Part shown: piece by piece, positions 1 to 64,000 of the stretch
How positions within the stretch are numbered: position 1 is the stretch's first letter
How the letters are laid out: every line of letters begins with the position of its first letter
Assembly: GCF_900101015.1 (NCBI RefSeq)
Contig: NZ_FNFZ01000002.1
Span: 151,221 to 215,220, forward strand
Direction of reading: 5' to 3'
DNA length: 64,000 bases
Source: Sarcina sp. DSM 11001
GTDB taxonomy: Bacteria > Bacillota > Clostridia > Lachnospirales > Lachnospiraceae
Notes under the pieces: model-generated
The model's input: only the letters and a program-made list of their open reading frames with translations
Databases searched by the model: none
What the model was told of the DNA's origin: nothing
Made by a program: the position numbers and the translations under genes

Positions 1-1
1 G

Positions 2-757
2 GAGTTTGCCCGCCGCCTGTCGCTGGAAGGATATCCGCTTATCCTCATCGCGCGAAGGCGTGACCGGCTTGAGGCTCTGCGCGCCGAACTGGGCACGGAG
101 TGCCTCCTGCTGCCGGCAGATCTGGCCAGACGGGAAGACCTGATCCGCCTCTGCGAGGATCTCGTCGGGAGAAGGATCGATATTTTTATCAACAATGCGG
201 GCTTTGGAGTCAGCGGCCCCTTCCTTGGGACTGATCTGATGAGGGAAGTCAATATGGTGGATGTCAACGTGGTCGCCCAGCATGTCCTCTTCAAGTATGT
301 CCTCCACAGGATGGAGGCGGAAGGCGGCGGCGCCATCCTCAATGTGGCTTCCTCCGCCGGGCTCTTTCCCGGAGGGCCCTTTATGTCGGGATACTACGCG
401 ACCAAGGCTTACATGACAAGCCTCACCCGGGGCGTCGCCGAGGAACTGCGGCAGTCGGGGTCTCCCGTCTATGTCGGCTGTCTCTGCCCCGGTCCCGTGA
501 ACACGGAATTCAACGCGGTGGCGGATGTCGTTTTTGCCCTGCCCGGTATTTCCGTGGAGGAGTGCGTGGATTCCGCTCTTCGCATGATGAAAAAAAGAAA
601 GACGGTCATCATTCCTGAAAAGGAGCTCAGGGCAGCTGTCATCGGACAGAGATTTCTGCCCGATGCCCTGACAGTGCGGATCACTGCTGCCCAGCAGAAA
701 AAGAAGATGCAGGAGCCGGAGCATAAGACCGTGAAGGAGACGGCCTGCCCATCCTGA
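2..757 (+). CDS. Short-chain dehydrogenase/reductase, 5' partial
   Basis: The reading frame is already open at base 2, so the N-terminus with the glycine-rich NAD(P)-binding loop lies outside the window. Visible are the SDR signatures: an NNAG motif (INNAGFG), the catalytic-type serine in VASSAG and the YxxxK pair in YYATKAY. The family are Rossmann-fold NAD(P)H oxidoreductases, and the DltE/YqjQ-like subgroup is the closest by feel. The substrate cannot be told. The C-terminus is a charged, lysine-rich tail whose DNA is imperfectly duplicated just past the stop codon. No operon link to the ATP synthase genes is evident. Confidence 0.9.
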   Translation, partial: EFARRLSLEGYPLILIARRRDRLEALRAELGTECLLLPADLARREDLIRLCEDLVGRRIDIFINNAGFGVSGPFLGTDLMREVNMVDVNVVAQHVLFKYVLHRMEAEGGGAILNVASSAGLFPGGPFMSGYYATKAYMTSLTRGVAEELRQSGSPVYVGCLCPGPVNTEFNAVADVVFALPGISVEECVDSALRMMKKRKTVIIPEKELRAAVIGQRFLPDALTVRITAAQQKKKMQEPEHKTVKETACPS

Positions 758-833
758 CAGAAGAAGATGCAGAAAAAAGGTGCAGGAAACGGAGCAAAAG
801 ACCGTGAAAGAGACGGGTTGCCCTTCCTGACAG
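701..833 (+). repeat. Imperfect tandem duplication over the SDR stop codon
   Basis: Bases 701-760 (last codons, stop at 755-757 and three more bases) recur at 761-833 with substitutions and a small internal insertion. Both copies begin AAGAAGATGCAG and end with CCTGACAG. The second copy is non-coding. It is the first of a series of stop-codon-spanning tandem repeats in this window. Confidence 0.8.
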
Positions 834-868
834 AAAAGTGTATAGTATAAAGACGTGTCGGCTGGGAT

Positions 869-890
869 AATGATTGAGACGGCATGTTAG
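869..890 (+). repeat. Solitary copy of the MITE terminal sequence
   Basis: AATGATTGAGACGGCATGTT followed by AG closely matches the right terminal inverted repeat of the element at 40242-40459. No matching left end is visible nearby, so this may be a decayed or solo end. It lies about 35 bp ahead of the first ATP-synthase-operon gene. Confidence 0.55.
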
Positions 891-924
891 TCTGAATCCG
901 AAACCTGGAGGAGGCGGCAGCTAT

Positions 925-1188
925 ATGAAATGGAATGAGATACTGGCGCAGCTGACTCTGCTGGGACAGCTCGGGCTGTCGCTTGCAATGCCGATCCTGA
1001 TGTGCCTCGGAGCCTGCTACCTGTTATGTACGCGTCTGAATGCTCCGCTGTGGATCTATCTTCCGGGTATGATCCTCGGGATAGGAGCTTCCTTTATGAC
1101 TGCTTACAAAGTCTATCTGGCAGTCACGCGGAAGGAAAAGAGAGATCCCCGGGATCCGGATGAACGCTCCTACAACAGACATATGTAA
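925..1188 (+). CDS. AtpZ/AtpI-family small membrane protein (ATP synthase operon)
   Basis: An 87-residue protein with two predicted membrane helices (about residues 10-34 and 40-62) and a basic, charged C-terminus. Size, topology and position at the head of an atp operon fit the AtpZ/AtpI-like family, whose members help assemble the c-ring or move Mg2+/Ca2+ for F-type ATP synthase. The ATG at 925 is chosen because GGAGGAGGCGG precedes it at 906-916; an in-frame start at 874 would put the ribosome site inside the gene and the MITE-like end in the coding region. The family call is from topology and context, not a decisive motif. Confidence 0.7.
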   Translation: MKWNEILAQLTLLGQLGLSLAMPILMCLGACYLLCTRLNAPLWIYLPGMILGIGASFMTAYKVYLAVTRKEKRDPRDPDERSYNRHM

Positions 1189-1245
1189 ATGACTGCGATG
1201 CGGAGCCGCACATAAATCCTTAGAATAAGAGAATACGAAACGAGA

Positions 1246-1854
1246 ATGATGAAACTACAAAAAGCTGTAAAGCAGGAGACAGTCTCCGTCGCTGTGGGCA
1301 CGGGGATTGGATGCATCGGCGTCATGGCTCTGTTCCTGATCCTGCATCTGATCTTTCCTGAATCCACTGTAAAATTTGATTACCGTGTGGTTCTGGGAGC
1401 TCTCTGCGGCGGGGCGGTCGCAGTTGCCAATTTCTTTCTCATGGCGTTGACAGTCCAGAGCGTCGTAAATGTGGAGAACAAGGATGATGCCCTGCGCATG
1501 ATGCGTGTGAGTTACCGCAACAGGATGCTGATGCGGGGGCTCTGGGTCATCATTGCGATCGTTGCGCCCTGTTTCAACTATGCGGCCGGCATCATACCGC
1601 TTTTTATTCCGGGGTTCGTGATCAAGATCCGGGGGATCCGGATGGGGATCACGCAGAAGAAGCCTGCGGCCGGAAATACTTCCGGGACGGGACATGCAGA
1701 CGCTTCCACAGAAACAGGCTCAAAAACAGAATCAGAGACAGATTCTCAGGCCCTGCCGGAAGAGGCAGAAGCTTCAGAAAAAACGGAAACTTCTGTGGAA
1801 ACTGATTCTCAGGCCCTGCCGGAAGAGGCAGACACGTCAGAGAAAACAGAATAG
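1246..1854 (+). CDS. atpI: ATP synthase subunit I-like membrane protein with repetitive acidic tail
   Basis: 202 residues. Residues 1-130 hold about four hydrophobic segments in the pattern of the ATP_synt_I family (PF03899-like), located right before atpB as is usual. The remaining 70 residues are hydrophilic, rich in Ser, Thr and Glu, and contain a 21-residue tandem repeat around the motif DSQALPEEA. Such a tail is not part of the family core and is likely disordered on the cytoplasmic side. Two ATG codons (1246, 1249) are possible starts and there is no strong ribosome-binding site. The role in c-ring assembly is inferred from context. Confidence 0.7.
   Translation: MMKLQKAVKQETVSVAVGTGIGCIGVMALFLILHLIFPESTVKFDYRVVLGALCGGAVAVANFFLMALTVQSVVNVENKDDALRMMRVSYRNRMLMRGLWVIIAIVAPCFNYAAGIIPLFIPGFVIKIRGIRMGITQKKPAAGNTSGTGHADASTETGSKTESETDSQALPEEAEASEKTETSVETDSQALPEEADTSEKTE
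1741..1853 (+). repeat. 63-bp tandem repeat coding the AtpI tail
   Basis: GATTCTCAGGCCCTGCCGGA starts at 1741 and again at 1804, a period of 63 bp (21 codons, in frame). The second copy is slightly shortened and runs to the stop codon. Confidence 0.85.
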
Positions 1855-1938
1855 TCGGAAACATCAACATCAGTCTGTTGCAGCACATACTATTCTTTAT
1901 AATGTGGGAAAACACGAAGGAGGAGGTGAGTTTATTTA

Positions 1939-2703
1939 ATGGAATTTGACATTTCCGGTGCGAAGATATTCGCGAGAATTCCGACCGGGATTCCCGTCCT
2001 CGGGGATATCCTGATCACGGAAACACTGGTGGTGAGCTGGATCGTCATGCTTATCATCACGGGACTGTGCATTTTCCTGACGCGCAATCTGAAAGTGGAG
2101 AAGATCTCCAAACGCCAGGCCGTTGCCGAGATGATCGTTGAAGCGGCGACCAACCTGGTGAGGAATAATACGGGAGGAACTAAATTTGACAACCTGATCC
2201 CGTTTGTTTCCACGATCTTCGCCACCAGTATCGTCTCAAACCTGATCAGCCTGATCCCGATCTTCAGGAGCCCGACGGCAGATTTGTCGACAGAGGCTGC
2301 CTGGGCGATTGTGGTGTTCATCATGATCACGGCGAACAAGATCAAGGCCGGCGGTGTCCTGGGTTATATGAAAGGGTTCACGGAGCCGATCCCCGTAATG
2401 ACGCCCTTCAATATCCTGTCCGAGCTCGCGACGCCTGTCAGTATGGCCTGCCGTCATTTCGGCAACATTCTGTCCGGCATCGTTATCAACGGCCTGATCT
2501 ATGCGGCTCTGGCAATCGCTTCTGCCGCCCTGCTGGGACTTATTCCCGGCGCGGCCGGTGAGTTCCTGAGCCATATCCCGATCCTGAGCGTAGGTCTTCC
2601 GGCGGTCCTGTCCGTTTATTTTGACTGGTTCACGGGATGTATGCAGGCCTTTATTTTCACGATGCTGACGATCATGTACATCGCGAACGCGGCGGAAGGC
2701 TGA
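1939..2703 (+). CDS. atpB: ATP synthase F0 subunit a
   Basis: 254 residues, strongly hydrophobic, with five or more membrane helices. The essential ion-channel arginine is visible in CRHFGNILSG, equivalent to the E. coli aR210 region, and the helix before it carries the conserved FNILSELATP stretch. Subunit a forms the two half-channels that feed ions to the c-ring. GAAGGAGGAGGTGAG upstream is a strong ribosome-binding site. It is followed by a repeat-bearing 255-bp spacer before atpE, longer than usual within an atp operon. Confidence 0.97.
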   Translation: MEFDISGAKIFARIPTGIPVLGDILITETLVVSWIVMLIITGLCIFLTRNLKVEKISKRQAVAEMIVEAATNLVRNNTGGTKFDNLIPFVSTIFATSIVSNLISLIPIFRSPTADLSTEAAWAIVVFIMITANKIKAGGVLGYMKGFTEPIPVMTPFNILSELATPVSMACRHFGNILSGIVINGLIYAALAIASAALLGLIPGAAGEFLSHIPILSVGLPAVLSVYFDWFTGCMQAFIFTMLTIMYIANAAEG

Positions 2704-2773
2704 TCCGGGAAAGACCGGGCGGCGGTTTCAGAAACAGTTTCTGAAGGGAGTCGGTCCGGCTTCAGATCGCAAA

Positions 2774-2870
2774 GCGGCAGGAAAACAGCAAACTGCAGAA
2801 AATCATAAGCGGCAGGAAAACAGTAAACTGCAGAGAAACAGTAAACTGCGCGAAAACAGTAAACTGCACG
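2774..2870 (+). repeat. Tandem repeat array in the atpB-atpE spacer
   Basis: Four degenerate copies built on GAAAACAGTAAACTGC, the last three spaced 16-18 nt, with the first two preceded by AGCGGCAG. It lies about 70 bp after atpB and 90 bp before atpE, inside the operon transcript. Confidence 0.85.
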
Positions 2871-2931
2871 ATTTTGTAAGGAAAACAATAAATATATTAT
2901 TGGATAATCTTAATATTTTAGAGGGATTTAG

Positions 2932-3240
<309 letters not shown>

Positions 3241-3302
3241 TTCCGGAGTCCTTTTATCGGAACCGGTAATCACACAGATCCACAGGTATTTGGAGGAAAA
3301 GC

Positions 3303-3806
3303 ATGAATACACAGCCACTGGTAACACTTGTGCCGTGGACTATGATCGCCCAGTTCCTGAACCTGATGATCCAGCTGTTTCTGATTAAAAAGTTCCTTTT
3401 CAAGCCGATCAATGAAATCCTTGAAAAGAGGAGACAGGCTGCGGATCAGGAGATCAGGGAAGCACGCGAAGCCAGGGAAGAGGCGGACAGCCTGAAGTCC
3501 CAGTATGAGACAGGGATCGCCAAGGCCCGCGAAGAAGCTGCCCGGATCGTGCAGAGCGCGCAGAAAGAGGCGCAGGGCAGGGCGGATGAGCTGGTGCAGG
3601 AAGCCCAGGCAAAAGCCGCCGGCATCAAGGCACAGGCGGAAGCCGATATTGCCCAGGAGCGCAAAAAAGCGATCAATGAGGTCAAGAATGAGATCGGCGG
3701 GCTGGTGATGGATATTGCCGGCAAGGTCGTCGAGAAAGAGATCGATGAAGCCGACCACAAAAAGCTCATCGATGAGTTTATTGAGAATGTAGGAGAGGCA
3801 TCATGA
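3303..3806 (+). CDS. atpF: ATP synthase F0 subunit b
   Basis: 167 residues: a short N-terminal membrane helix (about residues 9-30) followed by a long, highly charged Ala/Glu/Lys-rich helix (35-140), the layout of the peripheral-stalk b subunit. It links subunit a to delta and alpha. TTGGAGGAAAAGC precedes the ATG. The stop overlaps the atpH start as ATGA, so the two are translationally coupled. Confidence 0.96.
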   Translation: MNTQPLVTLVPWTMIAQFLNLMIQLFLIKKFLFKPINEILEKRRQAADQEIREAREAREEADSLKSQYETGIAKAREEAARIVQSAQKEAQGRADELVQEAQAKAAGIKAQAEADIAQERKKAINEVKNEIGGLVMDIAGKVVEKEIDEADHKKLIDEFIENVGEAS

Positions 3807-4342
3807 CAACAGCATGGGGTCTTTACGGGCAGAGCCTGTACGATCTGGCTGCTGAGGAAAAGGCCGATGATCAGATCATGGAGGAGTTGGAGGCGGTCCG
3901 CGGAATCTTCAGAGAGAACCCCGACTATATCACCCTTCTTTGTGAGCCTTCGATCCCCGGCAGGACCCGGGTTCAGCTGCTGGATGAGGCTTTCCGCGGA
4001 CAGATCCATCCCTACCTGCTGAATTTTCTCAAGATCCTCGTGGAAAAGGGTCTGCTGCGCGGTTTTTCGACCTGCTGCAGGACCTACCGTGCCTCCTATA
4101 ACAGGGATCACGGGATCTCCGAGGCGACTGTAGTCAGCGCCATCCCTCTTGGAGAGGAACAGGCGGCTGCCCTGCAGGCAAAACTGGAGAAGATCAGCGG
4201 AAAGAAAGTCCTGCTCAAACGGAGAGTAGACCCGAAGGTCCTGGGAGGCCTCCGCGTCTTACTGGACGGAAAGCTTTACGACGGAACTGTCGGAGGCAGG
4301 CTGGATGAGATCCGCAGGAGAGTCACGGAAACAGTCCTTTAA
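3803..4342 (+). CDS. atpH: ATP synthase F1 subunit delta
   Basis: 179 residues, the normal length for delta/OSCP. The N-terminal helical domain and the C-terminal segment with the conserved pattern VDPKVLGGLRVLLDGKLYDG are recognisable. Delta joins the b dimer to the top of the alpha3beta3 head. It overlaps atpF by four bases (ATGA). A 130-bp AT-rich spacer follows before atpA. Confidence 0.95.
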   Translation: MTTAWGLYGQSLYDLAAEEKADDQIMEELEAVRGIFRENPDYITLLCEPSIPGRTRVQLLDEAFRGQIHPYLLNFLKILVEKGLLRGFSTCCRTYRASYNRDHGISEATVVSAIPLGEEQAAALQAKLEKISGKKVLLKRRVDPKVLGGLRVLLDGKLYDGTVGGRLDEIRRRVTETVL

Positions 4343-4472
4343 TTATAAGTCTTATATATATAAGTCTTTTAATACTTTAATATTCAATACGCTTTATTTA
4401 ATATTTTTATATTTAATAATAGAAAACACAGTCTACGTATAAAACATAATTTACGTATATAGAGGAATAGCA
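4343..4472. other. AT-rich intra-operon spacer
   Basis: 130 bp between atpH and atpA, far AT-richer than its neighbours, with repeated ATAAGTCTT and TACGTATA words and short AT palindromes. I see no clear promoter with both boxes. It could hold an internal promoter or an RNase processing site. Confidence 0.5.
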
Positions 4473-6005
4473 ATGGAATTAAAACCAGAGAAGATTTCCC
4501 AGGTGATCCGCAGTCAGATCAAATATTATGAGAATGCGATCATCCAGAACGAGACCGGCACTGTCCTCACGGTCGGTGACGGTATCGCCAGGGTCAGCGG
4601 GCTGGTGAACTGCATGGCGGGCGAGCTGCTGGAATTTGCTGACGGCACTTTCGGCATGGCTCAGAACCTTGAGGAGAACAGCGTTTCCGCTGTTCTGTTC
4701 GGAGAAGATACGGGGATCAGCGAGGGACAGACTGTCAAGCGCACCGGCCGTGTCGTCTCCGTTCCCGTGGGTGATGCCATGGTCGGCCGTGTCGTCAACG
4801 CGATCGGCCAGCCGATCGACGGCGCAGGCCCCATCGACACGACAGAGTTCCGCGCAGTGGAATCCCCCGCGCCCGGCATCATTGACCGTCAGCCTGTCAA
4901 GGAGCCCCTGCAGACCGGTATCAAGGCTATCGACTCCATGATCCCGATCGGCAGAGGCCAGCGTGAGCTGATCATCGGCGACCGCCAGACCGGCAAGACG
5001 ACGATCGCCACGGATACGATCATCAACCAGAAGGGCAAGGATGTCATCTGCATCTATGTCGCTATCGGTCAGAAGAGGTCCACGGTCGCCAACATCGTCT
5101 CGTCCCTGCGGGCCGCGGACGCCATGAGCTACACCATCGTCGTGGCGGCGACAGCTTCGGAGCCCTCTCCGCTGCAGTTTATCGCTCCCTATGCGGGCTG
5201 CGCGATGGGCGAATATTTTATGAACAAGGGCGGACATGTCCTCATCATCTATGATGACCTGTCCAAGCACGCGGTCGCTTACCGCGCTATTTCCCTGCTG
5301 ATCAGAAGGCCCCCGGGACGTGAAGCTTATCCCGGCGACGTCTTTTACCTGCACTCGAGACTGCTCGAGCGCGCGGCCAAGCTCTCCGACGAGCTGGGCG
5401 GCGGTTCGCTCACAGCCCTTCCCATTATCGAGACCCAGGCGGGTGACGTCTCGGCCTATATTCCGACCAACGTCATTTCCATTACCGACGGACAGATCTT
5501 CCTCGAGACTGAGCTCTTCCACTCGGGCATCATGCCGGCTATCAACCCCGGTATCTCTGTCTCCCGAGTCGGCGGCAACGCCCAGATCAAGGCCATGAAG
5601 AAGGTCGCCGGAACCCTTAAGCTGGTCTACTCCCAGTACAGAGAGCTGCAGAGCTTCGCTCAGTTCGGGTCTGATCTGGACGAGGACACCAAGTCCCGTC
5701 TGGCCCAGGGCGAGCGCATCGTTGAAGTCCTCAAGCAGGGCAAGAACGTACCTTGGGAAGTCGAACGCCAGGTTGCGATCCTGTATGCCACAGTCAACGG
5801 GATCCTCAAGGACGTCGAGGTCGCGGACATCGGCGAATACCAGGAGGAGCTCGGCAGACGCCTCACCCAGGATCCCGACGGCATCGCCGTCATGAAGGCG
5901 ATCCATGAGACCGGCGATCTCAGCAAGGAAAATGAAGCTCTGCTGAAATCGGTCCTCGAGGGCTTCACCCTGAACTTTATCGAATCGAAGAAGGCTTCTG
6001 CTTAA
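4473..6005 (+). CDS. atpA: ATP synthase F1 subunit alpha
   Basis: 510 residues. The Walker A motif GDRQTGKT lies near residue 170, the Walker B-like strand is [12 protein letters not shown], and the alpha/beta signature [14 protein letters not shown] is present. The N-terminal beta-barrel begins after a short helix that contacts delta. Alpha carries the non-catalytic nucleotide sites. AGAGGAATAGCA gives the ribosome-binding site. The minus strand is open for 475 codons here, a side effect of codon bias. Confidence 0.98.
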
Positions 6006-6056
6006 GAGTTTTCGCTTTTGTGAAAACTCTTCGGTGAACCGCCTGAAGGGCGGTTC
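6005..6056 (+). other. Two adjacent hairpins between atpA and atpG
   Basis: Bases 6005-6013 pair perfectly with 6022-6030 (AGAGTTTTC/GAAAACTCT), and 6036-6043 with 6049-6056 (GAACCGCC/GGCGGTTC). The second ends four bases before the atpG ribosome-binding site GGAGG. There is no T-run, so these are not typical terminators; a stability or processing role, or control of atpG translation, is possible. Confidence 0.7.
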
Positions 6057-6070
6057 AATGGAGGAAAATA

Positions 6071-6934
6071 ATGGCAGCTGCTAATATGAAAGCAGTCAAG
6101 CTGCGGATCAAGAGTGTGCAGAACACGATGCAGATCACCAAGGCCATGCAGCTGGTCGCCGCATCCAAGCTCAGAAGGGCAAAGGACAAGGCAATGTCCA
6201 GCAAGCCTTACCTGCGTATCATGAAGCGCACGCTCACCAAGATCGCCAACGAAAACACGGATTTCCAGTCCCCATTTACCGTGCCGGGAGCCAGTGAGCG
6301 GCGTCTCTTTATCGTCATCGGCGGCGACAGGGGACTCGCGGGCGGTTACAACGCCAACCTGTTTAAATTTGTGGAAAAAGAGATCGAGGGACACGATTAC
6401 GACGTCCTTCCCATCGGGAAAAAGGCAGTGGAGTATTTCCGCAGGAAGAAGGCGGGGATCTTCACAGACCTCTATGCCGAGGTGGCGAAGGTCTCGATCT
6501 CGGAGTGCTTCCGCATTGCCAAGACAGTGTGCGACGCTTATCTGGAAGGCCGGTATGGACACGTTTCCATGTGCTATACCAATTTCGTCTCCATGATGTC
6601 TCAGGTGCCGAAGGCAAGCGCCCTTCTGCCCCTTTCCGATTTTGAAAATCCGGAATATGACGATACTCCCGATGTGAAGAATATGATCCTGTATGAGCCG
6701 TCCGGCGAAGAGGTCTTTAACGACATCGTCCCCGAGTATCTGGCGGGAATCCTGTATACCAGTATCAACGTCTCGGTCGCCAGTGAGCTGGCTGCCCGCC
6801 GCACGGCCATGGAGGCCGCGACGGACAATGCGAGCGAGATGATCGAGAAGCTGAGTCTCTACTACAACCGCGCGAGACAGGCGAGCATCACGCAGGAGAT
6901 CACGGAGATCGTGGCCGGCGCAGAGGGATCATAA
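6071..6934 (+). CDS. atpG: ATP synthase F1 subunit gamma
   Basis: 287 residues, normal length. The N-terminal helix (MKAVKLRIKSVQNTMQITKA) and the C-terminal helix (ELAARRTAMEAATDNASEMI) that form the rotor coiled coil are conserved, as is the RGLAGGYN-like strand GDRGLAGGYN near residue 90. Gamma is the central rotor shaft in the alpha3beta3 head. ATGGAGGAAAATA precedes the start. Confidence 0.97.
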   Translation: MAAANMKAVKLRIKSVQNTMQITKAMQLVAASKLRRAKDKAMSSKPYLRIMKRTLTKIANENTDFQSPFTVPGASERRLFIVIGGDRGLAGGYNANLFKFVEKEIEGHDYDVLPIGKKAVEYFRRKKAGIFTDLYAEVAKVSISECFRIAKTVCDAYLEGRYGHVSMCYTNFVSMMSQVPKASALLPLSDFENPEYDDTPDVKNMILYEPSGEEVFNDIVPEYLAGILYTSINVSVASELAARRTAMEAATDNASEMIEKLSLYYNRARQASITQEITEIVAGAEGS

Positions 6935-6970
6935 GGACACGTAAGGACAACAGAGATCCTGCAGCTTTGA

Positions 6971-8392
<1,422 letters not shown>

Positions 8393-8406
8393 GGAGGTGT
8401 AAATAA

Positions 8407-8814
8407 ATGGCAAACACCTTCCATTTACAGATCGTTACTGTGGACGGCCTCGCCTATGAGGGAAACGTACAGCGCGTGACGATCCGTTCCGTACACGGAG
8501 ATCTCGCCATCCTCGCGAGGCATATCAACTACTGCACTGCGGTAGGCATGGGCACGGCCCGTGTCCTCATGGAGGACGGGACGGAGCGCACGGCTGCCTG
8601 CATCGGCGGCATGCTCTCCATGATGGCGAATGAGTGCCGCCTGCTCCCCACGACCTGGGAATGGAGCGAGGACATCGACGTCGAAAGAGCACAGGCCGCG
8701 AAGGCCCGCGCCGAGGCCCTGCTTCAGCAGGGCGGTCTCTCGGAAGAGAGACGGATTCTGACCGAAGCCAGACTCTCCAGAGCCCTGGTCCGCATCGGCA
8801 GCGCGAAAAAGTAA
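8407..8814 (+). CDS. atpC: ATP synthase F1 subunit epsilon
   Basis: 135 residues, matching the usual epsilon length: an N-terminal beta-sandwich (residues 1-85) and two C-terminal helices (90-130) with the Ala/Arg-rich pattern AQAAKARAEALL. It links the rotor to the c-ring and inhibits ATP hydrolysis. It sits 14 bp after atpD with GGAGGTG as ribosome-binding site and closes the operon, ahead of a terminator at 8921-8960. Confidence 0.96.
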   Translation: MANTFHLQIVTVDGLAYEGNVQRVTIRSVHGDLAILARHINYCTAVGMGTARVLMEDGTERTAACIGGMLSMMANECRLLPTTWEWSEDIDVERAQAAKARAEALLQQGGLSEERRILTEARLSRALVRIGSAKK

Positions 8815-8920
8815 AAGAGTATATAATCCACTATATAACTCTGATCTATAACTATGTATGTATATTTCCAGGTTTATAGAGATATTTCATATAGACACTT
8901 TTTATAAGTATATAGAAGTA

Positions 8921-8960
8921 AAAAAACCGCGGGGCTTTGTACAGTGCCCTGCGGTTTTTT
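8921..8960 (+). terminator. Rho-independent terminator of the atp operon
   Basis: AAAAAACCGCGGGG (8921-8934) pairs with CCCTGCGGTTTTTT (8947-8960), one mismatch, with a 12-nt loop and a six-T run. A-rich on the 5' side, so it may also serve the minus-strand gene that ends at 9037. Confidence 0.9.
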
Positions 8961-9036
8961 GTGTTCAGCGGGGAAGGCCCCGGCTGAGATCAGCGGTGCG
9001 GGACTCGCGAGCGGGTCCTGCATTCATGAACATTAT

Positions 9037-9318
9037 CTAAGCCTTATCGTCCTTTTCTTCATCGTCCTCTTCTGTTGAAAGGAGTTTGTCTACCGTGACG
9101 CCAAGAACGCGCGCGATTTTTTTCAACTCGATGTCGGTGACAAAACGTTTGCCGGCTTCAATGCGCTGAACTGCGTTCTTCTCAATATCAAGTCCGTGCA
9201 ATTGTAAACTGTATGCCAGCGCCCGCTGTGATGTTTTTTCGGGCAGCGCCAGCCGCTGCTGTCTGATATTTGGACCGCAAATATTGTATCTGCCGTCTGC
9301 ACTTCTACATTTGAACAT
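9037..9318 (-). CDS. XRE-family helix-turn-helix regulator
   Basis: 93 residues. A Cro/CI-type HTH spans about residues 18-82, with KNAVQRIEAGKRFVTDIEL as the recognition and following helix and KIARVLGVTVDKLL as the closing helix. The C-terminus is very acidic (EEDDEEKDDKA). AAAAGGAGTAAAAA lies just upstream of the ATG. It stands alone and converges on the atp terminator. Its target is unknown; an inverted repeat at 9386-9404 upstream may be its own operator. Confidence 0.85.
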   Translation of the reverse strand: MFKCRSADGRYNICGPNIRQQRLALPEKTSQRALAYSLQLHGLDIEKNAVQRIEAGKRFVTDIELKKIARVLGVTVDKLLSTEEDDEEKDDKA

Positions 9319-9385
9319 TTTTTACTCCTTTTTTGACAAGTAACTCTACCCATAATCAAATAATAAAATATAAATTGGTTGAGAA

Positions 9386-9404
9386 TGACATGCACTAGAT
9401 GTCA
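9386..9404. promoter_or_regulatory. Possible operator, inverted repeat
   Basis: TGACAT and ATGTCA are separated by seven bases (GCACTAG), 68 bp upstream of the XRE gene start. The dyad is short, so the assignment as operator is tentative. Confidence 0.3.
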
Positions 9405-9487
9405 TAGCAGATGGACAAAATGATTTTTTGTATTTACAGGCGTACAGGATTCTAAAGTGGACATGCCCTGAATCTTGAGTTCTATTA

Positions 9488-9516
9488 TTGACATCCCTTT
9501 TTGGCGGTGATATTCT
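9488..9516 (+). promoter_or_regulatory. hrcA promoter
   Basis: TTGACA (9488-9493), a 17-bp spacer and TATTCT (9511-9516), a sigma-A type promoter 15 bp ahead of the CIRCE operator. The module is nearly identical in boxes and spacing to the one ahead of grpE. Confidence 0.9.
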
Positions 9517-9530
9517 CCTAATTATAAGAT

Positions 9531-9557
9531 TTAGCACTCGAAGCAATGGAGTGCTAA
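9531..9557. promoter_or_regulatory. CIRCE operator for HrcA (hrcA copy)
   Basis: TTAGCACTC (9531-9539), a 9-bp spacer, and GAGTGCTAA (9549-9557): a perfect match to the CIRCE consensus, placed at the expected transcription start. HrcA repression of its own gene follows from the known family. Confidence 0.97.
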
Positions 9558-9605
9558 TAGAGAAAATATAAAGAGATAGAGACTATTGAAGCAGAGAGGT
9601 GTGCC

Positions 9606-10823
9606 ATGGAACTTCCGGATCGAAAAATGCGAATATTGAAGGCTGTCGTCAGGAATTATCTGGAGACGGGCGAACCGGTCGGAAGCAGGACCATCTCCAA
9701 GCTCACGGACCTGAAGCTCTCCAGCGCGACGATCCGCAATGAGATGGCGGATCTTGAGGAGCTGGGACTGATCATGCAGCCGCATACGTCCGCAGGACGT
9801 ATTCCGACAGATGCCGGCTACAGGTTCTATGTCGATGATATGCTCAGCGAGGAGCGGAAAGAGCTGCAGCAGGAGAGGAACGAACTGCTGGACATGAAGG
9901 ATTTCCTCATGGCGAAGCAGGACCGTCTGGAAAACCTGCTGCAGAGTGTGGCAAAGACCCTGGCTTCGACGACGAATTATGCCTCCATGATCTCCGCGCC
10001 GACGACCAGGAGCAGCAAGATCAAGTTTATCCAGCTCTCGCAGGTGGATGATCACAATGTTCTTGCCGTCATCGTCATCGAGGGGAACCTCATCCGCAAC
10101 AAGGTGATCCCGGTGGAGGAAGCCCTGTCAGCGGAGAACATGCTCAAGCTCAATATGCTCCTGAACACTAATCTCTGCGGCCTGGCGGTGGAGGAGATCA
10201 CCCTGGGGCTCATAGAAAATATCAAGCGCAACGCCGGGATCCACACAGCGATCGTCAATGATGTTTTCGATGCCGCGGCGGAGATCGTCCGCAGCGAGGA
10301 GGAGCTCAAGATCTATACCAGCGGCGCCAACAACATCTTCCGTTATCCCGAGCTGGCTGACCACCAGCGCGCCAGCGAGATCATCAGTGATTTCGAGGAA
10401 AAACAGGCTCTGGGCAGCATTGTCCAGGAAACCCTGGCGGGCGAGGGCCAGAACGGGATCCAGGTCTATATTGGCGACGAAATGCCGGTAGCGCGCATGC
10501 GCGACTGCAGCGTAGTCACTGCGACCTATGAGCTGGGCGAGGGAATGAAGGGCACCATCGGCATCATCGGTCCCAAGCGAATGGACTATGACAAGGTTGT
10601 CGGCGTGATGAAGGAGATCATGACCCAGCTGGACGCATTATATAAACCCTCCGGACGCGCAGGCGGCAGCCGGAAAAATATGAATGGGAAAAACGAAACG
10701 GGCGCGACAGCCGGTGGCGGGTCAGTCCCGGGCAAAGGACCCGGACAGTCCTTCACGATACCGGACATCCGGATCCCACAGATCAAGCGGATCGAGGTCA
10801 AGGAAATACGGGATCCTGAATAA
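9606..10823 (+). CDS. hrcA: Heat-inducible transcriptional repressor HrcA
   Basis: 405 residues. The N-terminal winged helix carries the HrcA hallmarks ETGEPVGSRTIS and SSATIRNEMADLEE, followed by HTSAGRIPTDAGYRFYVD; the central GAF-like domain and the C-terminal GTIGIIGPKRMDY motif follow. HrcA binds CIRCE and represses chaperone genes, with GroEL keeping it active. Family members are usually about 340-350 residues; here roughly 55 extra residues rich in Gly, Asn and Pro extend the C-terminus. CIRCE sits in its own leader, so it is autoregulated. Confidence 0.97.
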   Translation: MELPDRKMRILKAVVRNYLETGEPVGSRTISKLTDLKLSSATIRNEMADLEELGLIMQPHTSAGRIPTDAGYRFYVDDMLSEERKELQQERNELLDMKDFLMAKQDRLENLLQSVAKTLASTTNYASMISAPTTRSSKIKFIQLSQVDDHNVLAVIVIEGNLIRNKVIPVEEALSAENMLKLNMLLNTNLCGLAVEEITLGLIENIKRNAGIHTAIVNDVFDAAAEIVRSEEELKIYTSGANNIFRYPELADHQRASEIISDFEEKQALGSIVQETLAGEGQNGIQVYIGDEMPVARMRDCSVVTATYELGEGMKGTIGIIGPKRMDYDKVVGVMKEIMTQLDALYKPSGRAGGSRKNMNGKNETGATAGGGSVPGKGPGQSFTIPDIRIPQIKRIEVKEIRDPE

Positions 10824-10903
10824 TATTTTTTACATTTCCGATATAAGAGGAATAAGCAGCAACTGTGTTTATTTTTTGATTTTTTAGATTTATTAGTATG
10901 CTG

Positions 10904-10932
10904 GAAAGCAGGTGCGGAACGCGCCTGCTTTC
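10904..10932. other. Strong hairpin downstream of hrcA
   Basis: A 12-bp stem (10904-10915 with 10921-10932, one G-T pair) and a five-base loop, followed not by T-rich sequence but by TATAATATT. It may end hrcA transcription weakly, or be part of the insertion boundary of the next gene. Confidence 0.6.
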
Positions 10933-10984
10933 TGCTATAATATTGATGCGGCAGAGTCTGACAGAGGCTGGGGAGGAGAATGAT

Positions 10985-12661
10985 ATGGGCACATACCTGA
11001 ATCCCGGGAAACAGAGTTTTCAGATGGCAGTTAACTCCGGGATATTTGTAGACAAGACAGAGATGATCGCCTATTTGAATTCTGTCGTGAATACACAGCA
11101 GCGGTTTGTAAGTGTTTCCCGTCCTCGAAGATTTGGGAAAACGATGGCGGCGGATATGATCTGCGCTTATTATGACAGGACAGAAGAAAGCAGGGAACTG
11201 TTTGAAAAAAGAAAGCTCGCCTCATGCACATTCGATCGTGCCAGAGAAAAAGAAAGAGCCTGGGATGAATATCTTGGAAAATTTGATGTGATCAGGGTAG
11301 TGATGACCAGGTTTATCAAAAAGGGGACATCCGTTTCCAAAGCTCTGGAAAAAATGCAGCGGCTGATCATCCGGGAGTTGAAGAAGGAATATCCTGATGT
11401 TGATTATTTCAGCGATGACGATCTGATCCAGGCATTGGATGATGTTTATGCGGATAATAGACGGAGGGTAGTGATTGTCATTGACGAATGGGACGCAGTT
11501 TTCAGAGAAAGGCAGAATGACAGAGACGGGCAGACGGAATACCTGGATTTTCTCCGCGATCTGATGAAGGACAACAGCCACATTGCGCTTGCTTATATGA
11601 CCGGAATACTCCCGATTAAAAAATACGGAAAACATTCCGCACTGAACATGTTTACGGAATATTCGATGACATTCCCCCGGCAAATTGCGCCCTATACCGG
11701 TTTTACAGAAAAAGAAGTAAGAGATCTCTGTGAAAAATATGGCCGGGATTATGAACGCATCAAAGATTGGTACGATGGATATGAAGTAAGCGATATCATA
11801 CCGCCGGATCCTGATCACGAAAAGCTTAAGGTGACAGGTGGACCGCCAAAAGCGGTTAAATATTCACTTTACAGTCCGCTGTCTGTTGTTGAAGCGATGA
11901 CGACCGGAGTCATTAAGGACTATTGGAACAAGACGGAAACCTATGAAGCATTGGCGGATTATATCCGAAAAGACTATGATGGATTAAAAGACGCAGTTGC
12001 TCTTTTGATGGACGGAGCCCGGCTGAGAATAGATACATCCGCTTATCAGAATGACATGACGACATTCTCGGGGAAGGACGATGTGCTCTCACTGCTTATT
12101 CATCTTGGCTATCTTGGTTTTGATGATGAGAGAAGCGAGGTGTTCATTCCTAATCGTGAAATACTGGACGAGTTCAAGACCTCAACCAGGTCTGAAGAAT
12201 GGGATGAACCCTTGAGAGCATATGAGGCGTCCGGTGAGCTGCTGAGGGCAACATGGGCAGAAGATGCGGAGAAAGTGGCTGAATTGATTGAGACGGCACA
12301 TAATTGCGCCGGGAATAGAACTTATAACGATGAAACCGCATTGAGCTATAGTATTCAGCTGGCATATTATGCTGCGCAAAAGTATTACACGACCATACTT
12401 GAACTGGATACAGGCAAAGGGTTTGCGGACATTGTTTACCTTCCATCACCCATGTATCCGCATATTCCTGTACTTTTGATAGAACTGAAATATGATAAAT
12501 CGGCAAAGGGGGCTATTGCCCAGATCAGGAGACAAGATTATCCCGCAAGACTGGAGCATTACAGAGGGAACATTCTTCTGGTTGGAGTCAATTACGACAG
12601 GGATGTTTCAAACGTGAAACCAGAGTTTAAGCATCATACCTGTGTCATAGAAAAGGCGTAG
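10985..12661 (+). CDS. AAA-ATPase-like / PD-(D/E)XK nuclease-like protein (PF09820/PF08011 type)
   Basis: 558 residues. The N-terminus begins with the conserved pattern LNPGKQSFQMAVNSGIFVDK, followed by a P-loop-like RPRRFGKTMAADM and a Walker B-like VVIVIDEWDAVF. The C-terminal quarter has LDTGKGFADIVYLP and LLIELKYDKSAKGA, a PD-(D/E)XK nuclease pattern. Family function is unknown; copies are numerous in Bacteroidetes and Clostridia genomes. The ATG at 10985 follows GGGGAGGAGAATGAT. It is AT-richer than its neighbours and sits between hrcA and grpE, which are usually contiguous, suggesting insertion. It ends at a good terminator. Confidence 0.85.
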   Translation: MGTYLNPGKQSFQMAVNSGIFVDKTEMIAYLNSVVNTQQRFVSVSRPRRFGKTMAADMICAYYDRTEESRELFEKRKLASCTFDRAREKERAWDEYLGKFDVIRVVMTRFIKKGTSVSKALEKMQRLIIRELKKEYPDVDYFSDDDLIQALDDVYADNRRRVVIVIDEWDAVFRERQNDRDGQTEYLDFLRDLMKDNSHIALAYMTGILPIKKYGKHSALNMFTEYSMTFPRQIAPYTGFTEKEVRDLCEKYGRDYERIKDWYDGYEVSDIIPPDPDHEKLKVTGGPPKAVKYSLYSPLSVVEAMTTGVIKDYWNKTETYEALADYIRKDYDGLKDAVALLMDGARLRIDTSAYQNDMTTFSGKDDVLSLLIHLGYLGFDDERSEVFIPNREILDEFKTSTRSEEWDEPLRAYEASGELLRATWAEDAEKVAELIETAHNCAGNRTYNDETALSYSIQLAYYAAQKYYTTILELDTGKGFADIVYLPSPMYPHIPVLLIELKYDKSAKGAIAQIRRQDYPARLEHYRGNILLVGVNYDRDVSNVKPEFKHHTCVIEKA

Positions 12662-12723
12662 ACAGTATATCAAAACCGTTATATGGATCATGACAGCTGC
12701 CTGTGAATGACCAGGATCACCCG

Positions 12724-12753
12724 GCTGGAACGCATTGGCGTTCCAGCTTTTTT
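12724..12753 (+). terminator. Rho-independent terminator
   Basis: GCTGGAACGC (12724-12733) and GCGTTCCAGC (12738-12747) form a perfect 10-bp stem with a four-base loop, followed by six T. It isolates the AAA-ATPase-like gene from grpE. Confidence 0.95.
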
Positions 12754-12821
12754 CATATCAGTATTTATTTCATTTATTCACTTCATTTATTTTCATTTCA
12801 CGAATTCTTTACAAATTGCTG

Positions 12822-12850
12822 TTGACATAAGGTCTTTAGGGTGATATTCT
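12822..12850 (+). promoter_or_regulatory. grpE-dnaK-dnaJ promoter
   Basis: TTGACA (12822-12827), 17-bp spacer, TATTCT (12845-12850), placed 15 bp before the second CIRCE. Confidence 0.9.
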
Positions 12851-12865
12851 CTCAAATGAAAGATG

Positions 12866-12892
12866 TTAGCACTCGAATCGAGTGAGTGCTAA
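12866..12892. promoter_or_regulatory. CIRCE operator for HrcA (grpE copy)
   Basis: TTAGCACTC (12866-12874), 9-bp spacer, GAGTGCTAA (12884-12892), a perfect CIRCE. With the hrcA copy this gives HrcA control of both transcription units. Confidence 0.97.
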
Positions 12893-12930
12893 CAGAGAAC
12901 AGAAACAGACAGAAAGGAAGTCAGCATATC

Positions 12931-13635
12931 ATGGTAGAAAAGACAGTGGAGGAAATGCTGCAGGAGGAGATTCCTGTGACAGGAGAAGCCTCGGAGGAAG
13001 CTTCCACAGAGGAGACTTCGGGATCCGATGCAGCCGCTGATACTGACAGCATGGATGCCGATCAGGAAGAGAGCGGGGAGGCCGCAGAGGAAGAGACTTC
13101 GGAAGGAGAGGCCTCCGGCGATGATCTCGATCCTGATGAAACCGGTGAAGATAAAAAAGGCTTTTTTAAAAAGCTTAAAAAAGGTGATAAAGAAAAGACA
13201 GCCCTTCAGGAGAAGATCGAGGCTCTTGAGGACCGGGTGAAGCGCCAGATGGCGGAGTTCGACAATTTCCGCAAGCGCACCGAAAAGGAGAAACAGCAGA
13301 TGTTCTCCATGGGTGAGCGAAATGCCATCGAGAAAATGCTGCCGATCGTCGATAACTTTGAGCGCGGCCTGGCCACTGTTCCCGAAGAGGAAAAGGACGG
13401 CCCGCTGGCCAGCGGCATGGAGATGGTATACCGCCAGCTTCTGAAGCAGCTCGAAGCTATGGGCGTCGCCCCGATCGAGGCGGTCGGAAAGGAATTCGAT
13501 CCCGCCTTCCACAATGCGGTCATGCAGGTGGAGAGCGACGAATACCCGTCCGGCACAGTCGCCCAGGAGTTCCAGAAGGGATACACCTATCACGGAACGG
13601 TCATCCGTTACAGCATGGTGGGCGTCGTCCAGTAG
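12931..13635 (+). CDS. grpE: Nucleotide exchange factor GrpE
   Basis: 234 residues. Residues 1-80 are very acidic and low in complexity (Glu, Ser, Thr), then a Lys-rich patch, a coiled-coil helix (85-130) with the GrpE core AEFDNFRKRTEKE, and the C-terminal beta domain with FDPAFHNAVMQV. GrpE releases ADP from DnaK. The ATG at 12931 is chosen because AGAAAGGAAG precedes it; an in-frame ATG at 12886 lies inside the CIRCE half-site. First gene of the grpE-dnaK-dnaJ unit. Confidence 0.97.
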   Translation: MVEKTVEEMLQEEIPVTGEASEEASTEETSGSDAAADTDSMDADQEESGEAAEEETSEGEASGDDLDPDETGEDKKGFFKKLKKGDKEKTALQEKIEALEDRVKRQMAEFDNFRKRTEKEKQQMFSMGERNAIEKMLPIVDNFERGLATVPEEEKDGPLASGMEMVYRQLLKQLEAMGVAPIEAVGKEFDPAFHNAVMQVESDEYPSGTVAQEFQKGYTYHGTVIRYSMVGVVQ

Positions 13636-13740
13636 TCCATTGCTGAAAGGGGCCGGCGGATAATCCCATAATTTTGAAAGCTGGAGAATATAACCGCGGC
13701 AGCTGCCGCGTTGACCATAGATCTTCCATTTAAGTCAGGT

Positions 13741-15840
<2,100 letters not shown>

Positions 15841-15910
15841 AGTGTAACAGCTTTACAAATACATCCGGGTGTGGTATAAAAATATTTTGTTGCCGTCAGG
15901 CAATGACGAT

Positions 15911-15976
15911 GCCCAGGCCGTACCAGCGGCCTGGGCTAAATGTGTGATTAAGACTTTGTGTGTGATTAAGACTTTG
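15911..15976. other. Hairpin and direct repeat upstream of dnaJ
   Basis: GCCCAGGCCG (15911-15920) and CGGCCTGGGC (15927-15936) form a perfect 10-bp stem with no T-tail. It is followed by two identical 18-bp copies of TGTGTGATTAAGACTTTG (15941-15958, 15959-15976). The stem could attenuate dnaJ relative to dnaK or stabilise the dnaK mRNA end. Confidence 0.75.
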
Positions 15977-16010
15977 TGTGACCTGAACGCAGGACGGATT
16001 GGGTGTTTAT

Positions 16011-17198
16011 ATGGCAGAACAGAAAAGAGATTATTATGAGGTCCTGGGCGTGGAAAAGAGCGCGTCAGAGGACGAGATCAAAAAGGCGTACCGCAAGCTC
16101 GCAAAAAAGTATCATCCGGATATGAACCCGGGCGACAAGGAGGCGGAAGCCAAGTTCAAAGAGGCTTCAGAGGCCTATGCAGTCCTGAGCGACAGCGAGA
16201 AACGGGCCAAGTATGACCAGTTCGGCCATGCGGCATTTGACGGCAGCGGCGGCTTCGGCGCAGGCGGATTTGACTTTACCGGCGCGGATTTCTCAGATAT
16301 TTTCGGGGATCTTTTCGGCGGCATGTTCGGCGGCGGCCGCAGCAGGGGCGCTTCCAACGGCCCCATGAAGGGCGCGAATATCCGCACCAGCGTCAGGATC
16401 ACCTTCCTGGAAGCTGTTTTCGGCACAGAAAAAGACCTGACCATGAACCTCAAGGATCCCTGCCCCACATGTAACGGAACGGGCGCAAAGCCTGGGACAT
16501 CACCCCAGATGTGTCCCAAGTGCGGAGGCAAGGGACAGGTGGTCTTTACTCAGCAGTCCTTCTTCGGGACGGTCCGGAACGTACAGACCTGCCCGGACTG
16601 CGGAGGAAGCGGCAAGATCATCAAGGACAAGTGCACGGACTGCGGCGGTACCGGTTATATCACCAGCCGCAAGACCATCAATGTATCAATCCCTGCCGGA
16701 ATTGATAATGGTCAGAGTGTCCGCATCCGCGAAAAGGGCGAGCCCGGGATCAACGGCGGACCCCGCGGCGATCTTCTGGTGGAGGTCATCGTATCTCCTC
16801 ATGAGACCTTTGAGAGGGATGGGATCGATATCTTTTCCATGGTCAGGATCTCCTACCCCATCGCAGCCCTCGGCGGCAGCGTCATGATCGACACCGTCGA
16901 CGGCAGGATCGTCTACGACGTGAAAGCCGGCACACAGACAGGAACGCAGATCCGTTTCCGCAACAAGGGCGTGCCGAGCCTTCGAAACAAGGACATCCGG
17001 GGCAACCATTATGTGACCTTGGTGGTGGAAGTCCCCACGAAACTCAGCAAGGAAGCCAAGGAGGTCCTGCGCAAGTTTGACGAACTGACAGGAGACTCCC
17101 TCACCGCTGTGGAACGCGCGGGAAATAAGGACAATAAAGACGGCGAATCGGAAAAGAAAGACCATAAGGAAAAGAAAAAGCACTTTTGGGAAAAATAA
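16011..17198 (+). CDS. dnaJ: Molecular chaperone DnaJ (Hsp40)
   Basis: 395 residues. J domain at residues 5-70 with the HPD motif ([10 protein letters not shown]), Gly/Phe-rich region (75-120), four CxxCxGxG zinc motifs ([32 protein letters not shown]) and the C-terminal substrate domain. It stimulates DnaK ATPase and delivers clients. The ATG at 16011 matches the family start; a TTG at 15999 next to AGGACGGA is an alternative. The C-terminus is lysine-rich ([11 protein letters not shown]). Confidence 0.98.
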
Positions 17199-17199
17199 C

Positions 17200-17352
17200 T
17201 TCCGGGGAAAGGGCTTCCGGAAAAAGCAGTTTCCGGAAAAAGCAGTTTCCGGAAAAAGCAGCTTCCGGAAAAAGCAGCCTGCAGAAAAACAGGTTCCGGA
17301 AAAGCAGCTTCCGGAAGAAACAGGCTCCGGAAAAGATAAAATTTCCGGAGAA
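17200..17352 (+). repeat. Tandem repeat array downstream of dnaJ
   Basis: Begins two bases after the dnaJ stop. Units of about 17 nt built on TTCCGGAAAAAGCAG, clear for at least six copies and degrading toward 17350. Every unit contains the palindrome TTCCGGAA, so the transcript can fold in many ways. Confidence 0.9.
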
Positions 17353-17517
17353 ATATTCCGAATGAAATAAAGAGAAAGTTGTCAGGAGCTCTCTTCTGGC
17401 AACTTTCGCGTATACGCGTATATCGGGAGACAAGGGATTCCGGCAGCCCGCCGGATAAAAAATGACACGTCACCAGGAACGTCGACAAGACAGATAAACA
17501 GGGAGCAGGTACCTGCC

Positions 17518-18522
17518 ATGAAATGGATGAGATTCAGGATCCGTACCAAAACGGACGCAGAGGATATATTGATCAGCTTTATGGAGGATATCGGACTGGA
17601 CGGAGCCCAGATCGAGGACAATGTTCCTCTGACGGCTGCCGAAAAGGAGCAGATGTTCGTGGACATTCTGCCTGAGACAAAGGCCGATGACGGCACAGCT
17701 GTTCTGAGTTTTTACCTGGAGGAGAATGAGGACGGGTCTCTGACTGTGGACGGAGAGAAGTGTACTCCTGAGGAGATCCGCAGCAGGATCCTGGACAAAA
17801 TAGAGGAGATCCGGGCGTTTACAGACCTCGGCGAGGGAACGGTCAGTGTGGATGAGACAGAAGATATTGACTGGATCAACAATTGGAAACAGTATTTCCA
17901 CCAGTTCTGGATCGATGACATTCTGGTGATCCCTTCCTGGGAGGAACCGGAAAAAGTGATTGAGAACGGCCGGGAAAAGGTGCCCTTCCTCACCTTCCAC
18001 ATTGATCCGGGAACGGCTTTCGGAACAGGAATGCATGAGACGACACAGCTGTGCATTCGCCGGCTCCGCCAGTTTATCACTCCCCAGACAGACCTTCTGG
18101 ATGTGGGCACCGGGAGCGGGATCCTGGCTCTCCTCGCGCTCAAGCTGGGGATCCGGTCCGCTGTCGGGACAGATCTTGACCCCTGTACCCTGCCTGCGAT
18201 CGCGGACAACTGTGCCGCGAACGGAGTCGATCCCGCAAGGTTTGATGTCATTCTCGGCAACCTGATCGATGCCCCTTCTGTGCAGGAACGGGTGGGAGAA
18301 GGCCGCTATGATGTGGTTCTGGCCAATATCCTGCCGGATGTGCTGATCCCTTTGACCCCGCAGGCGGTGCGCTGTCTCAAGCCCGGCGGCATTTATATCA
18401 CCTCCGGGATCCTGATCGAGCGCGCAGGAAGTGTTGAGGATGCCATGCGCAGGGAGGGACTGGAGATCCTGGAGACGATCAGGCAGGGCGAGTGGTGCTG
18501 TGTGACCGGCAGAAAGAAGTGA
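17518..18522 (+). CDS. prmA: Ribosomal protein L11 methyltransferase
   Basis: 334 residues. The PrmA hallmark FGTGMHETTQLC and the SAM-binding motif LDVGTGSGILAL are in the second half; the N-terminal half is the L11-recognition domain. It trimethylates ribosomal protein L11. GGAGCAGGTACCTGCC precedes the ATG. It stands next to dnaJ and rsmE, a common arrangement in Firmicutes. Confidence 0.95.
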   Translation: MKWMRFRIRTKTDAEDILISFMEDIGLDGAQIEDNVPLTAAEKEQMFVDILPETKADDGTAVLSFYLEENEDGSLTVDGEKCTPEEIRSRILDKIEEIRAFTDLGEGTVSVDETEDIDWINNWKQYFHQFWIDDILVIPSWEEPEKVIENGREKVPFLTFHIDPGTAFGTGMHETTQLCIRRLRQFITPQTDLLDVGTGSGILALLALKLGIRSAVGTDLDPCTLPAIADNCAANGVDPARFDVILGNLIDAPSVQERVGEGRYDVVLANILPDVLIPLTPQAVRCLKPGGIYITSGILIERAGSVEDAMRREGLEILETIRQGEWCCVTGRKK

Positions 18523-18596
18523 CAGAGCTGAAAAAACAGCTGTAACAGGAGACTGTCACAGCAGATTGGAAAAAACCAGCAGAACCGGAGGCGGCC

Positions 18597-19358
18597 ATGG
18601 TTCAGGTTTTCGCGGATCTTTCCGCCATGCAGGACGGCATACTGTCCATAGGCGGAAATGACTATAATCATATCAAAAATGTCCTGCGTATGCACCCGGG
18701 TGACCAGCTGGCTGTCCGCCCGGACACGGACGGAAACCAAGAAGGGAGCGGAGAATATCTTTTTGAGATCGTTTCCTTTTCAGAGAGTACGGTGATCTGC
18801 CGGCTCTTGTCTGTGCGGGAGGCGCAGACTGAGCTCCCGGTGCGGGTCCTGCTGTTTCAGGGCCTGCCCAAGGCCGACAAGATGGATCAGATCGTGCAGA
18901 AGACTGTGGAGCTGGGCGTCACGGATATCATTCCCGTGCAGATGCACAGGAGCATCGTGAAGCTTTCCGGCGACAAACGGAAAAAACGCATAGACAGATG
19001 GCAGCTGATCGCGGAAGCCGCTGCGAAGCAGAGCAGACGGAGCATCCTTCCGCAGGTACATGACCTGTGCCTGATGAAAGACGCTCTTGCCATGGCAGCG
19101 GCGGAGGCAGACCGGATCTTTGTCCCCTATGAAGCGGAAGCCGGCTCTGCCGGGACGCGCGCGATGCTGGAACAGCTGCGCCCCGGGCAGAGGGTCGCGG
19201 TTTTTGTGGGACCGGAGGGCGGCTTTGAGGAATCGGAGATTGAACTGGCGAGGGAACAGGGCGCCCAGACGATCTCCCTGGGCAGGCGGATCCTGAGAAC
19301 GGAGACGGCGGCACCGGCCTTTTTGGCCTTCCTGACCTATCGGTTTGAACTGGACTGA
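18597..19358 (+). CDS. rsmE: 16S rRNA (uracil1498-N3)-methyltransferase
   Basis: 253 residues. PUA-like N-terminal domain (1-75) and a SPOUT methyltransferase domain with the knot motifs VGPEGGFEESEIELA and LGRRILRTETAAPAFLA. It methylates U1498 in the decoding region of 16S rRNA. The gene follows prmA by 74 bp, with GGAGGCGGCC as ribosome-binding site. Confidence 0.95.
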   Translation: MVQVFADLSAMQDGILSIGGNDYNHIKNVLRMHPGDQLAVRPDTDGNQEGSGEYLFEIVSFSESTVICRLLSVREAQTELPVRVLLFQGLPKADKMDQIVQKTVELGVTDIIPVQMHRSIVKLSGDKRKKRIDRWQLIAEAAAKQSRRSILPQVHDLCLMKDALAMAAAEADRIFVPYEAEAGSAGTRAMLEQLRPGQRVAVFVGPEGGFEESEIELAREQGAQTISLGRRILRTETAAPAFLAFLTYRFELD

Positions 19359-19425
19359 AAACATATCTGTTCTGCTTCTATGCAGATGATGCAGGCGGCA
19401 TGGAACAGGACATGGAGTAATCAAT

Positions 19426-20595
19426 ATGACCGGACAGAAAAGAGACATTTATCTCGACAATTCCGCGACGACGAGATGCTTTCCCGAAGCCGCCGCATTG
19501 ATGAACGAGATTTTTCTGGAGGATTACGGAAACCCTTCCAGCATGCACCACAGGGGAGTGACTGCCGAGAGACGGGTTCTCGAGGCAAAAAAGACGCTGG
19601 CAGGACTTCTGAAAGTAAAGGAAAAAAATCTGTATTTTACTTCCTGCGGGACGGAGTCGGACAATCTGGCCATCATCGGCGGAGCGCTGGCCGCGCAGCG
19701 CCGGGGCAGACACCTGATCACGACCAGGATCGAGCATCCTGCGGTCCTGGAGGCAATGAAATACCTCGAAGCACAGGGCTTCGAGATCACATATCTGGGT
19801 GTGGACCGGGACGGCCTCGTCTCTGCAGAGGAGACGGCCGCGGCTGTGAGACCGGATACCATCCTGGTCTCTGTGATGCACACGAATAATGAGATCGGCT
19901 CGGTGCAGCCGATCGAGGAGATCGGCAGAGCGGTCAAGGCGGTCAATCCCCGCGTCCTCTTTCATGTGGATGCTGTGCAGGGCTTTGGAAAGTCACTGAT
20001 CCTGCCGAAAAGGATGCACATTGACCTCCTGGCGGCCAGCGGGCACAAGATCCACGGTCCCAAGGGCGTCGGCCTCTTGTATGTGGCGGACGGCGTCCGT
20101 CTGGAACCCCTCCTGCACGGGGGCGGTCAGCAGGGAGGCATGAGGTCCGGAACGGAAAACGTTCCCGGCATTGCCGGAATGGCCCTGGCGGCAAAGCTTT
20201 TGTGCGGGAATCTGGATGAGGACCGTCAGAGACTGTTCGCCATGAAAAACAGGCTTATTGACAGGCTCCGGGAGATCCCGGATATTGAATTCAACGGAAG
20301 GACGGATGAGACGGCGGCTCCCCATATCCTGAGTGTCCGCGTCCGGGGCGTGCGGGCGGAGGTCCTGCTGCACGCGCTGGAGGACAAGGGAATCTATGTC
20401 TCATCGGGAAGCGCCTGCTCCTCGAATCATCCGCGCCCCTCTGAAACACTGGCTGCGATCGGCACTCCGGCTTCTGAGATGGACAACTCCATCCGCATGA
20501 GCCTCTCCGTAATGAATACAATGGAAGAGATGGATGCGGCTGCTCAGGCCGTCGGGGAGATCGTTCCGCTTTTGAGAAAATATATAAGACGATGA
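19426..20595 (+). CDS. Cysteine desulfurase (NifS/IscS family)
   Basis: 389 residues, class V aminotransferase fold. Start motif YLDNSATTR, the PLP-lysine motif ASGHKIHGPKGVG, and the mobile-loop active-site cysteine in SSGSACSSNHPRPSE are all present. It transfers sulfur from cysteine to a persulfide. The gene directly precedes thiI, the same pair as nifZ-thiI in B. subtilis, so its main client is probably ThiI for 4-thiouridine in tRNA. Confidence 0.95.
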   Translation: MTGQKRDIYLDNSATTRCFPEAAALMNEIFLEDYGNPSSMHHRGVTAERRVLEAKKTLAGLLKVKEKNLYFTSCGTESDNLAIIGGALAAQRRGRHLITTRIEHPAVLEAMKYLEAQGFEITYLGVDRDGLVSAEETAAAVRPDTILVSVMHTNNEIGSVQPIEEIGRAVKAVNPRVLFHVDAVQGFGKSLILPKRMHIDLLAASGHKIHGPKGVGLLYVADGVRLEPLLHGGGQQGGMRSGTENVPGIAGMALAAKLLCGNLDEDRQRLFAMKNRLIDRLREIPDIEFNGRTDETAAPHILSVRVRGVRAEVLLHALEDKGIYVSSGSACSSNHPRPSETLAAIGTPASEMDNSIRMSLSVMNTMEEMDAAAQAVGEIVPLLRKYIRR

Positions 20596-20670
20596 GGACT
20601 GCCTGCCACACAGGGCTTTTGAACGGTGTACAAGGAATAGAACGGTACACTGAAAATGAAGGGATTCTCT

Positions 20671-21870
20671 ATGAATAAATACGATGCTTTTTTGATCAAA
20701 TACGCCGAGATCGGGATCAAGGGCAAGAACCGGCATGTCTTTGAGGAGGCGCTGGTCCGCCAGATCAGGATCGCTCTGCGCCCCTGTGAGGGACGGTTCG
20801 CGGTGAGCCGGACTTACGGAAGGGTGTTTGTCGAAGCCCACAGCGATTACGATTTTGATGAAGTGACCGAGGCGCTCTCTCATGTGTTCGGTATCTGGGG
20901 GATCTGCCCTGTCGCGGTCCACGACCTCATGCCGCTCCCCGACCTGTGCAGGACGGCTGCGGCTTTCATGCAGGAGGAGTATCCGGAAGGGATCCATACC
21001 TTTAAAGTACGCACAAGGCGCATGAACAAGGAATATCCGCAGGACTCCCTGGAAGTCAATGCGGAGCTCGGCCGCGCTGTCCTGGAAGCCTGCCCCGGCA
21101 TGTCTGTCGACGTACATACACCGGAGATCATGCTGAGCGTGGAGATCCGGGAGAAGCTGTATCTCTATTCCCATGTCATCCCCGGACCCGGCGGGCTTCC
21201 TGTCGGTGTCGGCGGCAAGTGCATGCTCCTGCTCTCCGGCGGGATCGATTCCCCTGTGGCGGGCTATATGGTCGCCAAGAGGGGCGTCCGCATCGATGCA
21301 GTCTACTTTAACGCTCCGCCCTATACCAGTGAGCGGGCCCTGCAGAAGGTCGTTGACCTCGCTAAAGAAATCTCTGTGTATACCGGCCCGATCCGCCTGC
21401 ACAATATCAATTTTACCGAGATCCAGCTTTACATTTATGAAAAATGCCCGCACGACGAGCTCACGATCATCATGCGCAGATACATGATGCGCATCGCCGA
21501 GCGCCTCGCGAAGGAAAATGACTGCCTGGGTCTGGTCACCGGAGAGAGTATCGGACAGGTCGCCTCGCAGACTCTGGCCGCCCTGGCTGTAACCAATGAA
21601 GTCTGTACGCTTCCCGTCTTCCGCCCCCTGGTAGGCTTTGACAAGGAGGAGATCATCCAGGTCTCCAAAAAGATCGGGACCTTTGAGACATCCATCCTGC
21701 CCTATGAGGACTGCTGTACGATCTTTGTCGCAAAGCACCCTGTGACGAAACCCAGAGCGGAAGTCATCCGCGCGCACGAACACAATCTCGATGAGAAGAT
21801 CGATGAAATGGTGGACCGCGCCATAGCGACGGATGATATCATCAATATCAGCAGCTACAGACCGGAGTGA
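20671..21870 (+). CDS. thiI: tRNA 4-thiouridine synthase ThiI
   Basis: 399 residues: an N-terminal ferredoxin-like/THUMP region (1-165) and an ATP-pyrophosphatase domain with the PP-loop LSGGIDSPVAGYM. There is no C-terminal rhodanese domain as in E. coli ThiI, so sulfur must come from a partner, most likely the desulfurase encoded just upstream. The ATG at 20671 follows AAGGGATTCTCT; an in-frame ATG at 20656 is less likely. Confidence 0.95.
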   Translation: MNKYDAFLIKYAEIGIKGKNRHVFEEALVRQIRIALRPCEGRFAVSRTYGRVFVEAHSDYDFDEVTEALSHVFGIWGICPVAVHDLMPLPDLCRTAAAFMQEEYPEGIHTFKVRTRRMNKEYPQDSLEVNAELGRAVLEACPGMSVDVHTPEIMLSVEIREKLYLYSHVIPGPGGLPVGVGGKCMLLLSGGIDSPVAGYMVAKRGVRIDAVYFNAPPYTSERALQKVVDLAKEISVYTGPIRLHNINFTEIQLYIYEKCPHDELTIIMRRYMMRIAERLAKENDCLGLVTGESIGQVASQTLAALAVTNEVCTLPVFRPLVGFDKEEIIQVSKKIGTFETSILPYEDCCTIFVAKHPVTKPRAEVIRAHEHNLDEKIDEMVDRAIATDDIINISSYRPE

Positions 21871-21934
21871 TTGCTTTCCGGATCCTTCACTGCCTGTACA
21901 ATGTTGTGAAATGTACTGTGCTGTGAACAGAAAA

Positions 21935-21970
21935 GGGGAGCCTTTGTGAAAAAGGCTCCCCTGCTGTTTC
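21935..21970 (+). terminator. Terminator after thiI
   Basis: GGGGAGCCTTT (21935-21945) pairs perfectly with AAAGGCTCCCC (21951-21961), five-base loop, then TGCTGTTTCTCT. The T-run is interrupted but the stem is strong. Confidence 0.8.
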
Positions 21971-21980
21971 TCTCCTGCGG

Positions 21981-22140
21981 GATTATAATATCGGAATATA
22001 ATTCCTGACTATAATTCCGGATCATAATATCGGAATATAATTCCTGATGATAATACCTGATTATAATTCCTGACTATAATTCCGGATTATTATTTTCGGA
22101 CTGTTATTTCCCGGATCATTATTTGTCCCGGGTCATTATT
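21981..22140 (-). repeat. AT-rich tandem repeats downstream of the HPr-like gene
   Basis: Units of 12-17 nt resembling AATTATAATCAGG/CCGG on the minus strand, about twelve degenerate copies, starting immediately after the stop codon of the minus-strand gene at 22142 and reaching the thiI terminator. Confidence 0.85.
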
Positions 22141-22141
22141 T

Positions 22142-22372
22142 TCAGATGATGTAGGGCTCAAGAGCCTTCAGGATCTCATCCATATTGTCAGATGCGTGAA
22201 TATTCAGGTCGATCGGCTTGGAAAGATCCAGAGAAAAGATCCCCATGATGGATTTTGCATCAATGACATAACGGCCGGAAACGAGATCAAAATCATCGTC
22301 GAATTTTGTAAGAGTGTTGACAAAAGATTTGACTTTGTCGATAGAATTGAGAGAGATTGTTACTGTCTTCAT
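22142..22372 (-). CDS. HPr-like protein lacking the catalytic histidine
   Basis: 76 residues. The C-terminal half matches HPr of the PTS: KSIMGIFSLDLSK corresponds to the KSIMGVMSLG region of B. subtilis HPr, with Ser41 at the place of the regulatory Ser46. The N-terminal segment that should hold His15 (HARPA) reads SIDKVKS, with no histidine. It therefore cannot carry EI-derived phosphate; a Crh-like regulatory role is an inference. The ATG at 22372 follows TTGAAAGGAACG; a longer frame to 22447 lacks a ribosome site. Confidence 0.85.
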   Translation of the reverse strand: MKTVTISLNSIDKVKSFVNTLTKFDDDFDLVSGRYVIDAKSIMGIFSLDLSKPIDLNIHASDNMDEILKALEPYII

Positions 22373-22578
22373 GCGTATCGTTCCTTTCAACTTTTTAGCT
22401 GAAGCGTTGACTGCCCCGAAGCGTAAAAAAGCGCGGGAAGGCGTCAACGGCTGTCGTTTTTTCCTTTACTGTTTCATATAGCTTTATATAGTCACTATAA
22501 AATCAGAGGGTATAAAAGTCAAGAGGCGGTCTGAACCGTAAACCCCAATCCGCTCTTCAAACGAAAGATTTGTATCAT

Positions 22579-24033
22579 ATGAAAAAGGCTGCTTTTCACA
22601 ATCTGGGCTGCAAGGTCAACAGCTATGAACTGGATATAATGCGTCAGATCCTGCTTGAGGAAGGGTACGAGGAAGTGCCGTTCCACGAACAGGCAGATGT
22701 CTATGTGATCAATACCTGTACAGTGACGAATATCGCTGACCGCAAGAGCCGGCAGATGCTGCACCGGGCAAAAAAACAGAACAGGGAGGCGGTTGTCATT
22801 GCCGCGGGCTGTTATGTGGAAACGGATCCTGAGCGGGTGGAGAAGGACGACGCCATCGATCTCGTGATCGGCAACAACAGGAAATCCGAGATCGGGACGA
22901 TCCTGAGAGAATACCTTGAAAACAGAGAAAAGCAGAGGGGCGGGAAAGAACCGGAAAAAGAGGAAGAACAGGGCAGGCAGGATAAGCCTTTTTTCAAAGA
23001 GGATCTCACCTGTTCACCTGTCTATGAAGACATGCAGCTCGAAGTCCCCGGGCACACGAGGGCTTTTATCAAGATTCAGGACGGCTGCAACCAGTTCTGC
23101 AGCTACTGTATCATTCCCTTTGCGCGCGGCCGTATCCGCAGCAGGGATAAGGAGGAGATCCTGCGGGAGGCGGAAAGACTGGCTGCGGGCGGGATCCGTG
23201 AGATCGTCCTGACCGGGATCCATGTCAGTTCCTACGGTCTTGACCGCGGGGCTGAGGGGCCTGTCCGCTTTGATCCGGACAAGTCAGGTGATGCTCTCCT
23301 GGATCTGCTGCAGGATTTGAGTTCTGTCAATGGTCTTGAACGGATCCGCCTGAGCTCCCTGGAACCCAGGATCATGACGGAAAGCTTCATTTCCAGGCTT
23401 GCTGCGCTCCACAAGGTCTGCCCGCATTTCCATCTCTCCCTTCAGAGCGGATGTGATGAGACCCTGCGCCGCATGAACCGGCACTATACAGCTGCCGAAT
23501 ATGCGCAGAGTGTCTGTCTTCTGAGGCAGTATTATGACCGCCCGGCTTTGACTACCGATGTCATTGTCGGTTTTCCCGGAGAGACTGAAGAGGAATTTGA
23601 GACCACCTGCGCGTTCCTTGAGAATATCGGCTTTTACGAGATCCATGTTTTTCGCTATTCGAGAAGAAACGGGACTGTGGCGGCGAAAAGAAAAGACCAG
23701 ATTCTGGAGCCTGTCAAGGCGGTGAGGAGCGACCGGCTCCTCGAAATGACAGCAGCCCAGGCGGCGGCATACCGGGCACAGTTTGCCGGAGAGAGGGAGA
23801 CCCTGCTGCTGGAGGAGGTCTGCGAACATGAAGGTGTGCATTACTGGACAGGAAACACGACCCGGTATGTGACGGGGGCATTTCCTGTCTCCGCATCAGA
23901 AGGGACCGGCACTTTGAAGGCTGGCGATCTGGTATCGGGCGTTTTCGGGACCCGGGAGATTCCTTTCTCCAGGGGGGCAGCCCTGTGTTTTATACCGGAT
24001 GATGTCCCGGCCCCGACAGGGCATGTACTGTGA
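22579..24033 (+). CDS. mtaB: tRNA t6A37 methylthiotransferase MtaB
   Basis: 484 residues. N-terminal UPF0004 domain with the three cluster cysteines (LGCKVNSYE, NTCTVTN, AAGCYVE), radical-SAM domain with CxxxCxxC in DGCNQFCSYCIIPFARG, and a C-terminal TRAM-like region. This is the MiaB-like family member that makes ms2t6A at position 37 of ANN-decoding tRNAs. A lysine/glutamate-rich insert lies between the first two domains (about 115-150). The start at 22579 is preferred by family alignment; the ribosome site is weak. Confidence 0.93.
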   Translation: MKKAAFHNLGCKVNSYELDIMRQILLEEGYEEVPFHEQADVYVINTCTVTNIADRKSRQMLHRAKKQNREAVVIAAGCYVETDPERVEKDDAIDLVIGNNRKSEIGTILREYLENREKQRGGKEPEKEEEQGRQDKPFFKEDLTCSPVYEDMQLEVPGHTRAFIKIQDGCNQFCSYCIIPFARGRIRSRDKEEILREAERLAAGGIREIVLTGIHVSSYGLDRGAEGPVRFDPDKSGDALLDLLQDLSSVNGLERIRLSSLEPRIMTESFISRLAALHKVCPHFHLSLQSGCDETLRRMNRHYTAAEYAQSVCLLRQYYDRPALTTDVIVGFPGETEEEFETTCAFLENIGFYEIHVFRYSRRNGTVAAKRKDQILEPVKAVRSDRLLEMTAAQAAAYRAQFAGERETLLLEEVCEHEGVHYWTGNTTRYVTGAFPVSASEGTGTLKAGDLVSGVFGTREIPFSRGAALCFIPDDVPAPTGHVL

Positions 24034-24057
24034 CGCCGCTTGACCAGCCCTGGCCCG

Positions 24058-24155
24058 TCCCGGAATGCTCCCGGCATGAAGGCCGGAATGCCCCCGGCAT
24101 GAAATCCCGGCATGCAGTCCCGGTATGCAGTCCCGGTATGCAGTCCGGGTATGCA
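24058..24155 (+). repeat. Tandem repeats downstream of mtaB
   Basis: Degenerate 13-16-nt units on CCCGGCATG / CAGTCCCGGTATG, about seven copies, beginning 25 bp after the mtaB stop codon. Confidence 0.85.
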
Positions 24156-24179
24156 TAAAAGTATTTCCTGAAAACATGA

Positions 24180-24208
24180 TTGATTCAAGGACACAAATAG
24201 AGTAAGAT
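24180..24208 (+). promoter_or_regulatory. Promoter of the ireB operon
   Basis: TTGATT (24180-24185), 17-bp spacer and TAAGAT (24203-24208), leaving a leader of about 150 nt before ireB. Each box has one or two mismatches to the sigma-A consensus. Confidence 0.5.
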
Positions 24209-24367
24209 AGGTGAAAAGCTGTTTTAGCTCATTAGCAGAACGCGCGTCCGGAATTGCAGGGCAATGACTGGTTTGACTGAAGATCCGGACCGCTGACCGA
24301 GATCCAGCTGCTGTAACGGGTCCTGCCGAAACGGCCCCGGGAGGCAGCAGACAGTGAGGCATTCTAA

Positions 24368-24649
24368 ATGGAAGATAGAACAAAAAACAACCTTGAGAAT
24401 ACGCAGTTTTTCCGGGTTCAGCCAGAACCTGTCAACGGTGTTCAGAAGATCCTTTCCGTTGTTTACGAAGCTCTTTCCGAGAAAGGGTATGATCCGGTCA
24501 GCCAGATCGTCGGGTATATCATGTCCGGCGACCCCACCTATGTGACTAACTACAAGGGAGCCCGCAGCCTCATCATGAAAGTGGAACGGGACGAACTGGT
24601 CGAAGAGATTATGCGGAGCTATATACAGTGTCACAATTGGTCGGAATGA
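24368..24649 (+). CDS. ireB: IreB-family regulatory phosphoprotein (UPF0297)
   Basis: 93 residues, the typical size, with the family core VNGVQKILSVVYEALSEKGY and QIVGYIMSGDPTYVTNYKGA. In Enterococcus faecalis IreB is a substrate of the PASTA kinase IreK and affects cephalosporin resistance. It heads the IreB-RuvX-DUF1292 trio conserved across Firmicutes. The start at 24368 has GAGGCATTCTAA upstream. Confidence 0.95.
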   Translation: MEDRTKNNLENTQFFRVQPEPVNGVQKILSVVYEALSEKGYDPVSQIVGYIMSGDPTYVTNYKGARSLIMKVERDELVEEIMRSYIQCHNWSE

Positions 24650-24719
24650 TCAGGCCCTGACGGGGACCTGTCAGCATTCCGAAGATGATTGACGGGCAGG
24701 ATGTAATGGCAGAACGCAT

Positions 24720-25184
24720 ATGAGGATCATGGGATTGGATTTCGGCGGAAAAACCTGCGGCGTAGCGCTCAGTGATCCGCTGATGATTACGGCACAGCCC
24801 CTGGAGATCATACGCAGAGACCGGGAGAACAAACTCAGGAGAACTCTTGCCAGGATCGAGGAGCTGATTATAGAGTACGAGGTAGGCCTGATCATTCTGG
24901 GGCTGCCGCTGAATATGGATGATACGCAGGGAGAGCGGGCAAGGAAGACCCTTGAATTCAAGGAGGATCTTCATAGAAGGACCGGTCTCCCGGTTATAAT
25001 GTCCGACGAAAGGCTGACGACTGTCGAGGCAGAGGAAATCATGAAAAAGCAGGGGATCCCCCGGGACAAATTTCACGATTACGTGGATATGATCGCGGCC
25101 GGGATCATTCTTTCAGATTATCTCGAAAATCACCGCGAACAGCTCCGGGAAGGCCTTTCCCGCTTTGAATGGGAAGAAGAGTGA
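24720..25184 (+). CDS. ruvX: Putative pre-16S rRNA nuclease / Holliday junction resolvase-like RuvX (YqgF)
   Basis: 154 residues, RNase H-like fold. The first strand GLDFGGKTCGVALSDP holds the catalytic Asp, LGLPLNMDDTQGERA is the second motif, and DERLTTVEAEEIM the third. YqgF proteins process the 5' end of 16S rRNA and resemble RuvC. It is followed at two bases by the DUF1292 gene, so translation is probably coupled. Confidence 0.95.
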   Translation: MRIMGLDFGGKTCGVALSDPLMITAQPLEIIRRDRENKLRRTLARIEELIIEYEVGLIILGLPLNMDDTQGERARKTLEFKEDLHRRTGLPVIMSDERLTTVEAEEIMKKQGIPRDKFHDYVDMIAAGIILSDYLENHREQLREGLSRFEWEEE

Positions 25185-25186
25185 AC

Positions 25187-25453
25187 ATGAAAAAAGTGCA
25201 GTTTATTCCGGACGGCGAAGACCGTGCCGTTGATTTTTTTGTACTTGAAGAAACCAGGCTTGCCGGAAAACAGTATCTTCTCGTCACGGATGTTCCTGAC
25301 GGAGACGGAGAAGCACTGATCCTGCGCGCCTGCAAAGGTGAAACAGAAGAAGATAAATCATTTGAGATTGTGGAGGACGAAAAGGAACTCTCCGCAGTCC
25401 TTTTACTTATGCGCGACAGCCTTGAGGAGCTTGGAATAGAGGTCCAGGAGTGA
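25187..25453 (+). CDS. DUF1292-family protein (YrzB-like)
   Basis: 88 residues, acidic, with the DUF1292 pattern of a short beta-rich domain ending in an acidic helix (DEKELSAVLLLMRDSLEELGIE). The start at 25187 comes two bases after the ruvX stop. The third member of the conserved trio; function unknown. Confidence 0.9.
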   Translation: MKKVQFIPDGEDRAVDFFVLEETRLAGKQYLLVTDVPDGDGEALILRACKGETEEDKSFEIVEDEKELSAVLLLMRDSLEELGIEVQE

Positions 25454-25493
25454 GACAGCAGGCCGGCGCGCCTACAATGGAAAGAAGACGGAA

Positions 25494-27815
25494 TTGAAGA
25501 AAGTGGCATTTGGAAAAAAAGAAATTAAAAAAGATAAGAGAAATACTGCAAAGAACAAAAAAGAGCTTTTAAAGAAAAAAACTTTTAAAAAGGAAACTGG
25601 AAAAAAAGGTTTATCAGAAAAGGAAACTGAAGTAAAGAAAGCTGAAGCAAAGAAAACAGAAGTAAAGAAAACAGAAGCAAAGAAAAGCGCAGCCAGGCCG
25701 GCTGTAAAAAAGGGACTCTCCGGAAAACCGAAAGCGGATGTAAGGGCTGCGGGGCCGAATATCCTGAGAAAGAGTAAAAGCCCGGAGAAGAAAATAACAG
25801 GAAAAACAGGTCCGGAAAAACAAAAAGAGTTTAGAAAAAGCACGGAGAAGAGATTTTTCGAAGAAAAGAAGCCGGGAAAGAAGAAGCCTGAAAAGAAAGG
25901 TTCTGATAAGAAAAATCCCGCAAAGAAGGAGTCAACACAGAACAATCATCTGACAAGACCTGACCGTGAAGTAATGTTTCCGGAAAAAGAGATCCGGGAG
26001 GGAGAGGTCAGAGGAAGAAAAAAACACGAGAAAACAGTCTCTCCGGGGATGTTATTTTCTGCTCGGAAAAATGCAGTCAATAACCTGAGCGGGAATTTGA
26101 CGGAGAGAGCAAAATCCGGAAGAGGAGACCTCTTGAATAATTTAATAGAGACAAACAAGGAATCTGAGCAGACCCTCAAGATCGTTCCTCTGGGGGGACT
26201 TGAACAGATCGGTATGAATATCACTGCTTTCGTATACGGCGACAGCATTGTGGTAGTGGACTGCGGACTGGCGTTCCCCGAGGACGACATGTTCGGCATC
26301 GATCTTGTGATCCCTGATACGACGTTTCTGGAGGAGAATCTCGACAAGGTCAAAGCGTTTGTGATCACACATGGACACGAGGATCATATCGGAGCCCTCC
26401 CCTACGTACTGAAAAAGATCAATGTACCAGTCTACGGGACCCGCCTGACAATGGGTATCATTGAAAACAAGCTGCGGGAGCACAATCTGCTGAATACTAC
26501 GGAAAGGCATGTCGTCTCCTTCGGAGATGTCATCACGCTCGGACAGTTCCAGGTGGAATTTATCAAGACCAACCACAGTATTGTGGATGCAGCGGCGCTT
26601 GCCATCACTTCTCCCGCAGGGACGATCGTCCATACGGGCGACTTTAAAGTGGACTACACACCGGTCTACGGGGATGCTATCGACCTGCAGCGCTTCGCGG
26701 AGCTGGGAAATGACGGTGTCCTGGCGCTGATGTGTGATTCCACCAATTCCAACAGGCCCGGCCACACGCCTTCCGAAAAGGCGGTCGGCAGGAACATCGA
26801 CCAGATCTTCCGTGATCACTCGGACACCAGGATCATCATTGCGACCTTTGCCTCCAATGTGGACCGTGTCCAGCAGATCATTGATTCCGCTTATAAATAT
26901 GGCAGGAAGGTCGTGGTCGAGGGCAGGAGCATGGTCAATATCATTGAGACCGCGACCAAGCTCGATGTACTCAAAATCCCGGAAAACACTCTGATCGACA
27001 CCGACCAGCTCAAAAACTATCCCGGGGAAAAGACAGTCATCATCACGACCGGCAGCCAGGGAGAAAGTATGGCGGCTTTGAGCCGCATGGCGGACGGCCT
27101 GCACCGCAAGGTCACGATCGGCCCCAACGACACCGTGATCTTTTCGTCCAGCCCGATCCCGGGCAACGAAAAGGCTGTCACGGCGGTGATCAATAAACTC
27201 CTTCTCAAGGGCGCGGACGTCATTTCCCAGGATGTCCATGCCTCCGGCCATCCCTGCCAGGAGGACGTAAAGCTGATCTACCACCTCGTGCAGCCCAGAT
27301 ACTGCATCCCCGTTCACGGAGAGTACCGGCACCTCAAGGCCCAGGCGAAGCTCCTGAGAGGTCTGGGGTATGACAAACAGGATATTTTTATCCTACATTC
27401 CGGTGATGTCCTGGAGTTCGGAAAAGACGGAGCCGTTGTGCGTGAAAAGGTCCAGGTGGGTAATATCCTGGTGGACGGGATCGGAGTCGGCGATGTCGGA
27501 AACGTCGTGCTTCGCGACCGCCAGCATCTGGCCGAGGACGGCATCGTGATCGTTGCCTTCGCCCTCGAATCCGGCAGCTGCCAGCTCCTGTCCGGACCGG
27601 AGATCACCTCCCGCGGATTTGTTTATATCAAAGAAGCAGACGATATGATGACCGGGGCGGCCGCAGTGGCGGAGGAATCCATTTATCATTGCCTGGAGAC
27701 CGGCGTGACGGACTGGAACCGCTTCAAGAGCGCCGTCAAAGACAGCCTGAGTGACTTTTTCTGGAAAAAGACCCAGCGCCGTCCTGTCATCCTGCCTATG
27801 ATCCTGGAAGTATGA
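25494..27815 (+). CDS. rnj: Ribonuclease J with long basic N-terminal extension
   Basis: 773 residues. The catalytic part starts near residue 222 (TLKIVPLGGLEQIGMN) with the metallo-beta-lactamase motif THGHEDHIGALPY, HTGDFKVDY, and the beta-CASP and C-terminal domains to the end. RNase J is a 5'-exo/endonuclease of mRNA decay and rRNA maturation. Residues 1-220 are an extra segment, about a third lysine, with repeated KKTEVKKTEAKK-like stretches. The start codon is probably TTG at 25494; GTG at 25503 is an alternative. It interrupts the usual ireB-to-mltG gene order. Confidence 0.95.
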   Translation: MKKVAFGKKEIKKDKRNTAKNKKELLKKKTFKKETGKKGLSEKETEVKKAEAKKTEVKKTEAKKSAARPAVKKGLSGKPKADVRAAGPNILRKSKSPEKKITGKTGPEKQKEFRKSTEKRFFEEKKPGKKKPEKKGSDKKNPAKKESTQNNHLTRPDREVMFPEKEIREGEVRGRKKHEKTVSPGMLFSARKNAVNNLSGNLTERAKSGRGDLLNNLIETNKESEQTLKIVPLGGLEQIGMNITAFVYGDSIVVVDCGLAFPEDDMFGIDLVIPDTTFLEENLDKVKAFVITHGHEDHIGALPYVLKKINVPVYGTRLTMGIIENKLREHNLLNTTERHVVSFGDVITLGQFQVEFIKTNHSIVDAAALAITSPAGTIVHTGDFKVDYTPVYGDAIDLQRFAELGNDGVLALMCDSTNSNRPGHTPSEKAVGRNIDQIFRDHSDTRIIIATFASNVDRVQQIIDSAYKYGRKVVVEGRSMVNIIETATKLDVLKIPENTLIDTDQLKNYPGEKTVIITTGSQGESMAALSRMADGLHRKVTIGPNDTVIFSSSPIPGNEKAVTAVINKLLLKGADVISQDVHASGHPCQEDVKLIYHLVQPRYCIPVHGEYRHLKAQAKLLRGLGYDKQDIFILHSGDVLEFGKDGAVVREKVQVGNILVDGIGVGDVGNVVLRDRQHLAEDGIVIVAFALESGSCQLLSGPEITSRGFVYIKEADDMMTGAAAVAEESIYHCLETGVTDWNRFKSAVKDSLSDFFWKKTQRRPVILPMILEV

Positions 27816-27961
27816 CAGGGGATTGACTTGACAGATTCATCCATCGGGACCGGCAGACGCCGGATGCGCCCTGCGGGTTCCGTATAAGACATCCGGGGCA
27901 CCGGCCCGGACACCAGGGAAAACCTCCCTGGACCGTTCCGACAGGAAGCGGAGGAGACCCT

Positions 27962-28468
27962 ATGAAGAAAGACAACAGAGAAGCGGGAATCCTGGAGACG
28001 CTCATCGGAGTGCTGATGGATGCCCTGCCCATAGTCTGCGCCTTTTTTATCGTGACGTGGGCAGGCGCCGCCTATACAGAAGGATACGGACTGTTTGTCC
28101 AGAAGGGGATGGACAGATCCGGGTCCGCCCATACGGAGATCGTGGAAGTGACGGAGGAGGAAGCCTCTTCCGCCCTTGCTGTCGGACGTGTCCTGGAAAA
28201 ACAGGATCTGATCCGCAGCAGGTTTGCTTTTGCCATTAAATCAAAGCTGTCCGGATATGACGGCCTGATCCTCCCGGGACAATATGTCCTGTCCTCTGAC
28301 ATGACGGCAGAGGAGATTCTGCAGAAGATATCCACAAAGACCGCAAAAGCCGGAACTGAATCGGGAGGAGCGGCCGCAGGCGGGGAGGACGAGCAGGAAG
28401 AAGGCAGCCGGTCCCGGGAAAGCGACGACGCTGAGAAGGAGAATAAGGATGTGTGGGGACAGTATTGA
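27962..28468 (+). CDS. MltG-like (YceG N-terminal type) membrane protein
   Basis: 168 residues: a membrane helix at about 15-40 and a short domain with SKLSGYDGLILPGQYVLSSDMTAEEILQKIS, which matches the LysM-like part of MltG/YceG. The lytic transglycosylase catalytic domain is absent, and the C-terminus is Gly/Glu/Ser-rich. Position before trmR corresponds to yrrL in B. subtilis. GGAAGCGGAGGAGACCC precedes the start; its end overlaps the start of trmR by 20 bp. Confidence 0.75.
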   Translation: MKKDNREAGILETLIGVLMDALPIVCAFFIVTWAGAAYTEGYGLFVQKGMDRSGSAHTEIVEVTEEEASSALAVGRVLEKQDLIRSRFAFAIKSKLSGYDGLILPGQYVLSSDMTAEEILQKISTKTAKAGTESGGAAAGGEDEQEEGSRSRESDDAEKENKDVWGQY

Positions 28469-29387
28469 TTCCGGAGAACGGAGATCCTGTGCTGCCGACC
28501 CTCACCGGATGGACGTTTTTGTTGAAGCAATGGATTCCGGAGAACGGAGATCCTGCGCTGTCGACCCTCACCGGATGGATGTTTTTGTTGAAGCAATGAC
28601 ACCTCCGGGTCCGGCACATCTGCGCAGCCTGGAGAAGCAAGCCCTGGACGAGGGCGTACCTGTTATCCGCCCCCAGACGCAGAATCTCATCCGTTTTTTT
28701 CTCACGCTGAACAGGCCGGGGAGGATACTGGAGATCGGTACCGGTGTGGGCTTTTCTGCTCTTTTCATGCAGTACTATGCCCCCCTGGACTGCAGGATCA
28801 CTACGATAGAGATCGACCCCGTCCGCGCGGAAAAGGCGCGGAATAATTTCGTCCGGGATGATTACGCCCGTGACGCTTTCAACAGTACATCAGGGATCAT
28901 CCAGGAAAAAAGAAGACCGCTCGGACACAGCCTGGCAGAGTCCTTTATGGATACGGCCGGGCCGCAACCCGGTGCTCACGGGGGCGCCGGCACCATCGAA
29001 CTTCTCGAAGGCGATGCAGCGGACATACTTCCCCGGATCCATGAAGACGCTTCCTTTGACCTGATCTTTATGGACGCGGCCAAAGGCCAGTATATCCGGC
29101 TTCTGCCGGAAGTGCTGCGCCTGCTTGCGGAGGGAGGTCTGCTGATCACCGACAATATTCTGCAGGAGGGGGATGTCCTCTCCTCTCGTTTTGCTGTCAC
29201 GAGGAGAAACCGCACGATCCACCACCGCATGCGCGCCTATATCCGTGCTTTGATGGAGGCGCCGGAGCTGGAGACCCTGCTCGTGCCGTCGGGGGATGGA
29301 GCGGCGGTCTGTGTCAAAAGACAAAACGACCCTGCCGGAAGACGGCCGGAAAAGAATATCAGTGAAAAACCGGAATTGAAATCTTAA
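28449..29387 (+). CDS. trmR: tRNA 5-hydroxyuridine methyltransferase TrmR-like O-methyltransferase
   Basis: 312 residues, class I SAM methyltransferase of the caffeoyl-CoA O-methyltransferase type: motif I ILEIGTGVGFSALFM, acidic motif TIEIDPVRAEKA, and DLIFMDAAKGQY. In B. subtilis TrmR (yrrM) methylates ho5U34 to mo5U in tRNA, made by the neighbouring U32 proteins, as here. The N-terminus contains an in-frame duplication of 22 residues (GERRSCA...FVEAM twice), and there is a Gly/Pro-rich insert at about residues 140-180. AAGGAGAATAAGG precedes the ATG inside the preceding gene. Confidence 0.88.
   Translation: MCGDSIDSGERRSCAADPHRMDVFVEAMDSGERRSCAVDPHRMDVFVEAMTPPGPAHLRSLEKQALDEGVPVIRPQTQNLIRFFLTLNRPGRILEIGTGVGFSALFMQYYAPLDCRITTIEIDPVRAEKARNNFVRDDYARDAFNSTSGIIQEKRRPLGHSLAESFMDTAGPQPGAHGGAGTIELLEGDAADILPRIHEDASFDLIFMDAAKGQYIRLLPEVLRLLAEGGLLITDNILQEGDVLSSRFAVTRRNRTIHHRMRAYIRALMEAPELETLLVPSGDGAAVCVKRQNDPAGRRPEKNISEKPELKS
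28467..28598 (+). repeat. 66-bp tandem duplication in the 5' end of trmR
   Basis: Bases 28467-28532 and 28533-28598 differ at only a few positions. The period is a multiple of three, so 22 residues are duplicated in frame. Confidence 0.95.
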
Positions 29388-29497
29388 TATTCGAAACAGC
29401 TGGAAATTTAATATACAGTTGGAATTTTAATATACAGAAGAATTATAATATACAGAAGAATTATAATATACAGAAGAATTTTAATATTCAGAACAGA
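29376..29497 (+). repeat. Tandem repeats spanning the trmR stop codon
   Basis: Units of about 18-19 nt on AATTTTAATATACAGAAG, six degenerate copies. The first overlaps the last trmR codons and its TAA (29385-29387). The last copy lies a few bases before the next start codon. Confidence 0.9.
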
Positions 29498-29502
29498 TAG
29501 AA

Positions 29503-30765
29503 ATGGAAAAAAGATGGAAGACAACCCGACCGAAGCCGGAGCTTCTGATCCCCGCAAAGGATCTGGAGGTCCTGCGGACGGCGGTCAATTTCGGAGCGGA
29601 CGCGGTCTATATCGGGGGTGAGGCCTTCAGCCTGCGGGCGAAGGCGCGCAATTTCAGCCCCGATGATATGCGCGAGGGGATCGCCTATGCCCATGAGAGG
29701 GGCGTGCGGGTTCATGTCGCCGCTAATATTTACGCACACAACCAGGATCTGGACGAGGCCAAGTCCTATTTTGAATTTCTGGAAGGGATAAGGCCGGACG
29801 CGGTCCTTATTGCTGACCCCGGCATGTTTATGCTTGCCAGGGAGCACTGCCCGGGGATCCCGATCCATATCTCGACACAGGCCAACAGTACCAATTACGG
29901 GACTTTCCGCTTCTGGCACAGCCTTGGCGCTTCCCGAGTGGTATGTGCCCGGGAGCTTTCGCTGCGGGAGATCGCCCAGATCAGGGAGAATACCCCCGGG
30001 GATCTGGAGATCGAAGCCTTTATCCACGGCGCGATGTGTATTTCCTATTCGGGAAGATGTCTTCTTTCCGCCTGGTTTACGGGTCGGGATGCCAACCGGG
30101 GCGCCTGTACCCATCCCTGCAGATGGAAATATGCGGTGGCGGAAGAGAGCAGGCCCGGGGAATACCTGCCGGTCGAAGAGAACGAAAGAGGTACCTATAT
30201 CTTTAATTCCCGCGACCTGTGTATGATCGATCATCTGCCTGAGCTTGCCCGGGCCGGGATCGACAGCCTCAAGATCGAGGGACGTATGAAGACTGCCCTC
30301 TATGTCGCGTCGATCACCCGCGCTTACCGGCGCGCTATTGACGATTACCTGGAGAGCGATGAAAAATATACCGCGGGAATGGACTGGTACCGCAGGGAGA
30401 TCCGCAAATGTACCTACCGCGATTTCACGACAGGATTTTATTTCGGCAGGCCGGATACGCAGTCCATGGTCTATACCGACAACACCTATTCCAGCGATGC
30501 CGTTTTTCTCGGAATCGTTGAAGAAGTCCGGGAAGAAGCCGGGGACGCTCCGGGTTCCGTGGTCATCCATCAGAAGAACAAGTTTTCCGTAGGGGATACC
30601 ATAGAGATCATGCGCCCGGATGGAAAAGACAGGCAGGCCCGTGTCCTCGGGATGCGGGGCGGGGACGGGGAGCCGGTGACGTGCGCTCCTCATCCGGGAG
30701 AGCGGATCCGGTTGTTTCTGGATGCTCAGGCCTGTGAAGGAGATCTGCTGCGCGCAGTCAGATAA
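29503..30765 (+). CDS. Peptidase U32 family protein (TrhP-like, tRNA uridine hydroxylation)
   Basis: 420 residues. The U32 signature EAFIHGAMCISYSGRCLLS is intact around residues 168-190, with further cysteines in RGACTHPCRW. U32 proteins TrhP1/TrhP2 (yrrN/yrrO) hydroxylate U34 of tRNA in B. subtilis, and E. coli RlhA hydroxylates 23S rRNA. A single U32 gene follows trmR here, where B. subtilis has two. The C-terminal part (330-420) is a beta-barrel-like extension. The function is inferred from motif plus neighbour. Confidence 0.92.
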   Translation: MEKRWKTTRPKPELLIPAKDLEVLRTAVNFGADAVYIGGEAFSLRAKARNFSPDDMREGIAYAHERGVRVHVAANIYAHNQDLDEAKSYFEFLEGIRPDAVLIADPGMFMLAREHCPGIPIHISTQANSTNYGTFRFWHSLGASRVVCARELSLREIAQIRENTPGDLEIEAFIHGAMCISYSGRCLLSAWFTGRDANRGACTHPCRWKYAVAEESRPGEYLPVEENERGTYIFNSRDLCMIDHLPELARAGIDSLKIEGRMKTALYVASITRAYRRAIDDYLESDEKYTAGMDWYRREIRKCTYRDFTTGFYFGRPDTQSMVYTDNTYSSDAVFLGIVEEVREEAGDAPGSVVIHQKNKFSVGDTIEIMRPDGKDRQARVLGMRGGDGEPVTCAPHPGERIRLFLDAQACEGDLLRAVR

Positions 30766-30854
30766 GGAACTGCCGTGAACAGTCAGACAGGGGACTGCTG
30801 CGAACAGTCGGATTAAAAACTGTTGCAAACAGTCCTATAAGAGGCTGTTGGGGA
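30755..30854 (+). repeat. Four 25-nt tandem repeats starting at the U32 gene stop codon
   Basis: Four units of exactly 25 nt (30755-30779, 30780-30804, 30805-30829, 30830-30854), each beginning CAGTC. The first holds the final codons and TAA (30763-30765). Units 3 and 4 carry further TAA triplets. Inside units AACTGTTGCAAACAGT-like dyads can fold. Confidence 0.93.
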
Positions 30855-30883
30855 CATTTCCTGTATACGGATGGGAGGCAAAT

Positions 30884-32260
30884 ATGAAAATCATAGTGAT
30901 CGGCTGCGGCAAGGTCGGTTCGGCGCTTGCGAGGCAGCTCAGTGAAGAAGGCCATGACGTCAGTGTCATAGACAGAAATCCGGAGGTCGTCAATGAAGTG
31001 ACTTCCAGCTGTGATGTCATCGGTATTGTGGGCAACGGCGGCAGCCATGCTGTGCAGAAGGAAGTAGGGATCGAGGACGCGGATCTTTTGATCGCCGCGT
31101 CGGATTCCGACGAATTGAACCTTCTGAGCTGCCTGATCGCAAAGAAAGCAGGTAACTGCAGCACGATCGCCCGTGTCAGAAACCCGATCTACAACAGTGA
31201 GATAGGATTTATCCGGGAGGAACTGGGGCTTTCCCTCACAGTCAATCCCGAATACGCGGCAGCCATGGAGGCCTCCCGCCTTCTGAAATTCCCGTCCGCG
31301 ATCAAGATCGAGCCTTTTGCCCGCGGTCATATTGAGCTGCTCAAATTCCCGATCTCGGGGAATTCCCCCATCGGCGGGCACACACTGGCGGAGGTTACCA
31401 AAAACATCGGTGGAGATGTCCTGGTCTGTGCCGTGGAGAGAGGCCCGGAGCATAATGTCACGATCCCCGACGGTCTTTTCCGCCTGCAGGCGGGAGATAT
31501 CCTCAGCATTATTGCTGGTCCCAAGAGCGCCCACGCGTTTGTGGAGAAGGCAGGGCTGAAAAGCCGCAGTGTCTCCAACTGCATGATCATCGGCGGCGGA
31601 ACGATCGCCTATTATCTGGCCAGGATCCTCCTGGACAGCCATATCGATGTCACGATCATTGAGAAGAAACCCGAGGTCTGCAAGATGCTGGCGGAGGAAT
31701 TGCCCGAGGCCAATATCATCTGCGGCGACGCCGCCAACCAGAACGTCCTCCTCGAGGAAAAGATCGAGAGCATTGAATCCTTCGTCAGCCTGACCGGGAT
31801 GGATGAGGAGAATATTTTCCTCTCCCTCTATGCCCGCAGGGCTTCTTCCAGGGACGTCAAGCTGATCACCAAGGTGAACCGCATCAATTACGACGATATT
31901 ATCGACGACATGAACCTGGGAAGCATTCTCAATCCCCAGAAGATCGTCGCGGAATATATCGTCCGCTATGTCCGCGCGATGGAAAATTCCATCGGCAGCA
32001 ACGTCGAGACACTCTACAATATTATCGAAAACAAGGCGGAGGCTCTGGAATTCCTGGTCCAGGAGGGCGCTCCTGTCATCGGGATCCCCCTTATGCAGCT
32101 TCCGCTCAAAAAAGATGTCCTGGTGGCCTGTATTTACAGAAACAGGCAGGTCATTATTCCCAACGGTCAGACCAAAATGGAAGTGGGCGACAGGGTCATC
32201 GTGGTGACGACAAAGATCGGTTTCCAGGATATTAGGGATATTCTGGAGGAGACCCGTTGA
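30884..32260 (+). CDS. trkA: Trk potassium transport regulatory protein TrkA
   Basis: 458 residues with the duplicated RCK_N-RCK_C layout: the first nucleotide-binding motif is IGCGKVGSALARQL (residues 5-18), and the second, at about 228-241, is IGGGTIAYYLARIL. TrkA binds NAD(H) and gates the TrkH channel on the cytoplasmic side. GGGAGGCAAAT precedes the ATG at 30884. trkH follows after 150 bp in the same direction. Confidence 0.96.
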   Translation: MKIIVIGCGKVGSALARQLSEEGHDVSVIDRNPEVVNEVTSSCDVIGIVGNGGSHAVQKEVGIEDADLLIAASDSDELNLLSCLIAKKAGNCSTIARVRNPIYNSEIGFIREELGLSLTVNPEYAAAMEASRLLKFPSAIKIEPFARGHIELLKFPISGNSPIGGHTLAEVTKNIGGDVLVCAVERGPEHNVTIPDGLFRLQAGDILSIIAGPKSAHAFVEKAGLKSRSVSNCMIIGGGTIAYYLARILLDSHIDVTIIEKKPEVCKMLAEELPEANIICGDAANQNVLLEEKIESIESFVSLTGMDEENIFLSLYARRASSRDVKLITKVNRINYDDIIDDMNLGSILNPQKIVAEYIVRYVRAMENSIGSNVETLYNIIENKAEALEFLVQEGAPVIGIPLMQLPLKKDVLVACIYRNRQVIIPNGQTKMEVGDRVIVVTTKIGFQDIRDILEETR

Positions 32261-32410
32261 CAGAACCGGGCATGAGCACGCGAACCACCCCCGGGGCCGG
32301 TCACCGAAGGATCATTGGTCATCGGATGACCGGTAACGCAAAAGTACCCCGGGTTTTGCCGCGGCCTGAGAAGTAACTGTTGACCTATGTGTTAAAAGCA
32401 GGGTAGTGAT

Positions 32411-33871
32411 ATGAATTATTCCATCATCCGGCGAACGACCGGACTTGTTCTGCGGTTTGAGGCCATGTTCCTCATTCTTCCTGCCTTGACGGGATTTATA
32501 TACCGCGAACTGGCCGGAGCCATTTATCTGTTACTCGCCGTTGCCTACTTTCTGCTGGGGAATCTGTTAAACCTCAGTGTCAGAAAAGATGACAGCACGG
32601 ATTATTTTACCAAAGAGGGCTTTATCAGTGTCGCGATGGTCTGGATCGTGATCAGTATGTGCGGGGCGCTGCCCTTCGTTGTCTGCGGAGACATTCCGAA
32701 ATATTCCGACGCTCTGTTTGAGACAGTTTCCGGCTTTACGACCACCGGTTCCAGTATCCTGACAGATGTCGAAGCGCTCAGCCACGCGAGCCTGTTCTGG
32801 AGAAGCTTTACCCACTGGGTTGGCGGCATGGGCGTTATCGTCCTTGTCCTCGCCATCATGCCCATGCGCTCCCGCAGAATGGGCAGTCAGATGCACCTGA
32901 TGCGCGCGGAGAGCCCGGGACCTGTCGTCGGCAAGCTCGTCCCCAAGATCAGGGATACCGCAAAGATCCTTTACATGATCTACCTCGGGATCACAGTCAC
33001 GGAGATCGTACTCCTGCTCATTGCGGGAATGCCGCTCTTTGATACCCTTTGCCTCAGCTTCGGAACAGCAGGTACCGGAGGATTCGGTGTTCTGGGAGAC
33101 AGCATCGCCAGCTATCCCGTCCTGCAGCAGGCGATCATCACGATATTTATGATCCTTTTCGGCGTCAACTTTAACGCCTACTTTTATCTCTTTCTCGGAA
33201 AAGATAAAAAAGAAGCATTCCGCCTGACGGAAGTGCGCTGGTACTTCGCGATCATCGCTTTCAGCATCGTCACGATCACGATCAACATCCACGGCCTGTT
33301 TGAAAACATTTTCATGGCCTTTCACCACGCTGCCTTCCAGGTCGGATCCATTATCACGACTACCGGTTATGCGACGGCTGATTTTGACCTGTGGCCGCAG
33401 TATTCCAGGTGCCTTCTGGTCATCATCATGTTCATAGGAGCCTGCGCGGGCAGTACCGGCGGCGGGATCAAGGTATCCCGTATCATTATCCTCCTCAAGG
33501 CCTCCGGCAGGGAGATTTACCACTACCTGCATCCCAGGAGCGTCACAACCATCCGGATGGACAACAAGCCCGTGGAACAGGAGACCGTCAGGTCTGTTGT
33601 TATGTACGTGGGCGTCTATGCCGTTATTTTCACGACCTCCGTCCTCGCTGTTGCCTTCTTTGACAGCGGCCAGTCACTGGAGACCATCTTTACGGCAGTG
33701 GCGGCGACCTTCAACAACATAGGCCCCGGACTGTCTGCCGTCGGACCGACTGCCAACTTTTCCGCCCTGTCGCTGCCGACCAAGTATATTCTTATGTTTG
33801 ACATGCTTGCGGGCAGACTGGAGCTCTATCCCATGCTCCTGTTATTCTATCCCCAGCGCCTCAGACACTGA
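32411..33871 (+). CDS. trkH: Potassium uptake protein TrkH
   Basis: 486 residues, polytopic, with the four-fold pore repeats of the Trk/Ktr family; filter-like segments SGFTTTGSS, FGTAGTGGFG, TTTGYATADF and NNIGPGLS are visible in order. It forms the K+ channel subunit gated by TrkA. The 150-bp spacer upstream contains the dyad GGTCATCGGATGACC and other GC-rich stems but no riboswitch I recognise. Confidence 0.96.
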   Translation: MNYSIIRRTTGLVLRFEAMFLILPALTGFIYRELAGAIYLLLAVAYFLLGNLLNLSVRKDDSTDYFTKEGFISVAMVWIVISMCGALPFVVCGDIPKYSDALFETVSGFTTTGSSILTDVEALSHASLFWRSFTHWVGGMGVIVLVLAIMPMRSRRMGSQMHLMRAESPGPVVGKLVPKIRDTAKILYMIYLGITVTEIVLLLIAGMPLFDTLCLSFGTAGTGGFGVLGDSIASYPVLQQAIITIFMILFGVNFNAYFYLFLGKDKKEAFRLTEVRWYFAIIAFSIVTITINIHGLFENIFMAFHHAAFQVGSIITTTGYATADFDLWPQYSRCLLVIIMFIGACAGSTGGGIKVSRIIILLKASGREIYHYLHPRSVTTIRMDNKPVEQETVRSVVMYVGVYAVIFTTSVLAVAFFDSGQSLETIFTAVAATFNNIGPGLSAVGPTANFSALSLPTKYILMFDMLAGRLELYPMLLLFYPQRLRH

Positions 33872-34183
33872 TCTGAAAGATAACGGTTCAAGGCTCGCTC
33901 GCGAACCTTGCGCCCGCCTGCGGGTTTCCCTTGTCCTTGTCTTGTAAAGACAAGAAAGAACAAGGGAAACATTTTCCGCACTGCGCGTGGGGCAGGAGAC
34001 AGGTTATACATATGGGACTATGTTGTTCCTGATGAACCACACCGCGCGTGGGGCAGGAGACAGGGGACAAAGAACCGTCTCCTGCCTCCGGCCTTCTTTC
34101 CTACCGGCGCACTGCTTTTTTTGAAAAAACGTTTGGCAAAAAAATGTTTGAAAAAACGTTTTTGAAAAAAATTAAAAAAGTGC
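33872..34183. repeat. Non-coding block of hairpins and a 21-bp direct repeat
   Basis: No gene seen. GTTTCCCTTG (33924-33933) pairs with CAAGGGAAAC (33961-33970) around an inner CTTGTCTT/AAGACAAG stem. A 21-bp sequence starting GCGCGTGGGGCAGGAGACAG occurs identically at 33983-34003 and 34044-34064; the second copy forms the hairpin GCAGGAGAC/GTCTCCTGC (34053-34085). Further on, TTTGAAAAAACGTTT repeats at about 34117 and 34147. It resembles interspersed palindromic repeats of clostridia. Confidence 0.75.
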
Positions 34184-34212
34184 TTGCATTTTGGGAAATG
34201 CAACAGTATAAT
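34184..34212 (+). promoter_or_regulatory. tRNA-Gln promoter
   Basis: TTGCAT (34184-34189), 17-bp spacer, TATAAT (34207-34212), about 40 bp before the mature tRNA. Confidence 0.8.
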
Positions 34213-34253
34213 TATGATTCGTAGCCGGCAATCAGTCGGAAACAAACAGATAA

Positions 34254-34326
34254 TGGGCTATAGCCAAACGGTAAGGCAGCGGACTCTGACTCCGTCATTT
34301 TGTAGGTTCGAATCCTACTAGCCCAG
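34254..34326 (+). tRNA. tRNA-Gln (anticodon CUG)
   Basis: Complete cloverleaf: acceptor TGGGCTA with TAGCCCA, D-arm with AACGGTAAGGC, anticodon stem GCGGA/TCCGT with loop CTCTGAC giving CUG, and T-arm GTAGG-TTCGAAT-CCTAC. G is the discriminator and CCA is not encoded. It is a single tRNA with its own promoter and terminator. Confidence 0.95.
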
Positions 34327-34334
34327 CTTTAAGG

Positions 34335-34382
34335 AAGGGTTTTATCGTCTCACAGGGGGAGGCGGTAAAATCCTTTTATTTT
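34335..34382 (+). terminator. Terminator after tRNA-Gln
   Basis: AAGGGTTTTATCGTCTC pairs with GGAGGCGGTAAAATCCTT through several G-T pairs, then TTTATTTTG. Confidence 0.8.
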
Positions 34383-34914
34383 GTCCATGACTCTTTTGTC
34401 TATGAGTTTTTTGCCAGTGAATAGTTTGCCGGCAAATATTTTTGAAAGAGAGCTGTGATGCCGGGATCCGGACAGAGATTGAGGCAGAAGATGTGGCGGA
34501 CGGAGCCCGGTCTCCGCAGGGGGCCGGGATACTTTCAGAACCTTCTGAAAACCTTGTATTTATTGGGATTGTTACAGACTGTCAGGAAGTTGTCATTCTG
34601 TGTTCTGGGATGATTGGACAAAATTGTTACGAAATCATTACATAAATTTAATGTATATTACAGGTGGACAGGTTGTTCCAACAAGTATATAATTGTATCA
34701 AACCTTTTATGTTGACCATACAGTTTTTTACAGTACGGACTCTCCCGAAGATGCAGAAGCAAAATTTGATCTGGATTTCGGGATGTTCTGTTTGGTGTGT
34801 CAAAAAAAGGATTATTTTCCTGATGTTGAAAACGGTGCCTGCCTGCGCCGGGTTTTATCCACTCAGGACGGAATATCTTAGCTGCATCTGGGTCCGGATG
34901 AGAATGGAGGGAGT
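34383..34914. other. Leader region without a convincing gene
   Basis: About 530 bp before the secreted amidase. Short open frames (for example 34442-34645) lack ribosome sites and recognisable sequence. A possible promoter is TTGTTA (34624-34629), 17 bp, TTTAAT (34647-34652), giving a leader of about 260 nt. Confidence 0.45.
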
Positions 34915-36855
34915 TTGAAAACGGGAACGACCAGGTTCAAGAGAGCTAAAGGTATGCTGGCAGCAGCCATTACAGCAGCCGCTGTGATGACGATGGCTTT
35001 TCCAGCTTACGGAAATACCTCAATAACAGAGGATACAGTCAGTATCCCGGCAGCTGAAGCGGAGGAAAGATCACTCTCCTTTGGCGATGCGGTCAGTGCT
35101 TTATATGCCGGTTCCTCAGATATGACAGATGATATGGTTCTGGAAGCAGCCCGTCAGATCTGCTCGGAAGGAGATCTTTTGTTTTCAGAGCTGAACACAG
35201 AGGACGCGCAGGCTGTGATGAACGCTCTCTCGAGATACGAGGAAGCAAAAGCCTGTTTTATAAAGACAGAGATAAATGCATCAGAAAAAGGGGAAACGGC
35301 TCGGGAGGACATGCCCGGAGCCATTTATGATGAATGGGAAAGACAGGCTTCATTATCCAGAATGACTGTCATGGAGGATTCCTCTATCCGTGAACTGATC
35401 CCCAGATTCCGCGTGACCGGCTGCAGAGAAGAGAACGGTGTACTTTCCGTGGATGTGGATGAATGGATGACCCAGGCCTACGGCTCTGCCGGCGGATCCG
35501 GAGTCACCAATGCCTCAGCCTACAGCTATGCTTTTTCCCTCGACCTCAAGTCCGGCGGAGATGGTGCGTGGGCGCCCTGCGGAGTCAATGGGACGGAAAT
35601 TAACTTTGCCTGGCTGGAAGGGGATAAAGACCCCGTCGCAGAATCCCGGCAGGTGCCTCAGGCTCTGTATGAGGTAAAATCAGATCTGTCCGCACAGACG
35701 GCGGCGTATGCGTCGATCAGGAGCCCGGCTCCTGAAGCAGAGGATGCCCTGCAGAACGACAGCGGGGAAAAGGCTGAGACCCTTTCCTTTTCTGTAGAGA
35801 AGCAGGCGGTTGTTCTGCCGGAAAGCGTACTGGAGGACGGATCCGCCTTAGATGCGGGCGTATATGAGGTTTCCAGAGGTTACAGCTACCAGATTTCCAA
35901 GGCAGTGGCCTATGGGGACCGCTATTGGAAGCATTACAACCACAGTTACCACAACTACGCGAACGAGGGAGGCGACTGCGCGAATTTTGTATCCCAGTGC
36001 CTGTATGCCGGCGGGATGCCTCGCACGGACGACTGGTTCCCCCAGTCTGTGAACTGGATCAATGTAATGGGACATATTCGTCATTTCAAGGCATACGGCT
36101 CTTTCCTGACTGCGTCAAACTCCAATGTGAGTGCAGGCAATCCGGTTTATTATGACTGGAACAGGGATGGGATCTATGATCATACAACGCTCTGCGTGGG
36201 AGTTAACTCCTCGGGAATGCCCGTGGTGGACTCGCACACGGCCAATCTCTATCATGCTCCCTGGAGTATGGGCAGTCATGCGAAACGCGGGACGATCAGG
36301 CTTCATGGAACAGGGGCGTCCTCTTCAAGCGCGCCGAAGAAAAACAGCTGGGAAACAGTCGGAGGAAAAACCTACTACATCGGATCTGACGGAAAAAGAG
36401 TCAAAAATAAATTCCTCAGGATCAACGGCGGAGTTTACTATTTCAATTCCAGCGGCGTACGGGTTACCGGCTTCTTCAAGGTTGGCTCCTACTGGCACTA
36501 TGCTTCTGTCAAGACCGGGAAGCTGCTCACAGGATTCCAGTGGATCGCAGGGAAGACTTATTATTTCTCTGTCAAGAATTATGCGCGTCTGACCGGCAGG
36601 CAGTGGATCGCCGGCTATACCTATTATTTTAACGGCAAGGGTGTCCGCCAGTATGGCTTTTTGAGGATCGGAGGCAGGTACTATTATGCGGCTCCGAAAA
36701 CCGGGAGATTTGTCAGGGGCTGGAAACAGATCAATGGCAAATGGTATTTCTTCGACAGGCAGACCATGGTGAGAACGACCGGCTGGAAGGTTATTGACGG
36801 ACGCAGGTGTTATTTTGACTCGCAGGGTGTTCTGCGGAAGGGCAGGCACGGCTGA
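34915..36855 (+). CDS. Secreted amidase-domain protein with C-terminal cell-wall-binding repeats
   Basis: 646 residues. A signal peptide is clear (basic start, hydrophobic run about 14-30, cleavage near AYG). The Amidase_6-type domain lies at about 315-470, with the catalytic-type cysteine in EGGDCANFVSQ and a later histidine region YDHTTLCVG. Residues 480-646 are about seven choline/glucan-binding-like repeats of about 20 residues (pattern WxxIxGKxYYF). Likely an extracellular enzyme bound to wall polymers. The start is TTG at 34915 after GGAGGGAG. The N-terminal 40-310 part is not recognised. Confidence 0.85.
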   Translation: MKTGTTRFKRAKGMLAAAITAAAVMTMAFPAYGNTSITEDTVSIPAAEAEERSLSFGDAVSALYAGSSDMTDDMVLEAARQICSEGDLLFSELNTEDAQAVMNALSRYEEAKACFIKTEINASEKGETAREDMPGAIYDEWERQASLSRMTVMEDSSIRELIPRFRVTGCREENGVLSVDVDEWMTQAYGSAGGSGVTNASAYSYAFSLDLKSGGDGAWAPCGVNGTEINFAWLEGDKDPVAESRQVPQALYEVKSDLSAQTAAYASIRSPAPEAEDALQNDSGEKAETLSFSVEKQAVVLPESVLEDGSALDAGVYEVSRGYSYQISKAVAYGDRYWKHYNHSYHNYANEGGDCANFVSQCLYAGGMPRTDDWFPQSVNWINVMGHIRHFKAYGSFLTASNSNVSAGNPVYYDWNRDGIYDHTTLCVGVNSSGMPVVDSHTANLYHAPWSMGSHAKRGTIRLHGTGASSSSAPKKNSWETVGGKTYYIGSDGKRVKNKFLRINGGVYYFNSSGVRVTGFFKVGSYWHYASVKTGKLLTGFQWIAGKTYYFSVKNYARLTGRQWIAGYTYYFNGKGVRQYGFLRIGGRYYYAAPKTGRFVRGWKQINGKWYFFDRQTMVRTTGWKVIDGRRCYFDSQGVLRKGRHG

Positions 36856-36893
36856 CAGAGAGTACTTTTGCAAAAACGTATACGGAGGCACCG

Positions 36894-37670
36894 ATGTATA
36901 CTTTTGACAGCAGGGTCCGCTACAGCGAGACCAGTGCGGATGGACGGCTGACACCGGAAAAGCTGATCGATTATTTTCAGGATTGTTCAACTTTTCAGTC
37001 CGAGGATATTGGGGCAGGTGTGGAAAAGATAAGGTCGCGGAGCCTTGCATGGATGATCGTGTACTGGCGCGTGGAGATCCGCAGAATGCCGGTCCTCGGA
37101 GAGCAGATAAGAATCGGGACTCTGCCGTATGAAATGAAGGGAAGCATCGGGCTTCGTAACTTTATGATGGAAACGGCAGACGGAGAGAGACTGGCATGCG
37201 CCAATTCGGTATGGTCTCTGATCGATACTAAGACCATGCACCCTGTGCGCATTCCTGCTGATATCGTAGATGTCTATCAGTTAGGGGACCGGCTCGATAT
37301 GCTTTATGATTCCCGGAAGATCCGGATCCCGGATGTTCCCGGTGAGGAAAAGCTGCCGGTCGTCGTAAAAGAATATCATCTCGATTCAAACAGACATATG
37401 AACAATGGCCAGTACGTGCGGATCGCTATGGGTTATCTGCCCCCGGAGACAGAGATCTCCGTGCTCAGGATCGATTACCGGAGACAGGCCAGACTGGGAG
37501 ACAGGATCATACCTGTGGTGTATGAACTGCCTTCTCGTATAGATCCTATGACTGACCATACGGATATACTGGATACAGGGACTGCGTCGGAGAGAGAGGG
37601 CCGGACTGTCTGTGTATCACTAAATGATAATGACGGGAGACCTTATGCTGTACTTGAAATTAAAAATTGA
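36894..37670 (+). CDS. Acyl-ACP thioesterase
   Basis: 258 residues, double hot-dog fold of the FatA/FatB-type acyl-ACP thioesterases (PF01643). The catalytic region HLDSNRHMNNGQYVRIA, with Asp, Asn and His, is intact near residues 163-180. It would release fatty acids from acyl-ACP. TACGGAGGCACCG precedes the start. It lies alone between the amidase and cvfB. Confidence 0.9.
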   Translation: MYTFDSRVRYSETSADGRLTPEKLIDYFQDCSTFQSEDIGAGVEKIRSRSLAWMIVYWRVEIRRMPVLGEQIRIGTLPYEMKGSIGLRNFMMETADGERLACANSVWSLIDTKTMHPVRIPADIVDVYQLGDRLDMLYDSRKIRIPDVPGEEKLPVVVKEYHLDSNRHMNNGQYVRIAMGYLPPETEISVLRIDYRRQARLGDRIIPVVYELPSRIDPMTDHTDILDTGTASEREGRTVCVSLNDNDGRPYAVLEIKN

Positions 37671-37874
37671 AAACGGAAAGAAATTGTTTTCTCCGGGAGA
37701 CATTGATCCGGGGAAATGTCAGGTTCCGGGTATACTGCGGCATTTACAGTCCTACGCTGAAAGGCTGGGAACTGCACCGTCTGTTAACGCAATGCTCTAT
37801 TAGCGCAGAAACAATGGGAAAATGTCGAAATAAATGGCAGTATACTATCCGGAACACTAACGGAAAGGATATGT

Positions 37875-38708
37875 ATGCTCAGAATAGGTGAAAAACAGAT
37901 ACTACGTATAGATAAACAAGTACCCTTTGGAGTTTACCTGACGGCTGATGTACCTAATGAACGCGTACTTCTGCCCAGGTCACAGGTGCCCGAGGGGGCA
38001 GCGATCGGCGATGAGCTGGAGGTTTTTTTATACAAAGATTCTGAGGACAGGCTGATCGCTACAAGAAAGGAACCTAAGCTTACTCTGCATCAGGTTGGCT
38101 ATCTTACAGTGATCCAGGTGAGCAGGATCGGGGCGTTTCTGGACTGGGGACTGGACAAGGATCTCCTGCTTCCCTATCATGAACAGCCCAGGGAACGTGT
38201 CCAGGAAGGGCAGACAGTCCTGGTTGCCGTTTATCTGGACAAGAGTGAACGCCTGTGCGCCACCATGAATGTTTATCCCTGGCTGCGTACAGACAGTCCC
38301 TATAAGACAGGCGATCAGGTGGAGGGTGTCGTCTACGAGACAAGCCGCAATTTCGGCGCCTTTGTCGCGGTAGACAGTATCTATTCGGCATTGATCCCCA
38401 GGCGTGAGCTTACCAGAGAATACAAGGCGGGAGAAGTCATTCAGGCCCGCGTCATCGGGGTCAAACCCGACGGAAAGCTGGATCTGAGCACCAGAGAGAA
38501 GAGCTACCTTCAGATCGACACGGATATGGAGACGATCCTTAAGGCGCTCAGGGAAGGAGACGGCGCGATCCCTTTCACGGACAAGGCTTCACCTGAACTG
38601 ATCCGGGAAGAGATGCATATGAGCAAGAACGAGTTCAAACGCGCAGTGGGACACTTGCTGAGAGATAATAAAATAGCCATAGAAGAAGACAGGATCGTTT
38701 TACTATGA
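37875..38708 (+). CDS. cvfB: CvfB-type S1 RNA-binding protein
   Basis: 277 residues: three S1-like OB domains followed by a winged helix at the C-terminus (about 215-277, MSKNEFKRAVGHLLRDNKIAIE), the layout of CvfB/YitL. CvfB affects virulence gene expression in Staphylococcus aureus and binds RNA. The recognisable S1 strands are GYLTVIQVSRIGAFLDWGL and EGVVYETSRNFGAFVAVD. ACGGAAAGGATATGT is the ribosome site. A terminator follows at once. Confidence 0.9.
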   Translation: MLRIGEKQILRIDKQVPFGVYLTADVPNERVLLPRSQVPEGAAIGDELEVFLYKDSEDRLIATRKEPKLTLHQVGYLTVIQVSRIGAFLDWGLDKDLLLPYHEQPRERVQEGQTVLVAVYLDKSERLCATMNVYPWLRTDSPYKTGDQVEGVVYETSRNFGAFVAVDSIYSALIPRRELTREYKAGEVIQARVIGVKPDGKLDLSTREKSYLQIDTDMETILKALREGDGAIPFTDKASPELIREEMHMSKNEFKRAVGHLLRDNKIAIEEDRIVLL

Positions 38709-38710
38709 GA

Positions 38711-38741
38711 AAAAGCACAGCGAAAGCTGTGCTTTTCTTGT
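38711..38741 (+). terminator. Terminator after cvfB
   Basis: AAAAGCACAGC (38711-38721), loop GAAA, GCTGTGCTTTT (38726-38736), then CTTG: perfect 11-bp stem with a stable tetraloop. Confidence 0.9.
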
Positions 38742-38949
38742 GCCTGTTGAAGCATTCCTCCCCTTGTTCATATTGAGATTATGTTCATAATGATATCAGG
38801 GTGAAGATTTTTCAAGTATGATTTTGTCTATTATTTACAAATTTTCTTGTTATTTTTGTAGATTATTATTGATTTTTACATTAGAATAGTATTTGGGGTA
38901 TTGAAAAGATGTTCATGCGGAGTCGGCTCCGCAGGAAAGAGTGGGACGC

Positions 38950-40038
38950 ATGGTTTCTAATCAGGTTTTACAGAATACTATTGAAGGAATCAGGGACATC
39001 ACACATCTGGAAATCTGCGTGATGGACGCGGAAGGAAGAGAGGTGGCATCAACGGCGCCTGTCTTTGGAGATGCTGTACATGTGATCCCTGATTTTGCGG
39101 TTTCTCCTGCTGACTCCCAGTCAGCCGGTCCTTTTCAGTTTTTCAAGGTTCTGGAGGATCAGCAGCTGGAGTATGTGCTTGTGGTATTCGGGGATTCAGA
39201 TAATTCACTGCTTGTGGGAAGAATGGCGGCCTTTCAGCTGCGCGGCCTGATGGCTGCCTTTAAGGAGCGCTACGATAAAGACAGCTTTATGAAGAATCTG
39301 CTGCTGGACAATCTGCTTCTCGTCGATATCTACAGCAGGGCCAAGAAGCTCCGGATCGCTCCGGATGAAAAGAGGGTCGTCATCATCATTGAGAACGGTT
39401 CGGACAAGGACAGGAACGTCCTTGAGCTCACGCAGGAGTATATCGGCGCGGGAACATCTGATTTTGTCACGGCTGTTGATGAGACGAATGTCGTTATCGT
39501 GAAGGAACTCAGTGACCCGGAAAAGGAAAAAGAGATTGAAAAGACAGCCCTGAATGTTGAAGAACGGCTCAAAAGGGCAGGGATCACGGACATCCGTATC
39601 GCCTACGGGACTGTCGTCGATGAGATCAAGGAGGTCAGCCGGTCCTTCAAGGAAGCCAAGATGGCCCTTGATGTCAGCAAGATCTTTTTTGAAGACCGCA
39701 CGGTCATTGCCTATAATGAACTCGGCATCGGGAGGCTGATTTATCAGCTGCCGATCCCCTTATGTAAAATGTTCATCAGAGAGATCTTCAAAGGAAAGAA
39801 CCCCGATGAATTCGATCAGGAGACGCTTGCCACCATCAATAAGTTTTTTGAAAACAGCCTGAATGTTTCGGAGACCTCACGTCAGCTTTTTATCCACAGA
39901 AACACTCTGGTGTACCGGCTGGACAAGCTGCAGAAGAGCACCGGCCTTGATCTGCGCGTTTTTGAGGATGCCATTACTTTCAAGATCGCGCTGATGGTGG
40001 TCAAATATATGAAATACATGGAACAGTTTGATTTCTGA
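38950..40038 (+). CDS. PucR/CdaR-family transcriptional regulator
   Basis: 362 residues. The N-terminal ligand-sensing domain is followed by a GGDEF-like degenerate central part and a C-terminal PucR helix-turn-helix (LNVSETSRQLFIHRNTLVYRL, about residues 303-323). Related CdaR proteins sense sugar diacids. ATG at 38950 fits the family start; GTG at 38941, closer to AGGAAAGA, is an alternative. The leader holds the hairpin TGCGGAG/CTCCGCA (38916-38933). It is not adjacent to an obvious sugar-acid pathway. Confidence 0.85.
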   Translation: MVSNQVLQNTIEGIRDITHLEICVMDAEGREVASTAPVFGDAVHVIPDFAVSPADSQSAGPFQFFKVLEDQQLEYVLVVFGDSDNSLLVGRMAAFQLRGLMAAFKERYDKDSFMKNLLLDNLLLVDIYSRAKKLRIAPDEKRVVIIIENGSDKDRNVLELTQEYIGAGTSDFVTAVDETNVVIVKELSDPEKEKEIEKTALNVEERLKRAGITDIRIAYGTVVDEIKEVSRSFKEAKMALDVSKIFFEDRTVIAYNELGIGRLIYQLPIPLCKMFIREIFKGKNPDEFDQETLATINKFFENSLNVSETSRQLFIHRNTLVYRLDKLQKSTGLDLRVFEDAITFKIALMVVKYMKYMEQFDF

Positions 40039-40056
40039 CCGGGCAGCTCCGGAAGG

Positions 40057-40082
40057 ACCGCTGTTTTGGGAGAAACAGCGGT
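40057..40082 (+). terminator. Possible terminator after the PucR-type gene
   Basis: ACCGCTGTTT (40057-40066) and AAACAGCGGT (40073-40082), perfect 10-bp stem, but no T-run after it. Confidence 0.4.
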
Positions 40083-40241
40083 ATAACGGCGGACGATAGG
40101 GAATATCCCTGCAGCGGATGATTGTACCGCGGCGGATGCTGGCACTGTGACCGATCATGGTATTGTGACGGATTTATGAAGTTTTCCCTCAGCCCGTGAC
40201 AAACGGCCTGAGACTTATTACAATGAATTACTGTAAAAGAT

Positions 40242-40459
40242 TAGTGTGACGTCTCAATCATAATTAGAATTAAAATCACCATCTCGTCGCCGCCCGCTGC
40301 GTTGGTCTTCGTTCCACTACGGTCCGCGCAGAACCGATGTCCACGGGACATCGTGCGCCATCAGTCGTCGATGGGTTCACATCGACTCCTTCTTCCGCCT
40401 TGCGGGAACGACGACGATCTGGCAATTTTAACTTCAAAAATGATTGAGACGGCACACTA
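40242..40459. mobile_element. MITE-like element, 218 bp, with TA at both ends
   Basis: GTGTGACGTCTCAATCAT (40244-40261) is repeated inverted as ATGATTGAGACGGCACAC (40440-40457), with weaker inverted match for about 30 bp further inward (AATTAAAAT... / ...ATTTTAACTT, then CTCGTCG/CGACGA). TA flanks both ends, as expected for TA-target transposition by IS630/Tc1-type transposases. The interior is GC-rich, structured and without an open frame. It lies in the spacer before ctpA. Mobility is inferred from structure only. Confidence 0.75.
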
Positions 40460-40598
40460 GCAGGCGGCTTTCCTTTATATGCTGCTTCAGGGAAGACCCG
40501 GCTGTCCGTTTACGGTAAAAGGGCTGCGGGAATGAGCCCTTATGTAAATAACCACGTACACAGCCATAGACATAATGTCAGCAGAGGATTTAAAGAAA

Positions 40599-41936
40599 AT
40601 GAACGAAGAGATAAACAAAGAGATGCCCCTCTCCGGGGAAGAACAGGGATCATTGGAGACGCCGCAGAGTCAGCCGGTGACAGCCGCTCAGGAAGCTCCT
40701 CAGGATCCGCGAACCAGAGCAAAGAAGAAAAAAGGCCTGGGAAAGGTCCGGGTCTTTATATTGGGGATGGCTGCGGGCTTTATGCTCCTGCTCATAGCCG
40801 GGCAGCTGCTTTATCCGATCAGGACCGGAGCAGTCCAGACCGGGACAGGTCAGAGGTCCGGACCGCAAAGTGCAGTCGGCAGCGGTACGATCTCCAAGCT
40901 CAAACTTCTGGAACAGTGCATTTACGATTACTATTATGAGCCGGAGGATGTCACTCCCGAGAAACTTGAGGCGGGAATGTACAAGGGGCTCATGAATTCT
41001 CTCGGTGATCCTTATACAGAGTATTACACCCAGGAGGAATATAAGTCTCTGATGGAGGAGACAACAGGTGTCTACAAAGGCATCGGAGCGTATATCGGTC
41101 TGGATAACGACACGAACGCGCCTGTCTTTACCAGTATTATGCCGGGGACTCCCGCTGAGAAGGCAGGTCTCAGGGCCGGTGACATCATCTGCGCGGTAAA
41201 CGGCAAAGATACCCTCACCATGGAGACCGCCGAGGTGGCAAGCCTTGTGAAGGGTGAAGAAGGAACGGATGTCGAGATCAAGGTGATGAGAGACGGCCAG
41301 TATGTCACAGTGACGGCGACCAGGGCGACGATCAACGTCCCCACAGTTACCTCAAAGATGCTCCCCGACAACATCGGCTATATCCAGATCACCGAGTTTG
41401 ACGATGTGACACCCGCCCAGTTTGAAGAGAACCTTGCCCAGATGAAAAAAGAGGGAATGACCTCTCTGATCCTGGACCTGCGCAATAACCCGGGCGGAAC
41501 AGTCACAGCCGTGACCCAGATCGCCTCAGGGATCCTTCCCGAAGGTCTGGTCTTTTATATGGAGGATAAGGACGGCAGAAAAGACGAGTATAAGTGTCCG
41601 GGAGCGGATTTTGAGTACCCTGTCGCTGTCCTTGTGAATGAGTATTCGGCGAGCGCGGCTGAGATCCTGGCGGGGGCCATTCAGGATGCGGGCATCGGAA
41701 AGCTGATCGGAACCCAGACCTACGGAAAAGGCATCGTACAGAACCTCTATCCTCTGGACGACGGCTCGGCGCTCAAGATCACGATCGCGGATTACTACAC
41801 CCGCGGGGGACGCAATATCCACAAGGTAGGGATCGAACCCGACTACATCGTGGAGCTGGATGCGGAAAAATATGAAAAGGATGAGACCGACACGCAGCTT
41901 GAGAAAGCCAAAGAAGTCCTTCTGAACGCGGAGTAA
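40599..41936 (+). CDS. ctpA: S41-family C-terminal processing protease with PDZ domain
   Basis: 445 residues from 40599. A membrane anchor lies near residues 50-70, then an S41 N-terminal helix region, a PDZ domain (about 140-220, VYKGIGAYIGL...TPAEKAGLRAGDII), and the serine protease core with catalytic Ser in EYSASAAEILAG and Lys in TYGKGIVQ. CtpA-type proteases cut extracytoplasmic proteins. AGAGGA upstream of 40599 supports this start; ATG 40575 has no ribosome site. The stop codon is part of a tandem repeat. Confidence 0.93.
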   Translation: MNEEINKEMPLSGEEQGSLETPQSQPVTAAQEAPQDPRTRAKKKKGLGKVRVFILGMAAGFMLLLIAGQLLYPIRTGAVQTGTGQRSGPQSAVGSGTISKLKLLEQCIYDYYYEPEDVTPEKLEAGMYKGLMNSLGDPYTEYYTQEEYKSLMEETTGVYKGIGAYIGLDNDTNAPVFTSIMPGTPAEKAGLRAGDIICAVNGKDTLTMETAEVASLVKGEEGTDVEIKVMRDGQYVTVTATRATINVPTVTSKMLPDNIGYIQITEFDDVTPAQFEENLAQMKKEGMTSLILDLRNNPGGTVTAVTQIASGILPEGLVFYMEDKDGRKDEYKCPGADFEYPVAVLVNEYSASAAEILAGAIQDAGIGKLIGTQTYGKGIVQNLYPLDDGSALKITIADYYTRGGRNIHKVGIEPDYIVELDAEKYEKDETDTQLEKAKEVLLNAE

Positions 41937-42020
41937 GCAAAGAAACAGACAAAAAAGCGAGTAAACAAGAGAGTAAACAAGCAAGTAAAAAAGCAAGTAA
42001 AAAAGCAAGAAATAAAGTTA
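41928..42020 (+). repeat. Tandem repeats spanning the ctpA stop codon
   Basis: Units of about 11-12 nt on AAGCAAGTAAAA, at least six copies. The first, GCGGAGTAAGCAAAG, includes the ctpA TAA (41934-41936), and later units keep AGTAA. Confidence 0.88.
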
Positions 42021-42073
42021 AATACAAAAGTAATTTGAAAAGCAGATAAAGAACAGAAACACGAAAAACACAT

Positions 42074-42250
42074 ATGCAGAATGAATGCGATACCTGCGCT
42101 TATTGCGCATATGACGAAGAATACGGAGATTATTTGTGTGAAATCGATATGGACGAGGACGAATACGTGAAATTCCTGACGGATTCACATTACTCCTGTC
42201 CTTATTACAGGAACGGCGATGAATATGCCGTCGTCCGGCATCAGATGTAA
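42074..42250 (+). CDS. DUF6472-type small cysteine-rich protein
   Basis: 58 residues, acidic, with cysteines in CDTCAYC, DYLCEID and SCPYY, and the pattern EYGDYLCEIDMDEDE...FLTDSHYSCPYYR seen in a small family common in Lachnospiraceae (DUF6472). The four cysteines suggest a metal-binding fold. Function unknown. The frame is complete and codon use fits its neighbours; the ribosome site is not strong. Confidence 0.8.
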   Translation: MQNECDTCAYCAYDEEYGDYLCEIDMDEDEYVKFLTDSHYSCPYYRNGDEYAVVRHQM

Positions 42251-42353
42251 GACCGTGATCTTCCGGATTTTGTAATTGACGTCACCTGGTGGTGGTCTGT
42301 TATTTTGGTTCGTTTATATTTATAATTGTTCGTTTAAAAAGGGAGGTTGTGTA

Positions 42354-43667
42354 ATGGGACTTATTTTAGCAGCAGGCGCTTCTCTCAGTTCTGTGCTTGG
42401 AGATCAGTGGAAGGATTATTTCTACTGCTCGGAAATGCCGGCGAACGTACTTGTCCGCAAGGGTGAGCATCATACAGGCAAGTCCGGGCTTCTGAACAGA
42501 GGCGGAAGTGAGAACATCATCACAAACGGATCCACGGTCGTTGTGAATGAGGGACAGTGCATGATCATTGTAGATCAGGGCGCGATCGTCGACATCTGTG
42601 CGGAACCGGGTGCCTATACCTATGACACCTCCAGTGAGCCCAGTATCTTTACCAGCGGGCTCGGCAAGGGCATCAAGGAGAGCTTCAAGAAGTTTGCGGC
42701 CCGTGTCGCCCATGGCGGCGTGACAGCCCATGATCAGAGAGTCTATTATTTCAACACCAAGAATATCATTGGAAACAAGTACGGGACGGCCAGTCCGGTT
42801 CCTTTCCGTGTCGTCGACAGGAATATCGGCCTGGATCTGGACATTTCCATCCGCTGCTTCGGCGAATATGTCTATAAAATGACAGACCCCATCCTGTTCT
42901 ACAAGAATGTCTGCGGCAATGTGGACAGGGACTATACCCGCGACAAGATCGAAGATCAGCTGCGCTCGGAGCTTCTGACCGCCCTGCAGCCGGCTTTCGC
43001 CAGGATCTCCGATCAGGGGATCCGCTACAGCTCCCTGCCCGGACACACGAGAGAACTGTCCGAGGCGCTCAATACGGAACTGTCCTCGACCTGGGGACAG
43101 GTCTACGGTATTGAGATCGTCACCTGCGGGGTGAGCAGTGTCAAGGCCTCTGAGGAGGACGAGCAGGCCATCAAGAACCTGCAGCTCGGCCTTGCGGCAG
43201 GCGGCAATGCAGCCATCGCCGCTGGTATGACAGTCCAGGCAAATGCGCAGGCGATGAAGGATGCCGCAAAGAACGCGAACGGCGCGATGATGGGATTCGC
43301 CGGCATGGGCATGGCCCAGCAGGCCGGCGGCGTCAATGTCGGCCAGCTTATGCAGCAGGCCCAGGCCCAGCAGCAGGCAGCAGCCCAGATGCAGCCTGCC
43401 GGCGCGGCTTCTGCCGGATGGACCTGCCCTTCCTGCGGACACAAGGGAAATACAGGGAAGTTCTGCAGCAACTGCGGTTCGGCGAAACCGGCTGAGCCCG
43501 AAGAGTGGACCTGCCCTGCCTGCGGACAGACCGGAAACAAGGGCAAATTCTGCCCTTCCTGCGGTGCGGCAAAACCTGTTGCGAGCGCCGAATGGACCTG
43601 CCCTGCCTGCGGACAGACCGGCAATACAGGCAAGTTCTGCTCAGGATGCGGAAAGCCCAGACCCTGA
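42354..43667 (+). CDS. SPFH-domain protein with three C-terminal zinc ribbons
   Basis: 437 residues. The N-terminal 290 residues match the SPFH/virion-core-like (YdjI-type) family: WKDYFYCSEMPANVLVRKG at the start and an SPFH core to about 290. A Gln/Ala-rich linker follows (320-350), then three near-identical double-CxxC zinc ribbons (WTCPSCGHKG...FCSNCG and two more). AGGGAGGTTGTGTA precedes the ATG at 42354. It probably scaffolds a membrane-associated complex together with the next gene, which also has zinc ribbons. Biochemical role unknown. Confidence 0.85.
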   Translation: MGLILAAGASLSSVLGDQWKDYFYCSEMPANVLVRKGEHHTGKSGLLNRGGSENIITNGSTVVVNEGQCMIIVDQGAIVDICAEPGAYTYDTSSEPSIFTSGLGKGIKESFKKFAARVAHGGVTAHDQRVYYFNTKNIIGNKYGTASPVPFRVVDRNIGLDLDISIRCFGEYVYKMTDPILFYKNVCGNVDRDYTRDKIEDQLRSELLTALQPAFARISDQGIRYSSLPGHTRELSEALNTELSSTWGQVYGIEIVTCGVSSVKASEEDEQAIKNLQLGLAAGGNAAIAAGMTVQANAQAMKDAAKNANGAMMGFAGMGMAQQAGGVNVGQLMQQAQAQQQAAAQMQPAGAASAGWTCPSCGHKGNTGKFCSNCGSAKPAEPEEWTCPACGQTGNKGKFCPSCGAAKPVASAEWTCPACGQTGNTGKFCSGCGKPRP

Positions 43668-43696
43668 ACCCGGCCCATTCATTGATCTGACGTGAG

Positions 43697-43798
43697 AGGT
43701 TTCCAGCGCTTTCTGCGCGAAAACCCGAGTGAAACGAAGTGAAGCAGGGGACGGTTCCTCGTTCCACTTCAAAGTGGAGCGGGAAACCGTCCCTGCTT
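43697..43798. repeat. Palindromic spacer between SPFH and zinc-ribbon genes
   Basis: AAGCAGGGGACGGTT (43742-43756) pairs with AACCGTCCCTGCTT (43785-43798), one bulge, with an inner CCACTT/AAGTGG stem. Just upstream, GAGGTTTCCAGCGC and GCGCGAAAACCCGAG form another stem whose right arm recurs at about 56565. No T-run. It resembles dispersed palindromic repeats. Confidence 0.75.
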
Positions 43799-43811
43799 TA
43801 TTGGAGGAAAT

Positions 43812-45251
43812 ATGGCGGAGCAGGTCACCAATTATCAGTGTCCGGCATGTACCGGCCCGCTGCGTTTTGACGCCGGGACCGGAAAACTGAAGTGCGATTA
43901 CTGCGGAAGCTCCTTTACTGTGCAGGAGATCGAGAAGCTTTACGCCGACAAAAATGCCGCGGCGGAAAAGGCAAAGGAAGAAGCCGATAAAAAAGCTGAG
44001 AAAAAGGCTGAAAAAAAGGCTGAAAAGGAAGCCTCGGGGCCCTCAGCCGGAAAGGATGCAGCGGCAAAGGAAAATACCGGCAGCGCTGAGAATGCCCGGG
44101 AGGGATGGGGAAAAGATGCCGCTAAAATGCGGGCCTATAACTGTACCTCCTGTGGAGCCGAACTCATCTGTGATGAGACCACAGCAGCCACAAAGTGTCC
44201 CTATTGCGGGAACAATACGATCATTCCCGGTCAGTTCGCGGGAACCCTGAAACCGGACTACGTCATTCCTTTCAGGAAGGAAAAGAAGGAGGCGGTGGAT
44301 GCCCTGAAAAACTATTATAAGGGCAAAATGCTTCTGCCGGGCTCCTTCAGCAATTCCAACCATCTTGAGGAGATCAAGGGAGTCTATGTCCCCTTCTGGC
44401 TTTACAGCGGGCATGTCGATGCGCGCGGTCTTTATGACGCAAGGCAGGATGAGATCCACCGCGAAGGGGAGTATGAGGTCACCAGATCCAGACACTATGA
44501 GGCGGACAGGGAAGGTACTGTGAGCTTCAGCAGGATCCCGGCAGATGCTTCTTCAAAAATGCCGGATGACCTGATGGACAGCATTGAGCCCTTTGATTAC
44601 TCGGAGATCACGGATTTTTCCCTTTCCTATATGCCCGGTTATCTGGCCAACAAATATGACGTCGGCAAAAAGGAATGCGGCAGACGGGCAGAGGAGCGCG
44701 CCAGGCACAGCGCTGCTGATGAGCTGCAGGCAACGGTGCAGGGATACACCAGTGTGACTGCCAGGACCCATGAGGAAAAGGCCGTCAGCGAAAAGGTTGA
44801 ATACGCGGTATTCCCGGTCTGGCTGCTGAGCACACAGTGGGAGGGACAGAATTTTCTCTTTGCCATGAACGGACAGACCGGAAAGATGATCGGCAATCTC
44901 CCTGTGTCAAAGGCCAGACAGGCCATCTGGTTCCTGGGATCCTTTGTCATTTTCCTGCTTATTTTCGGATCCTTTCTCCTTACCGGGGAAGATACGACGG
45001 CGTCCTCATATGTGATCGCGGCAGCGTTTGCCCTGATCCCCTCTGTGATCCTCAATATGGTCCTCGTCTCCCAGATGAAGCCGGTCGCCCGGGAGAGCAG
45101 GGCGGCTGCCTATGCCGCGTCAGGAGGGGTCCGGCTGCGTGTAAAAAACGACCGGTACATCCGCACGACGGAATCCCGCGTAAAGCTCCAGAACAGGCAG
45201 GAACCCGGCGGCGGTGTCAATCACGGCAGGCCCCCTCACGGGCACAGATGA
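43812..45251 (+). CDS. TFIIB-type zinc-ribbon membrane protein
   Basis: 479 residues. Two CxxC zinc knuckles are visible: YQCPACTGPL...KCDYCG at about residues 9-36, and NCTSCGAEL...KCPYCG at about 110-136, separated by a Lys/Ala/Glu-rich helix (50-95). Two membrane helices follow near 380-420, and the tail is basic. Genes of this kind often neighbour the SPFH/zinc-ribbon gene, as here (144 bp apart), suggesting a joint function. Not enzymatic by any motif I can see. Confidence 0.8.
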   Translation: MAEQVTNYQCPACTGPLRFDAGTGKLKCDYCGSSFTVQEIEKLYADKNAAAEKAKEEADKKAEKKAEKKAEKEASGPSAGKDAAAKENTGSAENAREGWGKDAAKMRAYNCTSCGAELICDETTAATKCPYCGNNTIIPGQFAGTLKPDYVIPFRKEKKEAVDALKNYYKGKMLLPGSFSNSNHLEEIKGVYVPFWLYSGHVDARGLYDARQDEIHREGEYEVTRSRHYEADREGTVSFSRIPADASSKMPDDLMDSIEPFDYSEITDFSLSYMPGYLANKYDVGKKECGRRAEERARHSAADELQATVQGYTSVTARTHEEKAVSEKVEYAVFPVWLLSTQWEGQNFLFAMNGQTGKMIGNLPVSKARQAIWFLGSFVIFLLIFGSFLLTGEDTTASSYVIAAAFALIPSVILNMVLVSQMKPVARESRAAAYAASGGVRLRVKNDRYIRTTESRVKLQNRQEPGGGVNHGRPPHGHR

Positions 45252-45338
45252 TTAGTGAACATGGTGGTTTGTCCTCCTGACGGGACAGCGATAAGGGCAG
45301 TATTTTTAAGTTAAAAACAATCCGGCCTTTATAATTAC

Positions 45339-45360
45339 AATGATCAAGACGGCACAATAG
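45339..45360 (+). repeat. Second solitary copy of the MITE terminal sequence
   Basis: AATGATCAAGACGGCACAAT followed by AG matches the right end of the 40242-40459 element with a few changes. No left end is visible nearby. It lies about 65 bp before the CotH-type gene. Confidence 0.5.
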
Positions 45361-45425
45361 ATTTTTGACATAGGCAGAGGGACGGTGTCTTACCGTCCCG
45401 TTGTCTTATAAGAGAAGTCAGACTT

Positions 45426-47597
45426 ATGAGAAGAGAAAATACCGGAAGGACCAGGACTGTTATTATTCTGTCGGCCATGACAGCGGGACTGTGCCTCCTT
45501 CTCCTGCTTGTTTATATTCGGTTTGACCGGAGCCGGACCCTGTACAGAGCCCTGCAGGCACTGGACAGCGCCCCGCTCACTTTCAGTGCGGACAGCGGCT
45601 TTTATGAGGAGGGATTCACACTTACCCTGGAACCGGACAGCAGCATTCCCGTAAAAGACGGCATAGAGATCCGCTATACAGTGAATGGAGACGAGCCCAC
45701 TGATGAGAGCAGGTTGTATGACGGCGGGATCGATCTGTCAGATGTGATCGAGGAGCTTCAGGCGGAAGCTGCGCGCACGGAGGAAAAAAAGAAGGAAGTC
45801 ATCCAGCAGGCAGATGCTGAGGCGGAAGCAACCCGGCTCGCTCAGGAGCAGAAATCCGCTCAGGACCTTCAGAAAGCCGGGGATCAGAAAGCCGGTGAGG
45901 AGAAAGAACCGGAGAACGGCGAAGAGATCAGGCCCGGACTTGAAGAGGGAAGAGAAGCCTGGCAGAAGTCATTATGGACCGCGGCCGCCGACAGCGGGCT
46001 GCGCCCGGAGCGGGAAGAGGACGGGATCCGGGTGATCCCCATCCGCGCCTGCCTGGTCCAGGGGGAGGACAGAAGCCCCATTGTCACCAGGACCTACGTG
46101 ATAGGCAGAGGGGTGAAGAGCCGCTATGATGTTTATGTCGCCAGTGTCGTGACGGATTCATTCAATCTTTTCGATTATGACCTGGGGATCATGATCCCCG
46201 GAAGCCATTATGAAAAAGATGTGAAAAACGGAGTCCGGCCGGACCGGGCAGGCAATTTTTACCAGAATGGGGATGACTGGATCAAGAACGGTCACGTGAC
46301 CCTGTTTTCTCCGGACGGAGAAGTGCTCCTCGAGGAGGACACCGGCCTCTCTATCGCCGGTTACAGCTCGCGGATCCTTCCCACCAGGACCTTCCGGGCA
46401 GAGGCCTCAAAAGAAAAGGGGACGTCTGACGACTATTTCCACCTGGATATTTTTGACCAGGATGCTTCCATTGATGCCTTTCAGAAGATCAAATTCCGGT
46501 CCCACGGGATCCCTCAGTTTCATATCCGCAGCGTCCGCAATCAATATGCAAAGGAGCTTACGGACGAAGCGGGCTTCCCTGGACTGCCGCAGAACTGCCT
46601 GGGTGTCATGTTCCTGAACGGGGACTTCTATACAGTCTGTGACCTGACCCCGAGCACAACGAAGGACTATGTATGCCGGCTGTTCGGCCTGAATGTCCCG
46701 GACGGAATCGAAAAATACAGCGGGAGCGATGTGGATGTCTATACCAGGACAAAGATCATCAAACTGTTCACAGCGGACCTGACTCAGCAGAAGAACCAGA
46801 GGGCGCTTGAAGCGGCGGTGGATATGGACAATTACCTCTTCTATTTTGCCCTGGAGGTCCTCTTTAACAATGCCGACTGGCCCTACAACAACGTGACGGT
46901 CTGGAGATATCTCGGCGAAGAGAATCCGGAAAATCCGTATTCCGACGGCCGCATCCGTTTTCTGGTCGAGGACATGGACCAGATCCTCTCCAATGATCTC
47001 CACGGTGATCCGACCCGGTGGTCCGCTGAGCTGATCGACTATCTGATGAAGGATAAAGGGAACACTTTTTATCATGTGATGTCCTGCACAAGGTACAGGG
47101 ATACCTTCCTGACCTATGTGGAGGACCTCCTCCGGACGGCCTTTGAGCCGGGGCATGCCTGCGCGGTTCTGGACCGTCTCTACGGAGAGCTGAAGGACGA
47201 GTATATCAGGGACTACGGCCGGGAGTTCTGGACAGAGATGGAGCGGACCGCCGAGATCACCAAAAACAACGTGCGGGAAAAAGAAGGCCTCTATCGGGAG
47301 AATATCAAAAAGTACATGGGGCTTTCTGAACGATATCCTGTTGAGATCCAGGCAGACCAGGGAATCTCCGTCACCTGGAACAACATGATGGTGGGGCCCG
47401 GACAGAGCTGGTCCAATAAATACTACAGCGGAACTTCCTTTACAGTGACAGCGGAGCCGGCTGAAGGCTATCGGTTTGCGGGCTGGGAGATCGACGGAAA
47501 ACCGGCAGAAGAAAAAGCACTGTCAGGCGGGGACGGCAGATCGGTAGTGATCAGCGGCCCCGTGACAGTGCGTGCTCTCTCGGAAAAGATAAAATAA
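45426..47597 (+). CDS. CotH kinase-family extracellular protein
   Basis: 723 residues. A membrane anchor lies at about 11-31; a chitobiase/FN3-like domain at 45-110 (IEIRYTVNGDEPTDES); then a charged Glu/Lys/Gln-rich insert (110-170). The CotH region spans about 220-630 with IKFRSHGIPQFHIRSVRNQY and the kinase motif LVEDMDQIL. The C-terminus has a bacterial-repeat domain (AEPAEGYRFAGWEIDG). CotH proteins are atypical kinases that phosphorylate spore-coat or surface proteins. Substrate unknown. Confidence 0.88.
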   Translation: MRRENTGRTRTVIILSAMTAGLCLLLLLVYIRFDRSRTLYRALQALDSAPLTFSADSGFYEEGFTLTLEPDSSIPVKDGIEIRYTVNGDEPTDESRLYDGGIDLSDVIEELQAEAARTEEKKKEVIQQADAEAEATRLAQEQKSAQDLQKAGDQKAGEEKEPENGEEIRPGLEEGREAWQKSLWTAAADSGLRPEREEDGIRVIPIRACLVQGEDRSPIVTRTYVIGRGVKSRYDVYVASVVTDSFNLFDYDLGIMIPGSHYEKDVKNGVRPDRAGNFYQNGDDWIKNGHVTLFSPDGEVLLEEDTGLSIAGYSSRILPTRTFRAEASKEKGTSDDYFHLDIFDQDASIDAFQKIKFRSHGIPQFHIRSVRNQYAKELTDEAGFPGLPQNCLGVMFLNGDFYTVCDLTPSTTKDYVCRLFGLNVPDGIEKYSGSDVDVYTRTKIIKLFTADLTQQKNQRALEAAVDMDNYLFYFALEVLFNNADWPYNNVTVWRYLGEENPENPYSDGRIRFLVEDMDQILSNDLHGDPTRWSAELIDYLMKDKGNTFYHVMSCTRYRDTFLTYVEDLLRTAFEPGHACAVLDRLYGELKDEYIRDYGREFWTEMERTAEITKNNVREKEGLYRENIKKYMGLSERYPVEIQADQGISVTWNNMMVGPGQSWSNKYYSGTSFTVTAEPAEGYRFAGWEIDGKPAEEKALSGGDGRSVVISGPVTVRALSEKIK

Positions 47598-47634
47598 AAA
47601 GAAATAAAATAAAGGCAGTAAAATAAAGGCAGGA

Positions 47635-48945
47635 TCAAAGATCCCGGAAGTGGAACTGACTGCGGCCGCTGGCATAATCGCCGACAATCTGGCCGTTTCC
47701 GCGGAGGGTATATTTGTAGGTGACCAGGCCCTCGACACCGACAGGACCGCGGGCGTGGAGCTTGCTGGTGCTGATCCCTACCTCGGCGCCGAAGCCGTAG
47801 CGGAAGCCGTCGGCAAAGCGGGTGGAACAGTTGCGGTAGACACCTGCCGAATCGACCATCTGGAGGAAACGTTCAGCGGCGGCGTCATCTCTGGTGAGGA
47901 TGGAATCTGTATGGTGGGAACCATAGCGATTGATATGATCGATCGCCTCCTCGACGTCGGCAACGACCTTCAGAGAGACGATCATGTCCAGGTATTCCGT
48001 CCGGAAATCATCTTCGCTCATAATGTCCATGGCATTGATCTCAGCCGCAGTCTCAGAGGAACGCGCGATCAGGTTTTCTGCCTCCTGAGTGCCGCGGAGC
48101 CTGACACCGGCCCTTGCGAGCGAGCGGGCGAGACGGGGCAGGAAGACCGGAGCGATCTCGCGGTGTACGAGGATGGTTTCGACCGCATTGCAGGCTGCGG
48201 TGTACTGGGTCTTGGCATCGATAATGACCTGGACCGCCATCTCCTCGTCCACATCCCTGTCCACATAGATGTGGCAGATTCCGTCCGCGTGACCCATGAC
48301 AGGAATCTTTGTATTGTTCATGATGTACTGCACAAACTGGTTGGAGCCCCTGGGGATGAGCAGATCGACATCCTTTTCGCACTGCAGGAGCTCGTCGATC
48401 TCATTGTGGAGCTCTGCCTGCACAAGGCAGGAATCAGGAAGGCCGGCCGAGACGGCTGCGTCATGAATGATCGAAAACAGCACGCGGTTTGTACGGGCGG
48501 TCTCACGCCCTCCCTTGAGGATCGCGCAGTTGCCGCTCTTGATGCAGAGCGTGGAGATCTGGACCAGGGCATCCGGGCGGGCTTCAAAGATTACGCCGAT
48601 GACACCGATGGGCACACTGATCCTCTCCAGGACCAGTCCTTTATCAAGCTCGCGGCGCAGGAGAGAACGGCCGACCGGATCCGGAAGAGAGATCAGCTGG
48701 TCGATTCCCCTGCAGACATCCTCCAGCTTAGCCTCATTGAAATAGAGACGCTTCATGACAGCAGAAGAGATCCCGTCTTCTTCAGCAGCCCGGCAGTCCT
48801 GGGAATTTGCTGCGAAGATTTCTTCTTTCTTTTCCTTCAGCGCATCCGCGATCTTTTGCAGGGCTGCATTGCGAAGGTCTGCAGAAGATGCCGCCAGGAC
48901 AGGCGCAGCCAGTTTCATTTTTCTCGCTTCTTCTCGAATATCCAT
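47635..48945 (-). CDS. proA: Gamma-glutamyl phosphate reductase
   Basis: 436 residues, aldehyde dehydrogenase superfamily. Catalytic Cys in TAACNAVETILVH, the ProA motifs IGVIFEARPDA, LIPRGSNQFV and KLHARGPVGVEGL. It reduces gamma-glutamyl phosphate to the semialdehyde in proline synthesis. No proB lies next to it in this window. The start is preceded by GGGAGGAGGAAATTT. It follows rlmH on the same strand by 104 bp. A plus-strand shadow of 440 codons covers it. Confidence 0.96.
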   Translation of the reverse strand: MDIREEARKMKLAAPVLAASSADLRNAALQKIADALKEKKEEIFAANSQDCRAAEEDGISSAVMKRLYFNEAKLEDVCRGIDQLISLPDPVGRSLLRRELDKGLVLERISVPIGVIGVIFEARPDALVQISTLCIKSGNCAILKGGRETARTNRVLFSIIHDAAVSAGLPDSCLVQAELHNEIDELLQCEKDVDLLIPRGSNQFVQYIMNNTKIPVMGHADGICHIYVDRDVDEEMAVQVIIDAKTQYTAACNAVETILVHREIAPVFLPRLARSLARAGVRLRGTQEAENLIARSSETAAEINAMDIMSEDDFRTEYLDMIVSLKVVADVEEAIDHINRYGSHHTDSILTRDDAAAERFLQMVDSAGVYRNCSTRFADGFRYGFGAEVGISTSKLHARGPVGVEGLVTYKYTLRGNGQIVGDYASGRSQFHFRDL

Positions 48946-49049
48946 AAATTTCCTCCTCCCGGGGGTATGTGATCAGCAATCAGGAACTGACCGGTGTGAT
49001 TCAAGAACAGCTCCTGATTTTTTTGATTTTTCCACATCATTTATTCACG

Positions 49050-49535
49050 TCATTTATGATAGGTCCTTCCATTCAGGATCATGAATCCCCTGTAGATCTG
49101 TTCGAGGATCAGGACCCGCGTCATCAGGTGGGTAAAGGTCAGGTCAGACAGTTTCCACCGCAGATCCGCCCTTTTTTTCAGGGCGGTTCCGGGGCCGAGG
49201 GAACCGGCGATGACAAAGACCAGATCTCCGCCCTTCTGTCCTGCCAGCTGCTGCCAGTCCTTCAGTCTGCAGGCAAATCCCTCGCTGTCCCACATGCGTC
49301 CGTCCAGATCCAGCAGGACGACCAGATCGGGATCCCGGAGCCGGCCAAGGGCCCGCTCTGCCTCGGAATCCTTTATACGGGAAGCTTCGGCTTCCCGCTC
49401 CGCGTGCGCATTGGACTCATCCTTTACCTCAATGATCTCTACCCTGGTGAAGGCGGAGATCCGTCTGACATATTCTGACGAAAGAGCCTGGAGGGATTTG
49501 TCTTTCATTTTTCCGATACATAGTATTTTAATCAT
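49050..49535 (-). CDS. rlmH: 23S rRNA (pseudouridine1915-N3)-methyltransferase
   Basis: 161 residues, SPOUT family; the start MIKILCIGKMKDK, the knot region FVIAGSLGPG and the C-terminal LILEQIYRGFMILNGRTYHK are characteristic. It methylates pseudouridine 1915 in helix 69 of 23S rRNA on 70S ribosomes. Normal length for the family. Confidence 0.96.
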   Translation of the reverse strand: MIKILCIGKMKDKSLQALSSEYVRRISAFTRVEIIEVKDESNAHAEREAEASRIKDSEAERALGRLRDPDLVVLLDLDGRMWDSEGFACRLKDWQQLAGQKGGDLVFVIAGSLGPGTALKKRADLRWKLSDLTFTHLMTRVLILEQIYRGFMILNGRTYHK

Positions 49536-49653
49536 AGTGATGAGAAATATCCTATAGCCGGCGGTCGGAACGGCAGACTGCCCTGCCGCACAGTGGACGG
49601 TTCCGTACGGTATATATTAACAGGAAGCGGGCGGAAATACAATTGAGGAATAT

Positions 49654-49833
49654 CTGCAATCAGCCTGTTTGCATTCATTCAGGCTGTTTGTAATCAGGCT
49701 GTCTGCAATCAGGCTGTCTGCATTCATTCAGGCTGTTTGTAATCAGGCTGTCTGCAATCAGGCTGTCTGCATTTAGCCTGTTAAATTCAGGTGCTTGCAT
49801 TCAAGTGTTTGCATTCAGGTGTTTGCATTCAGA
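49654..49833 (-). repeat. Tandem repeats spanning the stop codon of the XRE gene
   Basis: On the minus strand the XRE gene ends ...TTCTGAATGCAAACAC, and CTGAATGCAAACAC-like 14-nt units follow, then 15-16-nt units on GCAGACAGCCTGATT, in total about 180 bp. The first unit holds the TGA stop (49829-49831). Confidence 0.9.
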
Positions 49834-50068
49834 ACTGCGGGAAGGATTTGTGAACATTGCCGGCCCCTGAGATGTAATCCATACAACAGTCGTAATGCCT
49901 CGCAAGAAGGATGAGCCTTTCCAGGGGTATGCGGAGTCTTCCGGTTTCGTAATCGCTGTAGGTGCGCTGTGAGATTTTCAGGAGTCCGGCGACCTCTTTC
50001 TGGGAATATTTACTTTGCTTTCTGAGTATCCGGATCCGTTCATTCCATTTTCCTGTCCTATGCTGCAT
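49829..50068 (-). CDS. XRE-family helix-turn-helix protein
   Basis: 79 residues. Cro/CI HTH at about 8-65, with YSQKEVAGLLKISQRTYSDYETG as the helix-turn-helix and LERLILLARHYDCCMDYISG closing it. AAAGGAGCAGAT precedes the ATG. Divergent from the large sensor-like gene at 50315, with 246 bp between, so it might regulate that gene. Confidence 0.88.
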   Translation of the reverse strand: MQHRTGKWNERIRILRKQSKYSQKEVAGLLKISQRTYSDYETGRLRIPLERLILLARHYDCCMDYISGAGNVHKSFPQF

Positions 50069-50299
50069 GTATCTGCTCCTTTCGTCTTTTCTGCCTGTTT
50101 ATTCTTCATCGCGCAATATCCTCGGGCGGGTCTTGAATCCTGCATGTTTGTGAACAAGAGGTATAACCCCAACTATAAAGATAAATAAATCTGCAGCATT
50201 GGCGGGACCAGTACCGGTCCACCTTGACGCAGCGGGCACGGATTGTCGTTTTTTTGTACGTGCTTGTCTCATTGTTATGCGCACATCCATTCTTTTCTC

Positions 50300-50308
50300 T
50301 GCTATAAT
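50300..50308 (+). promoter_or_regulatory. Extended -10 promoter for the sensor-like gene
   Basis: TGCTATAAT, a TGn-extended consensus -10, with no good -35 at 17 bp. It ends only six bases before the ATG at 50315, so transcription from it would start at or next to the start codon. Confidence 0.5.
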
Positions 50309-50314
50309 GGAACC

Positions 50315-53300
50315 ATGGAAACACCTATTGATTTCGGTAAGGAATTTTTACATACATTTTTTGATCAGCGTGACGCGGACGCCTGTCAGGGCATGCTTGC
50401 AGGGGATCTGGTCTGGATCACACCGGAGAATATGCACCATTTTCTCTCGGAGGGAGCTGTGCTCTCGTTTCTCAGAAAGAAGATCGAAGAAGATGGGGAA
50501 TCGAGATATGTAGATCTGGTCTCGATCAAGAGTTCTCCGAGCGCGGATAATATCATGACGGTGGCATACGAGATCAATCTTGTATCAAGGGAAGAGGATA
50601 AGCCACTTCATCTGCGGTGTTCCATGGCTATCTGCAGGCGGGGGAGACGTCTGGAGATCACGTTTTTACATTTTTCAAAAAAATCAGAGCGGGACGGCAG
50701 CGAGCAGCTTCGGGAATTTGTCATGAACCTGCCCTGCGGTGTGATGATCCTCGCGTGTCTGGACGGCCGCCGCGAAGAGGCCATTTTTTATAATGAGTAT
50801 TTCGCCCGTAAACTGCGCTACAGGGAGGATGAGTTTGCCCGGGCAGTCAGCCGGAATCCGTTTTTTATGACTTCGGAGGAGGACCGGGAGAGGATCCACA
50901 GCCAGATCGGGCAGGCGAGGGAAAAGGGAGGCAGTCTGGCTGTCAATCTCCGGGTATATCGCAAGGATGGGAACAGTTTTTATTACAGAATGACGGGATC
51001 TCCGGTTTTTCAGGCAGACGGAGGGACCGTGTTTTATTGTATTTTCCAGGAGACGACCGGGTTTCAACTGACGGCGGCCAGGCTTCAGGGCCGTCTCGAC
51101 TCGGTGACCGAGATCCTGCGCCAGGTCCCTGAAGGGATCTGTGTGATCGAGTATCCGCCGCAGGATGCTGATGAAAAAAATCCGTCCGTATCCGGGGAAA
51201 CAGACAGAGGACCAGACGGAGAAAAGAAGGAGCTTTCCGACGACAGTGATGTCAAAGTCTACCGGAAGGGAAAGAAAAAAGACGCGGCAAAAAGCAGGAC
51301 TTATGCATCCGGGGCGGCTGCGCCTGTCCTGGCGGAAACAGTCGGTCCGGTCAGTTTTGCGAAAGCATCGGATACAACATCGGATACAATAAACCTGAAT
51401 CCGTCAAAAGATTCGGATACGGTCAGTCTGAGTCCTCTGAACGGGACGAAGCAAGGGCAGGCGGAAGGTGATCCGGAACAGCTGCCGGGGAAAGAGCAGG
51501 GGAGTCCGGACAACGGGGCTTCCAGGAGCGGAAAAGAAAAGAAAAAGAGCAGCAGGGTCTTTTATCTGAGCAGGAACCTTCCCGCCATGTTCGGTGTCTC
51601 AAACAGCGCTTTTACCAGAAATATCCTCCAGGATCCGTTTTACGGGCTGGAGATGACCAGTATCACACGGGACAGGCTTCTGTATTCCCCGATTTTTCAG
51701 CCGGAAAAAGCGGGAGCGGGCAGGGCGGTTTCCTGCGGAATTTTCCGTATGAGAAGGCCGGACGGGAAGTCACTGCGGCTGGAGCTGGCAGCCAGAAAAA
51801 TAAAAAGTGCGGAGGGCGCCACGCGGCTGTTCCTGTTTTATTTTGACCGGGAAGAACAGCAGCAGGATACAGAGAACCGCATAGACCGCGCCATGAAGAT
51901 GGGCCGTGCCGGTCAGGACCAGCTTCGCGAAGAACTGCGTAAGGCCAGAGAGGCCTCGGCACGCAGGGAGAGCGAGCTTGCCGCTGCGGCAAAGGAAGCC
52001 GGGGAAAAATATCAACAGGAGATCGCCAGGATCGAAGGGCAGCTCGTGGAGGAAAAGAACCGGAGCGCGATCATGGCCCGGAGACTCGACAAGAACGGCG
52101 TGGAGAAAACCAGGCTGAAGGAAGACCTGAAAAAGGCCAGGACAGATGCCTCCATGCGGATCCGCGGTCTTCAGAGCGAAATGGAGCGCAGGGTAAAGGA
52201 GGCAGAGAAGAGCCTGGCTGCGGCACAGGAAGAAGCGGCCGCAAAAATAGAGGAAGCGCAGAGATATTCTTCCGCGGAAATGGAAAAATCAGAACAGAGG
52301 GCAAAGGACGCGGAAGCCGCGCGCCGGATCCTGGAGGAACAGCTGAAGGAGGCTCAGGAGAGGAACAGACTTCTCCAGGACCAGCTCCAGGAGGAAAAAA
52401 CAAGGCGCCTGTTGCTGGAGGAAAGATCCGGGAAAGAGGAAAGATCCGGGAAAGAGGAAACATTCGGGAAAGAGAAAGAATCCGGAAGAGAGGAAGGATC
52501 CGGGAAAGAGAGAGGATTCAGAAAAGAAGAAACTCAGGGAATTCCGCGGATGGCCGGTCATACGCCTGCAGACATACCTGCTGACGGGGACTGGATGACT
52601 GAGAACGATCCTCTCACAGTTTTTTCTACGATCGGGCTGGATACTGACAGTCCAGTCCGTTCTTCAGGCAGCTTTGATCAGGCTGTTCTGATCCCGGGGA
52701 GCATTCCGCGCGGAAGCGGCCGGGGAGCGGGTGCAGCAGCCGCTGTGTACGGCTCCGCCATGCTGGCTGCGCCGCGGCAGATTTTCCAGACACAGGAAGC
52801 GGCAAAAGGACAGGCTCAACAGAGCCTTACAGGAGACCTGGAGTTTTTCCTTCAGCAGCCGGCGGCATCGGAGCTTATGACTGCTGAGGAGAGAGATCTA
52901 TATACAGAAAAAAGAATACGTGTGAGGGAATCGGACAAGGCAAAGCACAGGCTTCGGAGACTTATGAACAGAGCCTCTTCCTATGTCAGGACTCCGCAGG
53001 AGGCAAAAGAGATCAGGGCCAGCCGTGAAGATACAAAATACGGTTATCAGATCCGCTGCGGCCGTGAGAACATCGGCCTGCTCATGGAGGATTTTCTGGA
53101 CGCCGCTTCTGAGTTTTCCCTTCTGCGGGAACAGGTATTTTCACCGGAGAGCTTTTTACAGAACATCATGATCTACGAAGGGATGGCCTGTGCGGAAAAG
53201 GGAATCTTCCTGAGACTGAACCTGGAAAGCCGGCTCCCGGATTCTGTGGCAGGTTTCCGGGGACTCTTCCAGCGTGCCCTGTGCGGCCTGGTGGAGAACT

Positions 53301-53596
53301 CGATCGCCCACACAGAGCGGGGCGGCAGGATCGCTGTCCTTGTCAGGGCGGACAGACCGTCCGAGGGACGGGTCAACCTGCATATTCGTGTCGAGGACAA
53401 CGGCGAGGGAATCCCTGCGGACAGAATGCAGACTATTTTTGAAGCGGAAAAAAGCCCGGAGAATGACAACGTGGTCCGCTCAGGACTCTTTGCGGCGCGG
53501 GAGGCGGCCGCTCTGATGGGCGGCAGTATTCACGCGCGCAGCCGGGAAGGGTCAACCCGTTTTCTGCTGACCGTTTCCCTGCGTGTTCATCAATAA
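50315..53596 (+). CDS. Large PAS / coiled-coil / HATPase sensor-like protein
   Basis: 1093 residues, no membrane helices or signal peptide seen. Residues 1-125 resemble an NTF2/SnoaL-like domain; 128-250 a PAS domain; 285-410 a low-complexity linker; 415-510 a second PAS-like part; 520-700 an Ala/Glu/Lys-rich coiled coil; 705-740 repeats of ERSGKE; 980-1093 a GHKL ATPase domain with N box LVENSIAH, G1 DNGEGIP and G2 SGLFAAREAAALMGG. A dimerisation histidine box is not evident before the ATPase domain, and no response regulator is adjacent. Probably a degenerate or unusual soluble sensor kinase; function unknown. Confidence 0.75.
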   Translation: METPIDFGKEFLHTFFDQRDADACQGMLAGDLVWITPENMHHFLSEGAVLSFLRKKIEEDGESRYVDLVSIKSSPSADNIMTVAYEINLVSREEDKPLHLRCSMAICRRGRRLEITFLHFSKKSERDGSEQLREFVMNLPCGVMILACLDGRREEAIFYNEYFARKLRYREDEFARAVSRNPFFMTSEEDRERIHSQIGQAREKGGSLAVNLRVYRKDGNSFYYRMTGSPVFQADGGTVFYCIFQETTGFQLTAARLQGRLDSVTEILRQVPEGICVIEYPPQDADEKNPSVSGETDRGPDGEKKELSDDSDVKVYRKGKKKDAAKSRTYASGAAAPVLAETVGPVSFAKASDTTSDTINLNPSKDSDTVSLSPLNGTKQGQAEGDPEQLPGKEQGSPDNGASRSGKEKKKSSRVFYLSRNLPAMFGVSNSAFTRNILQDPFYGLEMTSITRDRLLYSPIFQPEKAGAGRAVSCGIFRMRRPDGKSLRLELAARKIKSAEGATRLFLFYFDREEQQQDTENRIDRAMKMGRAGQDQLREELRKAREASARRESELAAAAKEAGEKYQQEIARIEGQLVEEKNRSAIMARRLDKNGVEKTRLKEDLKKARTDASMRIRGLQSEMERRVKEAEKSLAAAQEEAAAKIEEAQRYSSAEMEKSEQRAKDAEAARRILEEQLKEAQERNRLLQDQLQEEKTRRLLLEERSGKEERSGKEETFGKEKESGREEGSGKERGFRKEETQGIPRMAGHTPADIPADGDWMTENDPLTVFSTIGLDTDSPVRSSGSFDQAVLIPGSIPRGSGRGAGAAAAVYGSAMLAAPRQIFQTQEAAKGQAQQSLTGDLEFFLQQPAASELMTAEERDLYTEKRIRVRESDKAKHRLRRLMNRASSYVRTPQEAKEIRASREDTKYGYQIRCGRENIGLLMEDFLDAASEFSLLREQVFSPESFLQNIMIYEGMACAEKGIFLRLNLESRLPDSVAGFRGLFQRALCGLVENSIAHTERGGRIAVLVRADRPSEGRVNLHIRVEDNGEGIPADRMQTIFEAEKSPENDNVVRSGLFAAREAAALMGGSIHARSREGSTRFLLTVSLRVHQ
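52430..52530 (+). repeat. 18-nt in-frame repeats inside the sensor-like gene
   Basis: Five to six copies on GAAAGATCCGGGAAAGAG, translating to ERSGKE and variants. Period 18 keeps the frame. Confidence 0.9.
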
Positions 53597-53679
53597 ATAC
53601 GACCCGGGAATATTCATCAGTAAGCCTTGATCAATGAATATTTCCTGGATCATCCCTTGATCAATGAATATTCATCTGG
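53585..53679 (+). repeat. Repeats spanning the sensor-like gene stop codon
   Basis: TTCATCAATAA (containing the stop at 53594-53596) recurs as TTCATCAGTAA at about 53633, and CCTTGATCAATGAATATT occurs twice at about 53625-53680. Degenerate, without a single clean period. Confidence 0.7.
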
Positions 53680-53819
53680 AAAAAACCGGCAGTGACGGCA
53701 ATTCAGAGAAAAAACCGGCAGCACATAACCAGCCGGAGGCATAGCAAAGCCATCATGCCTGCGGTAAACCGCGGAGTACAAGCACGGAGTACAAGCACGG
53801 AGCAGTATGGAGCATTATT

Positions 53820-54857
53820 ATGGATAACAGAAAAAAGAATGGAAAAAAGAAGACCCGCCGGGAAGAAGATAAAGCAGACCAGGGAGTGATCAGAAGTGTC
53901 GGGAATGGCCTGAAGAGCGCGATGGATCTGGCTGTTTTTACAGGATTGTGCGCGGGAGCAGGCGCCCTGGCCGGTGCGGCCGCACATTTTTATAAATATG
54001 CAATGACGCCCAAAAAACATGATCCACGTATCGACAAGGATCCGCTGCAAAAAGACTATGTCGCCGGCCGCAGATGGGTGAAGGAACATCCCCTCCGGGA
54101 GGATGTCTATATCCGCTCGGATGACGCGCTTCAGCTTCACGCGAACTTTATCCCCGCTCAGGACAGAAATGTCCAATGGTATGCAGTCTGTGTTCATGGC
54201 TACGCGGATACTTCGGTCAGCATGGGGCTCTACGCGAGAGTCTACAGTGAGCAGTACGGGATGAATGTCCTGCTGCCGGATCTGCGCGGGCATGGACTGA
54301 GCGACGGCAACTATGTCGGGATGGGGTACGATGACAGAAGGGACCTGCTCCGCTGGATCGACTGGATCCTGGAGAGAGACGCGGACGCAAGGATCATCCT
54401 GCACGGGATCTCCATGGGAGCTGCGACTATCCTGATGACCACTGGAGAGAAGATCCCCGCCCAGGTCGTGGCTGCCATTTCAGACGCGTCCTATACCTCG
54501 GCTATGGATATCTTTACCGCTGTTTACAAGAAGGAAAAAGATGCGGTCGTCCCGGCTCCGATCCTTCTGGAGGCCCTGCGGGGCGTCACCCTGATCCGTG
54601 CGGGCTATGACATCGCAAAGGCATCTCCTGTCGAAGCAGTTGCCCGATCCAGCACACCGACGCTGTTTATCCATGGACAGGCAGACAGGTTTGTACCTTC
54701 GGAGATGATGCCGGTACTGTTCAAAGCAGCGGCCTGTCCGAAAGCTTTTCTCTGGATCCCGGAAGCAACACATGTGATGTCCGTATGCGTGGATCCCGAG
54801 ACCTACTGGTCCAAAGTGGAAAGATTCCTGCACGCCCGCGGGATGCCGCTTTCCTGA
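53820..54857 (+). CDS. Alpha/beta hydrolase, membrane-anchored
   Basis: 345 residues. A basic N-terminus is followed by a membrane helix (about 36-58) and an alpha/beta hydrolase fold: oxyanion strand VCVHGYADTS, nucleophile Ser in HGISMGAA, acid in FIHGQADRFVPS and His in PEATHVMS. Lipase/esterase-like, of the YqkD-type group with an anchor; substrate unknown. ATGGAGCATTATT precedes the start. Confidence 0.9.
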   Translation: MDNRKKNGKKKTRREEDKADQGVIRSVGNGLKSAMDLAVFTGLCAGAGALAGAAAHFYKYAMTPKKHDPRIDKDPLQKDYVAGRRWVKEHPLREDVYIRSDDALQLHANFIPAQDRNVQWYAVCVHGYADTSVSMGLYARVYSEQYGMNVLLPDLRGHGLSDGNYVGMGYDDRRDLLRWIDWILERDADARIILHGISMGAATILMTTGEKIPAQVVAAISDASYTSAMDIFTAVYKKEKDAVVPAPILLEALRGVTLIRAGYDIAKASPVEAVARSSTPTLFIHGQADRFVPSEMMPVLFKAAACPKAFLWIPEATHVMSVCVDPETYWSKVERFLHARGMPLS

Positions 54858-54868
54858 AAGTAACCTGC

Positions 54869-55016
54869 AAAAATCATTTCTAAAATAGTGCTGCAAAAAT
54901 AAGGCTGCAAGAATAACATTGCAATAATAAGGCTGTGAAAATAATGCTGCAAGAATAACATTGCAAAAATAAGGCTGCGAAAATAACATTGCAAGAATAA
55001 CGCTGCAAAAAACACC
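54869..55016 (+). repeat. 14-nt tandem repeat array after the hydrolase gene
   Basis: About nine units on ATAACATTGCAAGA / ATAAGGCTGCAAAA, exact 14-nt spacing over most of the array, beginning about 12 bp after the stop codon and running up to the terminator. Confidence 0.93.
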
Positions 55017-55020
55017 TGTA

Positions 55021-55068
55021 AAAATCCCATTCCAACAAGGCGAAGCAGTGCCGGAATGGGATTTTTTG
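55021..55068. terminator. Bidirectional terminator
   Basis: AAAAATCCCATTCC (55021-55034) pairs with GGAATGGGATTTTTT (55054-55068); T-rich after it on the plus strand and A-rich before it, so it can serve both converging genes. Confidence 0.9.
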
Positions 55069-55130
55069 ACGTCATGATTGCAATTATTATAATAGTCCAC
55101 CGCGCAGGGAGTACCTGCGGTATTTCCTGC

Positions 55131-56345
55131 TCAGTCCTTTCGGAGCATGACATGACGGCCATTGACCCTGACGGAGGGGATCATACGATTGAGGTAGACA
55201 GAGAAACGCGTCACGCCGCTTTTTCGGATCGTTGCGTCCAGCCTTTCGTTGACCTCCTCCAGTTCTTTTTTCAGTGTGCTGATGTACATGTCATCTGTGT
55301 GGTGATTTTCAAAGATCTTGAGGATCTGGCTCTCGATGTCCGAGTCGGGGGAGCTGCTCAGAGAGACCCAGACCGCGTTGTCGCGGTTTTCAACGGACAG
55401 GGAGCGGAGATCCTTGAGAAACTCCGAGAGCTTGCTGTAGTGATAATTGCGGATGTCGAAATCAGGGAAGATCTTGACAAGGCGCGAACCGATCTCACCG
55501 AGGCCGGTTTCCTTGCCCTCAGCGTTGTTGTCCTCGATCATCTTGACGATCGTGGCTTCGATGACCTCCGGCGGGGTAAAGAGGTGCTCATCATTCTCTC
55601 CGTCCTGGTCGCTGCCATAGCTGTAGGCGCTGTCGGAGAGGAAACCGTCATTTCCGTCCGCGTAGGAAACAGCCGCGAATGCAGGTACGGGCTCGACAGG
55701 CGCCGGCGCGTAAGGAACCCTTCTGCGCCGTCCGCCGGGATCAGTACTGCCGGAACCTCTGCCCGCACTGCTGATTGGGAATCCGGGGAGACTGTTTCCG
55801 ACCCATCCCGTAGAAGCGGAGCCGGAGGAATCACTGGCGGAAGCGGTATTCTTTTTACGGGATGCACGCTGTCGGCGTCCTGAAGCAGAGACGACATCAT
55901 CGTCATTTTCGCTGTCATTGATGACATCCAGGAAAAAAAATCGTTCACAGGAGACGCGGAAGGATTCCGGCGTCTTTTTTTCGCCCATTCCGATGACGAC
56001 TTTTCCCGCCTCCCGGAGCCGGGTGGCCAGCTTGTTGAAATCCCCGTCGCTGGAGACGATGCAGAACCCCTGCACGTCGCCCGTATAGAGAATGTCCATG
56101 GCATCGATGATGAGACCGATGTCGGAAGCGTTTTTGCCGGGAGTATTATTGGGCTGCATGACCGGAGTCAGAGAATAGCCCGAGGCCCGGCTGAGCCAGG
56201 AGTGCAGGCGGTCCTGCGACCAGTCACCGTACATTCTGCGTACAGTGACCTTTCCATATTTGGAAAGCTCACTCAGGATTCCCGGAATATAACGCGAGCT
56301 TACATTATCTGCATCAATGAGCATGGCGATATTAATGTCGTCCAT
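55131..56345 (-). CDS. NYN-domain (LabA-like) protein with C-terminal LOTUS-type domain
   Basis: 404 residues. NYN/PIN-like nuclease domain at 1-145 with acidic motifs MLIDADNVS, DIGLIIDAMDIL and VSSDGDFNKLATRL. A low-complexity Ser/Gly/Arg linker spans 150-255. An OST-HTH/LOTUS-like segment follows at about 265-345 (FTPPEVIEATIVKMIEDN...FPDFDIRNYHYSKLSEFLKDL). Likely an RNA-directed nuclease or RNA-binding protein. The ATG at 56345 follows GAAAGGATAATAAAA. Confidence 0.88.
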   Translation of the reverse strand: MDDINIAMLIDADNVSSRYIPGILSELSKYGKVTVRRMYGDWSQDRLHSWLSRASGYSLTPVMQPNNTPGKNASDIGLIIDAMDILYTGDVQGFCIVSSDGDFNKLATRLREAGKVVIGMGEKKTPESFRVSCERFFFLDVINDSENDDDVVSASGRRQRASRKKNTASASDSSGSASTGWVGNSLPGFPISSAGRGSGSTDPGGRRRRVPYAPAPVEPVPAFAAVSYADGNDGFLSDSAYSYGSDQDGENDEHLFTPPEVIEATIVKMIEDNNAEGKETGLGEIGSRLVKIFPDFDIRNYHYSKLSEFLKDLRSLSVENRDNAVWVSLSSSPDSDIESQILKIFENHHTDDMYISTLKKELEEVNERLDATIRKSGVTRFSVYLNRMIPSVRVNGRHVMLRKD

Positions 56346-56424
56346 TTTTATTATCCTTTCCATATAAGCCGGACAGCTTAAAAAGGGGTGTGGTGAAACA
56401 AGTGAGAGAAACAGAAAACGGTAC

Positions 56425-56690
56425 CCGGCTGCAAGTCATTCCCTGGTCAGGACCGATGCCCTTGCCCAGTGGTCTCTAAAGGGAAACCAAAGGGCTTGCT
56501 ATAGGGCTGGTAGTTACAGTACATGCCGGCTCGAAACTCGAGGCGTTTTTCGCGGCTTATTCGCGAAAAACCCGAGTTCAACGGCGCGCGGTGCACGCGA
56601 AGCGTATTGGAATCGCCGCGCGCAAGCGTTACATGTCCACGCCCTTCGAGGGGGCGTGGACAGTAACGGCTGGTATTGGGTATCTATCGT
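56425..56690. ncRNA. Candidate structured non-coding element
   Basis: A gene-free block with dense dyads: CCGGC (56425-56429) with GCCGG (56525-56529) closing about 105 nt; GCCCTT/AAGGGC inside it; CGAGGCGTTTTTCGCG with CGCGAAAAACCCGAG at about 56540-56575; GTCCACGCCC with GGGGCGTGGAC at about 56636-56662. GTTACAGTACATG / GTTACATGTCC words recur. I do not recognise a known RNA family. It lies between divergent NYN and Mrp genes; strand unknown. Confidence 0.4.
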
Positions 56691-56764
56691 TTTTCTGAAC
56701 TCCGGTTGAAATCCACAGCAGTTTTCGCTATGATATACAGGTGCGCGATTTGATGTCCGGACGA

Positions 56765-56885
56765 TTCCAGGCCTGAAGGAATACGACAGGCTGACCGCCG
56801 GAATACGACAGGCCGGAATGCGGCAGGTCTTCGGAATACGACAGGTAGGCCGGAATACGGCAGGCTGCCGGAATACGACGAAAGT
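56765..56885 (+). repeat. Tandem repeats upstream of mrp
   Basis: About seven degenerate copies on CCGGAATACGACAGGC with period 14-21 nt. No gene stop is nearby, unlike most arrays here. Confidence 0.88.
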
Positions 56886-57080
56886 TCAGGCAGTCTGGTC
56901 TTATCTGCATTATAAACGATTCATTGAGGGGATGACAGTGAAAAAAATGATTTCATGAAATGACAGCTTCCCGGGCTGTTTCCCCGCATTCGAAATTCAT
57001 GCTGCGCAATTTACGCATTTAAAAGATTGGTAGTTTCCTGATCACTGACAGGATAAATCACCGAAAGGAGAAAATATAGA

Positions 57081-57899
57081 ATGAGCAACGATCATACACC
57101 CAAGTCAAACACAGGAAAAATGGCTCCTCCTCAGCCTGATTTCAAGGTCGAGGCCAATCCCGGATCCCATGTCAAAAAGATGATTGCCATCGTCAGCGGT
57201 AAGGGCGGTGTCGGAAAGTCTTCCGTCACGGCTATGACTGCTCTCTGGGCTGCCCGCAAGGGTTATGCCACAGGAATCCTGGACGCAGATATCACAGGAC
57301 CCAGCATTCCCAGGATGTTCGGCCTTCACCCGTGGGATCTGAGCGCAAATGAGACTACGATATTCCCTGCCCAGTCGATCACCGGTCTCAAGGTCATGTC
57401 CATGAACCTGCTGATGGAGGACGAGACTCAGCCTGTGATCTGGCGCAGCCCCGTGATCACCGGAGCGATGAAGCAGTTCTGGACCGATGTTGCCTGGGGA
57501 GAGGTGGATTACATGTTTGTCGATATGCCTCCGGGAACCGGCGACATCCCGCTGACCCTCTTCCAGTCCCTCCCCGTGGATGGGATCCTGATCGTCACAA
57601 CGCCCCAGGACCTTGTCAGCATGATCGTCAGCAAGGCGATCGCAATGGCAAAGATGATGAATGTGCCGATCCTCGGACTGATCGAGAACATGAGTTATAT
57701 CAAATGTCCTCACTGCGGTGAAGAGATCCACATGTTCGGCAGCGGTCATGTAGAAGAGACCGCAAAGAAAGAAGGAATCCCGGTAGTTGCCCGCATTCCG
57801 ATCGATTCGGCCATGGCTGCGGCCTGCGATACAGGTAAGATCGAATATTACGACGGAAACTTCATGGACGGCCTTGAAGCGGTTCTTCCCAAGATCTGA
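57081..57899 (+). CDS. Mrp/NBP35-family Fe-S carrier ATPase
   Basis: 272 residues. Deviant P-loop SGKGGVGKSS (residues 39-48), DADITGPSIPRMFG, and the CPHC cluster-binding cysteines in IKCPHCGEEI near residue 210. Mrp proteins bind and pass [4Fe-4S] clusters. GAAAGGAGAAAATATAGA precedes the start. Family members often carry an N-terminal MIP18-like domain; this one does not. Confidence 0.95.
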   Translation: MSNDHTPKSNTGKMAPPQPDFKVEANPGSHVKKMIAIVSGKGGVGKSSVTAMTALWAARKGYATGILDADITGPSIPRMFGLHPWDLSANETTIFPAQSITGLKVMSMNLLMEDETQPVIWRSPVITGAMKQFWTDVAWGEVDYMFVDMPPGTGDIPLTLFQSLPVDGILIVTTPQDLVSMIVSKAIAMAKMMNVPILGLIENMSYIKCPHCGEEIHMFGSGHVEETAKKEGIPVVARIPIDSAMAAACDTGKIEYYDGNFMDGLEAVLPKI

Positions 57900-58041
57900 G
57901 TTTCCCGGCCTGCTGACTGCCTGCTGCCCGGTTTGCCGGCAGTTGAAATACCAGTGGGCATTTTGAAACGCTTCCAGGAACGCTTCCAGGAATTTTAAAA
58001 AATGCTGATCTGATATCAGCAATGCTTATCTGAAAAATATA

Positions 58042-58088
58042 AAGCTCCCGATGTGTACCGGTTCAGGATACACACCGGGAGTTTTGAT
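58042..58088. terminator. Bidirectional terminator between mrp and coaX
   Basis: AACTCCCGGTGTGTATCCTG-like right arm pairs with CTCCCGATGTGTACC on the left (58045-58059 with 58068-58082), short loop, TTTT after it and A-rich before it. The genes converge on it. Confidence 0.85.
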
Positions 58089-58113
58089 ATGTCCGCAAAT
58101 AGGAGTGTCCGGC

Positions 58114-58917
58114 TTATCTGTTGTCCTTCTTTTTATTCCTGCGGTTCTTTTCCCAGATAATATGCAGTCCCTTCAGCAGAAGATTGTCATCCAGAATGAT
58201 GTCATGTCTGCAGCAGGGGCAGATCGTACCCGCGACACCTCCTGTCGCGACAATGCTCCACTCTTCATCACCGCCGGCCTGAAGAGCTTCTGTAAAGCGG
58301 GAGAGTACCCCGTCGATCGCCCCGGCAGCGCCATAGATGATTCCTGATTTCATACATTCCACCGTGTTGCTCGCGATCACCTTATTCGGAGGTGTGAGCT
58401 CGATCTTGGGAAGCAGGGAAGTACCCGTGGTCAGGGCGTTCATGGAGAGTGAGACGCCGGGCAGGATGGCTCCGCCTATATAGCGGCCCTTGGAGTCCAC
58501 AACAGTTACAGTCGTTGCGGTCCCCATGTCAATAATGATGCAGGGAAGCGGGTAATATTCCTTTGCGGCGACAGCGGTCGCGACCAGATCGGCAGCGATC
58601 GTACCCGGATCATCGATCACGATCGGAAGTCCTGTCTTTACACCTGCTCCGAGGACAAGGGAATCGACACCGGTGACGATCTTGACGGCCTTTTTGAGGA
58701 CCACTGTCAGGGGCGGCACGACAGAAGAGATCACGGCGCCTTCGATCTCAGACAGATCTACGCCATTGAGCTCCAGGACGAGCTTGATGCTCGCGGCATA
58801 TTCATACTCCGTCTTATAGAGATTGCTCTCAATACGCATGATTTCGACGATCTCACCATTTGCATGGATACATCCGATCACAGTATGGGTATTGCCGGTA
58901 TCAATGGCAAGTATCAT
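58114..58917 (-). CDS. coaX: Type III pantothenate kinase
   Basis: 267 residues, ASKHA fold. Motifs ILAIDTGNTHTVIG, GAGVKTGLPI, IDMGTATTVTVVD and GGAILPGVSLSMNAL are diagnostic of CoaX, the first step of CoA synthesis. The C-terminus is basic and charged (NRRNKKKDNR). GGAGGGGCCC precedes the ATG. Confidence 0.96.
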   Translation of the reverse strand: MILAIDTGNTHTVIGCIHANGEIVEIMRIESNLYKTEYEYAASIKLVLELNGVDLSEIEGAVISSVVPPLTVVLKKAVKIVTGVDSLVLGAGVKTGLPIVIDDPGTIAADLVATAVAAKEYYPLPCIIIDMGTATTVTVVDSKGRYIGGAILPGVSLSMNALTTGTSLLPKIELTPPNKVIASNTVECMKSGIIYGAAGAIDGVLSRFTEALQAGGDEEWSIVATGGVAGTICPCCRHDIILDDNLLLKGLHIIWEKNRRNKKKDNR

Positions 58918-59312
58918 GGGCCCCTCCTTTCATAGCACCTTTCATGGCACAGCTCAACCCGGGGTTTGCGCAAAGAACACATTGTTTCAAAGGAACGCAA
59001 AAACCACTCTGCAGCTGGTCAAAGACTGATCGACCTGTAAATACAGCTTCTCAGAAGATATGGTCTTACGGGTTCTGAGACGACTGCAGCTATATGACAG
59101 GTGCACCCCGGCGGCCGCGTATATCAACGGTTTCTCTCATATATTTGCTCTGAATACCGGCCGGACAGCGCAGGGCCGCCCTCCTCCCGGAACCGGGGCT
59201 GCTATTACCCATTTTAGTGCGGAACCAGTGTGATTGCAAGAGTGCAGACAGGAGAGTCCGACATACGATTCAGGCGCTTCAGGCGCCGTTGGATGCTGCG
59301 GTTCCGGCGGTG
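58918..59312. other. Spacer between coaX and the AraC gene
   Basis: About 395 bp. I see no gene, no tandem repeat and no strong terminator; the coaX promoter should lie near 58930-59000 on the minus strand. Confidence 0.5.
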
Positions 59313-60248
59313 TCAGCCGACTGCTTTCTGCGCCCTGTAATCCTTGGGCGTGCAGGCCATGATCTCCCGGAAGACTTTACTGAAATAACTCGGTGAGCTG
59401 AAGCCGCAGTCCTCACTGATCTCAATGACACTTTTGGTGGTCTCTGTGAGCATCTGCGCAGCAAGACGGACACGTGTCTGAGTCAGGTAGACAATGGGAG
59501 AGGAGTTGAGGCCGCGCCTAAAGCACCGCGTGCATTCCCTGGTGCTGATGTCCGCGGCGGAGGCGACATCCTCCAGAGTCAGTTTCTCAGTGCAGTGGTC
59601 CCGGATAAAGCGCGTCATGAGTGTGAGACGCTCCAGGTCTGCAGCGCTGCGGGGCACAGCGTTCTCCCGGACTTTTTCCGTATCCTGGAGAAAAAGAAGC
59701 CAGAAATTCCCCAGGAGCTCCCTCACTTTAAATTCATAACCGAAGGTCTCTTCTCTTCCTGTCTCCACTACATTCAGCACATTTTCGATGATTCTCAGAT
59801 GGAGCAGAGAATCGGGTTTCACATGCCAGAAGATCAGATCTTCATTGCGCATGACAGGCAGAAAATATTTTTCTTCAAAAACACTGTTGTACATGCCGGA
59901 GAGCAGATGCATGTCAAAAAGGATGGTGTAATAAACGCAGTGGTTTCCGCCTTCTGTCATACAGGTGTGATGCACGCCGTTGTTGACAAATAAGAGTTCA
60001 CCTTTGCGGACGATGTTTGCAGAGTCATGCGTCTTCCACAGGAGTTCCCCCTCCAGAACATAGTTGAGTTCAAAAACGTTGTGCCAGTGCCACGGGACAG
60101 TGTTGCCCAGCTTTTCATCAAGTACATTTTTTTTGAACATAAATGGAAAAGAAGACATATCAATGGGCAGTTTTTCCTGCTGTTCCCTGTCTATCTCTAA
60201 TACCACTTTTTCCTCCCGGTTGGAGTTAAAATCAGTTTCCAGAAGCAT
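59313..60248 (-). CDS. AraC-family regulator with cupin domain
   Basis: 311 residues. N-terminal cupin-like domain (about 45-120, including PWHWHNVFELNYVLEG and NNGVHHTC) and a C-terminal AraC double HTH (about 205-305, LTLEDVASAADIS and IEISEDCGFSSPSYFSKVFRE). A ligand-responsive activator of sugar or related uptake is usual for this layout; the target is unknown. Divergent from the gamma carbonic anhydrase gene. Confidence 0.93.
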   Translation of the reverse strand: MLLETDFNSNREEKVVLEIDREQQEKLPIDMSSFPFMFKKNVLDEKLGNTVPWHWHNVFELNYVLEGELLWKTHDSANIVRKGELLFVNNGVHHTCMTEGGNHCVYYTILFDMHLLSGMYNSVFEEKYFLPVMRNEDLIFWHVKPDSLLHLRIIENVLNVVETGREETFGYEFKVRELLGNFWLLFLQDTEKVRENAVPRSAADLERLTLMTRFIRDHCTEKLTLEDVASAADISTRECTRCFRRGLNSSPIVYLTQTRVRLAAQMLTETTKSVIEISEDCGFSSPSYFSKVFREIMACTPKDYRAQKAVG

Positions 60249-60467
60249 ACTTCATTCCCCCGTGAGAGCAGTAGATGCTCATACAGTATTTTTATATACA
60301 ATTTTGCATTTACATCCGTTTTTTAAAATCTTTATTTCACCGGTTTCAGGACAGAAGTCATTATCTCCGGCCAGGTCACAAATTTTATCACAAACCACGG
60401 GCTTGTCAAGACGGGAACCGGGGCGGTCCTGCGGCGGCTGTTCTGCCGGTTGTACTGATGAAACCGT

Positions 60468-60496
60468 TTGTAGGAAAACCCCCTCCGTTATATAAT
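60468..60496 (+). promoter_or_regulatory. Promoter of the carbonic anhydrase-like gene
   Basis: TTGTAG (60468-60473), 17-bp spacer, TATAAT (60491-60496). Confidence 0.65.
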
Positions 60497-60538
60497 AAAA
60501 AAGACAGAAAAAACGAACAGGAGGTCATAAACGCAGGT

Positions 60539-61027
60539 ATGAGGACTATTCACGAGAGCGTTTTTCTGGCCGAGGGAGCCAGAGTGGTCAATAAGGTTTC
60601 GATCGGCGCCCGGAGCAGCGTCTGGTACAATGCGGTCATCCGTGGAGATGACGGTGGTGTACGGATCGGTGAACGGACAAACGTACAGGATAATGCGGTC
60701 ATTCACGCGGGACGAAATTTCCCGGTCAGGATCGGGGACGGAGTCACGATCGCCCACGGCGCTATCGTTCACGGATGCACGATCGGCAGCGACACATTGA
60801 TCGGCATGGGCGCTGTCATCATGAACGGAGTCGTGATCGGACAGAACTGCATTATAGGAGCGGGAGCCCTCCTGACTCGCGGAACCGTGGTTCCTGACGG
60901 AAGTGTCGCCATTGGAAACCCGGCAAAAGTTTCGGGAAAGGTTTCGGAAGAAAACGAACGCTATATCCGCGACAATGCGGATTTCTACGTCACTCTCGCA
61001 GAGGAATACCGGCGGGAGGGAAGATAA
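60539..61027 (+). CDS. Gamma carbonic anhydrase-family protein
   Basis: 162 residues, left-handed beta-helix of hexapeptide repeats. Three candidate zinc histidines are in place: VIHAGRN, and IAHGAIVHG. Related YrdA/PaaY proteins may act as carbonic anhydrase or thioesterase. AGGAGG lies 13-14 bp before the ATG at 60539, which is a long spacing. Confidence 0.93.
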   Translation: MRTIHESVFLAEGARVVNKVSIGARSSVWYNAVIRGDDGGVRIGERTNVQDNAVIHAGRNFPVRIGDGVTIAHGAIVHGCTIGSDTLIGMGAVIMNGVVIGQNCIIGAGALLTRGTVVPDGSVAIGNPAKVSGKVSEENERYIRDNADFYVTLAEEYRREGR

Positions 61028-61129
61028 ACAGCAATGCAGGAAAACGCCTGCCTTGTCTCTGCCGGAAAAGGAGACATATAAAAACCAGGCAATAGATGTT
61101 CCGTTTAATGCAGATTAGGAGGACTATTG

Positions 61130-62545
61130 ATGAAGTACGATGTGATCATAATCGGAGCCGGTCCCGGCGGTATTTTTTCCGCTTATGAGCTGATGAAAAA
61201 AAGCCCCGGCCTGAAGGTGGGAGTATTTGAAGCGGGGACGGAGCTGGAAAAGCGGCACTGTCCGATCGACGGAGAAAAAATAAAGACCTGTATACGCTGC
61301 AAGAGCTGCTCCATCATGTCAGGCTTCGGCGGGGCGGGTGCTTTCAGCGACGGCAAGTACAATATCACGAATGATTTCGGCGGCACGCTCCACGAATATA
61401 TCGGGAAGAAAAAAGCGATCGAGCTGATGCAGTATGTGGATAACATTAACCTGGAACACGGAGGAGAGGGCACAAAGCTTTATTCCACTGCGGGGACGGA
61501 ATTCAAAAAAAAGTGTATTCAGAACAAACTCCAGCTCCTGGATGCTTCTGTCCGTCACCTGGGAACGGATATCAATTATGTCGTCCTGGAAAACCTGTAC
61601 GCGGAAATGAAAGACCACATTGATTTTCATTTCAGTTCTCCGGTGGACCACATTGAGGTCCTCTCCGAAAAAAAGGCCGGCACTGCCCCCCGCTACAGGA
61701 TCTATTACTCCGGTGCCTCCACAAAAGCGGACACTGTCCGCACGGCCGAGGCCAGATACCTGATCATCTCCGTCGGCCGCATCGGCAGCAAGTGGATGGA
61801 AAAGACCTGCCGCGAACTCCAGATCCCGACCAAGTCCAACCGCGTGGATATCGGCGTCCGCGTCGAACTTCCGTCAGTGGTCTTTTCCCACCTGACGGAC
61901 GAACTGTATGAGAGCAAGATCGTATACCGGACCGAGAAATTCGAGGACAGCGTGCGCACCTTCTGCATGAACCCCAACGGAATCGTGGTCAATGAAAATA
62001 CCAACGGCATCGTCACGGTAAACGGCCACAGCTTTGAAGACGCGTCCAGGAAGACAGAAAACACCAACTTTGCCCTCCTGGTCTCCAAACATTTTTCCGA
62101 GCCCTTCAAGGACAGCAACGGCTATGGTGAGAGCATCGCCCGCCTCTCCAATATGCTGGGCGGAGGAGTCATTGTACAGCGCTTCGGTGACCTGGCCCGC
62201 GGACGCAGGAGCAACGTCTCCCGCATCGAGGAGGGCACTGTGCGCCCCACCCTCCAGGCAACTCCCGGCGACCTGAGCCTGGTCCTGCCCAAACGCATCC
62301 TCGACGGCATCATAGAGATGATCTATGCCCTCGACAAGATTGCTCCGGGAACAGCCAACAACGATACCCTGCTCTACGGCGTGGAAGTTAAATTCTACAA
62401 CATGGAAGTGCGCCTCGATAAAAACCTCGAGACCAACCACCCGGGCCTCTACGTCATCGGAGACGGAAGCGGAGTGACCCACTCCCTCTCCCACGCCTCT
62501 GCAAGCGGAGTCTACGTGGCAGACCACATTCTGGGGAGAACGTAA
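61130..62545 (+). CDS. FAD-dependent oxidoreductase
   Basis: 471 residues. N-terminal dinucleotide-binding motif IIIGAGPGGIFSAYEL, a CxxC pair in IRCKSCSIMSGFGGAGAFSDGK, and a C-terminal FAD-binding GLYVIGDGSGVTHSLSHA. This is the large HI0933/GidA-like uncharacterised FAD family of clostridia. AGGAGG precedes the ATG (61130). Follows the carbonic anhydrase gene by about 100 bp. Its 3' end is duplicated in an 82-bp tandem repeat. Confidence 0.92.
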   Translation: MKYDVIIIGAGPGGIFSAYELMKKSPGLKVGVFEAGTELEKRHCPIDGEKIKTCIRCKSCSIMSGFGGAGAFSDGKYNITNDFGGTLHEYIGKKKAIELMQYVDNINLEHGGEGTKLYSTAGTEFKKKCIQNKLQLLDASVRHLGTDINYVVLENLYAEMKDHIDFHFSSPVDHIEVLSEKKAGTAPRYRIYYSGASTKADTVRTAEARYLIISVGRIGSKWMEKTCRELQIPTKSNRVDIGVRVELPSVVFSHLTDELYESKIVYRTEKFEDSVRTFCMNPNGIVVNENTNGIVTVNGHSFEDASRKTENTNFALLVSKHFSEPFKDSNGYGESIARLSNMLGGGVIVQRFGDLARGRRSNVSRIEEGTVRPTLQATPGDLSLVLPKRILDGIIEMIYALDKIAPGTANNDTLLYGVEVKFYNMEVRLDKNLETNHPGLYVIGDGSGVTHSLSHASASGVYVADHILGRT

Positions 62546-62691
62546 GAAATAAGCAGACTGTGCTTGCAGAGGCGCTGCCTCCGCAAGCGGAGTCTACGTG
62601 GCAGACCACATTCTGGGGAGAACGTAAGAAATAAGCAGACTGTGCTTGCAGAGGCGCTGCCTCCGCAGGCGGAGTTTACGCAGCAGACCGG
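62501..62691 (+). repeat. 82-bp tandem repeats spanning the FAD-gene stop codon
   Basis: GCAAGCGGAGTCTACGTGGC begins at 62501 and again at 62583, and a degraded third copy begins at 62665, a period of exactly 82. The unit includes the last 15 codons and the TAA. Each copy also holds the dyad CTTGCAGAGGC/GCCTCCGCAAG. Copies one and two are nearly identical, so this is recent. Confidence 0.95.
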
Positions 62692-62724
62692 AAAACGCTT
62701 TCCCTGTCAATCACTGATTTCGTG

Positions 62725-62785
62725 ACAGCATATAAAGCAAACGACAATTTATGTCCTTTGCTTTATATGCTGTTTTGCTTTATAT
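62725..62785 (+). terminator. Terminator downstream of the FAD gene
   Basis: ACAGCATATAAAGCAAA (62725-62741) and TTTGCTTTATATGCTGT (62757-62773), perfect 17-bp stem, then a T-rich second copy of the right arm. Confidence 0.85.
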
Positions 62786-62829
62786 GCTGTTTGCGCTATA
62801 TGCAGGTGATTGTTTATTGTATTAATGCA

Positions 62830-62858
62830 TTGACACAATTTGCAATCCATGTTATTAT
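62830..62858 (+). promoter_or_regulatory. Promoter of the gntR-ABC operon
   Basis: TTGACA (62830-62835), 17-bp spacer, TATTAT (62853-62858). Confidence 0.9.
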
Positions 62859-62863
62859 CCTAT

Positions 62864-62883
62864 TGTATTAATTAAATAATACA
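62864..62883. promoter_or_regulatory. GntR (YtrA-type) operator
   Basis: TGTATTA (62864-62870), six bases, TAATACA (62877-62883), a perfect dyad over the expected transcription start. YtrA-family repressors bind such AT-rich dyads at their own promoter. A further half-site-like TGTATTA lies at 62817-62823. Confidence 0.8.
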
Positions 62884-62952
62884 ACATAGAATGTGTAAAA
62901 CATTACTTCCGTTCCTCTCGTAAGAGTTTGTAAGTCTCATGTCAAAAGAACA

Positions 62953-63038
62953 GACCGGAAGACCGGAAGACCGGAAGACCGGAAGACCGGAAGACCGGAA
63001 GACCGGAAGACCGGAAGACCGGAAGACCGGAAGACCGG
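62953..63038 (+). repeat. Octanucleotide microsatellite in the gntR leader
   Basis: Ten perfect copies of GACCGGAA plus six bases of an eleventh. It is inside the transcript, 73 bp before the gntR start. A frame from ATG 62939 runs through it to 63127, overlapping the gntR start, but it has no clear ribosome site. Confidence 0.97.
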
Positions 63039-63110
63039 GGATGCTTCTGAGGAGACAGAAAAGGAAGACCGAGGGCGGATCAGAGACGGGCGGTCCAAAT
63101 GGAGGAGAAG

Positions 63111-63557
63111 ATGAAATGGCAGTTTGAAAACGGGATTCCGATTTACCTGCAGATCCTGAGGAAAATGCGGACGGAGATTGCGAGCGGTGCTTATCCGCCG
63201 GGAGGTAAGCTTCCCCCGGTCAGGGAACTGGCGCTGGAGGCAGGTGTCAACCCGAATACGATGCAGCGTGCTTTTGCGGAGCTGGAGCGGGACGGCCTTG
63301 TCTTTTCACAGAGGACCAGCGGGCGTTTCGTCACGGAGGATGAAGAGGCTCTCCGCCAAATCAGGAGGAGCCTCAGCGAGGAAATCATTAATGAGCTGTG
63401 TACGCGTCTGACACACCTGGGTATGGGCAGAGAAGAAATTCGTGCTGCGGTGGATGCGTGGGCATCAGGATATTTCCTGTCCGCAGAGTCGGAAAAAGAG
63501 ACAAAGCCCGAAAGAGAGCTGAGTCCTGAAAATGAGATAAAGCCAAAAGAGAGCTGA
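63111..63557 (+). CDS. GntR-family (YtrA-type) regulator
   Basis: 148 residues. Winged HTH at 1-75 (IPIYLQILRKMRTEIASGAYPPGGKLPPVRELA...NPNTMQRAFAELERDGL), then a short helical dimerisation part and a Lys/Glu-rich tail. YtrA-type regulators sit ahead of ABC transporter genes and repress them, as here. GGAGGAGAAG precedes the ATG at 63111. The tail and stop codon are part of a degenerate repeat. Confidence 0.93.
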   Translation: MKWQFENGIPIYLQILRKMRTEIASGAYPPGGKLPPVRELALEAGVNPNTMQRAFAELERDGLVFSQRTSGRFVTEDEEALRQIRRSLSEEIINELCTRLTHLGMGREEIRAAVDAWASGYFLSAESEKETKPERELSPENEIKPKES

Positions 63558-63640
63558 TATCTGAAAGGCAGATAAAGCCTGAAAAAGAGACAAAGCCCGA
63601 AATGGAGCCCGAAAAGAAGACAGAAAAGGCTCCGGAGACC
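63488..63640 (+). repeat. Degenerate repeats spanning the gntR stop codon
   Basis: Units of about 35 nt on AAAGAGAGCTGA...GAGATAAAGCC, at least three. Copy two holds the gntR TGA (63555-63557); the array continues toward the ABC gene. Confidence 0.75.
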
Positions 63641-63678
63641 AGGGAATAAGATTAGGGCAGAGAAGGAGGCAGAGTGAA

Positions 63679-64000
63679 ATGTCGGTACTGGAATGCAGAA
63701 ATCTGACCAAGAAATATGGGAATCTTACGGCGTTGGACAATATAGATCTGACTTTGGAGCCTGGCAGGATCGTCGGACTGGTCGGCCCCAATGGCAGCGG
63801 AAAAACGACCCTGATCAAGCTGGCGCAGCATATGCTGACGCCGACGGAAGGGCAGATCCTGATCGGCGGAGCAGAGCCAGGTCCCTGGACGAAGGGGATG
63901 GTCTCTTATCTTCCCGACAGGGATTTTCTCCCTTCCTGGATGAATGTAGATTCACTGCTTCATTTTTATATGGATTTTTATCAGGATTTTGATCCGGACA
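63679..64000 (+). CDS. ABC transporter ATP-binding protein, 3' partial
   Basis: 107 residues before the window ends. The Walker A motif GPNGSGKTT lies near residue 38; the A-loop tyrosine is at KKYGN. Walker B and the signature motif are beyond the edge. AAGGAGGCAGAGTGAA precedes the ATG. With the YtrA-type gene upstream it probably forms part of a drug/lipid-type export operon. Confidence 0.93.
   Translation, partial: MSVLECRNLTKKYGNLTALDNIDLTLEPGRIVGLVGPNGSGKTTLIKLAQHMLTPTEGQILIGGAEPGPWTKGMVSYLPDRDFLPSWMNVDSLLHFYMDFYQDFDPD

What the first reader, a model, noticed from the sequence alone, without database searches (positions are those of the whole stretch)
701..63640. Locus-specific tandem repeats that include the upstream gene's stop codon
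About twenty spacers or gene ends carry short tandem arrays, each with its own unit (8-82 nt). In nine, the first unit contains the stop codon of the gene itself: SDR (755), dnaK (15790), trmR (29385), U32 (30763), ctpA (41934), XRE (49829, minus), sensor-like (53594), FAD (62543), gntR (63555). Further arrays begin within about 25 bp of a stop (dnaJ, HPr-like, mtaB, hydrolase). Units differ in sequence, so this is not one transposed family but a shared process that amplifies gene 3' ends, for example slippage or template switching near stop codons. Copies often retain stop triplets, which could act as back-up stops. I know of no named element of this kind.
Basis: partly seen in the sequence, partly recalled or inferred. 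Interest (0 to 1): 0.85.

Follow-up and report, generated by a model that had tools for sequence, protein, structure and literature searches.

The report
Repeat-rich bacterial genome, not stop-linked
This bacterial chromosome is full of short, locally born tandem repeats, roughly ten times more than in the related stretches sampled; they run over gene stop codons only as often as chance predicts, and what really stands out is how rarely they overlap gene starts.

Summary
The arrays are real: 35 merged TRF arrays in the window, none in five Markov shuffles. Six of the nine named stop codons lie inside a TRF array, as does dnaJ's; trmR and ctpA arrays begin about 15 nt after the stop; 53594 has no TRF array.

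In 819 kb of this genome, 36 of 198 arrays touching non-coding DNA include a stop (34 expected from random placement) and only 5 a start (35 expected). The asymmetry is depletion at starts, not attraction to stops. In-frame second stops are no commoner than elsewhere.

What is unusual is the genome-wide load: 0.41 arrays/kb, against a mean of 0.04 in 74 public loci, mostly Lachnospiraceae. Nearly every unit is unique; 139 of 142 wholly coding arrays have units divisible by three; arrays are A-rich on the gene strand and encode disorder-type residues; orthologous gene ends share no unit. This resembles the published repeats of archaeal Borg elements, here imperfect and chromosomal. Most likely: pervasive local duplication filtered by selection; a stop-containing duplication leaves the protein unchanged.

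The parts
694..835 (+). 73-nt unit x1.9 over the SDR stop (755-757)
2772..2868 (+). 35/18-nt array in the spacer after gene 1939-2703; the G008 orthologue is followed by arrays of other units
13741..13865 (+). A/G-rich arrays in the spacer before dnaK
15787..15838 (+). 14-nt GTATAAAAGACCAG x3.8 over the dnaK stop (15790-15792); sister G010 has an array of another unit at the same stop, the nine other genomes read have none there
17174..17334 (+). 32-nt (16-nt sub-unit) array over the dnaJ stop (17196-17198); G008 and G010 lack a stop-spanning array there and align to the same end
21980..22094 (+). 13/39-nt array of palindrome-like units in a convergent spacer; no array in G008, G009, G010
24057..24155 (+). 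13-nt array after gene 22579-24033; G009 and G010 carry arrays of other units there, G008 none
28467..28598 (+). 66-nt unit x2.0 beginning within the stop codon of gene 27962-28468; no array in the ten relatives compared
29403..29493 (+). 18-nt GAATTTTAATATACAGAA x5.0, starting 15 nt after the trmR-like stop; G010 has a 39-nt x4.9 array without similarity in the same spacer
30755..30841 (+). 25-nt x3.5 over the U32 stop (30763-30765); G010 has 13-nt GACCGCGAAATAA x11.2 made from its own U32 end; G008, G009, G011, G018 none
41951..42017 (+). 12-nt x5.6, starting 14 nt after the ctpA (peptidase S41) stop
49653..49832 (-). 14-49-nt overlapping arrays running into the stop of the minus-strand HTH_3 gene 49829-50068
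52418..52532 (+). 18/36-nt coding array in the PAS/HATPase protein 50393-53596
54857..55025 (+). 14/42-nt array starting at the last base of the stop of gene 53820-54857
62495..62689 (+). 82-nt unit x2.4 over the FAD-protein stop (62543-62545)
62952..63038 (+). perfect 8-nt AGACCGGA x10.9 upstream of the gntR-type gene
63492..63602 (+). 35-nt x2.8 over the gntR stop (63555-63557)

Best explanation
The genome carries a pervasive load of short, locally generated tandem duplications (minisatellites). New arrays arise anywhere, probably by replication slippage or template switching, on sequence that is adenine-rich on the gene strand (mechanism inferred), and are then filtered by selection (seen as patterns; that selection causes them is inferred). 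Inside genes almost only units divisible by three survive; around ribosome-binding sites and starts arrays are mostly removed; in spacers they are free. A duplicated unit that contains the stop codon puts its extra copy behind the stop and leaves the protein unchanged, so the frame filter is lifted at the stop and arrays run across it at the ordinary non-coding rate. No stop-directed element is needed.
For: Stop overlap equals random placement: 36 against 34.2 in 819 kb, starts 5 against 35.3; likewise with local shifts and stricter gene sets and in G010, 12/0 against 16.3/16.4. Coverage: 0.5-2.8% of the coding positions examined, 5.1% in the last 30 coding nt, 11-16% within 200 nt after stops, 1.5% in the 15 nt before starts. 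Frame: 139 of 142 wholly coding, 64 of 151 non-coding, 13 of 47 mixed and 7 of 36 stop-spanning arrays have units divisible by three. Conserved stops: DnaK ends YREV, once YREI, in all 11 genomes read; G000 and G010 carry different arrays at that end; dnaK, dnaJ and U32 ends align without a tail to G008, which has no array at those stops. Turnover: 15 of 15 array comparisons at ten orthologous gene ends show no similarity. A on the gene strand 36.5% in non-coding arrays against 29.8% in the other co-oriented spacer bases, 35.4% against 26.0% in coding DNA.
Against: Why this lineage has so many arrays is not explained: MutS1, MutL, RecJ, XseA and SbcD are all found in G000. The 156 kb of later own stretches alone show weaker start depletion (3 against 5.4, P=0.18). 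Two genes, dnaK and U32, carry stop-spanning arrays in both G000 and G010 (Fisher P=0.053, 87 pairs), a hint of recurrence, though arrays up to 150 nt past the stop show none (P=0.73). Non-coding units divisible by three (64 of 151, 42%) exceed one third, so some may lie in genes that my caller missed. Arrays have more strongly folding members (33.6% against 16.1% with z below -2; Mann-Whitney P=0.056), which could mean some function. Within-species copy-number change could not be tested.
Confidence: 0.8

Rival explanations
1. A process directed at stop codons or gene 3' ends (for example template switching at terminators) amplifies the last bases of genes.
For: Stop-to-start ratio 36 to 5; dnaK and U32 carry differently built stop-spanning arrays in two species; 28 of 36 stop-spanning arrays hold at most one unit of coding sequence, though 21.2 are expected merely because an ORF ends at its first in-frame stop; arrays cover 16.5% of convergent spacers against 8.3% of co-oriented ones.
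Against: Stop overlap is not above random or local-shift placement; of 78 wholly non-coding arrays in co-oriented spacers 42 are nearer to the stop and 36 to the start; 142 of 340 arrays are wholly coding.
Confidence: 0.06
2. The arrays are selected 3'-end elements: back-up stops, terminators, RNA-stability or RNA-binding sites.
For: More strongly folding members than matched non-coding DNA (33.6% against 16.1% with z below -2); A-rich on the gene strand.
Against: No unit shared in 15 of 15 orthologous comparisons; no excess of in-frame second stops; 142 of 340 arrays are wholly coding.
Confidence: 0.08
3. Assembly artefact of a draft genome.
For: Draft genome of 76 contigs; repeats are prone to misassembly.
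Against: Copies are diverged (median 89% match) and non-coding and mixed arrays short (median 53.5 nt); coding arrays keep the frame (139 of 142); another genome of the genus shows a similar density (G010).
Confidence: 0.02
4. Remnants of one mobile or dispersed repeat family (STAR/MIRU-like).
For: None beyond the tandem form; weak matches of one array at two other places in the genome (75 and 81%).
Against: 269 of 275 units unique, largest cluster 2.
Confidence: 0.02

Closest known systems
Tandem repeats of archaeal Borg elements (Schoelmerich et al. 2023, PMC9879509; abstract, passages and section 2.1.3 read)
   Same: Pervasive, virtually all units unique, arise independently and evolve fast, 43-65% in ORFs with units divisible by three while most intergenic units are not, A-enriched, disorder-promoting residues enriched; [quoted passage not shown]
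   Different: Borg repeats are perfect copies on linear extrachromosomal archaeal elements; here copies are imperfect (1 of 161 regions of >=50 nt and >=3 copies is perfect) and lie in a bacterial chromosome with dnaK, dnaJ and a tRNA.
VNTR loci of Yersinia pestis (PMC3689786; passages read)
   Same: Locus-specific units; 16 of 88 VNTRs overlap an ORF end, ten of these the stop; the authors also reason that stop-overlapping variation has less effect on coding; 24 within ORFs with units divisible by three.
   Different: Six of those 16 overlap starts; 280 tandem repeats in CO92 by their criteria; polymorphism shown there, untested here.
Short tandem repeat survey across the tree of life (PMC12699852; passages and section 9 read)
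   Same: Trinucleotide-unit enrichment in coding DNA explained by frame selection; enrichment in intergenic DNA for most phyla.
   Different: Units of 1-9 bp; nearly all arrays here have units of 10 nt or more.
Mycobacterial MIRUs (recalled; searched, none of its three papers read)
   Same: Tandem units at gene junctions that can include stop codons.
   Different: MIRUs are one sequence family; here almost no two loci share a unit.

Membership tests
   36 observed, 34.2 expected; local shift 31 against 32.9
   39% of 31 against 39% of 370 within 10 codons
Bacterial minisatellite / VNTR | Head-to-tail copies with locus-specific unit | tested here: met
   340 arrays in 819 kb; 269 of 275 units unique
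Bacterial minisatellite / VNTR | Copy number varies between strains of one species | not testable with these tools
   one genome per species held
Borg-type tandem repeats | Coding units divisible by three, non-coding ones mostly not | tested here: met
   139 of 142 coding, 64 of 151 non-coding; Borgs: all coding, 14-38% intergenic
Borg-type tandem repeats | Adenine enrichment, coding and non-coding | tested here: met
   gene strand, 35.4 against 26.0% coding; 36.5 against 29.8% in co-oriented spacers; no significance test run
Borg-type tandem repeats | Disorder-promoting residues enriched | tested here: met
   AGQSPEKR 63.2% in coding arrays against 47.6% elsewhere, by composition only
Borg-type tandem repeats | Perfect copies | tested here: not met
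   1 of 161 regions of >=50 nt and >=3 copies
Borg-type tandem repeats | Carried on a linear extrachromosomal archaeal element | tested here: not met
   220-kb contig with dnaK, dnaJ, tRNA-Gln and synteny to other genomes of the genus
MIRU / STAR-like dispersed family | One unit family shared by many loci | tested here: not met
   largest unit cluster is 2 of 275

The most novel reading that the evidence does not exclude
One branch of a Lachnospiraceae genus has acquired an unusually active tandem-repeat-generating process, the chromosomal bacterial counterpart of that seen in archaeal Borgs (A-biased, locus-unique, turning over between species), that is lengthening spacers and inserting disordered linkers into proteins; a specific replication or repair change would be responsible.
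Probability: 0.35. Interest if true: 0.72.

Novelty: new member of a known kind. Interest (0 to 1): 0.42.

Why it matters
It corrects a tempting reading: arrays over stop codons need no stop-directed element, because a duplication that contains the stop is silent at the protein level. It also points to a genus in which species with a median of about 80% protein identity differ several-fold in tandem-repeat load in the stretches sampled, which makes the cause of repeat proliferation in a cellular chromosome testable by comparison, and offers a bacterial counterpart to the Borg repeats.

Tried and rejected
Loss of a repeat-suppressing gene: MutS1, RecJ (28), XseA (29), SbcD (50) and MutL (51) are all found over their family cut-offs in G000; rejected for these five only. 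Recurrent hot spots: arrays up to 150 nt past orthologous stops do not coincide more than chance between G000 and G010 (both in 7 of 87 pairs, P=0.73) or G008 (3 of 85, P=0.88); stop-spanning coincidence is 2 of 87, P=0.053, both already known from the window. Stop-containing first unit as proof of seeding: 28 of 36 with at most one coding unit is not far above the 21.2 expected from ORFs ending at the first stop. Strain-level comparison: the nearest named record, L044 (RUG375), is another species, at most about 86% in aligned DNA (G008) in the six loci compared. Repeat load follows genome size only loosely: G020 (3.8 Mb) has 0 arrays in 43 kb. Literature: the listings showed no paper on a tandem-repeat-rich Lachnospiraceae; four of them were capped, and the open-licence library misses most subscription journals.

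Rows dropped before counts: 5 of 40 own stretches read all N; loci under 8 kb (74 of 80 used) and under 18 kb (50 of 79 used); genomes under 25 kb in the correlations (14 of 22 used). The 74 loci are named records around the U32 gene, mostly titled Lachnospiraceae, and include at least one of this genus (L044). Genes were called by my own script, not a standard caller, and with this genome's model in the relatives too; it missed the short XRE gene, so that array is not counted in the placement tests as stop-spanning. In one search the array densities and the frame lengths of MutS1, MutL and XseA were typed for a chosen set of genomes with long frames (16, 11 and 10).
Full report
WHAT WAS CHECKED. 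TRF was run on the window. At score >=50, with overlapping rows merged, there are 35 arrays in 64 kb, 27 of them touching non-coding DNA; five Markov resamplings of the window gave 0. Five of the nine named stops lie in arrays of called genes (SDR, dnaK, U32, FAD, gntR) and a sixth is that of the minus-strand HTH gene 49829-50068. dnaJ is a further case. trmR and ctpA arrays begin 15 and 14 nt after the stop. The sensor-like gene has no TRF array at its stop.

THE STOP-CODON CLAIM. Whole genomes were not available as files, so stretches were taken. With a gene caller trained on this genome, 35 usable held-out stretches (598,865 bp) gave 240 arrays, 139 touching non-coding DNA; 25 include a stop (expected 22.2, P=0.30) and 2 a start (expected 23.1, none of 1000 simulations as low). 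Stricter gene sets and local shifts agree. With 156 kb more, the totals are 36 stops (34.2 expected) and 5 starts (35.3 expected) among 198 arrays; the new stretches alone gave 5 and 3 against 5.4 and 5.4 among 32, a weaker start depletion (P=0.18). G010 gave 12 and 0 against 16.3 and 16.4 among 75; the other genomes of the genus pooled gave 10 and 3 against 11.5 and 11.4 among 52. The coverage profile shows why stops look special: arrays fill 11-16% of the first 200 nt after stops, but only 1.5% of the 15 nt and 4.1% of the next 15 nt before starts.

HOW ARRAYS CROSS STOPS. Among 340 arrays in own stretches, 142 are wholly coding and 139 of these have units divisible by three; of 151 non-coding arrays 64, of 47 mixed 13 and of 36 stop-spanning arrays 7. 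The frame filter thus ends at the stop. At dnaK, 11 genomes of the genus end in the same residues (YREV, once YREI); G000 and G010 carry different arrays, and the G010 unit is visibly its last DnaK codons plus the stop, repeated downstream. At U32 the G010 unit likewise repeats the last codons and stop. dnaK, dnaJ and U32 align to their ends without a tail in G008, which has no array at those stops. Over all own stretches, genes with a stop-spanning array end within two residues of their orthologue in 5 of 5 G008 pairs and 5 of 6 G010 pairs (two of the latter have arrays in both); pairs without such arrays do so in 57 of 78 and 60 of 77. So the arrays do not shift protein ends.

WHAT IS UNUSUAL. 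The own genome has 0.41 arrays/kb (281 in 683 kb); 74 named loci around the U32 gene, mostly Lachnospiraceae, have a mean of 0.042 and a median of 0. In the matched 21-kb region the window has 10 arrays (0.47/kb), and the highest of 50 loci of at least 18 kb is 0.19. An E. coli K-12 stretch of 50 kb has 1. Within the genus, G010 (0.39), G009 (0.28), G014 (0.27, only 18 kb) and G008 (0.24) are high, and the 17 others lie between 0 and 0.16 on 4-43 kb each; G020 has 0 in 43 kb. Density goes with mean spacer length (Spearman 0.66, P=0.011, 14 genomes) and less with genome size (0.56, P=0.036). Units do not recur between loci. In 15 of 15 array comparisons at ten orthologous gene ends (seven in G010, three in G008) no similarity was found; the coding zinc-ribbon-like repeat is an exception to fast turnover, with the same 87-nt period in the same gene of G008.

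MECHANISM. Shown as patterns: locality, turnover, frame filter, start depletion, A enrichment on the gene strand, disorder-type residues in coding arrays. Inferred: that slippage or template switching makes the duplications, and that selection rather than mutation explains the start depletion. Not explained: why this lineage. Five candidate suppressor genes are present. MutL frames are longer in array-rich genomes (Spearman 0.81, P=0.003, 11 genomes; MutS1 0.49, P=0.053, 16; XseA 0.51, P=0.14, 10), which may be a result of the load rather than its cause.

COMPARISON WITH THE KNOWN. The nearest description is that of Borg tandem repeats (PMC9879509; abstract, passages and one section read), with the same unit uniqueness, frame rule, A bias and disorder, but perfect copies on archaeal extrachromosomal elements. 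The stop/start argument is already in print for Yersinia pestis VNTRs: ten stop and six start overlaps among 16 of 88 loci (PMC3689786, passages read). Hence the kind is known. A bacterial chromosome lineage with this load did not show in the listings of my eight completed searches (named in Tried and rejected), which cover only an open-licence library. The nearest named relative is uncultured Lachnospiraceae RUG375, 83% identical in U32 protein; the genus itself was not named.

MENDED ON RE-CHECK.

Noticed in passing
window 62952-63038: Perfect 8-nt AGACCGGA x10.9 array upstream of the GntR-type gene (called start 63111); a perfect octamer run close to a regulator's start could change expression by copy number.
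   Followed up: no
window 43413-43640: 87-nt coding repeat encoding zinc-ribbon-like cysteine units at the C-terminus of gene 42354-43667; same period in the same gene of G008, so probably a conserved protein repeat rather than a new array.
   Followed up: partly
G000:C26:56223-61271 and relatives: MutS1 and MutL open frames tend to be longer in array-rich genomes (MutL 773-915 aa in G000, G008, G009, G010, G014; 672-761 in eight others of the genus with long frames).
   Followed up: partly
own non-coding arrays: 33.6% of 137 non-coding arrays fold with z below -2 against 16.1% of 137 matched non-coding stretches; overall difference P=0.056.
   Followed up: partly
own stretches: Convergent spacers carry twice the array coverage of co-oriented ones (16.5% against 8.3%; divergent 6.2%).
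   Followed up: no
G009, G011, G018 U32 orthologues: U32 matches split near residue 350 (in G018 also near 215), pointing to in-frame insertions, probably further coding expansions.
   Followed up: no
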